Below are positions 1-64,000 of a stretch of 64,000 nt of DNA, piece after piece. The position numbers were made by a program, and so were the translations under genes. Within the stretch, counting starts at the first letter, position 1. Each line of letters opens with the position of its first letter. The notes under the pieces were generated by a model. It saw nothing but the letters and a program-made list of their open reading frames with translations, did no database searches and had not been told where the DNA came from. The stretch is taken from assembly GCF_025854275.1 (NCBI RefSeq), contig NZ_CP107567.1, positions 310,001 through 374,000 on the forward strand. The letters run 5' to 3'. This stretch comes from Streptomyces peucetius (GTDB lineage Bacteria; Actinomycetota; Actinomycetes; Streptomycetales; Streptomycetaceae).

Positions 1-2
1 AG

Positions 3-1634
3 GACGCCCGCGGGGACGACACGCGTGCGGCCCGCCCGGTCGCCGAGGCGGCGCTGCCCGACCCCGGCGAACTGCCGCCGCGACTGCGGACGCTGGAACG
101 CGCGGCAGAGGTGTCGGGCATCGGCGCCGAGCAGCTGCGGGACAGTGCGGCGGCCAACGTCCGAGGCGGTGCCGCGCTGCTCGCCGCGGCACAGCGCGAG
201 CTGGGCAGGCCGGCCGGCCAGGACCCGGCGGACTGGTACGGGGCCGTGGCCAGGTATTCCGGCGCGGACGACGTGGCGACGGCGACGGCGTACGCGGACG
301 ACGTCTTCGACGTGATCCGCACCGGCCAGTCCCGGACCACGGACAGCGGTCAGCGGGTGGCGCTCGAGCCGCAGCCGGAGGTGGCGCCCGAGCGGGCGCA
401 GGTGCGGGAGCTGGGGCTGCGCACGGCCGACGCGGGCAGGACCGAGTGTCCGCCGACGGTGGCGTGCGAGTGGATCCCGGCGCCGTACGAGGAGTTCGGC
501 GCGGGCGACTACGGCAACCACGACCAGGGGAACCGGCCCGCGTCCCAGTCGGTCGACTACATCATCGTCCATGACACGGAAGCCTCCTGGGACACCACCC
601 TGAAGCTGGTGCAGAACCCGCAGTACGTGTCGTGGCAGTACTCGCTGCGCTCGTCGGACGGGCACATCGCGCAGCACGTCCCGCTCGAGGACGTCGCCTG
701 GCACGCCGGCAACTGGTTCGTGAACGCCAAGTCGGTGGGCCTCGAGCACGAGGGTTTCCTGGTCGCTCCGGACGCCTGGTACACCGAGGCGATGTACCGC
801 ACTTCGGCGCGGCTGGTGAGGTACCTGGCCAAGCGGTACGACATCCCGCTGGACCGGCAGCACATCCTGGGCCACGACAACGTGCCCGGTACGACGACGG
901 CGACGATCCGCGGCATGCACACCGACCCGGGGCCGTACTGGGACTGGGCGCACTACTTCAAGCTGCTGGGCAAGCCGTTCACGCCCCAGGCGGGGCCGCG
1001 CAGTGCGGTGGTCACCATCCGTCCCGAGTACACGGAGCACCGGCCGCTCTACACCGGCTGCGTCAAGGCCGGGGAAGCGTGCGCGCCCCACGGTTCGGGT
1101 GCGGTGCGGCTGCACACCGGGCCGAGCGAGAGTGCTCCGCTCGTCAAGGACATCGGCCTGCGCCCGGGTGGGCAGGACTCGACGACCGCGGTGAACGACA
1201 CGGGGGCGCGCGCGTCGACCGGCCAGCAGTACGCGGTGGCGGAGCGCCGGGGCGAGTGGACGGCGATCTGGTACCTGGGGCAGAAGGCCTGGTTCCACAA
1301 TCCGGGCGACCGCCCGACTGCGGTCGGCGCGCGGGAGGCGGTGCTGACGCCGAGGGACGGTCTCGCGGAGGTGCCGGTGTACGGGAGGGCGTACCCGGAG
1401 GCGTCGGCGTATCCGGCGGGCGTTCCGGTGCAGGCTGTCTCGCCGCTGCCGTACAAGCTGCTCGCCGGGCAGAAGTACGTGGTCGGTGACCGGGTGCCGG
1501 GCGAGTATCTGTACGCGACCACGTTCGACACGGCGGGCCACCGGGTGGTGCGGGGCAAGGAGACGTACTACGAGATCCAGTTCGGGCACCGGGTGGCCTT
1601 CGTGAAGGAGGCCGATGTGCGGGTGCTCCGGTAG
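3..1634 (+). CDS. Exported N-acetylmuramoyl-L-alanine amidase (Amidase_2), 5' end outside window
   Basis: The frame is open from the first bases of the window, so the start codon and probably an export signal lie upstream; 543 residues are visible. The amidase_2 fold is recognisable from VHDTEA (visible residue about 190), LGHDN and MHTDPGPYWDW (about 306). The two His and the Asp are the likely Zn ligands by analogy with AmpD-type amidases, which cleave the MurNAc-L-alanine bond of peptidoglycan. About 200 residues follow with no catalytic motif and SH3-like composition, probably wall binding. A GTG at 111 could initiate a shorter protein, but coding bias continues upstream of it. A strong hairpin follows the stop codon. 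Family assignment is secure; exact substrate is inferred. Confidence 0.88.
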   Translation, partial: DARGDDTRAARPVAEAALPDPGELPPRLRTLERAAEVSGIGAEQLRDSAAANVRGGAALLAAAQRELGRPAGQDPADWYGAVARYSGADDVATATAYADDVFDVIRTGQSRTTDSGQRVALEPQPEVAPERAQVRELGLRTADAGRTECPPTVACEWIPAPYEEFGAGDYGNHDQGNRPASQSVDYIIVHDTEASWDTTLKLVQNPQYVSWQYSLRSSDGHIAQHVPLEDVAWHAGNWFVNAKSVGLEHEGFLVAPDAWYTEAMYRTSARLVRYLAKRYDIPLDRQHILGHDNVPGTTTATIRGMHTDPGPYWDWAHYFKLLGKPFTPQAGPRSAVVTIRPEYTEHRPLYTGCVKAGEACAPHGSGAVRLHTGPSESAPLVKDIGLRPGGQDSTTAVNDTGARASTGQQYAVAERRGEWTAIWYLGQKAWFHNPGDRPTAVGAREAVLTPRDGLAEVPVYGRAYPEASAYPAGVPVQAVSPLPYKLLAGQKYVVGDRVPGEYLYATTFDTAGHRVVRGKETYYEIQFGHRVAFVKEADVRVLR

Positions 1635-1637
1635 ACC

Positions 1638-1676
1638 ACGGGGCGCCACCGGTCGTGGGGTCCGGTGGCGCCCCGT
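1638..1676 (+). terminator. Rho-independent-type hairpin after the amidase gene
   Basis: Perfect 15-bp inverted repeat (ACGGGGCGCCACCGG and its complement) with a 9-nt loop, 3 bp after the amidase stop. There is no U-tract, which is usual for Streptomyces terminators. Confidence 0.75.
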
Positions 1677-1737
1677 TCGCCTTGACCTATTGTCCGACTA
1701 ATCGCCGGAATGCGTGGGCCGTACGGGCGAAGGGTAG

Positions 1738-3999
<2,262 letters not shown>

Positions 4000-4106
4000 C
4001 GGGTCGGTGCGGCCGGTCGGGGGTGCGGCCGGTCCGGGGTGCGGCTCCGGCCGGCCCTGTCTCTCCGGCGGCACGTCGGCTGATGCGGCGAGAGGGGCAC
4101 GACAGA

Positions 4107-4133
4107 ACTGCCCGGGGCGGGGCCCCGGGCAGT
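4107..4133. terminator. Bidirectional terminator between convergent genes
   Basis: Perfect 12-bp stem (ACTGCCCGGGGC and complement) with a 3-nt GGG loop, lying between the stop of geosmin synthase and the stop of the convergent minus-strand gene; it can serve both. Confidence 0.75.
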
Positions 4134-4156
4134 GGGTCGGACATCGGAGGAGCGGC

Positions 4157-4657
4157 TCAGCCCTGCTGGAACAGCTCCGCGGGCAGCGGCTTGAGCAGCG
4201 CGTAGAGGTCGTCGGTGATGGGCCGGTCCCAGCTGGCGATGGTGACGAGCACATTGTCGCTGCGGTCGAACTGGACGCAGGAGATGCGGCTTTCCGAGAG
4301 CTTCAGCCGGCGCACGATCAGCAGATTGTCACCCTGCATGACCGGCGTGTCCTCGACGTCGGTGACATGGACCGGCTCTTCGTTCTCCAGCGCGAGCAGC
4401 AGCTGCCCCACCTCGAAGGGGATCTCCCCCTCCGCGACCTCGCGGGCCGGCGAGCCCTCCGGCAGGTTGCCGATGATCATTGCGGGTCCCCGGCCGCCGA
4501 ACAGGTCGTAGCGCAGGAACACGCCCTGGCAGCTTCCGTCCGGGGCGGGCAGCAGTCCGGCGCCGAGGTTTCCGGGCCAGTCCCCCGGGTCCATGGCCAG
4601 GACATCGAAGTCCGGGCCCGCGGGTGTGGCGGCGCTGCGGCGGCGGAGGAAGGACAT
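4157..4657 (-). CDS. Conserved hypothetical protein, 166 aa
   Basis: No family recognised. The predicted protein is soluble with no signal peptide or membrane segment, begins MSFLRRR and is acidic and well structured in composition. The start is ATG at 4657; a longer reading frame upstream is Arg/Pro-rich and looks like shadow sequence, so the short form was chosen. There is no strong ribosome binding site, so translation may be leaderless. It converges on geosmin synthase and diverges from the small gene at 4840. GC3 is normal for the genome. Confidence 0.7.
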   Translation of the reverse strand: MSFLRRRSAATPAGPDFDVLAMDPGDWPGNLGAGLLPAPDGSCQGVFLRYDLFGGRGPAMIIGNLPEGSPAREVAEGEIPFEVGQLLLALENEEPVHVTDVEDTPVMQGDNLLIVRRLKLSESRISCVQFDRSDNVLVTIASWDRPITDDLYALLKPLPAELFQQG

Positions 4658-4839
4658 AACCGCAATGGTACGGGTACGGGGGGACTCGGCCGAGCCGGGG
4701 CCGGGGCCTGTTGAACGCGGCTGCCCCCGTTGCCGTATCCATGGGAGCACCGGCGGCGGAGCGTCGGTGCGGGTGCACGCCCCCTCCGTGTGAGGAGCAG
4801 GTTCCCACCGGGATTCCGTACCGACGTGAGGATCATTCC

Positions 4840-5226
4840 ATGAACGACCGCACCACTCCTCCCCTGCAGGCCCTTCCCGACGGCGAGGCGGAACTGCGGC
4901 TGGTGGTCCGCCTCCACTGGGAGGACGTCGCCGCGCTCGGGCAGGAGGCGGGCCGGCTGGCGGCCCGGATGCAGCGTCCGGTGGGTCTCGACGAGGCCGC
5001 GAGTCACCGGCTGCGCAGCCGCTCCGCCGGCCGCACCACGCCGCCGGCGACGACAACGCCCACAACGCCGACGTCAGCGGCCCCGTCCACGAGCGGTCAG
5101 CAGCTGCCGCCGGCGACGTCGGTCTCCTCAATCTCCGCCCGTAACCCCGCCGACCACGCCCGACAGGCCATCGAGAAGATCAACGGTACGGCGGGGCCGG
5201 GGCGGGACATGACGCACACCGCCTGA
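4840..5226 (+). CDS. Small hypothetical protein, 128 aa, with Pro/Thr/Ala-rich tail
   Basis: Start ATG 4840 is set by GTGAGGA eight bases upstream. The first ~60 residues (acidic, Leu/Ala-rich helix) look folded; the remainder is low-complexity Thr/Pro/Ala/Ser. No domain recognised, no signal peptide or membrane segment. Probably a Streptomyces-restricted protein. A 16-bp perfect palindrome follows the stop. Confidence 0.6.
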   Translation: MNDRTTPPLQALPDGEAELRLVVRLHWEDVAALGQEAGRLAARMQRPVGLDEAASHRLRSRSAGRTTPPATTTPTTPTSAAPSTSGQQLPPATSVSSISARNPADHARQAIEKINGTAGPGRDMTHTA

Positions 5227-5264
5227 GCGGGCCCGTACTGTCCCGCCGCGTTCGCCGACGGGAG

Positions 5265-5280
5265 GCCCGGCGCGCCGGGC
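5265..5280. terminator. GC-rich palindrome between convergent genes
   Basis: Perfect 16-bp palindrome GCCCGGCGCGCCGGGC located between the stop of the gene at 4840 and the stop of the DUF397 gene at 5284; plausible shared terminator. Confidence 0.5.
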
Positions 5281-5283
5281 ACG

Positions 5284-5535
5284 TCAGGTGAGGTCGAACT
5301 CGCCGTCCCGTGCGTTCAGCACGAAGGCACGCCACTCCGCCGGGGTGAAGATCAGCGACGGGTTCTCCGGACGGCCGCCGTTGCGCATCGCGATGAATCC
5401 CTCGACGAACGCGATCTGCACGTCCCCGGTGCCCTGAGTGCCGGAACGCCAGTCCGCGTTGCTCAGGTCGAGGTCCGGCTTCTCCCACCCGGAAAACATG
5501 TGCGTGGTTGTGGTGGTGGTGGTGCTCTCGGCCAC
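5284..5535 (-). CDS. DUF397 domain protein, 83 aa
   Basis: Short DUF397 protein: the WRSGTQG...VQIAFVEG and FTPAEWRAFV motifs are typical. In Streptomyces such proteins are usually encoded next to XRE-type regulators and several act as partners of those regulators (BldB-related biology); no XRE gene is adjacent here, so this is an orphan copy. GTG start at 5535 is preceded by GGAGCAGGGAC; a run of seven Thr codons follows the start. Cytosolic. Family call firm, role inferred. Confidence 0.8.
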   Translation of the reverse strand: MAESTTTTTTTHMFSGWEKPDLDLSNADWRSGTQGTGDVQIAFVEGFIAMRNGGRPENPSLIFTPAEWRAFVLNARDGEFDLT

Positions 5536-5625
5536 GTCCCTGCTCCTCCCGCGTCGTCTCCCGGGCCAGCCTAGCGACGACACCCGGTCACGGACAGGGT
5601 GCCGCACGTGACGGTACGGCGGAGA

Positions 5626-6792
5626 TCACACGGCGGGCGGTTCGCGGCCGACCACCCACATGGCGAAGAACTGGGCCCCGCCGCCGTAGGCGTGGCCGAG
5701 CGCCCTGCGTGCCCCGTCCACCTGGTGCTCGCCCGCCTGCCCGCGCACCTGGAGCGCGGCCTCCGCGAAGCGGATCATGCCGGAGGCCCCGATGGGGTTG
5801 GTCGACAGCACCCCGCCGGAGGGGTTGACGGGCAGGTCGCCGTCGAGTCCGGTCGCGCCGGACTCGGTGAGCTTCCAGCCCTCGCCCTCGGCGGCGAAGC
5901 CCAGGTTCTCCAGCCACATCGGCTCGTACCAGGAGAACGGCACGTACATCTCCACCGCGTCGATCTCGCGGCGCGGGTCCGTGATGCCGGCCTGCCGGTA
6001 GACGTCGGCGGCGCAGTCCTTGCCGGCCTGCGGCGACACGAAGTCCTTGCCTGCGAACATGGTCGGCTCACTGCGCATCGCCCCGCCGTGCACCCATGCG
6101 GGCCGCCGGGGCGAACGGGCGGCGCCCGCCCGGCCGGTGAGGACCATCGCGCACGCCCCGTCGGAGGAGGGGCAGGTCTCGGAGTAGCGGATCGGGTCCC
6201 AGAGCATCGGTGACGCCTGGACCTTCTCGAGGGTGATGCCGTGCTCGTGGAGGTGCGCGTACGGGTTCTTCAGCGCGTTGCGCCGGTCCTTGTACGCGAC
6301 CAGGGAGCCGACCGTGTCGGGTGCGCCGGTGCGGCGCATGTAGGCGCGTACGTGCGGGGCGAAGAAGCCGCCCGCGCCGGCGAGCAGCGGCTGCTGGAAG
6401 GGGACCGGCAGGGACAGGCCCCACATGGCGTTGGACTCGGACTGCTTCTCGAAGGCCAGGGTGAGCACCGTCGTGTGCACCCGCGCCGCCACCAGGTTGG
6501 CGGCGACGAGGGCGGTGGAACCGCCGACGGAGCCGGCCGTGTGGACGCGGAGCATCGGTTTGCCGACCGCTCCGAGCGCGTCGGCCAGATACAGCTCCGG
6601 CATCATCACGCCCTCGAAGAAGTCGGGCGCCTTGCCGATGACGACGGCGTCGATGTCGGCCCAGTCCAGGTGCGCGTCGTCGAGGGCCCGCCGGGCGGCC
6701 TCGCGGACCAGTCCGGCGAGGGAGACGTCGCGGCGGGCGGCGACATGTTTCGTCTGGCCGATGCCGACGACGGCGACGGGCTCAGCGGGCAT
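5626..6792 (-). CDS. Thiolase-like lipid-transfer protein, Ltp3 (Rv3523) type
   Basis: 388-residue thiolase-fold protein. The segment that carries the catalytic Cys in true thiolases reads HTAGSVGGS, without Cys, as in the sterol-CoA aldol lyase (Ltp) group; CPSSDGA and the C-terminal NPSGG...NPIGASG motif are kept. Mycobacterial Ltp3/Ltp4 act in C-24 branched sterol side-chain removal with a DUF35 partner. ATG 6792 has AAGGAGAGG just upstream and overlaps the preceding gene by 11 nt, so the two are translationally coupled. It is the last gene of the echA19/DUF35/ltp4/ltp3-like operon. The exact substrate is inferred from synteny. Confidence 0.82.
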   Translation of the reverse strand: MPAEPVAVVGIGQTKHVAARRDVSLAGLVREAARRALDDAHLDWADIDAVVIGKAPDFFEGVMMPELYLADALGAVGKPMLRVHTAGSVGGSTALVAANLVAARVHTTVLTLAFEKQSESNAMWGLSLPVPFQQPLLAGAGGFFAPHVRAYMRRTGAPDTVGSLVAYKDRRNALKNPYAHLHEHGITLEKVQASPMLWDPIRYSETCPSSDGACAMVLTGRAGAARSPRRPAWVHGGAMRSEPTMFAGKDFVSPQAGKDCAADVYRQAGITDPRREIDAVEMYVPFSWYEPMWLENLGFAAEGEGWKLTESGATGLDGDLPVNPSGGVLSTNPIGASGMIRFAEAALQVRGQAGEHQVDGARRALGHAYGGGAQFFAMWVVGREPPAV

Positions 6793-7894
6793 GGGCCTCT
6801 CCTTCGAGGACGGCGACCAGGTTCTGCTGGAGGCAGGGCCCGGAGGTGGCGTGGGCGAGCGCACGGTCCGACTCGCCGCGGTGGATCCGGGCCGCGGCCT
6901 CTCCGATCCTGATCAGTCCGGCGGCCATGACCGGGTTGGCGGCGAGCGCTCCGCCGGACGGGTTGACCCTCACCCTGTCGTCGAGGTCGAGACTGCGGCG
7001 TAGGACGATCTCCTGCGAGGTGAAGGGGGCGTGCAGCTCCGCCGTGTCGACGGGACGCTCGAAGGCTCCGGCCCGCTCGGCCGCGAGCCGTGTGGAGGGC
7101 GAGCGGGTGAGGTCCCGTACGCCGAGGCTGTGCGCCTCGATGCGGTGGTCCATGCCGCGGATCCAGGCGGGCCGCCCGCACAGCTCGCGGGCCCGGTCGC
7201 CGGCGGCCAGGATCACGGCGGCCGCGCCGTCGCCGACGGGCGGGCAGTCGGAGACTCTCAGCGGCCGGACGAGGTACTCGCCGCGCGGGATCTCTCCCTG
7301 AAGCTGAGCGTGCGGGTTGGCCGAGGCGTCACCGCGGCTGCGGGCCGCGACGGCGGCGAGCTCCGGTTCACCGGTCTCGCCCGCGTCGATCAGCGCCTGC
7401 GCCTGCAGGGCGGCGAGGGCGACCGGGTCGGGCCAGAGCGGGGCCGCGTAGTAGGGGTCGAGCTGCCGGGTGAGCACGTCGCGGACCTCACCGGGCGACG
7501 TCTTGCCGTACGCGTAGACGAGCGCTGTGTCGGCCTGGCCGGTCAGCAGCTTCACCCACGCCTCGTACAGTGCCCAGGCGCCGTCCATCTCGACGTGGGA
7601 CTCGCTGATCGGGGGCCACGCGCCGACCCCGTCGAGCGCCATCGTGAACGAGAACGCCCGGCCCGCGAGATAGTCGCTGGACCCGGAGCAGGTGAAGCCG
7701 ATGTCACCGGTCCGCAGGCCGGTCGCCCCGAGCACCCGGTGCAGCACCGGCATCAGCATCTCGACCTCGGACGAGTCGTCCGTGCGGCGCCGGTGGCGGG
7801 TCTGGGCGAAGGCGACGACGGCGATGTCCCTGCCGGTGCCGCTGCCGTTCGGGGTGGCGGTGTCCCTGCCGTCCGGCGCGTCGTACCGCGTCAC
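6782..7894 (-). CDS. Thiolase-like lipid-transfer protein, Ltp4 (Rv3522) type
   Basis: 370 residues, GTG start at 7894 overlapping the DUF35 stop codon by 4 nt (GTGA). Motifs CSGSSDYLAG near residue 70, HAQLQGEIPRGEY, and NPSGGALAANPVMAAG near the C-terminus place it in the SCP2-thiolase/Ltp group. A Cys is present in CSGSSD, so catalytic competence cannot be judged from sequence alone. In mycobacteria the Ltp4-Rv3521 (DUF35) pair acts on side-chain CoA esters by retro-aldol cleavage. Coupled on both sides to its likely partners (DUF35 upstream, Ltp3-like downstream), which argues for a multi-subunit complex. Confidence 0.82.
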   Translation of the reverse strand: MTRYDAPDGRDTATPNGSGTGRDIAVVAFAQTRHRRRTDDSSEVEMLMPVLHRVLGATGLRTGDIGFTCSGSSDYLAGRAFSFTMALDGVGAWPPISESHVEMDGAWALYEAWVKLLTGQADTALVYAYGKTSPGEVRDVLTRQLDPYYAAPLWPDPVALAALQAQALIDAGETGEPELAAVAARSRGDASANPHAQLQGEIPRGEYLVRPLRVSDCPPVGDGAAAVILAAGDRARELCGRPAWIRGMDHRIEAHSLGVRDLTRSPSTRLAAERAGAFERPVDTAELHAPFTSQEIVLRRSLDLDDRVRVNPSGGALAANPVMAAGLIRIGEAAARIHRGESDRALAHATSGPCLQQNLVAVLEGEAHAR

Positions 7895-8847
7895 AGCAGC
7901 TCCCTGTAGGTGTCGTAGTCGGCGTCCGGTTCGCCGGTGGGCCGGTAGTGGTCGGGGTGCCGGGCCCCCTCCCGCCACACCGGCTCGACGCGCAGGCCCA
8001 TGCGGACCCGGTCGTACAGGATGCCGCCGATGCGTCCGTGGAGGGCGAGGCCGGCGCCGTCCAGGGCGATGTGGGCGTAGACGTAGGGCACCTCGATGTC
8101 GAGATTCTTCGCCTTGATGTTGACGACGCAGAAGGTGGTGACCGTGCCGCGCGGGCCGACCTCGACCTGCTCCCCCGTGGCGACGCCGCAGGTGGGGCAG
8201 GCGCCGCGGGGCGGGACGTAGACCTTGCGGCAGGACGGACAGCGTTCGCCGACGATCCGGTGCTCGGTGAGGGCGGCGAGGTGGTCGCTCTGGGCGCGGC
8301 CGGGCGTGTAGGTGTAGTCGAGCCTGGCGGGGGCGACGATGCCCGTCACGGGCCCGGCGGCGGATTCGGGGAAGGTGCCGCTGTGGGCACGCGGCGCCGC
8401 GTCGGGCTCGCTCCCGTACGGTTCGAAGCAGGCGATGTCCGTGATCGCGCCGCTGCGCTCGGCCGCCCAGCGCACCCGAACCCGCATCCCGGTGTGCACG
8501 GCCTCGGGGCCGGGGGCGTCGAGGACGTGCAGGAGGGCGGTGTCCGCGCCGTCCAGGCGTACGAGCACCCAGGCGAACGGGGTGGCGAGCGGCTGCTGCC
8601 GGCGCGGGTGCGGGTTCCACGCCCAGGTGGTGACGGTGCCGGTGGCGTGCACCTCCACGAGGTCGCGGATCTCCTCGGCGGTGACGGGGTCGTACTCGAC
8701 GGGCGGGACGAGCACCGTGCCGTCGCCGGTGCGCACGCCGAGCACGGTGCGCTCGCGCAGGCCGGTCAGGAAGGCGCTCTGCACGGGCCCGAGGGAGCGG
8801 GTGAAGGGGAACTCGACGACCAGCGGGGCGCGCAGCACATCGGGCAT
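7891..8847 (-). CDS. Two-part OB-fold/DUF35 protein, Rv3521 type, partner of the Ltp proteins
   Basis: 318 residues. The C-terminal half carries a rubredoxin-like Zn ribbon (CPSCRKVYVPPRGACPTCG, about residue 205) followed by an OB-fold (TVTTFCVVNIK...). The N-terminal half (VEFPFTRSLGP... VPPVEYDP) is a second, Zn-less OB/DUF35-like unit, as in Rv3521. DUF35 proteins bind Ltp aldolases and tune substrate channelling. ATG 8847; spacing to the crotonase upstream is 12 nt and the stop overlaps the Ltp4-like start. Cytosolic. High confidence in family, good confidence in partner assignment. Confidence 0.85.
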   Translation of the reverse strand: MPDVLRAPLVVEFPFTRSLGPVQSAFLTGLRERTVLGVRTGDGTVLVPPVEYDPVTAEEIRDLVEVHATGTVTTWAWNPHPRRQQPLATPFAWVLVRLDGADTALLHVLDAPGPEAVHTGMRVRVRWAAERSGAITDIACFEPYGSEPDAAPRAHSGTFPESAAGPVTGIVAPARLDYTYTPGRAQSDHLAALTEHRIVGERCPSCRKVYVPPRGACPTCGVATGEQVEVGPRGTVTTFCVVNIKAKNLDIEVPYVYAHIALDGAGLALHGRIGGILYDRVRMGLRVEPVWREGARHPDHYRPTGEPDADYDTYRELL

Positions 8848-8859
8848 GGGGCTCTCCTC

Positions 8860-9681
8860 TCAGGCGCGCCGGTAGACGGGGTCGCGCTTCTCGGCGAAGG
8901 CGCGGGCGCCCTCCTTCGCGTCGGCGGTGTCGAAGACGGGCCGGCCTCGTTCCAGTTCGGCGGCGAGTCCGTCGGTCTCGGTCATCTCCGCCGTCTCGTA
9001 CACCGATGCCTTGACGGCCTCGACGGCGAGCGGGCCGCAGGCGTTGATCTGTTCGGCGATGCCCAGGGCCGCTTCGAGGGCGGTGCCGTCGGAGACGACA
9101 CGTCCGACGAGGCCGATGCGTTCGGCCTCTGCCGCGGTGTAGGGGCGGCCGGTGAGCAGCATCTCCAGGGCGTGCGTGCGCGGGATCTGGCGTGGCAGGC
9201 GTACGGTCGAGCCGCCGATCGGGAAGAGGCCGCGGCGGACCTCGAGGAGTCCGAAGGTGGCGCTCTCGCCCGCGACCCTGATGTCGGTGCCCTGGAGGAT
9301 CTCCGTCCCGCCGGCGACGCAGTACCCCTCGACGGCGGCGATGACCGGTTTTCCGGGGCGGTGGTGGCGCAGCATGGCCTTCCAGTGCAGATCGGGGTCG
9401 GCCTTCATCCGGTCCCGGTACCGCTCGCCCTCCATGCCGGCGCCGGCGAGCGCCTTGAGGTCCATGCCCGCGCAGAAGGAGCCGCCCGCCCCCGTGAGGA
9501 CGACGGAGCGGACGGTGTCGTCCGCGTCGGCCGCGAGCCAGGCGTCGTACAGGCCGACGAGCATGGCGATCGAGAGGGCGTTCTTCGCCTCCGGCCGGTT
9601 CAGGGTGACGATCAGGGTGGCGCCCTCGCGCGCCACGCCGAGGTGCTCGGTGCCCGTGCGGTGGTCGCTGCGATGTTCCAT
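8860..9681 (-). CDS. Enoyl-CoA hydratase/crotonase, EchA19-like
   Basis: 273-residue crotonase. The oxyanion-hole motif CAGMDLKA and the segments VEGYCVAGGTEILQGTD and RQIP are close to mycobacterial EchA19, which hydrates the sterol side-chain enoyl-CoA. ATG 9681 is preceded by GGGAGG; an in-frame upstream ATG at 9738 would overlap the operator region and is rejected. First gene of the minus-strand operon, divergent from the FadD19-like gene. A KstR-type site (9704-9717) and a second inverted repeat (9746-9760) lie upstream. General crotonase function is certain; sterol specificity is inferred from context. Confidence 0.85.
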   Translation of the reverse strand: MEHRSDHRTGTEHLGVAREGATLIVTLNRPEAKNALSIAMLVGLYDAWLAADADDTVRSVVLTGAGGSFCAGMDLKALAGAGMEGERYRDRMKADPDLHWKAMLRHHRPGKPVIAAVEGYCVAGGTEILQGTDIRVAGESATFGLLEVRRGLFPIGGSTVRLPRQIPRTHALEMLLTGRPYTAAEAERIGLVGRVVSDGTALEAALGIAEQINACGPLAVEAVKASVYETAEMTETDGLAAELERGRPVFDTADAKEGARAFAEKRDPVYRRA

Positions 9682-9703
9682 GGGGAACCTCCCGTCCCAG
9701 ACC

Positions 9704-9717
9704 TGGAACAGGTTGCA
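9704..9717. promoter_or_regulatory. KstR-type operator in the fadD19/echA19-like divergent promoter
   Basis: TGGAACAGGTTGCA matches the 14-bp mycobacterial KstR consensus TNNAACNNGTTNNA at all fixed positions. It lies 23 bp upstream of the crotonase start. A second match occurs in front of the FadE26-like gene at 41340. KstR-type repression is inferred. Confidence 0.6.
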
Positions 9718-9745
9718 GCAGCCGGGCGGCCAGTTCAATAGTTTC

Positions 9746-9760
9746 CTGACACTCAGTCAG
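9746..9760. promoter_or_regulatory. Inverted repeat, probable TetR-type operator (type II)
   Basis: CTGAC-ACTCA-GTCAG is a perfect 5-bp-arm inverted repeat followed by ATTCT. The repeat at 30157-30173 shares the TTT/CTGA left flank and the GTCAGATTCT right flank, so the two are likely sites of one regulator. Confidence 0.55.
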
Positions 9761-9841
9761 ATTCTCTTGCCCGTGCCCCTTCCCAGTTGTGCCTGCCGGC
9801 GCTCTAATGACGGCCAGGTTCGCCGGGTGTCAGGAGGAGCG

Positions 9842-11488
9842 GTGGAGTACAACCTTGCCGACCTGTTCGAATCCGTGGTCGACGTCGTGCCCGACCGCGA
9901 GGCGCTCGTGTACATCGACCGTCCCGGGACGGGTGCGCAGCGCCGGCTCGACTACGCCGCACTCGACGCGGCGGCCAACCGGATCGCCCACCATCTGCTC
10001 GACACGGGCATCGGGCCCGGCGAGCATCTCGGGCTGCACCTCTACAACGGGATCGAGTATCTGCAGACCGTGCTGGCCTGCCTCAAGGCGCGGATCGTGC
10101 CGGTGAACGTCAACTACCGGTACGTCGAGGACGAGCTGGCCCATCTGTACCGCGACGCCGACATCACCGCGCTCGTCTTCGACGCGGAGTTCACCGAGCG
10201 GGTGGCAGCGGTGCGGCCACGGACCGGAAAACTGCGGCACCTCGTGCGCGTCGGCACACCGCCCGACGGGGCACCGCGCCTGGACGCGGTCGCCTTCGCC
10301 GACGCCGAGGCGGCCGGCTCGCCGCGGCGCGGCTTCGCGCCCCGGTCTGCGGACGACCGGTTCATCATCTACACGGGCGGCACCACGGGCATGCCCAAGG
10401 GGGTGGTGTGGCGACAGGAGGACCTGTTCTTCGCCGGGCTGGGCGGCGGCGCACCGACCGGCGAGCCCGTGTCACGGCCGGAGGAGCTGGCCGAGCGGGT
10501 GGCCGCGGGCGGCGACGGGATCACCTTCTTCCCCACTCCCCCGCTGATGCACGGCACGTCGACGCTCACCGCGTTCATCGGCTTCAACTTCGGCCAACGG
10601 GTCGTACTGCACCGCAAGTTCGTGCCGCACGAGGTGCTGCGCACGATCGAGCGGGAGAAGGTCACCAGTGTCTCGCTGGTCGGCGACGCGATGCTGCGGC
10701 CGCTGATCGACGCACTGAACGGACCGCTCCGGGGATGCGACCTGTCCAGCCTCTTCAGCGTCTCCAGCTCCGGGGCGATCATGTCGGACTCGGTGCGCGA
10801 CGAGTTCGGCGCGCTGGCTCCGCACGTCATGCTGCTGAACAACTTCGGCTCCTCCGAGTCGGGGTTCAACGGCACCGCGACCGACGACGCAGGACCCGCG
10901 ACCGGCTTCCGGCTGCGGGTCAACGCCCGTACGACGGTGGTCGATCCGGCCACGTACGAACCGGTGAAGCCGGGCGGGACCGGCCGGGTCGCGCAGTGCG
11001 GGCACGTACCGCTCGGCTACTACAGGGACCCGGCGAAGTCGGCGGAGACGTTCTTCGAACGCGACGGTGAACGATGGGTGCTGCTCGGCGACATGGCGAC
11101 CGTGGACGAGGACGGCATCGTCACCGTCCTGGGCCGGGGCTCGCAGTGCATCAACACCGGCGGCGAGAAGGTGTACCCGGAGGAGGTCGAGCAGGCGCTC
11201 AAGGCCCACCCGGACGTGTACGACGCGCTCGTCGCGGGCGTACCGGACCGCAGGTGGGGCAGCCAGGTGGCCGCCGTCGTGCAACTGCGCGAGGGCGTGT
11301 CCGCACCCAGTCTGGACGCGATCCGGTCACACTGCCGCAACCGGCTGGCGGGCTACAAGATCCCCCGCCGGCTGGTGATCACCGAGGAGATCCGGCGCTC
11401 GCCGAGCGGCAAGGCGGACTACCGCTGGGCCCGGGAGGTCGTGACCCAGGCGGCGGAGGGCCGCCGTCCAGCGGGCGGCGTGGTGTGA
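9842..11488 (+). CDS. Acyl-CoA synthetase, FadD19-like (sterol/branched acid CoA ligase)
   Basis: 548-residue ANL-superfamily adenylating enzyme. P-loop-like YTGGTTGMPKGV at about residue 180, GSSESGFNG, GDMATVDEDG, a hinge in GRGSQCINTGG and a C-terminal SGKADYRW lysine motif. The sequence pattern, including MHGTSTLTAF and GDAMLRPL, is that of FadD19, which activates C26/C24 steroid carboxylic acids with ATP and CoA. GTG 9842 has AGGAGGAG upstream. The gene is divergent from the crotonase/DUF35/Ltp operon with 160 bp between starts holding two candidate operators. Substrate assignment rests on synteny and family. Confidence 0.85.
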   Translation: MEYNLADLFESVVDVVPDREALVYIDRPGTGAQRRLDYAALDAAANRIAHHLLDTGIGPGEHLGLHLYNGIEYLQTVLACLKARIVPVNVNYRYVEDELAHLYRDADITALVFDAEFTERVAAVRPRTGKLRHLVRVGTPPDGAPRLDAVAFADAEAAGSPRRGFAPRSADDRFIIYTGGTTGMPKGVVWRQEDLFFAGLGGGAPTGEPVSRPEELAERVAAGGDGITFFPTPPLMHGTSTLTAFIGFNFGQRVVLHRKFVPHEVLRTIEREKVTSVSLVGDAMLRPLIDALNGPLRGCDLSSLFSVSSSGAIMSDSVRDEFGALAPHVMLLNNFGSSESGFNGTATDDAGPATGFRLRVNARTTVVDPATYEPVKPGGTGRVAQCGHVPLGYYRDPAKSAETFFERDGERWVLLGDMATVDEDGIVTVLGRGSQCINTGGEKVYPEEVEQALKAHPDVYDALVAGVPDRRWGSQVAAVVQLREGVSAPSLDAIRSHCRNRLAGYKIPRRLVITEEIRRSPSGKADYRWAREVVTQAAEGRRPAGGVV

Positions 11489-12132
11489 TCAGTCTCCGTC
11501 GCCCGGGCCGCCAGGCAGGATCCGCTCGCCGTTGAAGACCCCGAGCCGTTCCCGGTACAGCTCCAGCGGTACGCCGTTCGGGTCGCGGGAGGCCAGCGGG
11601 CCCTCGGGCCGTTCCGGCGTCGGCCGCGGCGGGTCCAGGGGCAGCAGCGGGGGCGCGCCCTCGATCACGAGCCGGCGGACGAGCCCGGGGTACTACTCGG
11701 CCAGGAGTACGGCGGCCGCGCCGCCCATCGAGTGGCCGACGACATCGACCGGGCCGAGCTCCAGGGCCCCGATGAAGGCGCTCAGGTCGTCCCTGAACGC
11801 CTCGAACCCGTAGCTGCCGGGCCAGTCGCTCAGCCCGTGGCCACGGAAGTCGGGGCGTACACGCGGCGGGTCGCGGCCAGGCGCTCGGCGATGCGTGCTC
11901 GCGCAGCGCCTCGACGTCGTCCACCTGGCGGTCGCAGCGGTGGGTGCCCGCGTCGGCCGGTACGGCAGAGCCCGCCGGTGCCGCGCAGGTCGAGCAGCAC
12001 GAGCCGCCGGCGGGTGGTCAGGCCGCCGAGATCGCCGAGGTACGCGGAGGCACGCATCGGCCCGCCCGGCAGACAGATCAGCGGCTCGCCCTCCCCTGCG
12101 GTCCGGTAGGCCAGTTCAGTGCCGTTTCGCAC
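11489..12132 (-). pseudogene. Chimeric gene remnant: two alpha/beta-hydrolase pieces plus a VOC-family tail
   Basis: Read on minus from GTG 12132: an alpha/beta-hydrolase N-terminus (VRNGTELAYRTAGEG, LPGGPM, LLDLRGTGG) needs a 1-nt shift near 11970 to continue as SAVPADAGTHRCDRQVDDV. At about 11895 it switches to the middle of a different hydrolase (RIAERLAATRRVYAP, another 1-nt shift, then RGHGLSDWPGS, GHSMGG at about 11730). That is interrupted by an in-frame TAG (11693-11695). Near 11600 it passes into ASRDPNGVPLELYRE, which is typical of glyoxalase/VOC C-termini, ending at 11489. No intact enzyme can be made. A few indels could be sequencing errors, but the change of family cannot. Confidence 0.75.
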
Positions 12133-12226
12133 GACGTGAAGGACAAGGCGTGGACGTCCCCCGGAGGTTCCCGCGGGGACGTCCCTCGGCCGTGCGCGTG
12201 TGGCCGTGCGACTGGGGCTGTGTCCG

Positions 12227-12835
12227 TCAGGGGCGGCGCGGCTCGCGCCGCATGGCCCACAGCACCGGCCCCTCCCCCGGCAGCCGCAGCTCCTTGCGCA
12301 CGGTGAAGCCGAAGTGCTCGTAGAATGGGAGGTTGGACGGTTTCGAGGACTCCAGACAGACGGGCAGACCCGCCGCGTCGGCCTGGGCGAGCCCTGAGCG
12401 CAGCAGGGCGGCCCCCTGCCCCTGGCCCTGGGCGGCCGGGTCGGCGCCGATGAGTGCCAGGTACCAGTGCGGCTCCCGGGGTGTGTGCTCGGCGGCCGCC
12501 TCGACGGCTTCCCGGAACAGCCCGGCCCGGTCACCGAGAATGTTCTGGAGCTCCTGGACGGTCTCCGCGTCGGGCACGGCCTTGGCCTGCGCCTCCGGGG
12601 GCACCCAGAACGCGGCCGCCGCCTCGGTGCGCTCACACACTCCGTGGTGGACGTACTGCCGGGTGAAGATCGTGGTGAAGTAACGGCCCAGTGCTCCCTC
12701 GCGCAAGGCGTCGTCGGGGAAGAACCAGCGCATCATCGGGTCGTCGTCGAAGGCGCGGGTCAGGGTGCCGGTGATCAGCGGAGCGTCGTCGATCGTCGCC
12801 GGCTTCGGCGTGTTCCTTATCGGCATACGGGCCAT
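12227..12835 (-). CDS. GNAT-family N-acetyltransferase
   Basis: 202 residues with GNAT motif A (LIGADPAAQGQGQGAALL, about residue 130) and motif B (YEHFGF). It transfers an acetyl group from acetyl-CoA to an unknown amine; the N-terminal MRWFFPDD segment is common in Streptomyces homologues of this type. Start ATG 12835 (an ATG three codons in is also possible). Monocistronic, flanked by the hydrolase remnant and the divergent paaK-like gene. Confidence 0.85.
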   Translation of the reverse strand: MARMPIRNTPKPATIDDAPLITGTLTRAFDDDPMMRWFFPDDALREGALGRYFTTIFTRQYVHHGVCERTEAAAAFWVPPEAQAKAVPDAETVQELQNILGDRAGLFREAVEAAAEHTPREPHWYLALIGADPAAQGQGQGAALLRSGLAQADAAGLPVCLESSKPSNLPFYEHFGFTVRKELRLPGEGPVLWAMRREPRRP

Positions 12836-12938
12836 TCTGCACTTGTTGATCTTGCGGTTGCGGGGCGGGGCCCGGTCCGTTCACCGAGCAATGCCTTGAC
12901 GGGCGCCGGGCCGGGCTGAATAACTGATCCCGAATGGA

Positions 12939-12958
12939 ACGACCGAATGATCGGTCGT
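12939..12958. promoter_or_regulatory. Inverted repeat in front of the phenylacetate-CoA ligase gene
   Basis: ACGACCGA-ATGA-TCGGTCGT: perfect 8-bp arms, 25 bp before the ligase start. It has the CCGA-N4-TCGG core common to TetR-type operators of CoA-ester catabolism; PaaR-like control is a guess. Confidence 0.55.
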
Positions 12959-12982
12959 CCGGTTCGGGACGGGAGCAAGCGG

Positions 12983-14269
12983 ATGACGGACCTGCTGGAC
13001 GCGGCGGAGCGGCTGGGCCGCGAGGAGCTCGAGGCGCTGCAACTGGAGCGGCTGCGGGCGACCTTGCGCCACGCGTACGACAATGTGGCCTTCTACCACG
13101 AGTCGTTCGACAAGGCGGGGCTCCGCCCGGAGGACTGCCGTTCGCTCGCCGACCTCGCCCGGTTCCCGTTCACCGCCAAGACGGACCTGCGGGACAACTA
13201 CCCCTTCGGCATGTTCGCGGTCGAGCAGTCCCAGGTGCGCCGTATCCACGCCTCCAGCGGCACGACGGGCCGGCCCACCGTCGTCGGCTACACCGAGCGC
13301 GACCTGGACACCTGGGCCGACATCGTCGCCCGCTCCCTGCGCGCCGCCGGCGCCCGCCCCGGCCACAAGGTCCATGTGGCCTACGGCTACGGCCTGTTCA
13401 CCGGCGGCCTCGGCGCCCACTACGGGGCCGAACGGCTCGGCTGCACCGTCATTCCGGCGTCCGGCGGGATGACCGCCCGCCAGGTCCAGCTGATCTGCGA
13501 CTTCCGGCCCGAGATCATCATGGTCACCCCCTCGTACATGCTCACGCTCCTCGACGAGTTCGAGCGCCAGGGCGTCGATCCGCGCACGACCTCGCTCAAG
13601 GTCGGCGTCTTCGGCGCCGAGCCGTGGACGGAGGAGATGCGCTGCGAGATCGAGGAACGGTTCGCGATCGACGCCGTCGACATCTACGGGCTCTCCGAGG
13701 TGATGGGCCCGGGTGTGGCGCAGGAATTCGTGGAGACCAAGGACGGCCTCCACATCTGGGAGGACCACTTCTATCCGGAGATCGTCGACCCGTTCACGGG
13801 CGAGCTGCTGCCGGACGGCGAGGAGGGCGAGCTGGTGTTCACCTCGCTCACCAAGGAGGCCATGCCGGTCATCCGCTACCGGACGAGGGACCTGACGCGG
13901 CTCCTGCCGGGCACGGCACGGGTCTTCCGGCGGATGGAGAAGGTGACCGGCCGCAGCGACGACATGGTGATCCTGCGCGGGGTGAACCTCTTCCCCACCC
14001 AGATCGAGGAGATCGTCCTGCGCACGCCCCATGTCGCCCCGCACTTCCAGCTCCGGCTCACCCGCGAGGGCCGCCTCGACGCACTGACCGTGCGCGCCGA
14101 GGCCCGCGCCGAAGCGACCGGCGAGCAGCGCGCCGCCGCGGCGCAGGCCATCGCGGCGGCGGTGAAGGACGGCGTCGGGGTGTCGGTCGCCGTGGAGGTG
14201 GTGGACCCGGAGACGCTGGAGCGCTCGGTGGGCAAGATCAAGCGGATTGTGGACATCCGAGGGGCATAG
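12983..14269 (+). CDS. paaK: Phenylacetate-CoA ligase (PaaK family)
   Basis: 428 residues, the usual PaaK length. Motifs: FTAKTDLRDNYPFGMF, ASSGTTGRPTVVGYT (P-loop, about residue 95), YGYGLFTGGLG, IYGLSEVMGPGV, YRTRDLTRLLPG and C-terminal ERSVGKIKR. It activates phenylacetate with ATP and CoA, the first step of the aerobic phenylacetyl-CoA pathway. Start ATG 12983 follows GGGAG; an ATG at 12947 lies inside the operator-like palindrome and is rejected. No paaABCDE ring-epoxidation genes are in the window, so it is either an isolated activator or serves another aryl acid. Confidence 0.9.
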   Translation: MTDLLDAAERLGREELEALQLERLRATLRHAYDNVAFYHESFDKAGLRPEDCRSLADLARFPFTAKTDLRDNYPFGMFAVEQSQVRRIHASSGTTGRPTVVGYTERDLDTWADIVARSLRAAGARPGHKVHVAYGYGLFTGGLGAHYGAERLGCTVIPASGGMTARQVQLICDFRPEIIMVTPSYMLTLLDEFERQGVDPRTTSLKVGVFGAEPWTEEMRCEIEERFAIDAVDIYGLSEVMGPGVAQEFVETKDGLHIWEDHFYPEIVDPFTGELLPDGEEGELVFTSLTKEAMPVIRYRTRDLTRLLPGTARVFRRMEKVTGRSDDMVILRGVNLFPTQIEEIVLRTPHVAPHFQLRLTREGRLDALTVRAEARAEATGEQRAAAAQAIAAAVKDGVGVSVAVEVVDPETLERSVGKIKRIVDIRGA

Positions 14270-14571
14270 GGCCTGCCGCCGTCCCAAGGGTCCGCCGCTG
14301 TCTGACTGCCGGGAGTGCACGTCGTTTCGATGTGCCGCCAGGGCTCGGAGCTTGCGATGTCGTGGGCTTCTTCATTGCGCAGCCGCAACGAGGCGTTGGA
14401 CAGATCGATCACGGGCGGATAGACAAAGACACGAAGGTCTTGGTCCGTCGGTTTCCTGATGGGTCGAGGACGTGGGATGAGGGGCGGCGCGTCGTGGACC
14501 CGTGCTCGACGTCGACGGAGTCCCTGCGGGAGGCGCCGACACTGTCGCCGGCTGATGCGGTGAGGAGAAGG
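14270..14571. other. Gene-free stretch, 302 bp
   Basis: Both strands were inspected. Short open frames occur on minus but none resembles a known family or has a ribosome binding site. It probably contains the promoter of the small gene at 14572. Confidence 0.4.
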
Positions 14572-14880
14572 ATGTCGCGAAAGGTGAAGCGATTCGCCGT
14601 GGTGACATGGGCCGTGCTCATCATTGCCGGCGGCGGGCTGACGCTGTTGCTCGGCGAGCCGGGGCCGGTCGACTGGGACGACTGGGGGCGGGACGAACCG
14701 CCGTCGCCGACGTCCTGCCCTTCTTCCGGTGCAGTCGCCGACGGGACAGATACCGCTCCGTGGCCCACACCGTCCATGCCCCAGCCCCCGACGTACGCGC
14801 CGGTGCCGACACAGCCCGTTCCTGAGCCGGCACGACCGGTCGCAACCGTGATTGCGTGCGCATACCGCGTGGAGGACTGA
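14572..14880 (+). CDS. Small single-pass membrane protein with Pro-rich extracytoplasmic tail, 102 aa
   Basis: ATG 14572 is preceded by GAGGAGAAGG. A basic start (MSRKVKRF) and one hydrophobic helix (about residues 8-27, VVTWAVLIIAGGGLTLLL) are followed by an acidic, then Pro/Thr/Ser-rich tail (PTPSMPQPPTYAPVPTQP) with two Cys. Likely anchored with the tail outside. Unrecognised family. Confidence 0.6.
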   Translation: MSRKVKRFAVVTWAVLIIAGGGLTLLLGEPGPVDWDDWGRDEPPSPTSCPSSGAVADGTDTAPWPTPSMPQPPTYAPVPTQPVPEPARPVATVIACAYRVED

Positions 14881-15014
14881 TCCACCCCGCTGGTGTCGTA
14901 CGCACTTTGCCCAAGCGGGCCTCAAACGCCTCTCACGCGAAGCTCACGCACGCTCGGTGAACACGCCGTGGCCGGCCTCAAGACCTGGTGACTGCGGCAC
15001 ACCCGGACCAACGA

Positions 15015-15027
15015 TCAGATGATCTGA
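15015..15027. promoter_or_regulatory. Short palindrome upstream of a P450 gene
   Basis: TCAGAT-G-ATCTGA, perfect 6-bp arms, 115 bp before the P450 start, in an unusually A/T-rich patch. Candidate operator; could be chance. Confidence 0.3.
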
Positions 15028-15141
15028 ACGAAACGCCCCAGCCGTTTGGTCCCGCGCACGGTTGGCAGACTCTTGATCAGAACTGCTGTGTGATCCGCCG
15101 GCCATCTGTCTGTGTCTGCCCTTCTCACCGCTGGAGTCTTT

Positions 15142-16431
15142 GTGTACCTGTCCAACCGCAAGGCGTGTCCCCTTGATCCGGCCGCTGATCCTGTTGAGGA
15201 GGCCGGACTGCTGAGGAGTCTCGGCCCTCTGGTGCGCGTCGAGCTTCCAGGGGGTGTGGCCGCCTGGGCAGCCACCGATCACGCCACCGCGCAGAAGGTC
15301 CTCGGCCACGAGGCCCTGACCAAGGACCCGGCCCACTGGCCGGATCTCAACGCGGGTCGCATACGCGACGACTGGGAACTCATCGCCCTGGTCCGCGGGG
15401 CAGCCATGCTCCACGAAGGCGGCAGCGAGCACCGCAGACTCCGGCAGCTGGTCAGCACGGCCTTCGCCCGGGCGCCCATCGAGGCACTGCGTCCGCGCAT
15501 CGAACAGATCGCCGCCGAACTCCTCGACGACCTCCTCGCCACGGGCACGACCGGGCCGGTGGACCTGCGTGAGCACTTCGCCTATCCCCTGCCGGTGCGC
15601 GTGATCTGCGAAGTCCTCGGCGTCCCGGACACAACGGTGAGCGAGCTGCGCCACCGTTTCGACCGGCTCGTCACCCCCCGGAAGAACGCCTCCGGCGAGG
15701 AGGACATCCGCGTCGCGCAGATGGACATCGTCAGCAGCCTCACGGCGCTGATCGAAGCCAAACGAAGCCGGCCGGGCGACGATCTGACGACAGCGCTCAT
15801 CCAGGCACGCGACGAGAGCGACCGGCTGAGTCAGCGGGAACTGGTGGAGACGCTGTTCCTCGTCCTCATCGCCGGACACGAGACCACGATCAACTCGATC
15901 ACCAACACGGCCCACGCCCTGCTGCAGAACCCCGCCGTACTCACTGCCGTACTCCAGGCAGAAGACTCCGACGCCGCGTGGGAGGCGGCTGTGGAGGAAG
16001 GCCTGCGGTACGCGTCACCAGTGCGCCACGCCCTGCTGCGGTACGCCGTGAAGGACGTCGAGATCGCGGGAGTCACCATCGCTCGGGGCGAGCCGGTCCT
16101 GGCGAGCCTCGCGGCCGCAGGACGGGACACGACACGCCACGAGAACCCCGACCGGTTCGATGTGGCCCGGTCCACCCGCCGTGAGCACCTCGCCTTCGGC
16201 TTCGGCGCCCACTTCTGTCTGGGGGCCCGTCTGGCCAAGCTCGAGACGAAAATCGCCCTTCGAGCCCTCTTCACGCGGTTCCCCGCCCTGGCCCTCGCCG
16301 AAGAGCCTGCCCGTCTGTCGTCCATCCCCCTGCAGGGATACAGCACCCTGCCGGTACGTCTGCAGAGCCGGCCGGTGCTGCCGGATCCGGAACGCGGGTG
16401 CCCGGCCGACGCTGCTCCCGGCGACGCCTGA
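15142..16431 (+). CDS. Cytochrome P450 (soluble, class I)
   Basis: 429 residues. I-helix oxygen-binding motif AGHETTINS (about 240), ExxR as E286-G-L-R289, heme loop FGFGAHFCLG with thiolate Cys359. The pattern fits the CYP107/105-like bacterial group. Start set at GTG 15142, five bases after GGAG; GTG 15112 would add ten residues. It needs ferredoxin/reductase partners, none of which is in the window. It converges with the P450 at 16548. Substrate unknown; probably secondary metabolism. Confidence 0.88.
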   Translation: MYLSNRKACPLDPAADPVEEAGLLRSLGPLVRVELPGGVAAWAATDHATAQKVLGHEALTKDPAHWPDLNAGRIRDDWELIALVRGAAMLHEGGSEHRRLRQLVSTAFARAPIEALRPRIEQIAAELLDDLLATGTTGPVDLREHFAYPLPVRVICEVLGVPDTTVSELRHRFDRLVTPRKNASGEEDIRVAQMDIVSSLTALIEAKRSRPGDDLTTALIQARDESDRLSQRELVETLFLVLIAGHETTINSITNTAHALLQNPAVLTAVLQAEDSDAAWEAAVEEGLRYASPVRHALLRYAVKDVEIAGVTIARGEPVLASLAAAGRDTTRHENPDRFDVARSTRREHLAFGFGAHFCLGARLAKLETKIALRALFTRFPALALAEEPARLSSIPLQGYSTLPVRLQSRPVLPDPERGCPADAAPGDA

Positions 16432-16547
16432 CGGCGCCACAGCCCCGGAAGGCGTCTGTGACAGAACCGCGGGCCGGGGGTGGGGGGCCGGGCAGGGAAC
16501 GCACCTTGCCACCGGCCCCGCCACCCGCCGGCCCGCCGGGATCGCGG

Positions 16548-17960
16548 TCAGTGCGTACGCCGCCGGAAGAGGCCACTCCACCACGACGACCGTGTCCCCG
16601 GAGAAGTGGCGACGGATGCCACCGGCTCTGCCGCAGGAGTGGCCTGTGGCAGAGGCTGCGCACTGGCCGCGACCGCCGGCTCGCCGAGGAGGTGGTTCCT
16701 GGGTCCCGCTGAGTGTGGTGTGAAGCGGGCCGGCAGGTTGTTCAACCGGCTGGAGACCAGGGACGAAGTGACCTGTACTTCGTCGCCGGTGTCGTCGAGT
16801 TGAACGTCCGGCAGCCGTGCGAGCAGGGTGTCGATGCCGGTGTCGGCGATGGCCCGGCCGATGTCCTGGCCCGGACACTCGTGCGGGCCGCTGCTGAACG
16901 CCAGGTGCGCTCGGTTGCCGTGCACGGGAGCGGTGAGGTCGGGCCGGATCTCGGGATCGACGTTCCCGGCCGCGAGGCCCAGCATCACCATGTCGCCGGC
17001 CTTGATGTCCTGCTCGCCGAGCCGGATGTCCTGCCTCGCCCAGCGGCAGGCACCCACCGCAAGCGGCGGTGCGTCCCACATCACCTGTTCCAGCGCATCA
17101 GGCAGCGTCATCGACCCGCCTGACAGGCTGGCGCGAAACCGTCGGTCGGTCAGCACCATCTTCAGCGTGTTCGCGACCAGGTTCGTGGTGTTCTCGTGAG
17201 CGGCGACGATCGCATGGCGCAGATGCTCCACGACCTCGTCGTCCGTGAGTCCGGACTCATGGCTCAGGAGCCAGCTGGCGAGGTCGTCCCCCGGTTTGCC
17301 CTTCTTTCGCTTCAGCAGCTCCGACATGATCCCCACGACGTAGGTGTTGCTCTGCAGGGCCGTGGGCGTGCCCTTCACCATGTCCCGTACAGCTGCGCCG
17401 AGCGGCAGCGCGTCCTCCTCGGCGATTCCGAACTGCCGTGCCAGTACGAGGATCGGGAGCTTCTCGGCAAAGTCGCTCACCAGGTCGGCCCGGCCCGCCT
17501 TGGCGAAGCCGTCGACGAGCTGATGGGTGTAGCGGACGACGTAGCGGCGTACGCCGTGGCGGTTGAACCGAGCCAGGCTGTCGGTCACCGCGGCCCGGAG
17601 CCGCGCGTGCTCCTCGCCGTCCGCGAAGACGAGCAGCGGCTGCCACGCCGTGATCGGCAGCAGCGGCGAGTCGCCGGTCAGCTGCACGTTCCATATGCGC
17701 GAGTCGCACGACCACAGCGACGGAGTGCGCATGACCTCAAGGTTTTCACGGTGCCCGAGCACGAACCACGCGGGCACTTCCCCGGGGAGAAGCACAGGAG
17801 CGACCTGCCCGTGTTCCTTGCGCAGCCTCTCGTACAGCGCGTGCGGCTTCCTGGCTTCCGGCCCGTAGATCCGCTGCGCTCCGAGTGCGCCGGTGTGCGC
17901 AGGGCACTGCGTCGGCGGGACGGTGGCGGTCGGCGGGCCCGCCGGTTCCGGGAAGGGCAT
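16548..17960 (-). CDS. Cytochrome P450, CYP157-like, ExxR motif replaced by EQVMW
   Basis: 470 residues. The heme loop FSSGPHECPG supplies Cys362 and the I-helix reads AAHENTTN. Where almost all P450s have ExxR, this protein reads E291-Q-V-M-W295, lacking the Arg. That is the hallmark of actinomycete CYP157 enzymes (EQSLW type), several of which lie in conservon operons with a CYP154. No conservon gene is present here; a different P450 is divergent instead. A ~50-residue Ala/Pro-rich tail ending WWSGLFRRRTH is also unusual. ATG 17960 follows GGAGGA. Catalytic ability is unproven. Confidence 0.85.
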   Translation of the reverse strand: MPFPEPAGPPTATVPPTQCPAHTGALGAQRIYGPEARKPHALYERLRKEHGQVAPVLLPGEVPAWFVLGHRENLEVMRTPSLWSCDSRIWNVQLTGDSPLLPITAWQPLLVFADGEEHARLRAAVTDSLARFNRHGVRRYVVRYTHQLVDGFAKAGRADLVSDFAEKLPILVLARQFGIAEEDALPLGAAVRDMVKGTPTALQSNTYVVGIMSELLKRKKGKPGDDLASWLLSHESGLTDDEVVEHLRHAIVAAHENTTNLVANTLKMVLTDRRFRASLSGGSMTLPDALEQVMWDAPPLAVGACRWARQDIRLGEQDIKAGDMVMLGLAAGNVDPEIRPDLTAPVHGNRAHLAFSSGPHECPGQDIGRAIADTGIDTLLARLPDVQLDDTGDEVQVTSSLVSSRLNNLPARFTPHSAGPRNHLLGEPAVAASAQPLPQATPAAEPVASVATSPGTRSSWWSGLFRRRTH

Positions 17961-18278
17961 GGTCACGAGTCCTCCGTGAAGCAGCAGCATGGACGTGCGG
18001 ATCGATGAGGGATCACCCACCGTGCTCCAGTTGCCAAGAGCCGGGCCGGTGCACGCACTCGGAATGCGGTGTCCCTCGCGCACGATCAAGAAGCAGGAGC
18101 GCCCGCAGCATATCCATGTCGGAGACGGGCCAGGCAGGCGGTCCCTGGCCGAACTCGTCGGCCGGCCACGGGCGTTGCTCGAGGACCCGGTCTCGCACGA
18201 ACCGGATGCGGATGATGAGATTCCCCGCGGCGGCCGCACCGGCCACTTCACCAGCACGCAATCTAAGGACCTCCCGAA
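17961..18278. other. Divergent promoter region between two P450 genes, 318 bp
   Basis: No gene recognised. A minus-strand open stretch (about 18240 to 18013) has some coding character but no start codon with a ribosome binding site and no known family, so it is not called. The region should hold both promoters. Confidence 0.4.
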
Positions 18279-19637
18279 ATGGCAGTTGTGCTGCAACCGT
18301 CCGGAACACGGACCATCCCGCGAGCCCCCGGGACCGTTCCGCTCCTCGGACACGCTCTGGCCCTGTGGCGCGATCCGCTCGGGTTCCTGACGTCGTTGCG
18401 TCAGCACGGGGACATCGTCCGGGTCGACCTCGGCACCATGCCGATGTACGTGCTGACGTCCCCTCGGCTCGTCCATGAAGTGCTGGTGGGTCAGGCCCGC
18501 AGCTTCGAAAAGGGGCGCTTCTTCGACCGCCTGCGCCCGCTGGCGGGCAACGGACTGGCGAACTCCGACGGTGACATCCACCGGCGGAACCGGCGCATGC
18601 TCCAGCCGATGTTCTCCAAGGACCGCATCGTCGCCTACTCCGACACGATGAGCCGCAACGCCCTGGCCGTGGCCGACTCGTGGGCACCCGGCCAAGTCGT
18701 GGACCTGGAGCAGGCCATGGCCGAGTACGCCATCGAGACGCTGGCTTCCACGATGTTCTCCACCGGCATCGGACTGCCCGCGGTCGAGGCCGTACGCAAG
18801 AACCTGCCCGTCCTGCTGAAAAACCTCCTGATACGCGCGGCCTCCCCCAAGTTCCTGGACCGTCTCCCCATCCGCGCCAACCGGGACTTCGACGCGGCCT
18901 CCGCCGCCCTCAGGGCGGTCATAGAGGACGTGATCACCGCCTCCCGCACCTCCGGCACGGCCGATCACGCCGACCTGCTGTCCCTGCTCCTGGCCGCCCA
19001 TGACGGCGAAAGCGGGCGGGGACTGACCGACGTCGAGGTCCGCGACGAGCTGAGCACCATCCTGTTCGCCGGCGCGGAGACCACGGCCGCCATGCTCGCT
19101 TGGACCTTCCACGAACTCGGCCGGCGCCCCGACATCGAGAAGCAGCTGGTCGAGGAGATCGATGACGTGGTCGGGGACCGGCCCGTCACGATCGCTGACG
19201 TCCCCCGGCTCGAAGGAATCCGCCGCGTCCTGGACGAAGTGATCCGGCTCCACGGCGTCACGCTTCTGATGCGCCGCACGACCGCGCCGGTTCAGCTCGG
19301 TGAGACCCTCTTCCCCGCCGGCACCGAGATCGCTTTCAGTCTCTATGCCATACACCGCGACCCGAGCGTGTACGACGACGCCGACACCTTCGACCCGGAC
19401 CGGTGGCTCCCCGAACGCCGCTCGCAACTGGATCGCCAGGCGTACATGCCGTTCGGAGCCGGCAGCCGCAAGTGCATCGGTGACCAATTCGTCTGGACCG
19501 AGGCCACGATCGCCGTCGCCACCGTTCTCTCCCGATGGCACCTCACGCCTGCCGCCGGCCACGACGTCAAGGAAGTCGCCTCAGCCGTGGCACACGCCGA
19601 CCGTATCCCCATGATCGTGCAGCCTCGGCAGCGCTGA
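18279..19637 (+). CDS. Cytochrome P450 of the terpene-oxidase-like bacterial group
   Basis: 452 residues. N-terminal GTVPLLGHALALWRDPLGFL, I-helix FAGAETTAAML, ExxR E320-V-I-R323 (EVIRLH), FDPDRWLPER, heme loop FGAGSRKCIG with Cys399. The overall pattern resembles pentalenene oxygenase (PtlI) and CYP170-type P450s that oxidise sesquiterpenes. ATG 18279 follows AAGGAC. No terpene cyclase is adjacent; geosmin synthase is 14 kb away. Divergent from the CYP157-like gene. Substrate unknown. Confidence 0.87.
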   Translation: MAVVLQPSGTRTIPRAPGTVPLLGHALALWRDPLGFLTSLRQHGDIVRVDLGTMPMYVLTSPRLVHEVLVGQARSFEKGRFFDRLRPLAGNGLANSDGDIHRRNRRMLQPMFSKDRIVAYSDTMSRNALAVADSWAPGQVVDLEQAMAEYAIETLASTMFSTGIGLPAVEAVRKNLPVLLKNLLIRAASPKFLDRLPIRANRDFDAASAALRAVIEDVITASRTSGTADHADLLSLLLAAHDGESGRGLTDVEVRDELSTILFAGAETTAAMLAWTFHELGRRPDIEKQLVEEIDDVVGDRPVTIADVPRLEGIRRVLDEVIRLHGVTLLMRRTTAPVQLGETLFPAGTEIAFSLYAIHRDPSVYDDADTFDPDRWLPERRSQLDRQAYMPFGAGSRKCIGDQFVWTEATIAVATVLSRWHLTPAAGHDVKEVASAVAHADRIPMIVQPRQR

Positions 19638-19904
19638 GCGCAGCCATGTGCGCTCCAAGGCCCCGGGCCCCGGCCCGGACACCAGCCGTGAAGCAGGTCG
19701 GGGGCAGCACGGCGGGGCGCCGAGGAGCAGGCGGCGGACGCGAGCAGCAGGAGGCCCGCGCCGACGGGGATCTGCCGGGTACTCCGACGGGAGTAGTGCC
19801 GGGGCGGGCACGAAGTCCCGTTGCAGCCATACCAGTTTGGGCGGAGCGGTCCTCCCGGAACTTTCGTCCAAGACAGGATCGCCGAAGTCGGCGACCGTAG
19901 GGGC

Positions 19905-20205
19905 ATGCGCAGCTACGAAGCGGGCTCCGCCCCCATGGACCGTGAGGCCGAGGACGGCTGGGAAGTCGCCCATCCCGTCGGCGGCACGTCTCCCGGTGGC
20001 GTCCGGATGGCCGGATTCCGCGACCGCATCGCTGCCGGGCTGGACCTGCGGGTGCTCCCCCAGCCTGCCGTGATCGTCGTCATCGGTTTCGGGGAGAGTC
20101 CGTTCACCGTCGAGGGCGCCCCCGGGCGCCGGTCCCTGAGCAGCCTTGTCGCCGCTCTGTCGCCCGGTCCGGCCCGCATCCGCGGGGAGCGCGTCGAGTG
20201 CATCG
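19905..20205 (+). pseudogene. Truncated AraC-family regulator (N-terminal part only)
   Basis: From ATG 19905 the frame gives VRMAGFRDRIAAGLDLRVL, HPAV-like PQPAVIVVIGFG and RIRGERVECIEM, the sensor-domain pattern of a common Streptomyces AraC-type regulator. It stops matching at about 20205, before any helix-turn-helix. The downstream sequence belongs to another gene family in another frame, so this is a deletion junction. The N-terminal ~100 residues remain. Confidence 0.65.
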
Positions 20206-20313
20206 AAATGCGACTTCGAGGACGTCTGCCACCGCGCGGGCCTGTCCCTCACATCGGTCACCCCGCTCGCGGAGGCCGCGCCGTTCTCCCTCGTCGAGGC
20301 CGTGGCCGACTGA
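20206..20313 (+). pseudogene. C-terminal fragment of a methyltransferase
   Basis: In the +1 frame after the AraC remnant the sequence reads FEDVCHRAGLSLTSVTPL, then AEAAPFSLVEAVAD and a TGA at 20311. This is the usual C-terminus of a SAM-dependent methyltransferase. No start codon or SAM-binding region is present. Confidence 0.6.
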
Positions 20314-20411
20314 GCGAGCATCGCCTGCCGTGCCGATGGCGCGCGGGGCCGGCCGTGGGCGCCGTGATCGCACCGCCCGGCGGGCCGGCCCCTCGCCGCT
20401 CCTCCTTCCGG

Positions 20412-20463
20412 CCCCTCGGCCAGGCCCCTCGGCCAGGCTCCTCCGTCCCGCTCCTCCGTCCCG
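20412..20463. repeat. Four tandem 13-bp units (two pairs)
   Basis: GCCCCTCGGCCAG twice (20412-20437), directly followed by GCTCCTCCGTCCC twice (20438-20463). The unit length is identical across the pairs. It lies 13 bp beyond the 3' end of the rhamnogalacturonan lyase gene. Confidence 0.8.
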
Positions 20464-20475
20464 CGCCTCGGTCCG

Positions 20476-22380
20476 CTACCTCGTGCCGAGGTAGTAACTG
20501 ACCTGCGGCGGCTGGTTGTAGCCGGTGTTCTGCCAGGCCACTCCGAGCCGGTACACCGGGTCGTGCATCAGGGTCGGCAGCCGGAACTCGGTCGGGTGCG
20601 GGGTGGTGTAGAGGCGCAGCGCCGTGGAGTCGTTGTTGCGCCAGATCATCTCCTCGCGCCAGTCGCCCAGGAGGTCGGCGGAGAGCACCGGGTTGCCCTT
20701 GGTCCAGTTGTTGGAACGGGCGTCCTGGTCGTACCAGAGGCGGGTCAGCTCCGTGGAGCCGTTGTACTTGAGGATCTGGCCGTAGCCGGATCCCGCCGTG
20801 CCCGACCAGCGGTGGTCCAGGAGTTCACGGTTCGCGTCGCCGTCCCACCAGATCGCCGAGTTGTACGACGCGCCGCCGCCGAAGCCCGGGACGGCGTCGC
20901 TGATCTTCGTACCGTCGGCGGCGTACAGCCCGCCCCCACTGGACCAGCACTCGGCGCCCGCGTGCGCGCGCGTGAGGTCGGCGCAGATGCCGCGCCCGAC
21001 GTCGGTGCCGGTCTTCCGGCCCCACAGGATCTCTCCGGTCCTCGCGTCGTGCATCTCGAAGCCGTACGCCGAGCCGGTGTGCTCGTGCACGTTGAACGAC
21101 TCCAGGCCGGGGCGGGCCGGGTTCAGGTCGCCGACGTGCAGCGCGTCGCCATGGCCCAGTCCGGTCGTCCACAGCCCACGGCCGTCGTGGTCCACGGCCA
21201 TGGCGCCGTAGACGATCTCGTCCCTGCCGTCCGCGTCGACGTCCGCCACGGCGAGATTGTGGTTGCCCTGCCGGTCGAAGCCCTTGCCCACGTTGGTGGA
21301 GGAGTTGGTGTCGAACTTCCAGCGGCGGACCAGGTCGGTGCCGTTCCAGTCGTACGCGGCGATCGCGATCCGCTCGTAGATGCCGCGGCTGAAGATCATG
21401 CTGGGCGTCGAGCCGTTGACGTACGCGGTGGCGGACAGCAGCCGCCCCTCGCGGTTGCCCCAGGTGTCGCCCCAGTCGGCGACCGAGCCGCGGGCCGGCT
21501 CGAAGGGCACGGAGTCCATGACTCGGCCCGTCTGCCCGTTGAAGACCGACAGATACTCGGGGCCGCTGATCACCGCGCAGTTGTCGGCGAGGTGCGAGGC
21601 GCCCGCGTCACCGATGACGGTGCCGGCGGAGTCCCTCGACCCGTCGGAGGTACGGACGGCCATCTCGGCCCTGCCGTCGCCGTTGTAGTCGTACACCTGG
21701 AAGGAGTCGTAGTGCGAGCCACTGCGCACATTGGTGCCCAGGTTCACGCGCCACAGACGGGTGCCGTCCAGTTCGTACGCGTCGAAGACCGTCGGACCGG
21801 TGCAGGTACCGGAGTTGGCCACGTCGGTGGCGTTGGAGGGCACCCACTTGAGGACGAGTTCGTAGGCGCCGTCCCCGTCGAGGTCGCCCACGCTCGCGTC
21901 GTTGGCGGAGTAGGTGTAGGCGACGCCGTCGCGGGTGGTGCCGCCCGGTGGCTTCCGCAGCGGGATGTCGAGCCGGCCGGAGGCCCAGACGACGGCCTTC
22001 TCGCCCGGCTGCTCCGTACCGCCCACGACGGCGCGGACCTCGTACGAGGAGGAAGTGCTGCCACGGGCGTCGAGGAAGTTCGTCCTCGTGGTCTCCGAGA
22101 CGAGGGTCCCGGCCCGGTAGAGCCTGAAGGAGACACCGGACGGATCGTTCCCGAGCATGCGCCAGGTGACGAGGACGCCGCCGCTCGCGGGGACGGCGAC
22201 GAGCCCCCGGTCGAGCCGTTCGGCGATTCGGGGGGCGGCCAGGGCACGGACCGGGGGCTCGTCGGCCGCGGACGCCGGCGCGTTGACGGCCGGCAGGCCG
22301 CCGGTCCCGGCAAGCACGGCGGCGAGGAGTGCTCCGGCGAACCTGCCTGAGCGGTGGGATGTGCGGCGTGATCGGGACAT
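20476..22380 (-). CDS. Secreted rhamnogalacturonan lyase (PL11)
   Basis: 634 residues. Signal peptide at about 1-40 (RRTSHRSGR, hydrophobic ALLAAVLAGTGGL, AxA cleavage at ASAADE). The mature protein shows a fibronectin-like N-terminal module (VPASGGVLVTWRML), then an eight-bladed propeller rich in Ca2+-binding DxDxDG loops (DLDGDGAYE, DYNGDGRAE, DVDADGRDE), typical of YesW/YesX PL11 lyases that split pectin's rhamnogalacturonan-I backbone by beta-elimination. Ends PPQVSYYLGTR as in the family. ATG 22380 chosen; GTG 22383 abuts it. Monocistronic; a plant-debris degrading function. Confidence 0.93.
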   Translation of the reverse strand: MSRSRRTSHRSGRFAGALLAAVLAGTGGLPAVNAPASAADEPPVRALAAPRIAERLDRGLVAVPASGGVLVTWRMLGNDPSGVSFRLYRAGTLVSETTRTNFLDARGSTSSSYEVRAVVGGTEQPGEKAVVWASGRLDIPLRKPPGGTTRDGVAYTYSANDASVGDLDGDGAYELVLKWVPSNATDVANSGTCTGPTVFDAYELDGTRLWRVNLGTNVRSGSHYDSFQVYDYNGDGRAEMAVRTSDGSRDSAGTVIGDAGASHLADNCAVISGPEYLSVFNGQTGRVMDSVPFEPARGSVADWGDTWGNREGRLLSATAYVNGSTPSMIFSRGIYERIAIAAYDWNGTDLVRRWKFDTNSSTNVGKGFDRQGNHNLAVADVDADGRDEIVYGAMAVDHDGRGLWTTGLGHGDALHVGDLNPARPGLESFNVHEHTGSAYGFEMHDARTGEILWGRKTGTDVGRGICADLTRAHAGAECWSSGGGLYAADGTKISDAVPGFGGGASYNSAIWWDGDANRELLDHRWSGTAGSGYGQILKYNGSTELTRLWYDQDARSNNWTKGNPVLSADLLGDWREEMIWRNNDSTALRLYTTPHPTEFRLPTLMHDPVYRLGVAWQNTGYNQPPQVSYYLGTR

Positions 22381-22768
22381 CACTCGACCTCGTTGTCAGG
22401 GGACGGAGGGACAGCTGCCCCCGGTGGTCGCCGCCGGTGCCGCCTGAGGTTGCCGGTTCGATCACTCCGCCGCGACGAGCCTCCGGCCGGTCCGCCTGGA
22501 ACACCGTGCACAGCGGCCGGGGGCCCGAGCGTCCAGTCCGTTCAACCGGGGTGCCTCCACGGGCGTCGGTCGGGTAGCGTGCGGGGCATGTCGAGCCCCG
22601 AGTCAGCCGAGGTGGGGGCTTTCGGTCACGCCGTCAGCCCCCTGAACCACTGAGTTCGTAGTCCTGTCGTCCCGCCGCGTTCCGCGGCTGGACGAGTGCG
22701 CCCGTGGGTGCCGGCGGCGGTGACGAGATGTCCTCCTCTCGTGCTTCTCCTCGCCTCGGAGCCACTCG
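22381..22768. other. Divergent promoter region, 388 bp, no gene
   Basis: Lies between the minus-strand lyase and the plus-strand exporter. Small inverted repeats (GCCGCG-TTC-CGCGGC at 22674-22688; ACGAGA...TCTCGT just before the exporter) could form leader structures; nothing else seen. Confidence 0.4.
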
Positions 22769-23968
22769 ATGCCTCTCCCGCTGTACCTGCTTGCCCTGGC
22801 GCTCTTCGCCATGGGCACCTCCGAATTCATGCTCGCCGGCCTCCTGCCGGACATCGCCTCCGACCTCGACGTGACCGTCGGGACGGCAGGGGCGCTCACC
22901 TCGGCCTTCGCGGTCGGGATGATCGTCGGCGCCCCGCTCGTGGCCGCGCTTGCCCGCAACTGGCCCGGACGGTCCAGCCTCCTCGGGTTCGTCCTCGTCT
23001 TCTCGGCAGCTCACGCCGTGGCCGCCGCCACCGCGAGCTTCCCGGTCCTGTTCGCCACCCGGGTCGTCGCCGCGCTGGCGAACGCGGGGTTCCTCGCCGT
23101 GGCTCTGACAGCCGCTGCCACGCTGGTCTCCCCCGACAAGAAGGGACGTGCACTCGCCGTGCTGCTGTCGGGCACGACGGTGGCCACGATCGCCGGTGTC
23201 CCAGGAGGGTCGATGCTCGGCACGTTGCTCGGATGGCGGGCCACGTTCTGGGCTGTTGCCGTTCTCTGCGTGCCTGCGGCTCTCGGCATCTTCAAGGCGA
23301 TCCCTGCCCGGCCCGCGAAGGAAGCCGCGGCCGGCGGGCCGGCGTTGCGGTCGGAGCTGGCGCAGCTCAGGAATCCCCGGCTGCTCCTGGTGATGCTGCT
23401 CGGCGCGCTGGTGAACGCGGCAACCTTCGGAAGTTTCACCTTTCTCGCCCCCGTCGTCACCGACAACGCCGGGTTGGACGAGTTGTGGATCTCGGTCGTC
23501 CTGGTGCTCTTCGGCGCCGGTTCCTTCGTGGGCGTCACCCTCGCCGGACGGCTGTCGGACCGGCGCCCCGGTCTGGTCGTCGCAGCCGGTGGTCCGCCAC
23601 TGCTCATCGGCTGGCCGGTCCTGGCCTTGCTCGCCGACGAGCCGGTCGCTCTGCTCATCCTCGTGTTCGTGCAGGGCGCGCTGTCGTTCGCGCTCGGCAG
23701 CACCTTGATCACGCGGGTCCTCTACGAGGCCGCCGGAGCACCCACCATGGCCGGCTCGTACGCGACCGCGGCACTCAATGTCGGGGCCGCTGCCGGACCA
23801 CTCATCGCCGCGGCCACCCTCGGTACCACGGCCGGGAGCCTGGGGCCGCTCTGGGCCAGTGGTCTCCTCGTCCTGGTCGCGCTGCTGGTCGGGTTCCTCT
23901 TCCGCGGGGTGATCCTCAGCGACGCGCGTGGCGGATCTTCAGCCGTCCGAACCCCACGGCCCCGGTGA
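22769..23968 (+). CDS. MFS drug exporter, Cmx/CmlR-type (chloramphenicol-like efflux)
   Basis: 399 residues with about 12 hydrophobic segments and the Cmx/CmrA signature FAMGTSEFMLAGLLPDIA at the N-terminus, GALTSAFAVGMIVGAP, and motif C-like GVPGGSMLG. Members are proton-driven 12-TM exporters of the DHA1 type; several actinomycete homologues export chloramphenicol. ATG 22769 lies nine bases after GGAG. Its 3' end overlaps the convergent DUF1707 remnant by 53 nt. The drug specificity is inferred from the family. Confidence 0.88.
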   Translation: MPLPLYLLALALFAMGTSEFMLAGLLPDIASDLDVTVGTAGALTSAFAVGMIVGAPLVAALARNWPGRSSLLGFVLVFSAAHAVAAATASFPVLFATRVVAALANAGFLAVALTAAATLVSPDKKGRALAVLLSGTTVATIAGVPGGSMLGTLLGWRATFWAVAVLCVPAALGIFKAIPARPAKEAAAGGPALRSELAQLRNPRLLLVMLLGALVNAATFGSFTFLAPVVTDNAGLDELWISVVLVLFGAGSFVGVTLAGRLSDRRPGLVVAAGGPPLLIGWPVLALLADEPVALLILVFVQGALSFALGSTLITRVLYEAAGAPTMAGSYATAALNVGAAAGPLIAAATLGTTAGSLGPLWASGLLVLVALLVGFLFRGVILSDARGGSSAVRTPRPR

Positions 23969-24458
23969 TCCGGATCGTCGGCCCGCCGGGGCCGGGGCGC
24001 CGCCGGGTCCTGTAGCGGACGTCCTTCCACCCGGTCCGCAGACCCTCGACGTCGACGATCGCGTCGCGCGGCACCGTGATCTTCGCCCTGCCGGTGCCGA
24101 GTTGCAGCTCGATGTCGACCACCGGGTACTCGATGACCGCCCGGGACAGGTCCAGGTGCACCCGTCCGAATGCGGACCCGACCGTGAGGTTCCGAGGTAC
24201 CCGCCATGCGCCGGCGCCGCCGGATCCGTCCGCCGGCGGCGGCAATCGTGGACGTGGTGCCCGGGCTCTCCTCCGGGAGCGAGGCCAGAGGCGACACGAG
24301 CTCGCCGCGCGTCCTGGCGGTGAGCACCTGGTGGAGGCGTTCGTCCATCTCCTCGTGCGAGATGTGCCCTCCGGCGTACGCCTCCTGCACGCGCCGCACT
24401 GCCGAGTCGCGGTTGTCTTCGCTGATCGGTGACGCGGGTCTTCCGGCAGACAGGTCAC
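23916..24458 (-). pseudogene. DUF1707 membrane-associated protein gene with frameshifts
   Basis: The DUF1707 helix-turn domain (SEDNRDSAVRRVQEAYAG, HISHEEMDERLHQVLTARTRG) is in one frame (about 24440-24240). The C-terminal beta-rich domain (WRVPRNLTVGSAFGRV, IELQLGTGRAKITVPRDA, GAVGFGRLKIRHARR) is in another. They are joined only by a shift inside a G/C run at about 24205-24235. The N-terminal DUF1707 frame also lacks a normal start: a TGA precedes it and the nearest GTG (24458) is in the C-terminal frame. A sequencing slip in the GC-rich run is possible. Confidence 0.65.
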
Positions 24459-24581
24459 CCCTTCACCCTACGGCCGTGCCGGACTCCGCGGCCGGCGAAC
24501 GAAGTTCGCAGCGGATGACGGAGGCGGGTGGGCCGCGGGAACCGGCGTGGTCGGCGGGCAGGACCGAGCGGGTCGTGGAGG

Positions 24582-26105
24582 TCAGGCGCGCGCAGGGCCG
24601 TCCGCGGTGTCGCCGAAGTGGTCGCGGAGTTCGCGCTTGAGGATCTTGCCGCTGGCGTTGCGCGGGAGGGCGTCCACGAAGAGGACCCGCTTCGGGGCCT
24701 TGAAGGAAGCGAGCTTCCCGCGGGTGTGGGCGATCAGTTCGGTCTCCGTGACGTCCTCCCGGGCGACGACGACCGCCGTGACGGCCTCGATCCAGCGGTC
24801 GTCGGGCAGACCGATCACGGCGGTCTCCGCCACGGACGGGTGGGTGTAGAGGGCGTCCTCGACCTGGCGGGAAGCGACCAGGACGCCGCCGGAGTTGATG
24901 ACGTCCTTCACCCGGTCGACGACCGTGAAGTAGCCCTCGCCGTCGCGGACGGCGAGGTCGCCGGAGTGGAACCAGCCGTCGCGGAAGGCCTCTTCGGTCT
25001 CCTCCGGCTTGTCCCAGTAGCCCTCGCACAGCTGCGGCGACCGGTAGACGACCTCTCCCGCGGTGCCGTCCGGGACCTCCTTGCCGTCCTCGTCGACGAC
25101 CTTCGCCTCGACGAAGAGGACGGGGCGGCCGCAGGACTCCATGCGGCCCTCGTGCTCGTCGGGACCGAGGACGGTCGCGAGCGGGCCGATCTCCGACTGG
25201 CCGAAGCAGTTGTAGAAGGCCAGCGCGGGCAGCCGTTCGCGCAGGCGTGCCAGCACCGGCACGGGCATGATCGAGGCCCCGTAGTAGGCCTTGCGCAGGC
25301 CCCGGAGGTCACGGGTGGCGAAGTCCGGGTGGTTGGACAGGCCGATCCATACGGTCGGCGGGGCGAACAGGCTGTCGGCGCGGCCCGCTTCGACGAGGTC
25401 GAAGATCCGGCCGGCGTCGGGCGCGTCGAGGATGGTGTTCTCCGCGCCGACCGCGAGGTACGGCAGCAGGAACACGTGCATCTGGGCCGAGTGGTAGAGC
25501 GGCAGCGAATGGACGGGCCGGTCGCCGGCCGTGAGGTCGAGTGCGGTGATGGCGCTGACGTACTCGTGGACGAGCGCGCGGTGGGTCATCATCGCGCCCT
25601 TGGGCAGGGCGGTGGTGCCCGATGTGTAGAGGAGCTGGACCAGGTCCTCGGCCTGCGGCTCGCGTTCGGCGGTGAACGGCCGCGGCCGTGCCAGCTCGGC
25701 GAGGAGCGACTCGTCCGTGTCGCGCAGGGCCAGCACCCGGTGCCCCGAGGGCAGGCGGGGCGCGAGGGCGGGGTCGGCGAGGACGAGCGCGCTGCCCGAC
25801 TGGTCGAGGATGTAGGTGAGGTCGTCGCCGGTCAGGTTCTGGTTGACCGGCACGTGCACGAGGCCGGCGCGGGCGCAGGCGAGGAACGCGATCAGATAGG
25901 CGTCGGAGTTGTGGCCGTACGCGGCGACCCGGTCGCCCCGGCCCAGGCCGTGTCCGGCCAGTACGGCGGCCGCGGTGGTGACGGCGGCGTCGAGTTCGGC
26001 GTAGGTCCAGGACCGGTCCGCATACCGGACGGCGGCGCGGGCGGGGGTGCGCCGGGCACTGCGGCGTACGAGGGAGTCGACCGTGCTGCTGTGGGCGCCT
26101 GTCAT
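24582..26105 (-). CDS. Acyl-CoA synthetase (FadD family)
   Basis: 507-residue adenylating enzyme: YTSGTTALPKGAMMTHR (about residue 170), FGQSEIG, YWDKPEETEEAF, GDLAVRDGEGYF, DRVKDVINSGG and C-terminal NASGKILKRELR. It forms acyl-CoA from a fatty or related acid, ATP and CoA. ATG 26105 chosen with AGGATC upstream; an upstream ATG (26141) extends the frame without homology. It sits alone, so the substrate cannot be assigned. GC usage matches neighbours. Confidence 0.88.
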   Translation of the reverse strand: MTGAHSSTVDSLVRRSARRTPARAAVRYADRSWTYAELDAAVTTAAAVLAGHGLGRGDRVAAYGHNSDAYLIAFLACARAGLVHVPVNQNLTGDDLTYILDQSGSALVLADPALAPRLPSGHRVLALRDTDESLLAELARPRPFTAEREPQAEDLVQLLYTSGTTALPKGAMMTHRALVHEYVSAITALDLTAGDRPVHSLPLYHSAQMHVFLLPYLAVGAENTILDAPDAGRIFDLVEAGRADSLFAPPTVWIGLSNHPDFATRDLRGLRKAYYGASIMPVPVLARLRERLPALAFYNCFGQSEIGPLATVLGPDEHEGRMESCGRPVLFVEAKVVDEDGKEVPDGTAGEVVYRSPQLCEGYWDKPEETEEAFRDGWFHSGDLAVRDGEGYFTVVDRVKDVINSGGVLVASRQVEDALYTHPSVAETAVIGLPDDRWIEAVTAVVVAREDVTETELIAHTRGKLASFKAPKRVLFVDALPRNASGKILKRELRDHFGDTADGPARA

Positions 26106-26188
26106 GGCGTGATCCTGTGCGGGGCACGGCCGTGGGGTCAAGCCCTCGTGACGGCCTCACCCCGGACAGGGAACGGGAAGGCGGGAGC

Positions 26189-27298
26189 TCACGGGCTCAC
26201 GGCGAGGAAGATGAACGCCGCGAGGATCGCCAGGTGCACCCCGCCCTGGAGCAGCGTGGCCCGCCCGGGCACGACCGTCAGCGCGCCGACGACGACGGTG
26301 AGTGCGAGCAGCACCATATGCGTGGCGCCCAGACCCAGCAGCAGCGGCCCCTCCAGCCAGATGGTGGCGAGCGCGATCACCGGGATCGTCAGCCCGATGC
26401 TCGCCATGGCCGACCCCAGCGCGAGGTTCAGAGACCTCTGGACCAGGTTCCGCCGGGCGGCCCGTACCGCGGCGATTGTCTCGGGCAGCAGGACGAGGAG
26501 GGCGATGACGACGCCGACGACGGCGTGCGGCAGACCGGCCGACGCCACCGTGGACTCGATGGTGGGTGACACCGCCTTGGCGTCGCCCACCACGGCCACC
26601 AGGGCGACGACGAGCAGCACCAGGCTGAACAGCGCGGCCGACCGGCCGGGGGCCTCCGAGTGCTCGTCGCCGGCCGTGCTCCCCGGTTCGTCGTCGCGCG
26701 TGACGGACATGAAGTACTCGCGGTGCCGCACGGTCTGCACGGCGACGAACAGCCCGTAGAGGCCGAGCGAGGCGACGGCGGCGAACGTCAGCTGGGCCGG
26801 GGAGAACTCGGGGCCGGGCTTGCTGGTGGTGAAGGTGGGCAGCACGAGGCTGAGGGTGGCGAGCGTCGCGACGGTGGCGAGCGCCGCGCCGGACCCCTCG
26901 GCGTTGAAGACGGCGACGTGGTTGCGCAGTGCGGCCGCCAGCAATGACAGCCCGACGATCCCGTTGCAGGTGATCATCACCGCGGCGAAGACGGTGTCCC
27001 GCGCGAGGGAGGAGGACTCGGGTCCGCCGTCGACCATCAGGGTGACGATGAGCGCGACCTCGATGACCGTGACCGCGACCGCGAGCACCAGGGAGCCGAA
27101 CGGTTCCCCCACCCGGTGGGCGACCACTTCCGCGTGGTGGACCGCGGCGAGCACGGCGCCGGCCAGGCAGACGGCGACGAGGACGACCGCGAAGCCCGGC
27201 AGGTCGCGGCCCCAGCTGAGGACCAGGGCGACCACCGCGACGAGCGGCGCCCAGACGGTCCACCGGCTCAGGAAGGACGTGAGGTTCACCGCACTCAT
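26189..27298 (-). CDS. Ca2+/H+ antiporter, CaCA superfamily (ChaA-like)
   Basis: 369 residues and about 11 TM segments. Two alpha-repeats face each other: GSLVLAVAVTVIEVALIVTLM (about residue 70) and ALGSAMASIGLTIPVIALA (about 290), both with the acidic or polar ion-site residues of the CaCA family (E in TVIEVAL, E in LLPETIA). A charged cytoplasmic loop (DDEPGSTAGDEHSE) separates the halves. It exports Ca2+ (or Na+/K+) in exchange for H+. ATG 27298. Same strand as the two neighbouring acyl-CoA synthetases but not overlapping either. Confidence 0.88.
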   Translation of the reverse strand: MSAVNLTSFLSRWTVWAPLVAVVALVLSWGRDLPGFAVVLVAVCLAGAVLAAVHHAEVVAHRVGEPFGSLVLAVAVTVIEVALIVTLMVDGGPESSSLARDTVFAAVMITCNGIVGLSLLAAALRNHVAVFNAEGSGAALATVATLATLSLVLPTFTTSKPGPEFSPAQLTFAAVASLGLYGLFVAVQTVRHREYFMSVTRDDEPGSTAGDEHSEAPGRSAALFSLVLLVVALVAVVGDAKAVSPTIESTVASAGLPHAVVGVVIALLVLLPETIAAVRAARRNLVQRSLNLALGSAMASIGLTIPVIALATIWLEGPLLLGLGATHMVLLALTVVVGALTVVPGRATLLQGGVHLAILAAFIFLAVSP

Positions 27299-27441
27299 GG
27301 GTGTCAGGCTGCCAGCGGCGGACGCCCGCCGCGCGACGAGTGTGCGGCGGACGCCCGCGGGCCGGCGCAAAGGAGCCGGGCGCCCGCCGCCGGCGCCGGA
27401 CGGATCTCACCACGACCCCGGCGGTCGGCTCGGTGACGCGG

Positions 27442-29007
27442 TCACACGGCCCGATCGTGTCCCTCCCAGTACGGCTCACGCAGCCGCCGCTTGTAGAGCT
27501 TGCCGTTGGGGTCGCGCGGCATGGCGGCGACGAAGTCCACCGACTTGGGGCGTTTGTAGCCGGCCAGGTGCCGTGCGCAGTGGGCGAGGATCTCGGCGGC
27601 GAGGGCGTCGCCGGGCGTGCGGCCCTCGGCAGGTTCCACGACTGCCTTCACCTCTTCGCCCCAGTCGGTGTGCGGAATGCCGAAGGCCGCGGCGTCGGCG
27701 ACGGCCGGGTGGGTGAGCAGCGCGGCCTCGATCTCGGCCGGGTAGATGTTGACCCCGCCCGAGATGATCATGTCGATCTTGCGGTCCCGGAGGAAGAGGT
27801 AGCCGTCCTCGTCGAGGTGCCCGAGGTCACCGACGGTGAAGAAGTCGCCGATGCGGTTGCTCCGGGTCTTGGTCTCGTCCTTGTGGTAGCTGAACGCACC
27901 GGTCGTCATTCTCATGTAGACGGTGCCGAGTTCGCCCGCCGGGAGCCGGTTGCCGTCGTCGTCGAAGACGGCGAGCTCGCTGATGGGCCAGGCCCTGCCG
28001 ACGGTGCCGGGCTTCTTCAGCCATTCGCCGGCGGTCGCGAAGGCGCCGCCGCCCTCGCTCGCCGCGTAGTACTCCTCCACACAGCTTCCCCACCAGTCGA
28101 TCATGGCTCGTTTCACATGGTCGGGGCATGGGGCCGCGCCGTGGATGGCGTGCCTCATGGACGTGACGTCGTAGCGCCTCTTCACCTCGTCGGGCAGTGC
28201 GAGCAGGCGGTGGAACTGGGTGGGGACCATATGGGTGTGCGTGCACCGGTGGGTGTCGACGAGGCGGAGCATCTCCTCGGGCGTCCACTTGTCCATCAGG
28301 ACCAGCGGATGGCCGATGTGCAGGGCGGCGGCCGCGAACTGCAGCACGGCCGTGTGGTAAAGCGGCGAGCACACGAGGTGGACGTTGCCGTCGTGGGGCC
28401 GGATGCCGAAGATGCCGAGGAAGCCTCCGAGGTGGGTCTCCTCGGGCGGTTTGCCGGGCAGGGGCCGGCGGATGCCGCGCGGCCGGCCGGTGGTGCCGGA
28501 GGTGTAGTTCATGACCCAGCCGAGCGTGCGCCCTTGGGGCGGGGTCCCCGGCTGCCCGTCGAGGAGCGCGCCGTACGGCCGGAAACCGGCCACGTCGCCG
28601 GCACCGACCGCGTATCGGTGGGGGTGCGGCAGCCCCGCCTCGTCGGCCGCGTCGCCCGCCGGGCCGGTGAACCGCTCGTGCGCGACGAGCACCTTGGCAC
28701 CGGAGTCGGACACGATCCACGCGATCTCGGACCCGACGAGATGGTGGTTGACGGGGACGAGATAGAACCCGGCCTGGGCGGCGGCCAGGTAGGCGGTGAT
28801 CAGTTCCGCGCAGTTGGGCAGGACGACGGCGAACGAGTCCCCGGGTTCGAGTCCCGCGGCCCGCAGCCCGTGCACCAGCCGGTTGGCGGCGCCGTGGAGC
28901 TCCGCGGCCGTCCACCGTTCGCCCGCCGGGCCGGTGAGCACGGTCCGGCCGGGATCTGCGGCGGCCTGGGCCCAGAAGCCGTTCGGGGGTGCGGGGGCAC
29001 CGGTCAT
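27442..29007 (-). CDS. Acyl-CoA synthetase (FadD-like), coupled to a nitronate-monooxygenase-family gene
   Basis: 521 residues: YTSGTTGRPRGIRR (about 165), HGAAPCPDHVK, YYAASEGGGAF, FTVGDLGHLDEDGY, DRKIDMIISGG and DPNGKLYKRRLR. The WWGSCVEEYY...GEWLKKPGTVGR pattern is shared with actinomycete acyl-CoA synthetases of lipid and steroid catabolism. ATG 29007 overlaps the upstream gene's TGA by 4 nt (ATGA) and has AAGGAG, so the two are co-translated. A candidate operator lies in front of the operon at 30157. Confidence 0.88.
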   Translation of the reverse strand: MTGAPAPPNGFWAQAAADPGRTVLTGPAGERWTAAELHGAANRLVHGLRAAGLEPGDSFAVVLPNCAELITAYLAAAQAGFYLVPVNHHLVGSEIAWIVSDSGAKVLVAHERFTGPAGDAADEAGLPHPHRYAVGAGDVAGFRPYGALLDGQPGTPPQGRTLGWVMNYTSGTTGRPRGIRRPLPGKPPEETHLGGFLGIFGIRPHDGNVHLVCSPLYHTAVLQFAAAALHIGHPLVLMDKWTPEEMLRLVDTHRCTHTHMVPTQFHRLLALPDEVKRRYDVTSMRHAIHGAAPCPDHVKRAMIDWWGSCVEEYYAASEGGGAFATAGEWLKKPGTVGRAWPISELAVFDDDGNRLPAGELGTVYMRMTTGAFSYHKDETKTRSNRIGDFFTVGDLGHLDEDGYLFLRDRKIDMIISGGVNIYPAEIEAALLTHPAVADAAAFGIPHTDWGEEVKAVVEPAEGRTPGDALAAEILAHCARHLAGYKRPKSVDFVAAMPRDPNGKLYKRRLREPYWEGHDRAV

Positions 29008-30113
29008 GACGCGCTCCTTCCCGCGATGCGGTTGATGCGGTCCACGGCGCGTTCGAAGCCGCGGGTCAGGTCGTCGAACACCTCGCGCACGCCGCGCTCC
29101 GAGTTCATCCGGCCGACGATCTGGCCCACCGGGGTGCCGAGGAGCGGCTCCACCTCGTACCGCTGGATGCGGGAGACGGCCTCCGCGACGAGGAGCCCCT
29201 GCAGGGGCATCGGCAGGGTGCCGGGGCCGGCCGGGTCGTCCCAGGCGTCGGTCCACGCGGTGCGCAGCTGGCGGGCGGGTTTGCCGGTGAGGGCACGGGA
29301 GCGGACGGTGTCGCCGGAGCCCGCGGCGAGCAGTTTGCCGGTGAGGGCGCGGGAGCCGAGTGAGGCCTCCGTGGTGGTGAGCCACAGGGAGCCGAGCCAG
29401 ACCCCCTGGGCGCCGAGGGCGAGGCCGGCGGCGATCTGTTCGCCGCTGCCGATGCCGCCCGCGGCGAGGACGGGTACGGGGGCGACGGCGTCGACGACTT
29501 CCGGTGTGAGCACCATGGAGGCGATGTCTCCTGTGTGTCCGCCGGCTTCGTATCCCTGGGCGACGACGACGTCGATCCCGGCCTCGGCGTGGCGGCGGGC
29601 GTGCTTGGCGCTGCCGGCGAGGGCGGCGACCAGGGCGCCGTGGTCGTGGGCGCGTGCGACGACGTCGGCGGGCGGGGAGCCGAGGGCGCCGGCGAGAAGT
29701 GCGACGGGGTAGTCGAAGGCGACGTCGAGCTGGTTGCGGGCGACCTGTTCCATCCAGCCGGTGATGCGCCAGCCGGAGGCCTCGCCGTCGGCGAGTTCGG
29801 GGACGCCGTGCCGGGCGAGGGTGTCGGTCACGAATCTGCGGTGCTCCTCGGGAATCATCGCCTCGACATCCGCCTCGGTGACGCCCTCGACCTTCTTGGC
29901 GGGCATGACGACGTCGACCCCGTAGGGCCTGCCGTCCGTGTGCTCCTGCATCCAGTCGAGGTCGCGCTTCAGGTCGTCGGGCGCGGTGTAGCGGACGGCG
30001 CCGAGTACGCCGAGTCCGCCCGCGCGGCTGATGGCCGCGGCCACCGCCGGGAACGGTGTGAAGCCGAAGATGGCGTGCTCGATGCCCAGTTGTCTGCTCA
30101 GCTCCGTCTCCAT
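29004..30113 (-). CDS. Nitronate monooxygenase / 2-nitropropane dioxygenase family FMN protein
   Basis: 369-residue TIM-barrel flavoprotein: N-terminal GIEHAIFGFTPF, AGGLGVLGAVRY, VVAQGYEAGGHTGD (about 215), PVLAAGGIGSGEQIAAGLALGAQGVWLGS (FMN phosphate site). Members are nitronate monooxygenases, NADH:quinone reductases or enoyl-CoA reductases; in mycobacteria relatives belong to steroid-catabolic operons. Co-translation with an acyl-CoA synthetase makes a CoA-ester reductase role more likely than nitroalkane detoxification. ATG 30113. First gene of the operon. Confidence 0.85.
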   Translation of the reverse strand: METELSRQLGIEHAIFGFTPFPAVAAAISRAGGLGVLGAVRYTAPDDLKRDLDWMQEHTDGRPYGVDVVMPAKKVEGVTEADVEAMIPEEHRRFVTDTLARHGVPELADGEASGWRITGWMEQVARNQLDVAFDYPVALLAGALGSPPADVVARAHDHGALVAALAGSAKHARRHAEAGIDVVVAQGYEAGGHTGDIASMVLTPEVVDAVAPVPVLAAGGIGSGEQIAAGLALGAQGVWLGSLWLTTTEASLGSRALTGKLLAAGSGDTVRSRALTGKPARQLRTAWTDAWDDPAGPGTLPMPLQGLLVAEAVSRIQRYEVEPLLGTPVGQIVGRMNSERGVREVFDDLTRGFERAVDRINRIAGRSAS

Positions 30114-30156
30114 GGGCGGCAGGATGCCGCAAGGCACCGGACGAGGGAAGACGTTT

Positions 30157-30173
30157 TCTGATGCCGCGTCAGA
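30157..30173. promoter_or_regulatory. Inverted repeat matching the operator at 9746
   Basis: TCTGA-TGCCGCG-TCAGA, perfect 5-bp arms, 44 bp before the start of the nitronate-monooxygenase gene. It shares CTGA...GTCAGATTCT with the site at 9746-9760, which points to one common regulator. Confidence 0.55.
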
Positions 30174-30209
30174 TTCTTTGGAGTGGTTGACAGACCCACG
30201 ACGCCGCAA

Positions 30210-30249
30210 GAAAGTTTCACCTGTCGCGGAAGATCCGAAAGATACTTTC
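30210..30249. promoter_or_regulatory. Paired GAAAG/CTTTC motifs upstream of the serine hydrolase
   Basis: GAAAGTTTC (30210-30218) and GAAAGATACTTTC (30237-30249, perfect arms GAAAG/CTTTC), centres about 29 bp apart, 25 bp before the hydrolase start. Such motifs recall RpiR-type sites of amino-sugar recycling genes; this link is tentative. Confidence 0.4.
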
Positions 30250-30273
30250 AAAGACGCGCAGAGAGGGTTCCGT

Positions 30274-32154
30274 ATGACCGACGACTCGGCGGGCAGAGGG
30301 ATCAGCAGGCGGAGGCTGGGCGGCGGGATGCTGGCGCTGGGCGGAGCGGTCGCCCTCGCGCCGGTCTCCTTCGCGGCGGCTGCCGGAACGCCGGACGGCT
30401 CCGGCACGGGGGCGGGGGCCGGTCCGGGCGGCGGGGCCGGCCACCGGCCGACACTGCGGCGCGGCACCGCCCGGCGGGCGGGTCTGCTCTCCGAGCATCT
30501 CGACCGACTGGTCGCCGACGCCGAGAAGTTCCTCGCCCCCTCCCCCAAGCACCCGTGGTACGGGGGAGCGGTGCTGCTCGCCGCCCGGGGCGGCACGGTC
30601 GCGCTGCACCGGGCGATCGGCAAGGCGCTGCGCTACTCGGCGTACGACGAGACGACCGACACCGCGCTGGAACTGCCGGCCGAGGAGCAGATTCCCATGG
30701 CCGAGGACACCGTCTTCGACCTGGCCTCGGTCTCCAAGCTGTTCACGTCGATCCTCGCGGTGCAGCAGATCGAGCGGGGCGCGCTCGGACTGGAGGCGCC
30801 GGTCGCCTCCTACCTGCCGGAGTTCGGCCGGGCGGGCAAGCAGGACGTCACGGTGCGTCATCTGCTGACGCACACCTCCGGCCTCCGTGCCTGGATCCCG
30901 CTGTTCCGGGAACCGACCCAGGAGGCCAGGCTGCGGCGGCTCTGGGACGAGGCCCCGGCGAACCCGCCCGGCACCGCGTATCTCTACTCCGACCTGAATC
31001 TGATCTCGCTCCAGCTCGTCCTGGAGAAGATCACCGGTCGCTCTCTGGACAGGCTGCTCCACGACGAGATCACCGCTCCGCTCGGGATGCACCGCACACG
31101 GTTCAACCCGCCCGCCTCCTGGCGGCCGAAGATCGCGGCCACCGAGGACGCCCGGCTCCCCTGGTCCGGTCTCGACCGCGGCCTGGTGTGGGGCGAGGTC
31201 CACGACGAGAACGCGTACAGCTTCGGCGGCGTGGCCGGCCACGCCGGGGTGTTCTCCTGCGCCTGGGACCTCGCGATCCTCGCCCGTACGCTCCTCAACG
31301 GCGGCGTCTACGGCGGCTCCCGCATCCTGGACACCGCCTCCGTCGACCTGATGTTCACCGACTTCAACACCGACTTCCCCGGCGACGAGCACGGCCTCGG
31401 CTTCGAGCTCTACCAGCACTGGTACATGGGCGCGATGGCCACGCCGCGTACCGCCGGGCACACCGGCTTCACCGGCACCAGCCTCGTGCTCGACCCGACC
31501 ACCGACTCGTTCCTGATCGTGCTGGGCAACTCGGTGCACCCCGTGCGCAGCTGGCGCTCCGGCAGCGCGCCCCGGGTGGCCGCCGCGAACAACATGGCCA
31601 GGGCCGTCGCCGTCCGCCCCGACCACGGCCGCACCGCCTGGTACTCCGGCATGGCCGGCTCCACGGAGGCGACCCTCACGCTGCCCGCGCTCACCCTCAC
31701 GTCCGGCGGACCGCGACTGCGGTGCTCCCTGTGGTGGGACACCGAGCCCGGCTCCGACGCGCTGTTCCTCGAAGCGTCGCAGGACGACGGGGCGACCTGG
31801 CGACCGGTCGCCTTCACCACGACGCAGGCGGCCCGCGCGGGCGGCACGGGCGGGACAAGCACGAACGCGTCCCACCCGGAAGGGTCCACCCCCGAGAACT
31901 CCCACCCGGCCGGGTCCGCAACCGGCTGGTCGGGGCGGGTGTGGCACCGGCTCACCGCCGACCTGACCGCGTGGCGCGGCGCGCCGGTACGGCTGCGCTG
32001 GCGGTACGCGACCGACCGGCTCTACGTGGGCCGGGGCGCCTACGTCGACGCGATCCGCGTCGAGGACGGCCACGGCGGGCCGCTCTTCGACGAGTCGCGC
32101 CCCGCGGACGCCGCCCGGATCGAGGCGCTGGGCTGGAGCGCGTCAAGGGACTGA
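30274..32154 (+). CDS. Exported serine hydrolase, beta-lactamase/DD-carboxypeptidase (S12) type
   Basis: 626 residues. A twin-arginine-type leader (SRRRLGGGMLALGGAVAL) ends near AAAAG. The S12 domain has SxxK as S-V-S-K (FDLASVSKLF, about residue 155), a YSDLN tyrosine motif (about 240) and HTGFTG (about 395). About 170 C-terminal residues form a beta-sandwich-like module (WWDTEPGSDALFLEASQDDG) with a low-complexity insert. It probably hydrolyses cell-wall peptides or esters outside the cell. ATG 30274 lies downstream of two GAAAG-CTTTC motifs. B. subtilis has a comparable hydrolase in its MurNAc-recycling operon, which is the basis for the suggested role. Confidence 0.87.
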   Translation: MTDDSAGRGISRRRLGGGMLALGGAVALAPVSFAAAAGTPDGSGTGAGAGPGGGAGHRPTLRRGTARRAGLLSEHLDRLVADAEKFLAPSPKHPWYGGAVLLAARGGTVALHRAIGKALRYSAYDETTDTALELPAEEQIPMAEDTVFDLASVSKLFTSILAVQQIERGALGLEAPVASYLPEFGRAGKQDVTVRHLLTHTSGLRAWIPLFREPTQEARLRRLWDEAPANPPGTAYLYSDLNLISLQLVLEKITGRSLDRLLHDEITAPLGMHRTRFNPPASWRPKIAATEDARLPWSGLDRGLVWGEVHDENAYSFGGVAGHAGVFSCAWDLAILARTLLNGGVYGGSRILDTASVDLMFTDFNTDFPGDEHGLGFELYQHWYMGAMATPRTAGHTGFTGTSLVLDPTTDSFLIVLGNSVHPVRSWRSGSAPRVAAANNMARAVAVRPDHGRTAWYSGMAGSTEATLTLPALTLTSGGPRLRCSLWWDTEPGSDALFLEASQDDGATWRPVAFTTTQAARAGGTGGTSTNASHPEGSTPENSHPAGSATGWSGRVWHRLTADLTAWRGAPVRLRWRYATDRLYVGRGAYVDAIRVEDGHGGPLFDESRPADAARIEALGWSASRD

Positions 32155-32183
32155 CGGCCGGTCAGGTCGACGGGCCCTCGGTG

Positions 32184-33716
32184 TCACCGGCCCAGCGCCG
32201 CCATCGCGGCGTTGTGGCCGGGCACCCCGCTCACCCCGCCGCCGCGCACCGCGCCCGCTCCGCACAGCAGCACATTGGCGTGCGCCGTCTCCACGCCCCA
32301 GCGGCCGCCGGCCTCCGTGGCGTACGGACAGGACAGGTCGCGGTGGAAGATGTGGCCGCCGGGCAGCCGCAGTTCCCGTTCCAGGTCGAGCGGTGTCTTC
32401 GCCTCGATGCACGGGTCGCCGTTCGCGTCGAGCGCGAGGCAGTCGGCGATCGGCTCCTCCAGATACGCGTCGAGTTCGGCGAGCGTCGCCGCCAGCAGCT
32501 CGTCGCGCGCCCGGTCGTTGTCGGCGGCGAAGAGCCGGGCCGGGGTGTGCAGTCCGAAGAGCGTCAGGGTGTGGCAGCCCTGGGCGGCGAGCTCCGGCGA
32601 CAGGATGGAGGGATCGGTCAGCGAATGGCAGTAGATCTCGGACGGCGGGGCGCTCGGCAGCCGGCCGGCGGCAGCCTCCCGGTAGGCGGTGGCCAGCTGT
32701 TCGTAGCCCTCGGAGACATGGAACGTCCCCGCGAAAGCGTCCTTCGGAGCGACGGAGACGTCCCGCAGCCGGGGCAGCCGGCGCAGCAGCATGTTCACCT
32801 TCAGCTGCGCGCCCTCCGCGGCCTCGGGTGCCGGTTCGCCGAGCAGCGCGGCCAGTTCCTGCGGCGAGGCGTTGACCAGGACCCGGCGGGCGCCGACGGC
32901 ACCCTCGCCCGTCGGGGTGCGGAAGGCGACCTCGGCCCTCTCGCCGTCGGTCCCGACGGCGAGCACCTCGTGCTCGACGGCGATCTCCGCCCCGGCCTTG
33001 CGTGCGGAGGCGGCCAGCGCGCCGGTGAGCGCGCCCATGCCGCCGACCGGCACGTCCCAGTCGCCGGTGCCGCCGCCGATGACGTGGTAGAGGAAGCACC
33101 GGTTCTGGACCAGCGACGGATCGTGGGCGTCGGCGAACGTACCGATCAGCGCGTCGGTGAGCACCACGCCGCGAACGAGGTCGTGGGTGAACCGCTGCTC
33201 GATCGCGGCGCCGATCGGCTCCTCGAACAGCATCCGCCAGGCCTGCTCGTCACCGACCACGGCCCGTAGTTCCTCCCGGTTGGGCAGCGGCCCGGTCAGC
33301 GTCGGGAACACCCGGCGGGCGACCTGCCCGGTGATCGCGTAGAACTCCTGCCACGCCGTGTACTCCCGGTCGCCGCCGATGAGTTCCGCGAACGACTCGC
33401 GGGTGCGGCCACCGCCCACCAGGAGACCGCCGCCGCCCCTCGGCGTGTAGGAGGAGACGGTCCGCTTGCGTACGGCGAAGTCCAGCTCCAGATCGCGCAC
33501 GATCTTGTCCGGCAGCAGCGAGACCAGGTACGAGAACCGGGACAGCCGGGCGTCCATGCCGGGGAACGGGCGAGAGGAGACGGCCGCTCCCCCGGTGTCC
33601 GCCCGGCGCTCCAGCACCAGGACGGAGCGGCCGGCGCGGGCCAGGTAGGCGGCGGCGACCAGACCGTTGTGGCCGCCGCCCACGATCACGGCGTCGTACG
33701 AGGCGTGTGCGGGCAT
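32184..33716 (-). CDS. FAD-dependent oxidoreductase, phytoene-desaturase/PYROXD2-like
   Basis: 510 residues. N-terminal Rossmann FAD motif VIVGGGHNGLVAAAYLARAG and E-R-R-A at the ribose site; C-terminal NVLLCGAGAVRGGGVSGVPGHNAA closes the FAD site. Family members include carotenoid desaturase relatives and PYROXD2; the mid-region GVVLTDALIGTFADAHD is typical of the latter. No carotenoid (crt) genes are near, so carotenoid chemistry is unlikely. ATG 33716 with AAGG upstream. Cytosolic or peripheral; substrate unknown. Confidence 0.85.
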   Translation of the reverse strand: MPAHASYDAVIVGGGHNGLVAAAYLARAGRSVLVLERRADTGGAAVSSRPFPGMDARLSRFSYLVSLLPDKIVRDLELDFAVRKRTVSSYTPRGGGGLLVGGGRTRESFAELIGGDREYTAWQEFYAITGQVARRVFPTLTGPLPNREELRAVVGDEQAWRMLFEEPIGAAIEQRFTHDLVRGVVLTDALIGTFADAHDPSLVQNRCFLYHVIGGGTGDWDVPVGGMGALTGALAASARKAGAEIAVEHEVLAVGTDGERAEVAFRTPTGEGAVGARRVLVNASPQELAALLGEPAPEAAEGAQLKVNMLLRRLPRLRDVSVAPKDAFAGTFHVSEGYEQLATAYREAAAGRLPSAPPSEIYCHSLTDPSILSPELAAQGCHTLTLFGLHTPARLFAADNDRARDELLAATLAELDAYLEEPIADCLALDANGDPCIEAKTPLDLERELRLPGGHIFHRDLSCPYATEAGGRWGVETAHANVLLCGAGAVRGGGVSGVPGHNAAMAALGR

Positions 33717-33790
33717 GGCGGGACCTTAACGCCTCCGGGTCGGATCGTGCCGGTCCCGCGTGGCCCGAACACCGCACCCGGCCACGCCGT

Positions 33791-36118
33791 CTAACCGCCG
33801 GGCGTCTGCTCCGCCACGGTCCGGCGCAGCGCGGCGACCTGCCGGTACAGCTCGACGGCCTCCGCGTGGCGCCCGAGCTGTTCCAGGCAGTGCGCCTCGT
33901 CGTTGCGGCTGGACAGGGTGTCGGGGTGGTCGGGGCCCAGCACCCGCTCGCGGGCGCGCGCCACCTGCTCGTACACGCCCATGGCGTCGGACCAGCGGGC
34001 CAGCCAGCCGAGTGCCACAGCCACCTCCCGCAGGCTCACCAGGGCCTCGGGGTGGTCGGGGCCGAGCACCTGCTCACGCAGGGCGCTCACCTCGCGCGCC
34101 TCGGCCAGCGCCTCGTCCCAGCGGCCGAGCCGGCCGAGGTTGACGCCGAGGCCGTGGCGGGCGCGCAGGGTCTCCGGGTCGTCCGGGCCGGCTGTACGGG
34201 TGCGGTCGGCGACGAGGCCGCGGTAGACGTCGAGGGCCTCGGCGCCGCGGCCGAGCCGGCCGAGGCAGATACCGGTCTCGTAGCGGGCGGCGAGGGTGTC
34301 CGGGTGGTCGGGGCCCAGTGCCTGGGCCCGTGCTGCCGCCACGTCCTGGTAGGCGGTCAGCGCGTCCAACCAGCGGCCCAGCTGCCCGAGCGCGTGGGCC
34401 GCCTCGTAGCGGGTGACGAGCGTGTCGGGGTGGTCGGGGCCGAGCACCCGGGCGCGGGCCTGTGCGACGTCCTCGGCGATCCGGTGCGACTCCTCGACGC
34501 GTCCCATGCGGCCCAGGTTGAAGGCGAGGTTGTGGCGGCAGCGCAGGGTGTCGGGATGGTCGGGGCCCATGGTGCGCTCGCGGGACTCGAGGACGGCCGC
34601 GTACACCCGGTCGGCCTCGGTGTACCGGCCGAGGCCGCCCAGCACATAGGCGGTCTCCTGGCGGGCGGCGAGCGTGTCGGGGTGGTCGGGGCCCAGCGCC
34701 CGCTCCCGGCCGGTCGCGACATGGCCGAACTCCGCGAGCGCGTCCGTGGCGCGGCCGGTGCGGCTGAGGCTGAAGGCGACCTCGTAGCGGCTGGAGAGCG
34801 TGTCGGGATGGTCGGGGCCCAGCAGCGTCTCCCGGTCGGCGGCCACCGCGCGGTGCACCTCGCCCGCCTCGTCCCAGCGGCCCAGGCGCCCGAGGCTCAG
34901 GCCCGCGTTGTGCCGGGTGTCGAGTACGGCGAGCAGCTCGGGCGGCGGGGTGGTCCGCTCGGAGCCGGCGGACGCCGCAACCGCCTGGTGCGCGGCCGAC
35001 GCCCCCACCGCCTGGTGCGCGGCGGACGCCGGAACCGCCTGGTGCGCGGCAGGGGCCGGGACGTCCCCGTGCGGTGCGGGGCGGGTGGTCCACTGCCCGG
35101 TCAGCGCCGCCGTGTGGTCGAGGCCGGGCGGCACCGGACCGGCGGCGACGGCGCCGGTCGCCCGGTGGCCGACGGTCATCCCGCGCGTCCAGTACGGCAG
35201 GGCGGTCCCGCGTGCCGCGTCCGGCACGGGGTCGCGCTGCAGGGGCACCACGGCCGGCCGGTGGCGCACATGGCCCGCGGCGTGGATGCGGTGCCTCAGG
35301 TCGCCCGCGGCTCCGGGCCGTTCCTCGGGTGTCTTGGCGAGCAGGTCGAGCACCATCAGGTCGAGGAACTCGGGGATCTCGTCACGGTGTTCGCGCAGCG
35401 GCCGGGGGGCCGTGTCCCGGTGGCCGACGAGGATGGACCAGGTGTCGCCGACGTCGAAGGGCGGAGCGCCGGTGGCCAGTTCGTAGAGCACGCAGCCCAG
35501 CGAGTACAGGTCACTGCGGTGGTCGACCTGGCCGCCGGCGATCTGTTCGGGCGACATGTAGTGCGGCGTGCCCATGGCGATGCCCGTGCCGGTGAGCTTG
35601 GACGTGAAGCCGATGTCCTCGCCGAGGCGCGCTATTCCGAAGTCGCAGATCTTCACCCCGCCGCCGGTGAGCCGCATGATGTTCGCGGGCTTCAGATCAC
35701 GGTGCACGATGCCCCGTTCGTGGGTGTAGTCGAGGGCGTCGGCGATCTGGTCGGCGATGTCGACGACGTCGGCGACCGGCAGCGGGCGCTGCTTGTTGTC
35801 GTCGAGCAGCTGGCTGAGGTTGCGGCCCTCGAGCAGCTCCATCACCAGGTACAGCACGCCCTCGTGCTCGCCGAAGTCGTGGACCACGGTCACGCCGCGG
35901 TGCTGGAGCGCCGCGGCGACGCGGGCCTCGCGGCGGAAGCGTTCCCGCAGGACCCCGGTGAAGGACCGGTCGGGCTGCGATCCGATCGGCTTGAGGCACT
36001 TGACGGCCACATGCCGTCCGAGAGATTCGTCGCGGGCCCGCCACACCTCGCCCATACCGCCTCGCCCGATGAGATCGAGCAGTCGGTACCGGCCCTGGAT
36101 CAGCCTGGTTTCCGCCAT
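33791..36118 (-). CDS. Ser/Thr protein kinase with C-terminal tetratricopeptide repeats
   Basis: 775 residues. Hanks-type kinase at 1-280: GRGGMGEVW P-loop, VAVKCL lysine, HRDLKPANI catalytic loop, DFGIAR, GTPHYMSPEQ. A linker (about 300-400) has three AAHQAV-x-AS repeats. Residues about 410-775 hold eight to nine 42-residue TPR units with the recurring GPDHPDTL motif. There is no membrane segment, so it is a soluble scaffold-type kinase, unlike PknB. ATG 36118 overlaps the upstream DUF2236 gene by 19 nt. The 42-residue repeat makes the DNA periodic at 126 bp. Confidence 0.92.
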   Translation of the reverse strand: MAETRLIQGRYRLLDLIGRGGMGEVWRARDESLGRHVAVKCLKPIGSQPDRSFTGVLRERFRREARVAAALQHRGVTVVHDFGEHEGVLYLVMELLEGRNLSQLLDDNKQRPLPVADVVDIADQIADALDYTHERGIVHRDLKPANIMRLTGGGVKICDFGIARLGEDIGFTSKLTGTGIAMGTPHYMSPEQIAGGQVDHRSDLYSLGCVLYELATGAPPFDVGDTWSILVGHRDTAPRPLREHRDEIPEFLDLMVLDLLAKTPEERPGAAGDLRHRIHAAGHVRHRPAVVPLQRDPVPDAARGTALPYWTRGMTVGHRATGAVAAGPVPPGLDHTAALTGQWTTRPAPHGDVPAPAAHQAVPASAAHQAVGASAAHQAVAASAGSERTTPPPELLAVLDTRHNAGLSLGRLGRWDEAGEVHRAVAADRETLLGPDHPDTLSSRYEVAFSLSRTGRATDALAEFGHVATGRERALGPDHPDTLAARQETAYVLGGLGRYTEADRVYAAVLESRERTMGPDHPDTLRCRHNLAFNLGRMGRVEESHRIAEDVAQARARVLGPDHPDTLVTRYEAAHALGQLGRWLDALTAYQDVAAARAQALGPDHPDTLAARYETGICLGRLGRGAEALDVYRGLVADRTRTAGPDDPETLRARHGLGVNLGRLGRWDEALAEAREVSALREQVLGPDHPEALVSLREVAVALGWLARWSDAMGVYEQVARARERVLGPDHPDTLSSRNDEAHCLEQLGRHAEAVELYRQVAALRRTVAEQTPGG
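34960..35045. repeat. 27-bp coding repeat (three copies) in the kinase linker
   Basis: Three near-identical 27-bp units containing GCCTGGTGCGCGGC encode the AAHQAV-x-AS peptides. They lie between the kinase and TPR parts and could vary in copy number. Confidence 0.7.
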
Positions 36119-37056
36119 CGCGTGCTGTCGCCCCCGTCGCTGTGCTGCGCCCTCCCCGGCCGGTCCAGTATGGCGGCCCGCCTGCGCAGTTTGTACGGGG
36201 CCGGGCGTGTTGCGGGCCCGAGCCGGGCGATCGCTTGCCGGATGTGACCGGGAGGCAGCCGCCAGCGTATACGGGAAGGTACGCAGCGCAGCAGGTCGGC
36301 CGTGGCGGTCAGGCGCCGTGTCACCCGGTCCGGTGGCGGTGCGGTTCTGCCGTACAGCCCGTGCGCGTAGGACGGCAGGGTGTCGTACGCGAGCGCCGCG
36401 ACCGGTCCCCACAGCAGTGCGCGGGCGGGGACCAGCGCGGGTGCGACGGGGGGCCGGCGCAGGAAGTCGTCGACGTCGCGGGCTTCCGGGCCGGCGGCGA
36501 GCCGCGGCCGTACGCGCTCGAAGTAGGCGGCCAGCTGCCCGGTGGTGGCGGGCACGTCCGCCGGATCGAGGCCGACCAGGCGGGCGGCCCGACGCTGCTC
36601 GTCCAGGTAGCGGTCGGCGAGTTCGTCGTCGAGCGGAAGCCCGGAGCGGCGGGCCACCTCCAGGTAGGAGGCGACCTCCGCGCAGTGCACCCACAGCAGC
36701 AGGCCGGGCTCGTCCACGCCGTACCGTTCGCCGGTGTCCGGGTCGGTGGCCTTCAGGCGGGAGTGGATGCGGCGGACGCGGGCGCCCGCCTTCTCGGCGG
36801 CGCCGGTGGTGCCGTACGTGATGGTGCCGACGAAGTCCGCGGTGCGCATCAGCCGGCCCCAGGCGTCCTGGCGGAAGTCCGAGTTCTGCATGACGCCGCG
36901 GACGGCACGCGGATGGAGCGCCTGCAGGTAGAGGGCGCGTACGCCCGCGATCCACATGACCGGGTCGCCGTGGATGTTCCAGGTCACGGAGCCGGGCCCG
37001 AACAGTCCCGGGTCGGCGTCGTCCTTCGGGCTCAGGTGGGCCCACGGAGCGTTCAT
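36100..37056 (-). CDS. DUF2236 (oxygenase MpaB-like) protein
   Basis: 318 residues. DUF2236 signature: GPGSVTWNIHGDPVMWIAGVRAL, LQALHPRAVRGV (likely heme or metal His), FVGTITYGT, and VDEPGLLLWVHCAEVASYLE. Relatives are the rubber-cleaving Lcp and fungal MpaB, heme-dependent oxygenases; the function of actinomycete copies is mostly unknown. ATG 37056. Overlaps the start of the kinase by 19 nt, so the two are expressed together and the kinase might act on or report its activity (speculative). Confidence 0.85.
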   Translation of the reverse strand: MNAPWAHLSPKDDADPGLFGPGSVTWNIHGDPVMWIAGVRALYLQALHPRAVRGVMQNSDFRQDAWGRLMRTADFVGTITYGTTGAAEKAGARVRRIHSRLKATDPDTGERYGVDEPGLLLWVHCAEVASYLEVARRSGLPLDDELADRYLDEQRRAARLVGLDPADVPATTGQLAAYFERVRPRLAAGPEARDVDDFLRRPPVAPALVPARALLWGPVAALAYDTLPSYAHGLYGRTAPPPDRVTRRLTATADLLRCVPSRIRWRLPPGHIRQAIARLGPATRPAPYKLRRRAAILDRPGRAQHSDGGDSTRWRKPG

Positions 37057-37381
37057 GTCACCCAGCACGCTTCCGGTCTGCAAGTCCGCCGCCTGGCATC
37101 CGTGCCACACCCCTCCGCATACAGAACCGCTCGGCACACCGGTACGCCTCGAGACGCCTCGAGACGCCTCGTGCTTGGTCCTACCCACCACGCACGGCTG
37201 GAAGCCCCGGAGTTCCGGCAGCGCGACGAGAGGGCCGGACCGGCGGCGGGGGTGGGCGGAACACCGCGGGCGGGGGTGTTCCTGCGCAAAGTGTGGTGGG
37301 TGTGCCTCGTTCGTCCGCCGGGTCTCTACGCCGTGTGCGGCCGCCCGGTCCGCTCAGCACGCTCCCGGGCCCGAGGGGCCT
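37057..37381. other. Gene-free stretch, 325 bp, with a short tandem repeat
   Basis: No coding frame is convincing. It holds 2.8 copies of ACGCCTCGAG (37144-37171) and should carry the promoter of the DUF2236/kinase operon. Confidence 0.4.
37144..37171. repeat. 10-bp tandem repeat, 2.8 copies
   Basis: Unit ACGCCTCGAG repeated without mismatch. Confidence 0.75.
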
Positions 37382-38080
37382 TCACGGCGTCCGGAATCCG
37401 CGGAAGGTCACGTGCTTGCGGACCTCGAAGCCGAGCCGCTCGTACATTGCGACGGCACCCGTGTTGGCCGCGGCCACGTGCAGGACCGGACGTTCGTTCC
37501 GGGCTGTGATCCGTGCGGTCAGTGCGCGTATCAGGCGGGTGGCGTGGCCTCGTCCACGTGCCTCGGGGGCGGTGCACACGGCGCTGATCTCGGTCCATCC
37601 CGGTGGACGGAGCCGTTCGCCGGCCATGGCGACGAGGGTGCCGTTCTCGCGGATGCCCAGGTAGGTGCCGAGTTCGTGGGTCCGGGGCCAGAACGGTCCG
37701 GGCTGGGTCCGTGCGACGAGGTCGAGCATCTCGGGAACGTCGTCGGGGCCCAGTTCGGCAACGCGTGTCTCTGCCTGGGCGTGTCCGGGGCGGCACTCGG
37801 CGGGGCCGGTCATCTGGAAACCCTCGAGTGTGAAGACCGGTTCCCAGTCCGGTGGCGGGGTCGCCGGACTGCTGAACATGTCGGCGAACGCTCCGCGGCC
37901 GAGCAACCGGGCCAGATCGGCCCACCCTGCCGCTCCCGGGTCGGCGGGCACCGAGGAGAAGGTGGCGACCTCCGGCAGATAGACAGCCGCCCGGCCGAGC
38001 CGCCGGGCCAGGTGCGCGTGGTGGCCTCGCAGTGACTGCCGCACCGGATCGTCGAGTACCACGGCGTCGCGGTCGGCCAT
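37382..38080 (-). CDS. GNAT-family acetyltransferase
   Basis: 232 residues. N-terminal half binds the unknown acceptor; the GNAT motif A reads CTAPEARGRGHATRLI (about residue 175), motif B MYERLGFEVRKHVTF at the end. This fits the FR47-like two-domain acetyltransferases. ATG 38080. A C-terminal fragment of a related GNAT sits 1.9 kb away at 39994, on the same strand and on the other side of the small-ORF/aminotransferase cassette. Confidence 0.85.
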   Translation of the reverse strand: MADRDAVVLDDPVRQSLRGHHAHLARRLGRAAVYLPEVATFSSVPADPGAAGWADLARLLGRGAFADMFSSPATPPPDWEPVFTLEGFQMTGPAECRPGHAQAETRVAELGPDDVPEMLDLVARTQPGPFWPRTHELGTYLGIRENGTLVAMAGERLRPPGWTEISAVCTAPEARGRGHATRLIRALTARITARNERPVLHVAAANTGAVAMYERLGFEVRKHVTFRGFRTP

Positions 38081-38492
38081 CGTCGTTCGCCTCTCGTGTA
38101 GGGGGCACGTGAAGTCAGCGGTGGCCGTGTCCTGTCCAAGAGACCGTGACGTCGTTGAGGCGGGCGGCGGTCCGAGCTGTCATCTCCTCGCGGTCGCAGT
38201 GTAGCCGCGCCGGATGGTGGGCTCTCCCGCCGCCCGGGGAACCGGGGTCCGTGCGGGGCGCCGGGCGGGGCTCCTGCTCCCTGGTGGGAGGCCTCGAGAG
38301 GGCGCTGGTGTCGAAGGGGGCCGCCGCCATGACCCCTCAGAAGCGACGCCGGGACGGTGACGGTCGGGCCGAGGCAGGGGGCGGGGGAGCCTTGCTGGGT
38401 TGGCACTTGCTTGCAACTCTGTGCTGAGTACTTGGCTCGATGGTCGGACTTACGAGCCGCCGATTCCTGCCTCTGGACCATGGAGGTCCTCC
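38081..38492. other. Gene-free stretch, 412 bp
   Basis: No coding frame has convincing bias or a ribosome binding site. The last 100 bp are relatively A/T-rich and probably contain the promoter of the small ORF at 38493. Confidence 0.4.
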
Positions 38493-38495
38493 ATG
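38480..38495. promoter_or_regulatory. Palindrome covering the ribosome binding site and start codon
   Basis: CATGGAGG-T-CCTCCATG (from 38479): perfect 8-bp arms. The left arm is the GGAGG ribosome binding site, the right arm includes the ATG at 38493, so a hairpin here could hide the start; it may equally be a protein-binding palindrome. Confidence 0.5.
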
Positions 38496-38696
38496 AATCA
38501 GCCGACGTCGGCGCCGCCATTGTTCGAGCGCCCCCTCCGCACCGGCGAGCCGCTCTTCGCCTCCGGTCGGCTTCCCACCACGGAGTCGGTGCTCGAGGAA
38601 CTCGGTGACCGTGGACGTCACGCCCGTATCGCACTCGGTGTGACCTCCGCGCCGTTCGGTGCGTGTGTGGAGACCGAGATGGTGGTCGAATGCTGA
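38493..38696 (+). CDS. Small ORF, 67 aa, coupled to a PLP-dependent enzyme
   Basis: ATG 38493 with GGAGG six bases upstream. The product ([18 protein letters not shown]..., [16 protein letters not shown] at the end) has no signal peptide or membrane segment. It has two Cys, one at the very C-terminus, after a charged, helix-prone middle ([13 protein letters not shown]). It matches no family I know. Its stop codon overlaps or abuts the candidate starts of the aminotransferase gene. It could be a ribosomal-peptide precursor (leader plus short C-terminal core) or a translated leader controlling the next gene; both are guesses. Confidence 0.55.
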
Positions 38697-39988
38697 AGAT
38701 GACCAGTACGGGACGGCGCGACGCCTCGGGCAACGGGGCCGGGAACCAGGACAACCCGCTTGAGATGCTCTCGCTCGACCAGTTGCGTCGACGGCGGAGC
38801 ATGAAATGGCGCACGCATCCGGCGGACGTCCTGCCGTTGTGGGTGGCGGAGATGGATGTCCCGCTCGCGCCGGCGGTCGCCGATGCCCTGCACGAGGCCA
38901 TCGAGGCAGGTGACACCGGGTATCCCGCCGGGACCGAGTTCGCCGAGTCGCTGGCCGGCTTCGCACGGCGGCGGTGGAACTGGGACGGCGCGGCGATCGA
39001 CCGAGTCGCCGTCATCCCCGACGTGATGACGGGCGCCGTCCAGGTGCTGCGACTCATCACCGAACCGGGCGACCCGGTCGTCGTCAACTCCCCGGTGTAC
39101 GCGCCGTTCTACGCCTTCATCACCCATGACGACCGCCGGATCGTCGAGGCGCCGCTCGGAGAGAACCTGCGGATCGACCCGGAGGTGCTCGAGGACACGT
39201 TCCGGCGCGTCCGCCGGGAGACCGGCCAGGGCAAGATCGCCTACCTTCTCAGCAACCCGCACAATCCGACCGGCACCGTGCACACCGCCGATGAGCTCTC
39301 CGCCGTGGCGGAGCTGGCTCGCCGCTACAAGATCCGTGTCGTCGCCGATGAGATCCACGCCCCGCTCGTGCTGCGGGGCGCCCGGTTCACGCCGTATCTG
39401 AGCGTGCCCGGGTCCGAGGACGCGTTCTCGCTCATGTCGGCGACCAAGGGCTGGAACCTCGCCGGGATCAAGGCGGCACTCGCCGTCGCAGGGCCTCGAG
39501 CGGCCCCTGATCTGCGCAGGATGCCCGAGGAGGTCCACCACGGCGCCAGCTATCTGGGCGTGATCGCCCACACGGCAGCCTTCCGTGAGGGGGACGCATG
39601 GCTCGACGCACTGCTGGCCGGGCTCGACGCGAACAGGGCTCTGCTGGGTGAACTCGTCGCCGAGCACCTGCCGGGCGTCGGGTACGCCAGGCCGGAGGGG
39701 ACCCACCTGGCCTGGCTCGACTGCCGGTCCCTCGGGCTCGGCCCGGAGGAGGCAACGACAGAGCTCGCGGTTGTCACCGACCTGGCCGGCCCCGCACGAC
39801 TCTTCCTGGACCACGCCAGGGTGGCGCTCTCGTCCGGTCACATCTTCGGGACGGGGGGAGCCGGGCACGTCCGCCTGAACTTCGCCACCTCCCAGGCCGT
39901 ACTCACCGAGGCCATTACCCGAATGGGACGCACGGTCACCGATCACACCGGCCGGTCGCACGGCCCCCGCTCGCCGGGACGGTCGTGA
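38690..39988 (+). CDS. PLP-dependent aminotransferase class I/II, MalY/PatB (C-S lyase) type
   Basis: 432 residues from ATG 38690 (ATG 38699 also possible). Motifs: [19 protein letters not shown], the MalY/PatB N-terminus; [36 protein letters not shown]; and [12 protein letters not shown] with the PLP lysine. Family members are cystathionine/cysteine beta-lyases or aminotransferases. It starts within the stop region of the 67-residue ORF (GAATGCTGA), indicating translational coupling. The Ser/Arg/Pro-rich last 20 residues exceed the family. Possible roles: sulfur amino-acid cleavage, or tailoring of the small peptide (inference). Confidence 0.85.
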
Positions 39989-39993
39989 CTGCT

Positions 39994-40111
39994 TCAGCGC
40001 TCCGTGCCGGTCTCACAAGAGGCTTCCTCACGGCGCGCCCGTAACCGCCGGAAGGTCTCACCCGCTCGCGCACGTCGAAGCCGAGGTGTCCGTAGAGCGC
40101 GTCGCAGCGTG
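39994..40111 (-). pseudogene. C-terminal fragment of a GNAT acetyltransferase
   Basis: Reading minus, RCDALYGHLGFDVRERV is a GNAT motif-B/C-terminal sequence; with a 1-nt shift it continues as TFRRLRARREEAS to a TGA at 39994. Compare MYERLGFEVRKHVTF of the intact GNAT at 37382. The acyl-CoA dehydrogenase stop directly abuts it, so the body of the gene is gone. Confidence 0.55.
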
Positions 40112-41290
40112 TCAGCGGCGTACCCGCGGCATCCCCAGTCCGATCCAGGAGATGATCTCGCGCTGGATCTCGTTGTTGCCGCCTCCGAAGGTGAAGATGA
40201 CGGCGGAGCGGTAGCCGCGTTCCAGTTCGCCGCCGAGAACGGACCCGGCCGAGCCCTCCTTCAGCGGGCCCGCCGCGCCGACGACCTCCATCAGCCAGGC
40301 GTAGGCGTCGCGCCTGGCCTCGGAGCCGTAGACCTTGACGGCCGAGGCGTCCTGCGGGGTGAGGGTGCCGTCCTGGACGGCGTTCACCATCTGCCAGTTG
40401 AGCAGTTTCATCGCGTCGAGCCGGCTGTGGGTGCGGGCGAGCCGGCCGCGCACCCAGCCGAGGTCGATGACCCGGCGGCCGTCGGCGAGTTTCGTGTCGG
40501 CGGCCCAGCGCTGGACGTCGCGCAGGGCGCGGATCGCCATGGTGCCGTGGGCGGCGAGGGTGACCCGTTCGTGGTTGAGCTGGTTGGTGATCAGCCGCCA
40601 GCCCTTGTTCTCCTCGCCGACCCGGCGCGAGACGGGGACGCGGACGTTCTCGTAGTGGCTCGCGGTCGTGTCGTGGGAGGCGAGGGTGTTGATGAGGGTG
40701 CACGAGTAGCCGGGGTCGGACGTCGGTACGAGGAGCATGGTGATGCCCTTGTGGGGCGGGGCGTTCGGATCGGTGCGCACCGCGAGCCAGACCCAGTCGG
40801 CGGTGTCGCCGTTGGTGGTCCAGATCTTCTGCCCGTTGACGACGTACGTGTCCCCTTCCCGTACGGCACGCGTCCTGAGGGCGGCGAGGTCGGTGCCCGC
40901 GTCGGGTTCGCTGTAGCCGATGGCGAAGTCGATCTCGCCGGAGAGGATCTTCGGCAGGAAGTACGCCTTCTGCTCGTCGGTGCCGAACTGCATGATCGTC
41001 GGGCCGACCGTGTTGAGTGCCATCAGCGGCAGGGGCACACCGGCCTGGGCGGCCTCGTCGAAGAAGATGAACTGTTCCATCGGGGTGAGCCCCCGGCCGC
41101 CGTACTGTTCGGGCCAGCCGACCCCGAGCCAGCCGTCGGAGCCGAGGCGGCGGATCGTCTCGCGGTAGAAGCGTTTCCGGGCGGCCGGTTCGGCGAACCG
41201 GGCATAGGCGTTGTCGGGGACGAGTTTCGCGAAGTAGGTGCGCAGTTCGGCGCGCAACTGCTCCTGCTGCGGCGTGTATCGAAGGTGCAC
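40112..41290 (-). CDS. Acyl-CoA dehydrogenase, FadE26 (ChsE4 alpha-subunit)-like
   Basis: 392 residues. RYTPQQEQLRAELRTYFA start, GWPEQYGGRG, IGYSEPDAGTDLA, VNGQKIWTT, NQLNHERV, and a C-terminal FTFGGGNNEIQREIISWIGLGMPR, all close to the FadE26 pattern. In mycobacteria FadE26 is one half of an alpha2beta2 enzyme with FadE27, oxidising C27 sterol side-chain CoA; no beta subunit is adjacent here. GTG 41290 after GGAGGGG. A KstR-type operator (41340-41353) lies 50 bp upstream. Heteromer partner and substrate are inferred. Confidence 0.85.
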   Translation of the reverse strand: MHLRYTPQQEQLRAELRTYFAKLVPDNAYARFAEPAARKRFYRETIRRLGSDGWLGVGWPEQYGGRGLTPMEQFIFFDEAAQAGVPLPLMALNTVGPTIMQFGTDEQKAYFLPKILSGEIDFAIGYSEPDAGTDLAALRTRAVREGDTYVVNGQKIWTTNGDTADWVWLAVRTDPNAPPHKGITMLLVPTSDPGYSCTLINTLASHDTTASHYENVRVPVSRRVGEENKGWRLITNQLNHERVTLAAHGTMAIRALRDVQRWAADTKLADGRRVIDLGWVRGRLARTHSRLDAMKLLNWQMVNAVQDGTLTPQDASAVKVYGSEARRDAYAWLMEVVGAAGPLKEGSAGSVLGGELERGYRSAVIFTFGGGNNEIQREIISWIGLGMPRVRR

Positions 41291-41339
41291 GACCCCTCCA
41301 GGCTCTCGCGGTCCGTCCCTTGCGCGGCGGCGCACACAG

Positions 41340-41353
41340 TAGAACGTGTTGCA
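41340..41353. promoter_or_regulatory. KstR-type operator upstream of the FadE26-like gene
   Basis: TAGAACGTGTTGCA matches TNNAACNNGTTNNA at every fixed position and lies in an A/T-richer promoter patch 50 bp before the GTG start. It is the second such site in the window (other: 9704). Confidence 0.65.
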
Positions 41354-41381
41354 ATAATTCGGAAGGGCCGTGCGGCGTCCG

Positions 41382-42545
41382 CTACCGCGAGGCGTACACG
41401 GCGTCGACGAGGGCCATCTTGCGCGGGTCGTCGGCGATGTGCGGGCCCATCCGGTTCATCACGTACCCCAGGGAGATGCCGCCCTCGGGGTCGGCGAGCC
41501 CGCACGAGCCGCCGAAGCCGTCGTGGCCGACCGCCCTCGGGTTGGGCCCGTACGAGCCGTTCCCGCCGCTCAGCCAGAGGCCGAGACCGGCCTCCGTGTC
41601 CTGCGCGAACCCGGCCCCGACGACGAGGTCGCGGCAGGCGCCCTGCCCTTCGCGTACGCGCTCCGCCGCCCGCTCCGTCAGCACACGGCGCCCGTCGAGC
41701 CTCCCCCGGCCGGCGAGGACGCCGTACAGCGCGGCGACCGCGCGGGCGGTGCCGTGGCCGTTCGCGGCGGGGATCTCGGCGGCCCGCCACGCGGCGGAGT
41801 TGGCGGCGTCCGCGTCGGTGACCGGGTTGATCAGGGCGGCGAGTGCGACGGGCGGCAACCGGGCGAAGGCGGCCACCTGTTCGCTGCTCCGCCGGGCCGG
41901 GCGCACCAGCTCGGCCACCCGCCCGGCCTCGGTCCCCGGGAGGCCGATCGTGAAGTCGATGCCGAGCGGTCCGGTGATCTCCTGCCGCAGGAACTCGCCC
42001 GGCAGTTGTCCGCTCACCCGGCGCACGACCTCGCCGACCAGGTGGCCGTAGGTGATCGCGTGGTACCCGGACCGGGTGCCCGGCTCCCACCACGGCTCCG
42101 TGGCCGCCAACCGTGCGCAGGTCAGCTCCCAGTCGTACAGCTCGTCGAGCGAGTGGGGTTCGCGCAGTCCCGCCAGGCCGGCTCGATGGGAGAGCAGATG
42201 GCGCACCAGGACGGCCTTCTTGCCCTCCGCGGCGAACTCGGGCCAGTACGCGGCGACCGGCGCGTCCAGGTCGAGAAGCCCGCGGTCGGCGAGCACATGG
42301 GCGCAGAGCGCGGTCGGACCCTTCGTCGTGGACCAGACGTTGACCGTCGTGTCGCGCTGCCACGGCCGCGTCCGGGCCGCGTCCGCCCAGCCGCCCCACA
42401 GGTCCACGACCTTCTCGCCGTCGGCGAGCACGGTCACTGCGGCGCCGAGCTCCCCCCGCTCACGGAAGTTCTCCTCGAACGCGGCGCGCACCGCCGAGAA
42501 CCGCTCGTCGCAGTGGCCTTCGATGCCGATGGGTCGCTCCGCCAT
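41382..42545 (-). CDS. Serine hydrolase, family VIII esterase/beta-lactamase type
   Basis: 387 residues from ATG 42545 (GGAG upstream); a GTG at 42572 would add nine. SxxK appears as S-T-T-K (VNVWSTTKGPT, about residue 75), followed by the Tyr motif in YHAITYGHL (about 165) and a GHDGFGG loop near the C-terminus. No signal peptide, so it acts inside the cell, like EstB-type esterases. Such genes often accompany acyl-CoA catabolic genes in actinomycetes, as here. Esterase activity is a family inference. Confidence 0.85.
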   Translation of the reverse strand: MAERPIGIEGHCDERFSAVRAAFEENFRERGELGAAVTVLADGEKVVDLWGGWADAARTRPWQRDTTVNVWSTTKGPTALCAHVLADRGLLDLDAPVAAYWPEFAAEGKKAVLVRHLLSHRAGLAGLREPHSLDELYDWELTCARLAATEPWWEPGTRSGYHAITYGHLVGEVVRRVSGQLPGEFLRQEITGPLGIDFTIGLPGTEAGRVAELVRPARRSSEQVAAFARLPPVALAALINPVTDADAANSAAWRAAEIPAANGHGTARAVAALYGVLAGRGRLDGRRVLTERAAERVREGQGACRDLVVGAGFAQDTEAGLGLWLSGGNGSYGPNPRAVGHDGFGGSCGLADPEGGISLGYVMNRMGPHIADDPRKMALVDAVYASR

Positions 42546-42595
42546 ACCGATCTCCGTCGTCTCGTCCCGCACCGCCTCACCTTCCGGGGAACATA

Positions 42596-42607
42596 CCGAC
42601 TGGTCGG
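42596..42607. promoter_or_regulatory. Inverted repeat in a divergent promoter
   Basis: CCGAC-TG-GTCGG, perfect 5-bp arms with an adjacent A on both sides, midway between the esterase-like and 3-hydroxyisobutyryl-CoA hydrolase genes. This ACCGACNGGTCGG form is common for TetR-type sites of acyl-CoA catabolic genes, and the CCGA-N4-TCGG core recurs at 12939. Confidence 0.5.
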
Positions 42608-42697
42608 ACCGGAAGAGAAGGGGGCGTATGGCGTCCGCTCACCCGTGAGCGAGGATGGAACGGCATGGCAAGATCCCGATCCCGGAAGGACGAAGCG

Positions 42698-43765
42698 ATG
42701 GCCCCCGACGGCTCCGCACCGCCGAACGACGACGCCGTACTGCTGCGCACCGAGGGGCGCACCGGGTACCTCACGCTCAACCGCCCCCGGGCCATCAACG
42801 CGCTCACCCACCCGATGGTGCGCGCCGTCTACGCGGCGCTCGACGCCTGGGAGCACGACGACGCCGTCGACGTGGTGGTCGTCGCCGGGGCCGGTGAGCG
42901 CGGGCTCTGCGCCGGGGGCGACATCCGCGCCATCCACGACGACGCGCGCGCCGGCGGGCGCGCGTCGGCGGCCTTCTGGCGCGACGAGTACCGGCTCAAC
43001 GCCCGTATCGCCCGCTACCCGAAGCCGTACGTCGCCCTCATGGACGGCATCGTGATGGGCGGCGGCGTCGGGGTGTCCGCCCACGGCAGCGTCCGGATCG
43101 TCACCGAACGCTCCAGGGTCGCCATGCCGGAGACCGGGATCGGCTTCGTACCGGACGTGGGCGGCACCCACCTGCTGGCGCGGGCACCCGGTGAACTGGG
43201 GACCCACCTGGCGCTCACCGGCGCGGCGGTCGGTGCGGGGGACGCGCTCCTGCTCGGCCTCGCCGACCACTTCGTGCCGTCCGAACGGCTCGCCGGCCTC
43301 GCGGCGTCGCTCGCCTCGGTAACCGCGGCCGACGCGGTACGGCGCCACCAGGCTCCCGCGCCCGAGGCGGAACTGGCCGCCCACCGCGGCTGGATCGACC
43401 ACTGCTACGCCGCCGGCTCGGCGGAGGAGATCGTCGAGCGCCTGTCCTCCTGCGGGGAGCCGGCGGCCAAGGAGGCCGCGGAGACGATCCTGACCCGGTC
43501 CCCCACGTCCGTGAAGGTGACGCTCGCCGCGATCCGCCGGGCGCGGGCGCTGGGCTCCCTGGAGGCCGTCCTCGAGCAGGAGTTCCGCGTCTCGTGTGCC
43601 GCGCTGTCCTCGCCGGATCTCGTCGAGGGCATCCGCGCGCAGGTCGTCGACAAGGACCGCAGGCCCCGGTGGTCGCCGGCGCGGCTCGAAGCGGTCACCG
43701 AGGCGGACGTGACGGCCCACTTCGCCCCACTCCCGGAGGGAGAGCCGGGCCTCGGGCTGGCGTAA
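42698..43765 (+). CDS. 3-hydroxyisobutyryl-CoA hydrolase
   Basis: 355-residue crotonase-fold hydrolase of valine catabolism: LTLNRPRAINALTH, CAGGDIRAI, GGGVGVSAHGSVRIVTE, MPETGIGFVPDVGGTHLLAR, NPD-like SSPDLVEGIRAQVVDKDR. These motifs separate HIBCH from plain enoyl-CoA hydratases. It releases 3-hydroxyisobutyrate from its CoA ester. ATG 42698 follows GGAAGGA; an ATG at 42665 has a weaker site. Divergent from the esterase-like gene, with a TetR-type palindrome between. Confidence 0.87.
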   Translation: MAPDGSAPPNDDAVLLRTEGRTGYLTLNRPRAINALTHPMVRAVYAALDAWEHDDAVDVVVVAGAGERGLCAGGDIRAIHDDARAGGRASAAFWRDEYRLNARIARYPKPYVALMDGIVMGGGVGVSAHGSVRIVTERSRVAMPETGIGFVPDVGGTHLLARAPGELGTHLALTGAAVGAGDALLLGLADHFVPSERLAGLAASLASVTAADAVRRHQAPAPEAELAAHRGWIDHCYAAGSAEEIVERLSSCGEPAAKEAAETILTRSPTSVKVTLAAIRRARALGSLEAVLEQEFRVSCAALSSPDLVEGIRAQVVDKDRRPRWSPARLEAVTEADVTAHFAPLPEGEPGLGLA

Positions 43766-43865
43766 CGGCAGGCCGAGGTTCGGCCCGGGAGCGCCGAACC
43801 GGGCCACACCGGGCCACACCGGAGCGCGGCCGGGCCCCGGACCGAACCCGGCCCCGCCCGAACGT

Positions 43866-43904
43866 GGCCCGGGCCACGCACCGTTCCCGTGCGTGGCCCG
43901 GGCC
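43866..43904. terminator. Strong bidirectional terminator
   Basis: Perfect 16-bp stem (GGCCCGGGCCACGCAC and complement) with a 7-nt loop between the convergent HIBCH and phosphodiester-glycosidase genes. Confidence 0.85.
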
Positions 43905-43918
43905 GCCAACAAAGGCGG

Positions 43919-46900
43919 CTACGCCGCCTTGTCGCGCGGCGTCACCACGTTCGCGCGCACCTCTCGCGTCGTGCCGTTGACCGTCACCGCAAGCGTGAAC
44001 GCGCCGGCACGCAGCGCCGTGACCCGGCCCGTCGCCGGGTCGAAGGACGCCACATGACGCCCGCGGGCGTCGTCCGCGGTGCCGATGTGGAGGTTCGGCG
44101 AGCCCGACCAGTCCGCGCTGACGGGGAAGGTCACGGGGACCCGTCGTGCGCCCTGGACGACCGTCGCCTTCGCCTCGCCGGTGTCGCCGGGGCGCAGGAC
44201 GACGGGCGTCTCGAGCTCCAGCGCGTCGACATGGGCCCGGGCCTGGACGGACACCCAGTCGGGCCCGGCCTCCCAGGGGGCCCGGCGGGCGGCCGCCTGC
44301 TCGGCGTGCGGGACACGGTCGACGCCGACGAGCGACCAGCCGGTGAAGCCTCCTTCGTCCGCGGGCCCGGCCGGCGCCTTGCCGGAGTTGCCGTTGACGA
44401 GGTACGGCACGCCGTCGACGTGCTCGGCGTGGAAGACCCCGACGTGGCTGCCGATCAGTCCGGCGCCCTTGCCGGTCGTACGGCGGAACTGAGCCAGCCA
44501 GTCCTCGATCAGCGCGGCTTCCTTGCGGTCGCCGAGCCGGCTCGCCTGCTGGACGGTCGGGTCGCGCGGCGGGACGTGCTCGATGACCATCACCGAGCTG
44601 ATGCCCCGGTCGGCCGCGGCCGCGTCGAGCTGCGCGCGGAGCTCCTTGATCTGGTCGAGCCCGCCGCCCCGCAGCGTCAGGCTGGAGGTGTCGAGCGTGA
44701 TGAAGCGGGTGCCCCGGTGGTCGAACGTGCGCTGCGCGGGGCCGAACTCGTCGACGAAGTTGTCGATCCTCCCGCCCATCACCTCGTGGTTGCCGGGCAC
44801 GTAGTACCAGGGCAGTTCGTCCCCGAGTTCCTCGGTGAGCACGCGGCGCGCGAAGGCGAGGTCCTCCGGTGACCCCTCGTCGACGAGGTCGCCGTTGACG
44901 ACCAGGAAGTCGGGGCGGGCCGCCTTGATCTCACGGAGCGTCCGGCGGGCCTGGGCGACGATCGGGCTGTCCGGGGCGCGGGCGACGAACTGCGCGTCGG
45001 ACATCACGGCGAACCGCCAGTCGCGCTGCCCGGTCACGGCCGCCGGGTCGATGAGCGGGTCGACGACCCGCGGGGCCTCGGGCAGGTCGACCGGGGGCGG
45101 CACCTGCGCCTGGAGCTCGTCGATCACGATCCGCCCGGTGTACTGGCGGGCGGCGGCTGTCTCCGCGAGATAGAAACGGTGCACGGACAGCGGCATCGCC
45201 GCGCCCTGCGGGACGGGGAACCGCACCTGCTGCCAGCCGGTCCAGGTGACATAGGGGCCGCGCAGCAACTGGTCGGAGCCGGCGGCGTCCTTGAGGTGCA
45301 GGGTGGGCCAGGCGCCGTTGCCGTCGCCCTTGATCCAGAGCGTGAAGGCCTGTGGCTGGCCGGCGACGGCGATCCGCTGCGGCGGGTTGGCGTAGGCGGC
45401 CCTGGTCGCGGTCGACTTCGTGAAGTCGTAGGAGAGTTCGAGGCCGGTGCCGCTGTGTCCGTCGGGCGTGGCCGCGACGGACCCGCTCGCACGGGCCTGG
45501 CTGAAGGTCCAGGACCCGGCGTCGTCGAAGCCGGTGACGGCCTGTTCGGTGAGGCCGACGCTGACGGCGAGCACGGTACGGGCGCCGTCGACCGTCGCGG
45601 TGATCAGTCCGGCGGTGCCGTCGCCGGAGCGTGCGGCGACGGTGAAGGCGCCGCGGCCGTCGTCGCGGACGTCGAACAGACCGTGGTCGTAGTCGAGCCG
45701 TACGTCGCCGGGTTCGATCGGCGCACTGTTGCCCTGGGCGTCCAGGCCGAGGATACCGAAGGTGCCGGTGGCACCGGAGTCCGCGAGGGAGACGCGGCGG
45801 GTGGTCGGCTCGATCCGGGCCAGGTCGTCCAGCACGGTGAGGCGGATGCTGCCGTGGGCGGCGTCCCGCTCGGCACGGACCTCCGTGGTCCCGCTGTGCC
45901 GTGCCCGGAAGACGCCGTCGTCGTCGACCCGGCCGACGGAGGGCCGCAGGGAACGCCAGTGCGGCTCGCCCGCGGCCGGCCCGTACGTCTCGTCGTGGCC
46001 GGCGGCGGTGAGCCTGCGGGTGAGCCCGGGGAACACCCGCTCCGGGTGGCCGCCCACGACCGGGTCGGCGGTGGGCGCGGCCAGGGCCGGTACGGCGGTC
46101 TCCACCCAGTAGCCGCGCAGCTGTCCGCTGCCGTCGGGGGTGGTCAGGGCAAGGCCGTTGGGCACCTCGCGCTCGCTGCCGTCGGAGGGGCTGTTCTCCA
46201 CGTGGAACACGTCGCTGCCCACGGCGCGGGCGACGAGGGTCGAGGAGCCGCCACCGTCGAGGTTGAGGGCGCTGTGCGCGCCGGCCTTCCGCATCATCCG
46301 GCCGAGCTCGGTGAGGGTGACGCCGCCGCTGTCGGCCTGCCGGCCGTCGACGGTGATGATCTGCATCGTGCGGCCGTCCCCGGAGAAACCGACGGCGGTG
46401 CGCGGCGCGGTGGTGTTGTTGCCGGCGCCGTCGTGGTTCTGCGGCACGCCGTCGACGACGAGGAGTTCACGACCGCCGACGGCCGTACGCGGTACGGGGC
46501 CGCTGTCGGTGCGCGGCCGGTACTCGATGCTCACCGGGTCGCCGGGCTTCAGGGCCGCCAGTACGGCGGCCCCCGCCTCCCGGCCGACGAGCACGGTGGT
46601 GTCGGCGGGGACGTTCCCGGTGCCGGGCCGGTCCGTGACGGTGACGACCTTGCCGTCGCGGACGGCGGCCTCCGCGACCGGCGTCGCGGAGTCGACGGTG
46701 AGGGCCCGGTCGGCCTCGCCCCAGGCGGAGGTGTACGCGCCGATGCCGCCGGCGGGCACGTTGGCGGCGTTGTACGCGCCCAGCGTGTGTTGCCCGCCGG
46801 GCACGGTGAGTGTGCCGTCGAAGTACAACTGCAGGATCCGGCCCGCGCCTTCCGGGCCGATGCCGACGGCACGGTGGGCGCCCGGGGCGGGCGAGTGAGT

Positions 46901-47395
46901 GAGCCGGCCGTCCTTGATGCCGGGGCCCTGCGGTGCGCCGGTCTGGTTGATGTCGAAGAAGTCCGCGTTGACGGCCGCGACGGTGCGCCGGCCCTCGCCC
47001 GGGTCGTGCCGGGCGGCGAGTTCGGAGACGCTGTGCCGGTCGGTGACCTTGCCGGACGACAGGTAGTCGGCCTGCACCGTGCCGCCGAGGTCGACGGAGA
47101 GCGCGTCGACGCGCAGCCACTTGTCGGCCTCGAGGCGGTCGTACGAGGTGAGCCGGACGCCGGGTGCGACGGGCCGGGAGCTGCGGGCCGTCTCGATGCC
47201 GTCGGAGTCGGTGACGGCGGCCTGGCTGCCGCCGGGGTCGCTCGCGGGCGGCGGTGCGACGGGCCGCAGTATCTCGGCCGACTGCCGGGGCGGCGGTGGT
47301 GCGGGATCGGCGGCGGCGGGAGCGGTGGCTCCCACGACGAGTGCGGACAGCGTCGCGGCCAGCACGACGGTGCGTCTTGCTATGCCAAGGCCCAC
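43919..47395 (-). CDS. Secreted phosphodiester glycosidase (NAGPA domain) fused to a metallophosphatase
   Basis: 1158 residues. Signal peptide (RRTVVLAATLSALVVGA, AxA at PAAADP). An N-terminal NAGPA/DUF2233 domain, about 100-400 (AAVNADFFDINQTGAPQG, LNLDGGGSST), cleaves sugar-phosphodiester bonds. A middle region has Ig/CBM-like beta modules (about 430-770). Residues about 800-1060 are a calcineurin-like metallophosphatase: VMSDAQF (D-x-Q in place of D-x-H), VVNGDLVDEG, VPGNHEVM, IEHVPPRDP, GSHVGVFH. A C-terminal Ig-like domain follows. It probably strips phosphate from wall or extracellular polymers such as teichoic acids. GTG 47395 follows AGGAG; an out-of-frame ATG is 5 bases upstream. Confidence 0.9.
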   Translation of the reverse strand: MGLGIARRTVVLAATLSALVVGATAPAAADPAPPPPRQSAEILRPVAPPPASDPGGSQAAVTDSDGIETARSSRPVAPGVRLTSYDRLEADKWLRVDALSVDLGGTVQADYLSSGKVTDRHSVSELAARHDPGEGRRTVAAVNADFFDINQTGAPQGPGIKDGRLTHSPAPGAHRAVGIGPEGAGRILQLYFDGTLTVPGGQHTLGAYNAANVPAGGIGAYTSAWGEADRALTVDSATPVAEAAVRDGKVVTVTDRPGTGNVPADTTVLVGREAGAAVLAALKPGDPVSIEYRPRTDSGPVPRTAVGGRELLVVDGVPQNHDGAGNNTTAPRTAVGFSGDGRTMQIITVDGRQADSGGVTLTELGRMMRKAGAHSALNLDGGGSSTLVARAVGSDVFHVENSPSDGSEREVPNGLALTTPDGSGQLRGYWVETAVPALAAPTADPVVGGHPERVFPGLTRRLTAAGHDETYGPAAGEPHWRSLRPSVGRVDDDGVFRARHSGTTEVRAERDAAHGSIRLTVLDDLARIEPTTRRVSLADSGATGTFGILGLDAQGNSAPIEPGDVRLDYDHGLFDVRDDGRGAFTVAARSGDGTAGLITATVDGARTVLAVSVGLTEQAVTGFDDAGSWTFSQARASGSVAATPDGHSGTGLELSYDFTKSTATRAAYANPPQRIAVAGQPQAFTLWIKGDGNGAWPTLHLKDAAGSDQLLRGPYVTWTGWQQVRFPVPQGAAMPLSVHRFYLAETAAARQYTGRIVIDELQAQVPPPVDLPEAPRVVDPLIDPAAVTGQRDWRFAVMSDAQFVARAPDSPIVAQARRTLREIKAARPDFLVVNGDLVDEGSPEDLAFARRVLTEELGDELPWYYVPGNHEVMGGRIDNFVDEFGPAQRTFDHRGTRFITLDTSSLTLRGGGLDQIKELRAQLDAAAADRGISSVMVIEHVPPRDPTVQQASRLGDRKEAALIEDWLAQFRRTTGKGAGLIGSHVGVFHAEHVDGVPYLVNGNSGKAPAGPADEGGFTGWSLVGVDRVPHAEQAAARRAPWEAGPDWVSVQARAHVDALELETPVVLRPGDTGEAKATVVQGARRVPVTFPVSADWSGSPNLHIGTADDARGRHVASFDPATGRVTALRAGAFTLAVTVNGTTREVRANVVTPRDKAA

Positions 47396-47732
47396 AACAT
47401 CTCCTGGAATTCGGCGGGTTGAGCACGTGGTAAGCGCTGTCGGCGGACAGCATCGCCGGGCCGGGAGGATCGCGCCAGAGGGTCGGAGTGAAGGACGAGG
47501 GAACAGGGAGTGCCTGGCGTCTTCGCGTGGCGGTGCACGGTGACGCGACGTCACCACTCCGACAGCGACGACGCCTTGCCGTTGGGCGCAAGCCCGCGTC
47601 CGGTCATGCACGAAGCCGCCCACTCGACGTGTCGAGTGGGCGGCTTCGTGGTGCCGGCCGCCCGTCTCGTGGGACGGCCGCAACACTGGGAGGGCGGGTG
47701 GGCCGAAGGCGGCCCACCCGCCCGGCGTCACA
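47396..47732. other. Intergenic region, 337 bp, with a terminator and a small inverted repeat
   Basis: Contains the hairpin at 47609-47650 and GGTGAC-GCGAC-GTCACC at 47539-47555 (perfect 6-bp arms), a possible operator for the glycosidase gene; no coding frame seen. Confidence 0.45.
47609..47650 (-). terminator. Very strong hairpin, 20-bp perfect stem
   Basis: CACGAAGCCGCCCACTCGAC pairs perfectly with its complement across a 2-nt centre. It is placed 83 bp after the stop of the minus-strand sortase-substrate gene and is the likely terminator for it. Confidence 0.8.
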
Positions 47733-48368
47733 TCAGTGCTGTGCGCTGCGGCGCTTGCGCGCGGCCCACATGATGCCGCCGCCGGCGAGGATCACCAGGG
47801 TGGCCGCACCGGCGATCAGCGGGGTGGCGCTGGAGCCACCGGTCTCCGCCAGGCCGCCGCCGGGCGCGCTGGTGCTCGGCTCTGCCGGGGGTGTCGCGGG
47901 CGCGCTGGTGCTCGGCGTGTCGCTGGGCGCCGGCGAGGACACGCTCGGAGTCGGCGAAGGAGGCGTCGGCGAGGGCGGCGTGGTCGACGGCGACGGGCTC
48001 GGCGTGTCGTCCTCGCAGACCGGCGCGGTCTTGGTCTCGTCGCGGGAGAACTGGTCCCCGTCGCCGGCCTCGATGATCAGGCGGACGGTGACTTCCTTGT
48101 CGTGCGCGGGGAGTTCCAGCCTGTCGTGGAATTCCTTCCTGAACGTCTTCGCCGGCAGGAGGTCCTTGCCGTCCACCGTGATCGTCACGGTGTTGTCCTC
48201 GTTGGGGCTGTACGCGGTCAGGTCGACGCTGACCTGATCACAGGTCACCGACCACACCGGCGTGTGCGCGAAAGCCGGTGCGGCAGAAAGGCCGACGCCG
48301 AGCGCGCCGGCCGACGCGACGGCTATGAATGCCCCGGTGCGCCGCCACGTTCTTCTTGTATCAGTCAC
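47733..48368 (-). CDS. LAETG-type sortase-anchored surface protein
   Basis: 211 residues. Signal peptide (TRRTWRRTGAFIAVASAGALGVG, AxA at PAFAHTP), a small folded ectodomain with two Cys (VTCDQVSV, TAPVCEDD), a Pro/Ser/Thr stalk (PSPSPSTTPPSPTPPSPTPS), then LAETGG, a TM helix (LIAGAATLVILAGGG) and RKRR tail. LAxTG is the class E sortase signal of streptomycetes, so it is covalently anchored to peptidoglycan. GTG 48368 follows GGAGG; a GTG four codons earlier is rejected. No sortase in the window. Confidence 0.9.
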   Translation of the reverse strand: MTDTRRTWRRTGAFIAVASAGALGVGLSAAPAFAHTPVWSVTCDQVSVDLTAYSPNEDNTVTITVDGKDLLPAKTFRKEFHDRLELPAHDKEVTVRLIIEAGDGDQFSRDETKTAPVCEDDTPSPSPSTTPPSPTPPSPTPSVSSPAPSDTPSTSAPATPPAEPSTSAPGGGLAETGGSSATPLIAGAATLVILAGGGIMWAARKRRSAQH

Positions 48369-48484
48369 TGATTCCTCCACGATTACCGCGTCCTTCGGTC
48401 AGGCGGTGCGCGCACAGTACCGCCAGGGCCGCACGGCTTCACAACCGGGCTGCCTCATAGGGCGATTCGAGGGCTGAAAAAGCG

Positions 48485-48997
48485 TCAGTCGAGACCACGG
48501 CGGGTGGCGCGGGTCCACGCGGGCAGCACGAACCAGCACACCACGAACCACACCACCATGGCGACGACCAGCCACAGTGCGATGGTGTCGTCCAGGACGA
48601 CGCGAAGGATCAGCAGCAGCGCGAACGCCATGGTGCACAGCAGCAGCACCAGCCCCAGCATGGTCAGGCGGGAGGCCCAGGCGACCGTCTCGGGCTTGAG
48701 TCGCCGCCCGGTGAGCATCCGGTGGAAGGCGACCGGTCCGACGAGCACCCCGGTGGTGGCCGCGCCCAGGATGACGGTCACGGAGTAGATGGTCTGGTCC
48801 GTCTGCGACAGCTGCTCGAAGCGTGGCTGAAAGGCGACGGTCAGGAGGAATCCGAAGAGGATCTGAACGCCGGTCTGCGCCACCCGCAATTCCTGGATCA
48901 GGTCGGCCCATTTCCGGTCTGCCCTTTCCTCCTCGGTCTCGTCGCGCCCGGGGCCGCCACTTCCCTTTGTGTCACCGTTTCCCCTGGTCCGGTCCAT
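48485..48997 (-). CDS. DUF6328-type integral membrane protein
   Basis: 170 residues: a charged, acidic cytoplasmic N-terminus (about 1-45, DETEEERADRKW), then four hydrophobic segments (QILFGFLLTVAFQ, VILGAATTGVLVG, LTMLGLVLLLCTMAFALLLIL, ALWLVVAMVVWFVVCWFVL) and a basic end. RVAQTGVQILFGFLLTVAFQ is the family hallmark. Function unknown. ATG 48997; divergent from the small hydrophobic protein at 49074. Confidence 0.8.
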   Translation of the reverse strand: MDRTRGNGDTKGSGGPGRDETEEERADRKWADLIQELRVAQTGVQILFGFLLTVAFQPRFEQLSQTDQTIYSVTVILGAATTGVLVGPVAFHRMLTGRRLKPETVAWASRLTMLGLVLLLCTMAFALLLILRVVLDDTIALWLVVAMVVWFVVCWFVLPAWTRATRRGLD

Positions 48998-49073
48998 CAC
49001 GCTCAGACTCCATTCGCCTCGGGCGGTGTGCGGCAGGAAAATATGGGCACCCGCTGTGACGGAGGTGCAGACA

Positions 49074-49244
49074 ATGGTTCCTATCCTGCTCGTTCTTCTT
49101 CTCGCTGTCGTTCTTTTCGGCGCGGGATTCGCAGTGGAAGTCCTTTGGTGGATCGCTCTCGCCGTTCTGGTGGTCTGGCTGCTGGGATTCGTCATGCGCG
49201 GGACGGCGGCAGGCGGCGGGCGGTCGCGCTGGTACAGGTGGTAG
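49074..49244 (+). CDS. Small hydrophobic protein, 56 aa
   Basis: ATG 49074 after GGAGG. Two hydrophobic segments (VPILLVLLLAVVLFGAGFA; LWWIALAVLVVWLLGFVM) and a Gly/Arg-rich end (GGGRSRWYRW). Streptomycetes carry several such 'hydrophobic proteins', often near stress genes; role unknown. Its 3' end faces the LigD-like gene. Confidence 0.8.
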   Translation: MVPILLVLLLAVVLFGAGFAVEVLWWIALAVLVVWLLGFVMRGTAAGGGRSRWYRW

Positions 49245-49265
49245 ACGACTGACGAGGGGCCGCTC

Positions 49266-50186
49266 CTATCGAAGGGCGGCAAGCCGGCGGCCGGCCGGGC
49301 CCAGTGCCCGCCGGCCGCCGAGCGTGTCGCCCCACGGCCGGGTACGGGCCTGGTCGAGCGCGTCGGCGACGGTCCAGCGCCGTGGGCCGAGACCGGGGTC
49401 GTCCAGCTGGTCCCAGCTGATCGGCGTGGCCACCGGGGCTCCGGGCCTGGCGCGCACCGAATAGGGGACCACCGCGGTCTGCGCGTATCCGTTGCGCTGC
49501 ACGTCCAGGTAGAGGCGGTCGCCACGGGCCTGTTTGCGCGCCGCGGTGGTCAGCCGGTCCGGGTCGCGCTCCGCGAGGGTGTCCGCAACCTCCTGGGCGA
49601 AGGAACGCGCCGTGTCGAAGTCCGACTCGCCCGCCAGCGGGACGATCACATGGAGGCCACGGGAGCCGGTGGTCATCAGCACGGACGCGAGGCGCAGGTC
49701 GTCGAGGAGTTCCCCGAGCTGCCGCGCGGCCCGGCGTACGGTGCCGAAGTCGTCCGCCGAGCTGCCCGAGGGGTCCAGATCGAACACCAGCCGGTCGGGC
49801 CGGTCCAGGCTGCCGACGCGTGACTGCCAGCGGTGGAGGGTCAGGCACGCCTGGTCGACGAGGTGCATCAGAGTGGCGGTGTTGTCGCACACCGTGTGGC
49901 ACACGGTGCCGTCCGCCTTGTCGACCTCGACCCTGCGCACCCAGTCCGGGTAGCTGTCCGGGGTGTTCTTCTGCATGAAGCGGGGACCGTCGATGCCGTC
50001 GGGGTGCCGTTCGAGCATCAGCGGCCTGCCGCGCAGATGGGGCAGCATGTGGGGCGCGATCGCCCGGTAGTAGTCGGCGAGTGAGGCCTTGGTGATCCCG
50101 TCGTCCGGGAAGAGCACCTTGTCGGGCCGCTGGATCGGGACGGTACGCCCGCCCGCCCGTACCCGGTGCGTCCGCCGGTCCTTCAC
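49266..50186 (-). CDS. Stand-alone LigD-type polymerase/primase domain protein (NHEJ)
   Basis: 306 residues: RPDKVLFPDDGITKASLADYY start, HPDGIDGPRFMQKN, VFDLDPSG (catalytic DxD-type Asp pair), TTGSRGLHVIVPL (catalytic His), PYSVRARPGAPVATPISWDQL. This is the POL domain of bacterial LigD, which fills gaps and adds ribonucleotides during Ku-dependent end joining; ligase and nuclease domains are absent, as is usual for such paralogues in streptomycetes. GTG 50186 overlaps the transketolase stop by 4 nt, so it is translationally coupled. Confidence 0.9.
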   Translation of the reverse strand: MKDRRTHRVRAGGRTVPIQRPDKVLFPDDGITKASLADYYRAIAPHMLPHLRGRPLMLERHPDGIDGPRFMQKNTPDSYPDWVRRVEVDKADGTVCHTVCDNTATLMHLVDQACLTLHRWQSRVGSLDRPDRLVFDLDPSGSSADDFGTVRRAARQLGELLDDLRLASVLMTTGSRGLHVIVPLAGESDFDTARSFAQEVADTLAERDPDRLTTAARKQARGDRLYLDVQRNGYAQTAVVPYSVRARPGAPVATPISWDQLDDPGLGPRRWTVADALDQARTRPWGDTLGGRRALGPAGRRLAALR

Positions 50187-52030
50187 GGGCGCACCATGGC
50201 TTCCGCGACGAGCAGACGCACGGCGGCCGCGATCGACTCGGCGTCGATGCCGGAGGCGTGCAGCTGTTCCTCGGGCTTGGCCGAGGCAGGGATGTTGCGC
50301 ACGCCCAGCCGTACCAGCCGGGGCATGGGACGCCCGTCGGAGAACGCCTCGGCCACCGCGTCGCCGAGGCCGCCCTCGGTGCGGTGGTCCTCCACGGTCA
50401 GCAGGCAGCCGGTGTCGTCGGCGGCCGTCTGCAGGGTGCCCCCGTCGACCGGCTTCACCGAGTACAGGTCGATGACCCGCACCGGGATGCCCTCGCGTTC
50501 CAGCAGGGCGGCGGCGGCCAGCGACTCGTGGACGGTCACGCCCGCGGCGACGACGCAGACGCGGTCCCGGTGGGAGGAGCGCAGCACCTTGGAGCCGCCG
50601 ACCGGGAAGGCCTCGTCGGGGCCGTAGAGCACCGGCATGTCGGCGCGGCTGGTGCGCAGATAGCTGATGTTCGGCAGATCGGCCATGGCGGCCACGAGCC
50701 GGGCGGTCTGGTTGCCGTCGCACGGGTAGAGGACGGTGCTGCCCGGCACGGAGCGGAACATCGCCAGGTCCTCGAGGCCCATCTGGGACGGCCCGTCCTG
50801 GCCGATGGCGACGCCCGCGTGGGAGCCGACGAGGTTGACGGAGGCGCGGCTGACGGCCGCCATGCGCACGAAGTCGTGGGCACGGGTCAGGAACGCGGCG
50901 AACGTGGAGGCGAAGGGCACGTAGCCCCGGACGTACATCCCCACCGCCGCGGCGACCAGCTGCTGTTCGGCGATGTAGCACTGGAAGTACCGGTCGGGGT
51001 GCTCCTTGGCGAAGTACTCGGCCCGGGTCGAGTCGCCCACCTCCGCGTCGAGTGCCACGACGTCCGTACGCGCGGCGCCGAGCGCGGTGAGGGCCTCGCC
51101 GTACGCGGTGCGGGGTGCGACCTCGTCGCCCTTCTCGTACCCGGGCAGGGTCAGCCCGCCGCTGCGGCGGGCGTGCAGGACGCGGGCCGGGGGCGGCGTC
51201 CGGACCTGGACGCGGGCGGTGCGCACCCCGCCGAGCTCGGCGATCGCCTCCTCGGCGTCGGGCAGCGGTTTGCCGTGCTTGCCCTCCTGGTCCTGCACGG
51301 CGGTCACTCCGTGGCCCTTGTCCGTGCGGGCGATGACCGCGGTGGGGCGGCCGACGGTGGCGGTGGCTTCGGAGAGGGCCTCGTCGACGGCCCTGACGTC
51401 GTGTCCGTCGGTCTCGACGGTGTGCCAGCCGTGGGCCCGCAGCCGGCGGGCGTAGGCGTCGAGGTCCCAGCCGAAGCGGGTGGGGCCGCGCTGGCCGAGC
51501 CGGTTGACGTCGAGGAGCAGGGTCAGATTGTCCAGCCCCTCGTACGACGCGTGCTCGACGGCCTCCCAGACGGAGCCCTCCGCCATCTCGCTGTCGCCGG
51601 AGAGGACCCACACGCGGTACGGGATGTCGTCCAGCCGCTTGCCGGCGAGCGCCATGCCGACGCCCACGGGCAGTCCCTGTCCGAGCGATCCGGTGGCGAC
51701 GTCGACCCAGGGCAGCCTCGGCGTGGGGTGTCCTTCGAGGCGGCTGCCCTTCTTCCGGAAGGTGAGGAGTTCCTCGTCGTCGATGGCGCCCGCCGCCAGG
51801 TACATGGCATACAGCAGCGGCGAGGCGTGCCCTTTCGAGAGCACGAGCCGGTCGTTGCCCGCGTGCTCGGGCCGGTCGAAGTCGTAACGCAGATGGCGGG
51901 CGAGCAGCACGGCGCCGAGTTCGGCCGCGGACATGGAGGAGGTGGGGTGGCCGGAGCCTGCCGCGTCGGCGGCGCGTACCGCGTCGACGCGCAGCTGCTG
52001 GGCGAGTTCCGCGAGTTGTTCGTCCTGCAT
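50183..52030 (-). CDS. Transketolase
   Basis: 615 residues, full length with all three domains. SGHPTSSMSAAELGAVL and LSKGHASPLLYAMYLA in the N-terminal part; ThDP/Mg motif GDSEMAEGSVW...DVN (GDS in place of GDG); a pyrimidine-domain CYIAEQQLVAAAVGM with catalytic Glu; HAGVAIGQDGPSQMGLED. It transfers two-carbon units in the pentose phosphate pathway. ATG 52030 follows AAGGAG and starts one base after the NDH-2 stop (TGAGATG). Probably a second transketolase expressed with respiratory and repair functions. Confidence 0.92.
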   Translation of the reverse strand: MQDEQLAELAQQLRVDAVRAADAAGSGHPTSSMSAAELGAVLLARHLRYDFDRPEHAGNDRLVLSKGHASPLLYAMYLAAGAIDDEELLTFRKKGSRLEGHPTPRLPWVDVATGSLGQGLPVGVGMALAGKRLDDIPYRVWVLSGDSEMAEGSVWEAVEHASYEGLDNLTLLLDVNRLGQRGPTRFGWDLDAYARRLRAHGWHTVETDGHDVRAVDEALSEATATVGRPTAVIARTDKGHGVTAVQDQEGKHGKPLPDAEEAIAELGGVRTARVQVRTPPPARVLHARRSGGLTLPGYEKGDEVAPRTAYGEALTALGAARTDVVALDAEVGDSTRAEYFAKEHPDRYFQCYIAEQQLVAAAVGMYVRGYVPFASTFAAFLTRAHDFVRMAAVSRASVNLVGSHAGVAIGQDGPSQMGLEDLAMFRSVPGSTVLYPCDGNQTARLVAAMADLPNISYLRTSRADMPVLYGPDEAFPVGGSKVLRSSHRDRVCVVAAGVTVHESLAAAALLEREGIPVRVIDLYSVKPVDGGTLQTAADDTGCLLTVEDHRTEGGLGDAVAEAFSDGRPMPRLVRLGVRNIPASAKPEEQLHASGIDAESIAAAVRLLVAEAMVRP

Positions 52031-52031
52031 C

Positions 52032-53357
52032 TCAACTCTCCTTGGAGGAGGCGCCCGGGACCCGTGCCAGTTCGGGCGAGGCGTTGTCCAGCGGGACGGA
52101 CCCCGAACGCACGAGTCCCAGCTGGACCGCCTGCCGGGGCAGCACGGCGTCCAGGACCCAGTCGGCGGCGACCCGTACCCGGTTCCCGGGCATCGCCGCG
52201 AGGTGGTAGCCGCGGGTGACGGCGCCCGCGAGAGGTCCGGACAGCGGCACGCCGAGAGGGTTCGCGGCCGCCTTGACGCCACCGAGGTCGACGGCGAAGC
52301 CGAGGTCGTGGTGGGAGTAGGCCTGCGCGGTGCCGCGGCCGAGCGACGCGGCGACGTTGTGGCCGGCCGTCCTGCCCTGCCGGGCGGCGTGCTGGGCCGT
52401 CATCGGTGTGTACTCGCCGGGCCGGGTGACGTCGGGGACCGCGGCGGCGTCGCCGCAGGCGAAGACTTCCGGGTGCCCGGGCACGGTGAGCCTGGAGTCG
52501 ACGACCAGCCGGCCGCGTTCCGCAGGCAGTCCCACGTCGGAGACGAGGGGGTCGGGTCGCACACCCACGCACCAGACCAGGGTGTGGGTGGCGATGTCGT
52601 CGCCGTCGTCGAGCAGCACCCCGGTCGCCGTGGCCTCCTTGACGGAGGTCTTGGTGCGGACCTCGACGCCGCGTTGGCGCAGCACCCGGCCGGCGGTGTC
52701 GGAGAGCCTGCGGTCCAGTTCGGGCAGTACCCGGTCGGCGATGTCCACCAGGATCCAGCGCGGCCGGACGCCGACGTGGCCGACGCGCTGCCGCTCGGCC
52801 TGCGCCCGGGTGAACAGCGCTCCCTGGGCGGCGACTTCCGTCCCGGTGTAGCCGGCGCCGACGACGACGAACGTGCGGCGGGCGGTGCGTTCCTCGGAGC
52901 TGTCCGCCGCGGCGGACAGCTCCATCTGGCGGGTGAGGTGGTCGCGCAGGTAGAGCGCCTCCGGCAGCCCGCGGAAGCCGTGAGCGTGTTCGGTGATGCC
53001 GGGCACGGGCAGCAGTTTGTTCACACTGCCGACGGCCAGGACCAGCCGGTCGTACGTGAGCCGGCCCGTGCCGCCTTCTGGTCCTTCGTAGTGGACCTGC
53101 CGGCCTTCGAGGTCGACCCCGGTGGCCTGGCCGAGCACCAGGCGGACCCGGGGCAGGGCGCCGGGGAGGGAGACCGTCACCCGGCGCGGCTCGAGGATTC
53201 CGGCCGCCACCTGGGGGAGCAGCGGAAGGTAGAGGAAGTAGTCGGTCGGGTTGAGCAGCACCACCTCTGCCTTGTCCCGCAGGTTCCGGCTGAGGGTGCG
53301 GGCCGCCTGGAAGCCGGCGAACCCGGCTCCGACGACCACGACTCGGGAACGGCTCAC
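52032..53357 (-). CDS. ndh: Type II NADH dehydrogenase (NDH-2)
   Basis: 441 residues: FAD motif VVVGAGFAGFQAARTL, DYFLYLPLLPQVAAG (quinone-side signature), second Rossmann VVVGAGYTGTEVAAQG for NADH, FACGDAAAVPD, MTAQHAARQG. Non-proton-pumping NADH:quinone oxidoreductase; peripheral membrane protein through its C-terminal region. GTG 53357 with GGAG. First gene of the NDH-2/transketolase/LigD-POL operon, which ties NADH oxidation to pentose supply and end repair. Confidence 0.9.
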   Translation of the reverse strand: MSRSRVVVVGAGFAGFQAARTLSRNLRDKAEVVLLNPTDYFLYLPLLPQVAAGILEPRRVTVSLPGALPRVRLVLGQATGVDLEGRQVHYEGPEGGTGRLTYDRLVLAVGSVNKLLPVPGITEHAHGFRGLPEALYLRDHLTRQMELSAAADSSEERTARRTFVVVGAGYTGTEVAAQGALFTRAQAERQRVGHVGVRPRWILVDIADRVLPELDRRLSDTAGRVLRQRGVEVRTKTSVKEATATGVLLDDGDDIATHTLVWCVGVRPDPLVSDVGLPAERGRLVVDSRLTVPGHPEVFACGDAAAVPDVTRPGEYTPMTAQHAARQGRTAGHNVAASLGRGTAQAYSHHDLGFAVDLGGVKAAANPLGVPLSGPLAGAVTRGYHLAAMPGNRVRVAADWVLDAVLPRQAVQLGLVRSGSVPLDNASPELARVPGASSKES

Positions 53358-53465
53358 GATCTGCTCCGTCCGCGAACGGGGATGAATACGGAATGTGCAC
53401 GTCGAGCGCGGATCCCGGGTGCCCGTGGCCCCGGCCGTCAAACCAGCGGCGGCCGTCCGGCCGCG

Positions 53466-53690
53466 TCACTCGTAGGTGCGGCGGTTCGGGTCCTCGACCA
53501 CCGGCGTGGAGGGCGGCACGACCACGCGCCTGCGCCGGGCGATGCTGGTGAAGGTCGCGACGCCGATGATGCCGACGGCCATGAGGATCAGACCGATGAC
53601 GTCGAGGTTGGCGCCCTGCACCTCCCAGTCGGTGGCGAATGTGAGGATCGCGCCGACGGCGATCAGGATGATGCATCCGCCAAGACCCAT
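53466..53690 (-). CDS. DUF6458-type small membrane protein, 74 aa
   Basis: Two hydrophobic segments (GGCIILIAVGAILTFATDW; VIGLILMAVGIIGVATF) with VQGANLDVIG between, a basic loop and an acidic tail. The pattern is that of DUF6458. ATG 53690 follows AGGTGAG; a GTG three codons earlier is possible. Upstream of and in line with ndh, 108 bp away. Confidence 0.8.
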   Translation of the reverse strand: MGLGGCIILIAVGAILTFATDWEVQGANLDVIGLILMAVGIIGVATFTSIARRRRVVVPPSTPVVEDPNRRTYE

Positions 53691-53894
53691 GAGTCTCACC
53701 TGTTTCTGTAGGTCGGATGGTCCGCTTCCGGGTACCCGCCGGAGGTAGGGCCATGCATGGCGGGCCGCGCACGGCCCTTGGCCGGCGGCCCCGGATAGGG
53801 CACGCCGGGCAAGGGATCAAGAGCATCCGGGGAGGGCAAAGTCACAGCTCCGGGGCCTGCTGTGACTCTGGGTGGCTGTCCTACGATCCGTGGC

Positions 53895-55784
53895 ATGACG
53901 GTCCTTCCCGATGACGGGTTCTCACTGGCCGCCGAGTTCCCGGATGCGAACCACGAACAGTGGCAGCGCCTGGTCGAAGGCGTGCTGCGCAAGGCAGGCA
54001 GGGACGCGGCCGGGGCCGCGGCCGAGGACGCGCTGTCCACTGCCCTGGAGGACGGGATCACCACCCGTCCGCTCTACACGGCGGACGGCGCGCCCCCGGC
54101 GGCCTCCGCGGGCTGGCCGGGGTTCGCGCCGTTCACGCGTGGCGGCACACCGCAGGGCGGTTCGGTGGCGGGCTGGGATGTACGCCAGCGTCACGAACGG
54201 CCGGACGCGGCCCGTACGAACGAGGCGGTGCTCACCGACCTGGAGAACGGCGCCGCCTCGGTGTGGCTGGCCGTCGGCGAGGCGGGCGTGCCCGTGGAGG
54301 ACCTGGCCGCGGCGCTGGAGGGCGTCCATCTGGACCTGGCTCCCGTGGTGCTCGACGCGGGCGGCGCCTTCGACGCGGCGGCGCGCGAACTGCTCGGCCT
54401 GTACGAGAAGCGGGGCGTGGCGCCCGAGGCGGCGCTCGGCCGTCTCGGCGCGGACCCGCTGGGCCACGCCGCCCGCACCGGCCGCCACACCGGCATCGAG
54501 GAGGGCACGGCCGCGGCCGCCCAACTCGCCGCCCTGTGCCACGGGTCGTACCCGCTCCTGCGTGCGGTGAGCGTCGACGCGCTCCCGTACCACGAGGCCG
54601 GGGCGAGCGCCGCCCAGGAACTGGGCTGCTCGCTGGCGACCGGTGTCCTCTGGCTGCGTGAGCTGACCGGTGCCGGGCTGGACGCCCAAGCGGCCTGCGG
54701 GCAGTTGGAGTTCCGGTACGCGGCCACCGCCGACCAGTTCCTGACGATCGCCAAGCTCCGTGCGGCACGCCGGCTGTGGTCACGGGTGGCCGAGGTGTGC
54801 GGCGTGAGCGGCCCGGCCGGTGCCCAGCGCCAGCACGCGGTGACGTCGGCGGTCATGATGGCGCGCCGCGACCCGTGGGTGAACATGCTGCGCACCACGG
54901 TCGCCTCGCTGGCCGCGGGCGTGGGCGGCGCCGACGCGGTGACCGTGCTTCCGTTCGACCACGCGCTGGGCCTGCCGGACGCGTTCGCGCGCCGCATCGC
55001 CCGTAACACGTCCACGATCCTGATCGAGGAGTCGCATCTGGGCCGCGTCGTCGACCCGGCGGGCGGCTCCTGGTACGTGGAGCGGCTCACGGACGAGCTC
55101 GCCGAGGCGGCCTGGGCGTGGTTCCAGGAGATCGAGCGGGCCGGCGGCCAGGCCGCCGCGCTGCGCGGCGGCCTGATCGAGGAGCGGATCGGCGCGGCCT
55201 GGGAGGTCCGCCGGCGGCGGCTGGCCACCCGCCGCGAACCGGTCACCGGCGTCAGCGAGTTCCCGCTGCTGGGTCAGGCGGCGGTGGAGCGGGACCCGGC
55301 ACCGCGGCGGCCCTCGGGCGGCCTGCCCGTGGTGCGCCGTGACGAGGCGTTCGAGGCGCTGCGGGCGCGGTCCGACGCGCACCTGGCGGCGACGGGCGAC
55401 CGGCCGAAGGTGTTCGTCGCGGCGCTCGGCCCGGCTGCCGCGCACACCGCGCGGGCGGGCTTCGCGGCCAACCTCTTCCAGGCGGGCGGCATCGAGCCGG
55501 TGCACGACCCGGTGACCGTCGACGCGGACTCGGCCGCTGCGGCGTTCGCGGCCAGCGGCGCCGTGGTGGCGTGCATCTGCTCGAGCGACGCGCTCTACGA
55601 GCAGCAGGCCGCCGGCGTGGCCGAGGCCCTGAAGGCGGCCGGCGCGCGGCGGGTGTATCTCGCCGGGCGGCCCGGCGAACAACGAGAGACGTACGAGAGG
55701 GCCGGGGTCGACGAGTTCGTCGTCGCGGGCGGCGACGCGGTCGCGGTGCTGACCGGGGCCCTCGACCGGATCGGAGTGGTGTGA
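53895..55784 (+). CDS. mutA: Methylmalonyl-CoA mutase small subunit
   Basis: 629 residues, a TIM-barrel/B12-like fold without the B12-binding His (no DxHxxG; the region reads ICSSDALYE), as expected for the non-catalytic Mut[46 protein letters not shown] and [24 protein letters not shown] are typical. With MutB it isomerises methylmalonyl-CoA and succinyl-CoA. ATG 53895. Its stop overlaps mutB by one base (TGATG). Confidence 0.95.
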
Positions 55785-57991
55785 TGGGCATCCCGGACTT
55801 CACGGGGATCGAGCTGGGGCCCGCCGCCGCGGGAACGGCCGGTCGGGAGCAGTGGCAGGCGGCGGTCGAGGCGGCCACCGGCAAGGAGCCCGGTGAGCTG
55901 GTGTGGGAGACGCCGGAGGGCATCGGGGTGAAGCCCCTGTACACGGACGGTGATCTCGAGGGCGTCGACTTCCTCTCGACGTATCCGGGCGTGGCGCCGT
56001 ACCTGCGCGGCCCGTACCCGACGATGTACGTCAACCAGCCCTGGACGATCCGTCAGTACGCCGGGTTCTCCACGGCCGAGGAGTCGAACGCCTTCTACCG
56101 GCGGAATCTGGCGGCCGGCCAGAGGGGCCTGTCCGTCGCCTTCGACCTGCCGACGCACCGCGGGTACGACAGCGACCATCCGCGGGTGACCGGGGACGTC
56201 GGCATGGCCGGCGTGGCGATCGACTCGATCTACGACATGCGGCAGCTGTTTGACGGCATTCCGCTGGACCGCATGAGCGTGTCGATGACCATGAACGGCG
56301 CGGTGCTGCCGGTCCTGGCGCTGTACATCGTGGCCGCGGAGGAGCAGGGCGTACCGGCCGAGAAGCTGGCGGGGACCATCCAGAACGACATCCTCAAGGA
56401 GTTCATGGTCCGCAACACCTACATCTATCCGCCCGGCCCCTCGATGCGGATCATCTCGGACATCTTCGCGTTCACCTCGCAGAAGATGCCGCGCTACAAC
56501 TCGATCTCCATCTCGGGCTACCACATCCAGGAGGCCGGGGCCACGGCCGACCTGGAGCTCGCGTACACGCTGGCCGACGGCATGGAGTATCTGCGGGCGG
56601 GCGTCGCGGCCGGCATGGACGTGGACGCGTTCGCGCCCCGGCTGTCGTTCTTCTGGGCGATCGGCATGAACTTCTTCATGGAGGTCGCCAAGCTGCGGGC
56701 GGCGCGGCTGCTGTGGGCGAAGCTGGTGAAGCGGTTCGACCCGAAGAACCCCAAGTCGCTGTCGCTGCGCACCCACTCGCAGACCTCCGGCTGGTCGCTC
56801 ACGGCGCAGGACGTCTTCAACAACGTCACCCGCACCTGTGTCGAGGCGATGGCCGCGACGCAGGGCCACACCCAGTCGCTGCACACCAACGCCCTCGACG
56901 AGGCGCTGGCGCTGCCGACCGACTTCTCGGCCCGCATCGCCCGCAACACGCAGCTGCTGCTCCAGCAGGAGTCCGGGACCTGCCGGGTCATCGACCCGTG
57001 GGGCGGCAGCGCGTACGTCGAGAGGCTGACGCACGACCTCGCCCGGCGCGCCTGGCAGCACATCGAGGAGGTCGAGGCCGCCGGCGGCATGGCGAAGGCC
57101 ATCGACGCCGGCATCCCCAAGCTGCGGGTGGAGGAGGCCGCAGCCCGCACCCAGGCCCGTATCGACTCCGGCCGGCAGCCGGTGATCGGCGTGAACAAGT
57201 ACCGGGTGGAGTCCGACGAGCAGATCGAGGTGCTCAAGGTTGACAACTCCCAGGTGCGCGCCCAGCAGATCGAGAAGCTCCGGCGGCTGCGCGCGGAGCG
57301 CGACGAGGCCGCCTGCCAGGACGCGCTGCGCGCCCTGACTGCGGCGGCGCAGGCCGGGCCGGCGCAGGGCGGCGGCCTGGAGGGCAATCTGCTGGCGCTG
57401 GCCGTGGACGCGGCCCGTGCCATGGCCACGGTCGGTGAGATCTCCGACGCCCTGGAGAAGGTGTACGGCAGGCACTCGGGCCAGATCCGTACGATCTCCG
57501 GCGTGTACAGGAACGAGGCAGGTATGTCGCCCGCGGTGGACGAGACCCGTGCCCTGGTCGACGCGTTCGAGCAGGACGAGGGGCGCCGGCCGCGCATCCT
57601 GGTCGCCAAGATGGGGCAGGACGGTCATGACCGCGGTCAGAAGGTGATCGCGACCGCGTTCGCCGACCTCGGTTTCGACGTGGACGTCGGCCCGCTGTTC
57701 CAGACGCCGGCCGAGGTGGCACGGCAGGCGGTCGAGGCGGACGTGCACATCGTCGGCGTCTCGTCGCTGGCCGCCGGTCATCTGACGCTGGTGCCCGCGC
57801 TGCGGGAGCAGCTGGCCGCCGAGGGACGCGACGACATCATGATCGTCGTGGGCGGTGTGATCCCGCCGCAGGACGTCCCCGCGCTCCACGAGGCCGGTGC
57901 GGCGGCCGTCTTCCCACCGGGCACGGTCATCCCGGACGCCGCCAGGGACCTGGTACGGACGCTGGCCGCCTCGCTCGGCCACGAGTCGTAG
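55784..57991 (+). CDS. mutB: Methylmalonyl-CoA mutase large subunit (B12-dependent)
   Basis: 735 residues. The barrel has [60 protein letters not shown]. The C-terminal cobalamin domain has [12 protein letters not shown] with cobalt ligand His615, GVSSLAAGH and [10 protein letters not shown]. Makes succinyl-CoA from propionyl-CoA-derived methylmalonyl-CoA, or the reverse for polyketide building blocks. ATG 55784, translationally coupled to mutA. Confidence 0.96.
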
Positions 57992-57995
57992 GCCC

Positions 57996-58982
57996 ATGCC
58001 GCCGAGGATCGACGTCGACGCGTACGTCAAGGGAGTGCGTGACGGTTCGCGGGCGTACATCGCCCGCGCCGTCACGCTGGTGGAGTCGGGCCGCCCCGAC
58101 CACCGGGCGCTCGCCCAGCAGTTGCTGACCGAGCTGCTGCCGTTCACCGGCGCGGCGCGGAGGGTCGGCATCAGCGGCGTGCCCGGCGTCGGCAAGTCCA
58201 CGTTCATCGACGCTCTCGGCTCGATGCTGACCGGGCTCGGGCACCGGGTGGCGGTCCTCGCCGTCGACCCGTCGTCCAGCCGCACCGGCGGCTCGATCCT
58301 GGGTGACAAGACCCGGATGGAGCGCCTGGCGGTGGACCCGGCGGCATTTGTACGCCCCTCCCCCAGCTCGGGGACGCTGGGCGGGGTCGCCAGGGCGACC
58401 CGGGAGACGATGGTCGTGATGGAGGCCGCCGGCTACGACGTCGTGCTCGTCGAGACGGTCGGGGTCGGCCAGTCGGAGACCGCCGTGGCCGGCATGGTCG
58501 ACTCGTTCCTGCTGCTGAGTCTCGCCCGCACCGGCGACCAGCTGCAGGGCATCAAGAAGGGCGTGCTGGAGCTGGCAGACGTGATCGCGGTCAACAAGGC
58601 CGACGGCCCGCACGAGCGGGACGCCCGCTCCGCCGCCCGTGAACTGGCCGGGGCGCTGCGCCTGATGAACCCGGCGGACGCCGCGTGGACGCCGCCGGTC
58701 CTGTCGTGCAGCGCCCGGGAGGGCACCGGACTCGACGCCGTGTGGGAGCGGCTGGAGCAGCACCGGGCGGTGCTCTCGGCGGCGGGCACGCTCGACGCCA
58801 AGCGCCGCGAGCAGCAGATCGAGTGGACCTGGGCGATGGTCCACGACACCCTGCTGGACCGGCTGCGCCGGCACCCGGGTGTGCGTGAACTGACCCCCGG
58901 CCTGGAACAGCTGGTGCGCGACGGCGAGCTGACCGCGACGCTCGCGGCCGAGCGCATCCTCGACGCCTTCGGGCGGCCGTAG
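57996..58982 (+). CDS. meaB: MeaB/ArgK-type GTPase chaperone of methylmalonyl-CoA mutase
   Basis: 328 residues of the G3E family: P-loop GVPGVGKSTFID, LAVDPSSSRTGGSILGDKTRM, FVRPSPSSGTLGGVA, ETVGVGQSE (switch/G3), NKAD (G4). It protects and reloads the mutase's cobalamin using GTP. Four bases after mutB, so in the operon. A terminator-like hairpin follows at 59144. Confidence 0.95.
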   Translation: MPPRIDVDAYVKGVRDGSRAYIARAVTLVESGRPDHRALAQQLLTELLPFTGAARRVGISGVPGVGKSTFIDALGSMLTGLGHRVAVLAVDPSSSRTGGSILGDKTRMERLAVDPAAFVRPSPSSGTLGGVARATRETMVVMEAAGYDVVLVETVGVGQSETAVAGMVDSFLLLSLARTGDQLQGIKKGVLELADVIAVNKADGPHERDARSAARELAGALRLMNPADAAWTPPVLSCSAREGTGLDAVWERLEQHRAVLSAAGTLDAKRREQQIEWTWAMVHDTLLDRLRRHPGVRELTPGLEQLVRDGELTATLAAERILDAFGRP

Positions 58983-59373
58983 GAGTACGGTTCGGACGGC
59001 CGCAGGAGCCGCCGTCACCGTGCCGCGTCCCGTTCTCCGGTCCGCCGTCCGCGGGCTGTGCCTGCGGCCGTTCCGGTCGCGGCCGCCGGCGTCTCACGGG
59101 CGGCTGTTGGCCGGTCCGGCGTACGCCCCACCGGGGCAAGGGGCGGGCCGGGCACGGAGGTCCGCCGATTCTCCGTGCCCGGCCCGTTCTCCCATCCCAT
59201 GGCCGCTCGGCCGATCTCCGGGTCCCCGTCTCCCCCGGACCCAAACATCGCCTCTCCGGATCGGTGCCCTGTCCGGCCGTCCTTCCGTGTCACTGCCGGG
59301 GCACCTGGGTACCCGCCCGGCGGCAGCCGCCCGGAGCGGGCCGGCAGGGATTTCCACTGGAAGGCGAGCAGCG
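58983..59373. other. Gene-free stretch, 391 bp, containing a terminator
   Basis: Holds the hairpin at 59144-59186 and, near its end, the ribosome binding site of the CBS gene; no coding frame credible. Confidence 0.4.
59144..59186 (+). terminator. Terminator after the mutAB-meaB operon
   Basis: Perfect 16-bp stem (CGGGCCGGGCACGGAG and complement), 11-nt loop. Confidence 0.75.
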
Positions 59374-59802
59374 ATGGCAGAGATCGTAAGAGAAGTGATG
59401 ACGGCCGGTGTGGCGGCGGTCCGGCCGGACGCCTCACTGGTCGAGGCGGCCCGGCTGATGCGGGACCTGGACATCGGCGATGTGCTGGTCGCCGACGGCG
59501 ACCGCGTGGTCGGCGTGCTCACCGACCGGGACATCACCCTGCGCTCGGTCGCCGAGGGAGCCGATCCCGTCGGTGTCAGCGCCGTCTCCGCGTGCACGCC
59601 CGACCCTGTGTGCGTGACCCCCGACGATTCGGTGGCGTCGGCCGTGCGTCTGATGCGCACCCACGCGGTGCGCAGGCTGCCGGTGGTGGAGGACGGCCGT
59701 CCGCTCGGGGTGGTGAGCATCGGTGATCTGGCCGCCGTCCAGGATCCCGGCTCTGCCCTGGCCGAGATCAGCCTCGCCGAGAGCAACAACGAAAGGAGCT
59801 GA
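59374..59802 (+). CDS. Paired CBS-domain protein
   Basis: 142 residues with two CBS motifs: VREVMTAGVAAVRPDASLVEAARLM (1-60) and CTPDPVCVTPDDSVASAVRLM (70-130). Similar stand-alone CBS proteins (e.g. mycobacterial Hrp1) are hypoxia/stress induced and bind adenine nucleotides. ATG 59374 follows GGAAGGCGA. Three bases before the DJ-1 gene's start region, so co-transcribed with it. Confidence 0.9.
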   Translation: MAEIVREVMTAGVAAVRPDASLVEAARLMRDLDIGDVLVADGDRVVGVLTDRDITLRSVAEGADPVGVSAVSACTPDPVCVTPDDSVASAVRLMRTHAVRRLPVVEDGRPLGVVSIGDLAAVQDPGSALAEISLAESNNERS

Positions 59803-59804
59803 TC

Positions 59805-60362
59805 ATGCTGATCGCGTTTCTGACAGCCCCCGAAGGGGTCGAACAGGTCGAACTCACGGAGCCGTGGAAGGCCGTGGCGGACACCGGGGACAAGCCGCAG
59901 CTGGTGTCGACGCGTCCCGGTCAGGTGCAGGCATTCGACCATCTCGACAAGGCGGAGACCTTTCCCGTCGACCAGGTGGTCGCGGACGCCTCGGTGGACG
60001 AGTTCGGCGCCCTGGTGCTGCCCGGCGGTGTGGCCAATCCCGACGCGCTGCGGCTGGACAAGGACGCCGTCGCATTCGTGAAGGCGTTCTTCGAGGCGGG
60101 CAAGCCGGTCGCGGCGATCTGCCATGCGCCGTGGACGCTGATCGAGGCGGACGTGGTGCGCGGCCGCACCATGACGTCATGGCCGAGTCTGCGCACGGAC
60201 CTGCTCAACGCGGGTGCCGACTGGGTGGACGAACAGGTCAAGGTCTGCGAGGGCGCGCCCAGCACCCTCATCACCAGCCGCAAGCCGGGCGATCTCGAGG
60301 CGTTCTGCGAGGCGTTCACCGCCGAGTTCGCCAAGCTCTCCGGAGCGGCGGCGGGACGCTGA
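59805..60362 (+). CDS. DJ-1/PfpI-family protein
   Basis: 185 residues with the nucleophile elbow AICHAPW (Cys106) and LVLPGGVANPDALR. Family members are glyoxalase III/deglycase or stress chaperones. ATG 59805 follows GAAAGGAG; only a few bases separate it from the CBS gene, so it is the second gene of a two-gene stress operon. Confidence 0.9.
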   Translation: MLIAFLTAPEGVEQVELTEPWKAVADTGDKPQLVSTRPGQVQAFDHLDKAETFPVDQVVADASVDEFGALVLPGGVANPDALRLDKDAVAFVKAFFEAGKPVAAICHAPWTLIEADVVRGRTMTSWPSLRTDLLNAGADWVDEQVKVCEGAPSTLITSRKPGDLEAFCEAFTAEFAKLSGAAAGR

Positions 60363-60459
60363 TCGGACCTGTGACGGTCGACGGCTCACGACGACTTCGC
60401 AACGGGTCGCCGGGCGGGCGCGGGAGCGCCCGCCCGGCCCGCGTCCACGGCCCACGCGT

Positions 60460-60717
60460 TCACGGCTGCCGCGACCGGGCGCCGGCTCGGGTGCGGCCCG
60501 GCGCGACGGGGCGCTCGGGGTGGCGCCGCAGATACTCGGCCTCCAGGTCCGCCATCCGCACGTTGTGCGCCTCCAGGGCGGCGGCCGAGCCGTACAGCAG
60601 AGTGTCGTGCCGGCTCCGGTGGATGGTCTCCAGTTCCCGCAGCAGGTCCTGTTCGCCGAGTTCCGCCGGGTCGACGCCCCTGTGCCGGTGCTCGTGCTCG
60701 TGCTCGTTCTCGTTCAC
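60460..60717 (-). CDS. DUF6158-type small protein, 85 aa
   Basis: GTG 60717 with AGGGACGG upstream. The start is His/Glu-rich (NENEHEHEHRHRG), then the characteristic LGEQDLLRELETIHRSRHDTLLYGS and ADLEAEYLRRHPE. Helical, cytosolic, unknown function; often encoded near stress genes in streptomycetes. Divergent from the eRF1-like gene. Confidence 0.75.
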   Translation of the reverse strand: MNENEHEHEHRHRGVDPAELGEQDLLRELETIHRSRHDTLLYGSAAALEAHNVRMADLEAEYLRRHPERPVAPGRTRAGARSRQP

Positions 60718-60816
60718 GGCGACCGTCCCTTCCGAGTGGTGCTGGTCGTGGCGTGTGGTGGTCGGCCTACGGGTACCCGCTCGTGACGCGATACCCGGCC
60801 TCCGAGGGAGGAAGTA

Positions 60817-61947
60817 ATGCAGCTGTCGTTTCTCACCCCTCTCTACGAGCGTCCCGGCCCATGGGCCAGCGTTCATCTCGACACCAGCTGGGAGAACGAG
60901 GCCACGACGGCACGGCGCGAGCTCCAGGCCCGCGACGTGTGCGATTCCCTCGCCCGCCAGGGGGCCGACGACGCGACCGGTCGCGCCGTGTACGACGCGC
61001 TGATGTCACGGCCGGGGCCCACCCGCGGCGCGGGACGGGCCGTATTCGCCACCGCCGGCCAGGTGGTCCTGGATCCGCCGCTGGCCGCCCGCCCGCCGGC
61101 CCCCGTGGACGTCCAGTGGTCCGCGCTGCCGCATGTGTCGCCGCTGCTCGACCTCGCGGCGCAGGAACCGATGTGTCTCGTCGCCTACATCGACCGGCTG
61201 GGCGCCGACCTCGAGATACGCACGCCGCTCGGCAGCCGGGACGCCGGCGAGGCCCACGGCAAGGACTGGCCGATGCACCGGACCGGACGGGACGACTGGT
61301 CCGAGCGGCACTTCCAGCAGAGCGTCGAGAACACCTGGGAGGAGAACGCCGGCGAGGTCGCGGCCGCGATCGCGGCCTGCGACGCGGGCGTCCGCGCCGA
61401 TCTGATCGTGCTGGTGGGCGATCCGCGCGAGCGCCGGGCCGTGCACGACAAACTGCCCCCGCAGCTGGGCGCACGCACCGTGGAGTCCGAGCACGGCGGC
61501 CGGGCCGAGGGCACCACGACCCGCCTGCTCGACCAGGACATCGAGCAGGCCCGCCACGAGCACCTGCGCCACAAGGCCGAAGAGGAGCTGAACCGGTTCC
61601 GCTCCGCCCACGACGCGACCGCCGAGGGCGTGCCCGCACTGGTGGAGGCGGCGCGTGAACACCGGATCGCCGAGCTGCTCGTACGGCCCGACGGCCCGGA
61701 CACGCACCGTGAGGTCTGGGTCGGCGGCGAGGCCGACCAGCTGGCCGTACGCCGGTCCGAGACGCAGTACCTGGGCGACACGCGCCCGGCGTCGGCCCGG
61801 GCGGACGACGCGCTGCTGCGTTCGGCGACGGTGACCGGTGCGGAGGTGCAGAGCCTGCCGCCGGCCGTTGTCGGCGGCGACGACGTTCCGGCCGGCGGCC
61901 TGGGAGCGCTGCTGCGCTGGCCGTACGAGGAGATGGAACGGCGATGA
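60817..61947 (+). CDS. Bacterial eRF1-family protein (Rv2629/Msmeg1130-like; possible Balon-type ribosome hibernation factor)
   Basis: 376 residues. The N-terminal SFLTPLYERPGPWASVHLDTS and later Vms1/baeRF-like region (AIAACDAGVRADLIVLVGDPRERRA) are as in Rv2629 and Msmeg1130, homologues of the pelota-related hibernation factor Balon that sits in the ribosomal A site of dormant ribosomes. There is no GGQ release motif in the sequence, which agrees with a non-hydrolytic role. ATG 60817. Its stop overlaps the next gene by 4 nt (ATGA). Confidence 0.8.
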   Translation: MQLSFLTPLYERPGPWASVHLDTSWENEATTARRELQARDVCDSLARQGADDATGRAVYDALMSRPGPTRGAGRAVFATAGQVVLDPPLAARPPAPVDVQWSALPHVSPLLDLAAQEPMCLVAYIDRLGADLEIRTPLGSRDAGEAHGKDWPMHRTGRDDWSERHFQQSVENTWEENAGEVAAAIAACDAGVRADLIVLVGDPRERRAVHDKLPPQLGARTVESEHGGRAEGTTTRLLDQDIEQARHEHLRHKAEEELNRFRSAHDATAEGVPALVEAAREHRIAELLVRPDGPDTHREVWVGGEADQLAVRRSETQYLGDTRPASARADDALLRSATVTGAEVQSLPPAVVGGDDVPAGGLGALLRWPYEEMERR

Positions 61948-62615
61948 CCGCCGGGCGCAGCGGTGAGAAGCAGCAGCGCGCGGTGCTCCACGCGCTCCTC
62001 GACGACAACGGCCGCACCTACGCGGAGGAGGCCGGGATCAAACTCCGGGACACCCCGCAACCGCTGTACCGGCTGCTGGTGCTCGCCCACCTGCTGAGCG
62101 CACGTATCCGCGCCTCCGTGGCGCTCGCCGCCGCCCGTGAACTCGGCGATGCCGGGATGCGCAGTCCGCGGGCGATGCTGGAGGCCACGTGGCAGGACCG
62201 CGTCGACGCCCTCGGCCGCGGCGGCTACCGCCGTTACGACGAGCGGACGGCCACCCAGCTGGGCGACGGTGCGCAGCTGCTGCTCGAACACTACGGCGGC
62301 GATCTGCGCCGGATGCGGGAGAAGGCCGGCGGCGACCTCGGCGAGCTCCGCCGTCTTCTGCGGGAGGTCCCAGGGCTCGGGCCCGCCGGGGTGGACATCT
62401 TTCTGCGGGAGGTGCAGTCGGTCTGGCCGGAGGCCGGGCCGCTGCTGGACGAGAAGGCGCTCCGGGGCGCCCGCCGGCTGGGGGTCGCCGACGACCCCGG
62501 CACGCTGCTGAAGCTGGCGGACGACACCGATCCCGCGCATCTGGCGGCCGGTCTGGTGCGCGCCGCGCTCGACAAGGATGTGGCCGAGTCGGCGAAGGAA
62601 CACGCGGCGGCCTGA
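61944..62615 (+). CDS. HhH-GPD (endonuclease III-like) DNA glycosylase-like protein without FeS cluster
   Basis: 223 residues. HhH motif LREVPGLGPAGVDIFLREV (about residue 140) with Asp of the GVD as the probable catalytic residue; the Lys of bifunctional enzymes is absent and there are no cluster Cys. N-terminal YRLLVLAHLLSARIRASVALAAAREL matches the endonuclease-III fold. Possibly a monofunctional base-excision glycosylase. ATG 61944 overlaps the Balon-like gene's stop. Confidence 0.8.
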   Translation: MTAGRSGEKQQRAVLHALLDDNGRTYAEEAGIKLRDTPQPLYRLLVLAHLLSARIRASVALAAARELGDAGMRSPRAMLEATWQDRVDALGRGGYRRYDERTATQLGDGAQLLLEHYGGDLRRMREKAGGDLGELRRLLREVPGLGPAGVDIFLREVQSVWPEAGPLLDEKALRGARRLGVADDPGTLLKLADDTDPAHLAAGLVRAALDKDVAESAKEHAAA

Positions 62616-62665
62616 TTCCCGGCACGGCGGCAGGGGCCCCGGCCATTCCCGGCACGGCCGCAGGG
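62615..62665. repeat. 21-bp direct repeat, two copies 30 bp apart
   Basis: ATTCCCGGCACGGCNGCAGGG occurs at 62615-62635 and 62645-62665 with one mismatch, starting right after the stop of the glycosylase gene. Confidence 0.75.
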
Positions 62666-62875
62666 CTCCGGCATGCCCCTGTGCCGTGCCGTCGGGACCT
62701 GCGCCCCGGACCCGCCTCTCGGGCGGGAGAGTCCCGTGCACCGCAGGTCTCCGGCGCGCGATCGCAGCAGCCGGGACGGGCCACCCGGGAGCCGCGCACT
62801 TCTGCCGGGCCCGGGCCGCGCGCGTAAAATCGAGCGGGCGCGATCACCACCGGTACGGTCGCCCGACTGCTCGAG

Positions 62876-64000
62876 ATGGGGGTGGTCCTGATCATGCCAG
62901 CCCGGGGCCCCGCACCGGCGGACAGCGGGCAGCGCGAGCCGAGGACGCTCGTACTCCGCCTGAGCGAGGAGAACACCGCACTCCGCGAGGAGCTCGCCCG
63001 GCGCCATCTGACCGATCTGGCGACCGGGGTCCTGGCGGCGCAGCTGCGCACCTCGCCGTCCGAGGCCCGCGAGTATCTCGCGCGCCTTGCCGAGTCCGCG
63101 TCCCTGAGCCTCGAGGACATCGCCGCCGACCTCGTGAACGGTGTCGCCGGGACCGTTGCCGTCACCGCGCCCGTGGCCCTGGGCGACACGGCGGAGGAGG
63201 CGCACGGGGACGGGTTCCCGTCGCATGCCGAGGCGCGCAGACTGCGGCAGGTGGTCACCGCCGCCGAGGCCGCCGACACCGTGGGGACCGGCGCGGCCAC
63301 GCTGCTGGAAGGCGGACTGAAGCCGCTCGGTGTGGAGTCGCTGTGGCTGTGGCAGCTGACCGGGTCCGGCTGTCTGCGGCTCGCGGGACACGCCGGGGGA
63401 AGTGCACTGGAGGCCTCGCAGTGGCGGTGGATCCCCCCGGCGGCCCCCGCACCGGTCCGCGCGGCGTTCGCCGACGGCGCGCCGGTGTGGCTGCCCGCGG
63501 GCCCGCCGGACGGCGAGATGCTGCCCGGCCCGTCCGACCGGGCGGCCCGCGCCCTGGTGCCGCTGCGGCTCCGGGGGAGGACCACGGGGCTCGCGCTGGC
63601 GGTCTGGCCGGACAGCACCGACCTGGACGACCGGATGCGTGCCGCGCTCACGGGCCTGGTCGAGGTCGCGGCGAGGCTGCTCGGCGCCGAACCGCTGCCG
63701 CCCTCCGAGGAGCCCGCGCTCGACGACCTCCTCGACGCCCTGGTGCACCCCGCGATGACCCTGAAGCGTGATCCGCAGACGGCGACGCTGCTCGTCGAGC
63801 ATGTCAACGGGCCGGCGGGCGAGGCGCTGGGCGGCTCCCAGCGGGCCGTGGGGCGGCCGGTCGAGGCCGCGTTCCCGCTGATCCACGCCGACCTCGACGC
63901 CATGTCCCGGCGGGCGCACTACGCCTCCTCCCCGCAGCGGGCGGCACGGCTGCCCGCCGAGCACGGCACCGGCTCCGGCGGGCCGCTGCTGGATCTGCGG
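62876..64000 (+). CDS. ANTAR-GAF-PAS regulator, probably with C-terminal PP2C/SpoIIE phosphatase; 3' end outside window
   Basis: Open for 375 codons from ATG 62876 (ATG 62894 preceded by GGGGGTGG also possible) to the end of the window. Residues about 25-90 look like an ANTAR/histidine-kinase-associated helix bundle (LRLSEENTALREELARRHLTD, LATGVLAAQLRTSPSEAREY). A GAF domain (about 120-300; EAADTVGTGAATLLEG, ALVPLRLRGRT) follows, then a PAS-like segment (HVNGPAGEALGGS). In Streptomyces such an order is usually continued by a SpoIIE phosphatase, not visible here. Confidence 0.75.
   Translation, partial: MGVVLIMPARGPAPADSGQREPRTLVLRLSEENTALREELARRHLTDLATGVLAAQLRTSPSEAREYLARLAESASLSLEDIAADLVNGVAGTVAVTAPVALGDTAEEAHGDGFPSHAEARRLRQVVTAAEAADTVGTGAATLLEGGLKPLGVESLWLWQLTGSGCLRLAGHAGGSALEASQWRWIPPAAPAPVRAAFADGAPVWLPAGPPDGEMLPGPSDRAARALVPLRLRGRTTGLALAVWPDSTDLDDRMRAALTGLVEVAARLLGAEPLPPSEEPALDDLLDALVHPAMTLKRDPQTATLLVEHVNGPAGEALGGSQRAVGRPVEAAFPLIHADLDAMSRRAHYASSPQRAARLPAEHGTGSGGPLLDLR

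Follow-up and report, generated by a model that had tools for sequence, protein, structure and literature searches.

The two palindromes in front of an echA19-like/fadD19-like gene pair and of a fadE26-like gene are very likely operators of a distant KstR-type TetR repressor that would control scattered sterol side-chain genes and be released by sterols. Within the genome, this reading is based on the sites, the homologues, the placement and conservation of the sites, and the co-occurrence of regulator and genes, while binding, repression, the ligand and the enzyme activities are assumed by analogy with mycobacteria. The window is the whole 64-kb stretch of DNA that was analysed. The features around the two sites are as follows; all gene starts are predicted.

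5626..6792, minus strand: thiolase homologue, ltp3-type (NCBIfam NF006180, 711 bits, cut-off 514)
6782..7894, minus strand: lipid-transfer thiolase homologue, ltp4-type (NCBIfam NF005924, 568 bits, cut-off 419)
7891..8838, minus strand: ChsH2/DUF35-type protein (Pfam OB_ChsH2_C and zf-ChsH2, both over cut-off)
8860..9681, minus strand: echA19-like enoyl-CoA hydratase (NCBIfam PRK07799, 408 bits, cut-off 316)
9704..9717, no strand: site 1, putative KstR-type operator TGGAACAGGTTGCA, between the echA19-like and fadD19-like genes
9842..11488, plus strand: fadD19-like acyl-CoA synthetase, divergent from echA19 (NCBIfam NF005863, 741 bits, cut-off 543)
40112..41290, minus strand: fadE26-like acyl-CoA dehydrogenase (closest solved relatives 4x28 chain A and Tcur3483)
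41340..41353, no strand: site 2, putative KstR-type operator TAGAACGTGTTGCA, before the fadE26-like gene
41382..42572, minus strand: LipL/LipE-like esterase, upstream of site 2 (NCBIfam LipL, 240 bits, cut-off 650)

The preliminary description had reported two exact matches to the KstR consensus, and both are indeed present, as the only exact matches to TNNAACNNGTTNNA in the window. Over 100 dinucleotide shuffles the expected number was 0.06 per window on average, and no shuffle had two matches. We also scored the window with a mycobacterial weight matrix, derived from the 47 published M. smegmatis and M. tuberculosis sites (Kendall 2007, Table 3). Site 2 (22.3 bits) and site 1 (17.8 bits) were the two best 14-mers, with the third-best at 10.5 bits. 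Among 200 dinucleotide shuffles one reached 22.3 bits and five reached 17.8 bits at least once, while none reached 17.8 bits twice.

Both sites were said to lie near the start of a gene of the sterol side-chain type, and this holds. Site 1 stands 22 bp away from the start of the echA19-like gene (9681, minus strand) and 124 bp upstream of the start adopted for the fadD19-like gene (9842, plus strand). Site 2 is situated in a 91-bp gap behind the esterase gene, 49 bp upstream of where the fadE26-like gene starts (41290, minus strand). The start at 9842 was adopted from a ribosome-binding sequence seen by eye and from an NCBIfam match starting at residue 1; the composition-based gene finder had extended this frame back across site 1. 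The esterase gene, on the same strand as fadE26, is not claimed as a target.

The echA19-like protein scored 366 bits against the NCBIfam EchA19 equivalog, below the cut-off of 400, and its name is therefore kept as EchA19-like. The ChsH2/DUF35-type protein had no NCBIfam match, and the closest solved relatives of the ltp3-type protein were thiolase-type. The ltp3-type and ltp4-type labels, as well as the name FadD19, are assigned from gene position and general background. The fadE26-like protein matched 4x28 chain A at E 9.5e-137 and Tcur3483 at E 4.7e-127; every other solved structure was at 3e-43 or weaker. We take 4x28, listed as an acyl-CoA dehydrogenase, to be FadE26-FadE27; no gene for a FadE27 partner adjoins the fadE26-like gene within the window.

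Footprinting used the 30 best loci per gene, with the genome itself among them for kstR, echA19, fadE26 and cyp125; thus 29 relatives were compared out of 102-140 genomes with the respective gene, and closer relatives are over-represented. Site 2 was kept as an exact pattern in the fadE26 loci of 29/29 relatives, where no other 14 columns of the upstream alignment were as well conserved. The position of site 1 was likewise kept in the echA19 loci of 29/29 relatives (20 exact, nine with the first, outer T changed). The mean column conservation was 0.93 within the site, compared to 0.48 (echA19) and 0.33 (fadE26) elsewhere upstream.

Genome-wide, the exact consensus had 24 matches versus nine for the reversed pattern; 11 of the 24 fell within coding sequence, and a further match (274700) was in a doubtful ORF. 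The pattern TAGAACNNGTTCTA with two mismatches was rarer than its reversed control (79 versus 167 matches) and thus showed no enrichment. Counting loose-consensus matches was therefore rejected as the only test, and matrix score and conservation were used in its place. An account of the two sites as functionless chance matches can draw on these counts, but it is rendered extremely improbable by the conservation described above, by the absence of two such scores from the 200 shuffles and by the agreement with mycobacterial promoters: Table 3 of Kendall 2007 places KstR sites at fadD19/echA19 and fadE26 promoters too. We conclude from the sequence that a KstR-type sterol regulator very probably acts through both signals in the window.

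The matches are also not distributed at random. Among the genome sites listed, the seven with the highest scores each stand before genes of the sterol type, namely maoC/hsd4, ltp, fadE26, choA, kstR, fadA5/cyp125 and echA19/fadD19 (sites that break both search patterns were listed as far as 4.9 Mb, and the choA site was located via its gene). In this 8.05-Mb Streptomyces genome the targets lie at 0.319, 0.351, 2.21-2.24 and 7.57 Mb. The cyp125/fadA5 sites were conserved in 29/29 relatives; each of these sites is imperfect and breaks the consensus. The CYP125 protein matched CYP125 (1.4e-150) better than CYP124 (3.5e-94) and CYP126 (5e-75), and the FadA5 protein scored above its steroid-thiolase cut-off in NCBIfam. 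For the putative cholesterol oxidase (choA), all 12 solved relatives listed were cholesterol oxidases (best 3.2e-204), and no NCBIfam family matched at 1e-40. The choA site scored 19.9 bits and is 26 bp upstream of the start; of 30 choA loci from relatives, nine had no site of at least 14 bits before the start.

Several other candidates were set aside. Sites of the TTGAACATGTTCAA type (C1:3231314, 4876181, 4876225 and 7453346; 14-16 bits) apparently belong to another palindrome family and were left out of the set of KstR targets. Three near-matches (469174, 2763956 and 1716485; 16.6-17.4 bits) were dropped as they are inside predicted genes. The match at 1091422 (17.0 bits) falls between predicted genes, with 905 bp to the closest start, and the one at 274700 (17.6 bits) is in the doubtful ORF of 120 aa; no sterol-type neighbour was recognised at either, and both were kept as undecided candidates.

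The genome does encode a KstR-family TetR protein:

C1:2228083-2228787: KstR-type TetR homologue, 1.9 Mb away from both window sites

The motif TnnAACnnGTTnnA is present in the promoter of kstR itself, both in this genome and in the loci of 29/29 relatives. With conserved sites and sterol-type genes behind the best of them, the earlier proposal of a dispersed KstR regulon is thus supported. The homologue matched solved KstR chains at E about 4e-38 and KstR2 at only 4e-4, while its best structural match was 3bjb (6.9e-40), named only as a TetR-family protein. Its score on the NCBIfam KstR equivalog was 195 bits, short of the cut-off of 280 (the next family had 46 bits), and we therefore call it a KstR-type homologue and not a certified KstR. 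The Streptomyces homologues compared scored 188-204 bits on this model, and among the 120 homologues listed, P0052 and P0112 carry automated KstR-type names.

The homologue shares 41-45% identity with full-score KstR proteins of family f3 and 44-48% with the proteins of family f77 (260-279 bits); both groups have the motif upstream. Second copies in six f3 genomes were 31-34% identical and had no site of at least 11 bits within 350 bp upstream. In a tree that is unrooted and has long branches, the Streptomyces proteins formed one group (100/100), fell in one part with the f77 KstR (100/99) and were apart from seven of nine paralogue-labelled rows (98/100); one f3 KstR row was misplaced beside a very long branch. 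Judged by identity, motif and this tree, with its long branches and no root, the Streptomyces protein being a second f3-type copy is disfavoured.

Divergent from kstR lies a glycosyltransferase-methyltransferase-'prenyltransferase' set.

Across 150 sampled Streptomyces genomes, the KstR homologue was found in 140 and the side-chain module in 105 (G085 was removed from the FadE26 count, as it has only a 55% paralogue there). KstR was present in 104 of the 105, and the remaining genome has an assembly gap at that place. On average, the 104 genomes with both had 6.29 strong-pattern matches compared to 1.20 for the control, the pattern having been picked after the sites of this genome were seen and perfect palindromes being counted on both strands. 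In KstR-lacking genomes the values were 0.67 and 0.67 (n=9, G071 left out) or 1.10 and 0.70 (n=10, with G071); these genome comparisons treat related species as independent. KstR was also retained in 36 of the 45 genomes without the module, and it therefore does something besides the side-chain module.

It is worth considering that these genes are controlled, through the same operator, by a KstR-related paralogue and serve another isoprenoid (such as the organism's own hopanoids) or branched-chain acids, and not sterols. Such a role would fit the score under the KstR cut-off, the set divergent from kstR, and the retention of KstR and of the kstR/glycosyltransferase site in 23 of 24 examined genomes without the module. 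We regard it as unlikely, however, in view of the strong site just before the cholesterol oxidase gene, a P450 of the CYP125 rather than CYP124 type, a FadA5 above the steroid-thiolase cut-off, and a homologue nearer to the motif-bearing f3 and f77 proteins than to the f3 second copies.

KshA is the enzyme that opens sterol rings. A KshA_C profile search found nothing in this genome, whereas the same profile matched all 23 full-score KstR genomes of family f3, used as positive controls, at E 1e-85 or better. Part of the classical KstR regulon is therefore missing. In a class sample with 28 genomes of the same genus, KshA_C was strong in one, at 63-93 bits in three and marginal in two; among 25 KstR-bearing Streptomyces, one had a strong KshA. 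The regulon might still be part of a complete sterol catabolism, with rings opened by enzymes not recognised here. One relative (G465) has its strong KshA in a cluster that by eye resembles an Hsa-type ring cluster, five more genomes have the weaker matches, and another relative (locus L265) has a KstD-like dehydrogenase beside cholesterol oxidase (771 bits, cut-off 788, truncated where the stretch ends). Yet no site of at least 14 bits occurs in the 20 kb around the G465 KshA, and, judged from the KshA_C profile, which is silent in this genome and so rarely strong in the genus, complete catabolism appears quite improbable. On sequence evidence, the KstR-type regulon seems to serve sterol side chains and to be largely decoupled from ring opening by KshA.

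Binding to the operator and release by sterol-26-oyl-CoA are known from mycobacteria only, as described in parts of PMC6678751 and PMC9782250. By analogy, in the absence of sterols the repressor would occupy the 14-bp palindromes directly in front of the genes, so that transcription of fadE26, echA19-DUF35-ltp-ltp and probably also the divergent fadD19 would be blocked. Once sterols are present, the repressor would be released by a sterol-26-oyl acid or its CoA thioester, made by cyp125/fadD19-type enzymes. The scattered set (cholesterol oxidase, cyp125, fadA5, fadD19, echA19, fadE26, the ltp pair with the ChsH2-like gene, hsd4-type and MaoC) would then act on the sterol, oxidising ring A and trimming the side chain; the C24-branched chains found in plant sterols are probably among those trimmed.

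We also observed a second inverted repeat, CTGAC-N5-GTCAG, which is new here and is found beside several KstR-type sites. It was present in all 30 echA19 loci (L062-L091, the genome itself included), and the copy beside site 1 is:

9746..9760, no strand: second inverted repeat CTGAC-ACTCA-GTCAG

It is conceivable, though short of probable, that most Streptomyces carry an old KstR side-chain regulon that starts with cholesterol oxidase and leaves the rings unopened, together with a second regulator at CTGAC-N5-GTCAG and KstR control of the divergent glycosyltransferase operon. The latter job would explain the survival of KstR where sterol genes were lost, and plant, fungal and animal sterols would be turned into short-chain steroids instead of being eaten. 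If the regulon is real, its origin would lie further back than has been assumed, and the processing of sterol side chains would be a common feature of a genus that is mostly considered incapable of sterol degradation. Strains that leave the rings closed would lend themselves to the production of steroid intermediates, and KstR together with its operator could serve directly as a sterol sensor.

For the mycobacterial KstR sites, the gene names attached to Rv numbers are partly our own assignment. In gel shifts reported by Kendall 2007 (PMC1995591), KstR bound the sites at Rv3503c/Rv3504, Rv3515c/Rv3516, Rv3545c/Rv3546 and Rv3573c/Rv3574; the regulon as named there includes fadA5, fadE26, fadD19, echA19 and ltp2-4. 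The same paper gives SCO2319 as a possible S. coelicolor orthologue, 32% identical and without synteny; SCO2319 did not turn up in any other of the open-access papers searched. Nor did we find a report of a Streptomyces KstR regulon in searches of open-access papers. CYP125A13 of Streptomyces peucetius hydroxylated cholesterol in vitro (PMC9728343); that study does not mention KstR and says that a search for ring-oxidation genes is under way. One survey found 55 of 57 Streptomyces genomes to be without steroid pathways (PMC4810484), and another traced KstR back to the ancestor shared by Mycobacterium and Rhodococcus (PMC3388012). The distribution of KstR and of the module given above points against both.

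According to the accessible parts of PMC7807495 and PMC9782250, the regulons of Nocardioides simplex and Saccharopolyspora hirsuta are likewise under KstR-type control, and N. simplex choE has a putative KstR site outside its clusters (PMC9782250). Unlike the Streptomyces described here, both organisms possess ring-degrading genes such as kshA. With the M. smegmatis/M. tuberculosis regulon, as presented in PMC1995591, the Streptomyces set shares the operator, autoregulation and the sites at the fadD19/echA19, fadE26, cyp125/fadA5 and kstR promoters. On the other hand, it lacks KshA, its targets are scattered over the chromosome, and it has a site at the cholesterol oxidase gene and a second palindrome at several promoters.

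In the window (C1:310001-374000, 64 kb), part of a single-contig genome of 8.05 Mb, the two exact matches to the KstR consensus TNNAACNNGTTNNA claimed in the preliminary description were confirmed, with no others present; shuffles of the window (n = 100) gave a mean of 0.06 matches, with two matches in 0/100. A matrix built solely from mycobacterial KstR sites (Kendall 2007, Table 3, in the portion available) ranked the same sites first and second, at 22.3 and 17.8 bits, followed by a third at 10.5 bits, and 17.8 bits was attained twice in 0/200 shuffles. Their reported placement in front of sterol-type genes was borne out as well:

9704-9717, intergenic, site 1, predicted KstR-type operator, 22 bp from the echA19-like gene and 124 bp from the fadD19-like gene
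8860-9681, minus strand, echA19-like gene
9842-11488, plus strand, fadD19-like gene
41340-41353, site 2, predicted KstR-type operator, 49 bp upstream of the fadE26-like gene
40112-41290, minus strand, fadE26-like gene (best solved relative 4x28, E 9.5e-137)

Downstream of the echA19-like gene, on the same strand, come the gene of a ChsH2/DUF35-type protein and two genes with homology to lipid-transfer proteins or thiolases. The sterol side-chain pathway includes FadD19, FadE26-FadE27 and the Ltp3-Ltp4 lyase, which cleaves the C24-C25 bond in C24-branched chains (PMC6678751, available in part).

A KstR-type regulator is also encoded in the genome, with a site at its own promoter:

C1:2228083-2228787, gene of a KstR-type TetR protein
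C1:2224720-2228787 (locus L017), kstR with a divergent glycosyltransferase-methyltransferase-'prenyltransferase' set, also at loci L347-L366 and L373-L376

The protein matched solved KstR with E about 4e-38, and KstR2 at only 4e-4. The NCBIfam KstR model gave 195 bits, under its cut-off of 280, while the next family gave 46. The Streptomyces homologue was 41-45% identical to full-score KstR of family f3 and 44-48% to f77 proteins that scored 260-279 bits, just short of the KstR cut-off; a site of at least 17 bits was located upstream in 23/23 of the former and 8/8 of the latter. Second copies in six f3 genomes had 31-34% identity to the Streptomyces homologue and no site of at least 11 bits within 350 bp upstream. 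The recognition-helix region was VALGTLYRYFPSK in this genome vs VAVGTLYRYFPSK in the aligned f3 KstR rows. In an unrooted tree with long branches, eight Streptomyces proteins formed one group, f77 KstR and other rows shared one part with Streptomyces, and seven of nine paralogue rows stood apart. We therefore consider the protein a KstR-type homologue and a probable orthologue of KstR. Likely the same gene is SCO2319 of S. coelicolor, which the available part of Kendall 2007 (PMC1995591) names as a possible KstR orthologue, 32% identical and not syntenic; we found no other mention of SCO2319 in the open-access literature searched.

The preliminary description had suggested a dispersed KstR regulon; this finding is correct and understated. 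Genome sites that two patterns had listed, or that turned up next to genes, were ranked by score, and the seven best were as follows:

Rank 1, maoC/adh/hsd4-type operon site, 26.1 bits
Rank 2, ltp thiolase site, 25.9 bits
Rank 3, fadE26 site, 22.3 bits
Rank 4, cholesterol oxidase site (TAGAACGTGTTCCC, C1:7570364-7570377, locus L342, 26 bp upstream of the gene), 19.9 bits
Rank 5, kstR site (TAGAACAAGTTTCA, 111 bp upstream of kstR and, by eye, about 53 bp upstream of the divergent glycosyltransferase), 19.5 bits
Rank 6, fadA5/cyp125 site, 18.6 bits
Rank 7, echA19/fadD19 site, 17.8 bits

FadA5 exceeded the steroid-thiolase cut-off (686 vs 515), and the P450 matched CYP125 at 1e-150 vs CYP124 at 1e-94; S. 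peucetius CYP125A13 hydroxylates cholesterol in vitro (PMC9728343, consulted in part). The oxidase matched solved cholesterol oxidases (up to 3e-204) and bears a Tat-like signal. In M. tuberculosis gel shifts, KstR bound the Rv3503c/Rv3504, Rv3515c/Rv3516, Rv3545c/Rv3546 and Rv3573c/Rv3574 sites (Kendall 2007, PMC1995591, same portion). Counting against the regulon reading, a loosened pattern had 79 matches genome-wide, fewer than its control (167).

The kstR-cyp125 stretch is flanked by two 556-aa transposase-like genes (C1:2221138-2222808 and 2246417-2248087) in opposite orientation, alike over the 150 residues shown. At C1:7770922-7770935, TGCAACAAGTTGCA (11.9 bits) lies in the stretch that separates a P450-like gene from a PadR-like regulator gene of divergent orientation. 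A palindrome, TTGAACATGTTCAA or TTGAACGTGTTCAA, occurs at C1:3231314, 4876181, 4876225 and 7453346. One promoter, close to a TetR-like gene, holds it twice in tandem, and it is probably another regulator's operator.

Among 150 same-genus genomes, S. peucetius included, the KstR homologue was found in 140 (E ≤1e-60; the remaining ten at best 2.7e-10), EchA19 in 102, FadE26 in 102 (one paralogue dropped) and CYP125 in 104. All three of these module genes occurred together in 99 genomes, and at least one in 105. KstR was present in 104 of the 105; in the one left, G071, an assembly gap of 10 N adjoins the aldehyde dehydrogenase gene, at the place that kstR and its neighbors occupy in the others. 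The pattern TAGAACNNGTTBYA occurred 6.29 times per genome vs 1.20 for the control in the 104 genomes with KstR and module, 1.53 vs 0.92 in 36 with KstR and no module, and 0.67 vs 0.67 in nine lacking KstR (G071 left out).

In the best-matching loci of 29 relatives for each gene, all 29 kept the kstR site, the exact fadE26 site and two imperfect cyp125/fadA5 sites; the echA19 site was present in all 29 (20 exact, 9 with the outer T changed). At the choA loci of 30 relatives, 21 had a site of at least 14 bits upstream of the taken start, five had one only just behind the start, in signal-peptide code, and four had none. Site 2 was the top-conserved 14-column stretch of the aligned fadE26 upstream region. 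For echA19, 14 of 207 stretches exceeded the site in conservation, partly because of a second inverted repeat. Both window sites very probably belong to a KstR-type sterol side-chain regulon present in most sampled Streptomyces.

At four loci of relatives (L253, L254, L255, L261) a strong KstR-type site lies 47-67 bp upstream of an acyl-CoA dehydrogenase-like gene, which in three of the four sits, by eye, behind paa-like genes. Three further loci of relatives (L256, L257, L258) have a strong site 41 bp upstream of a double-length acyl-CoA dehydrogenase-like gene near the kstR region, FadE34-like by eye; no such gene was seen in the kstR region of S. peucetius.

Of 24 examined genomes lacking the module, 23 retained KstR and the kstR/glycosyltransferase site; therefore, KstR likely has a job outside it.

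The second repeat, CTGAC-N5-GTCAG, is a putative operator and was located as follows:

Window 9746-9760, 28 bp beyond site 1
L017 positions 233-247, 4926-4940 and 11935-11949

It was present in 30/30 echA19 loci (L062-L091, S. peucetius included) and adjoins the maoC and ltp sites in S. peucetius, as well as sites of this kind in relatives L256-L260. An LLM-type oxidoreductase near kstR has the repeat within 120 bp upstream in 63 of 73 named loci (17 bp in S. peucetius). The repeat core was near the KstR site in 0/30 kstR, 0/30 cyp125/fadA5, 0/30 choA and 1/30 fadE26 loci. TGAC-N5-GTCA occurred six times in the 202,002 bases of the S. peucetius genome examined, three times at most 65 bp from a KstR site. 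Several spellings of CTGAC-N5-GTCAG gave no mention in the open-access literature searched.

The KshA_C profile had no match in the S. peucetius genome. It matched 70 of 296 genomes of the class-wide sample, and reached 1e-85 or better in 23/23 f3 genomes with full-score KstR. In the 28 same-genus genomes of that sample, one match was strong (G465, 306 bits), three were weak (G013, G056 and G583; 63-93 bits, above the Pfam cut-off) and two were marginal (E about 5e-4 and 7e-4). Every one of these six genomes carries KstR; strong KshA thus occurred in 1/25 KstR-bearing Streptomyces of the sample. No KstR-type site of at least 14 bits was found in the 20 kb around the G465 gene (L343, G465 C12:220000-239999), which by eye sits in an Hsa-type ring cluster. 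In one relative, a KstD-like 3-ketosteroid dehydrogenase gene (L265 2-1429, cut at the stretch end; 771 bits, cut-off 788) is divergent from cholesterol oxidase.

No earlier report of a Streptomyces KstR regulon was found in the open-access literature searched. The parts of two papers available to us describe 55 of 57 Streptomyces genomes as without steroid pathways (PMC4810484) and have KstR arising in the Mycobacterium-Rhodococcus ancestor (PMC3388012). New here is a predicted regulon that for the most part is uncoupled from KshA, takes in cholesterol oxidase and has promoters that also bear a second putative operator; because of these three features, we count it as a variant of the known KstR regulons.
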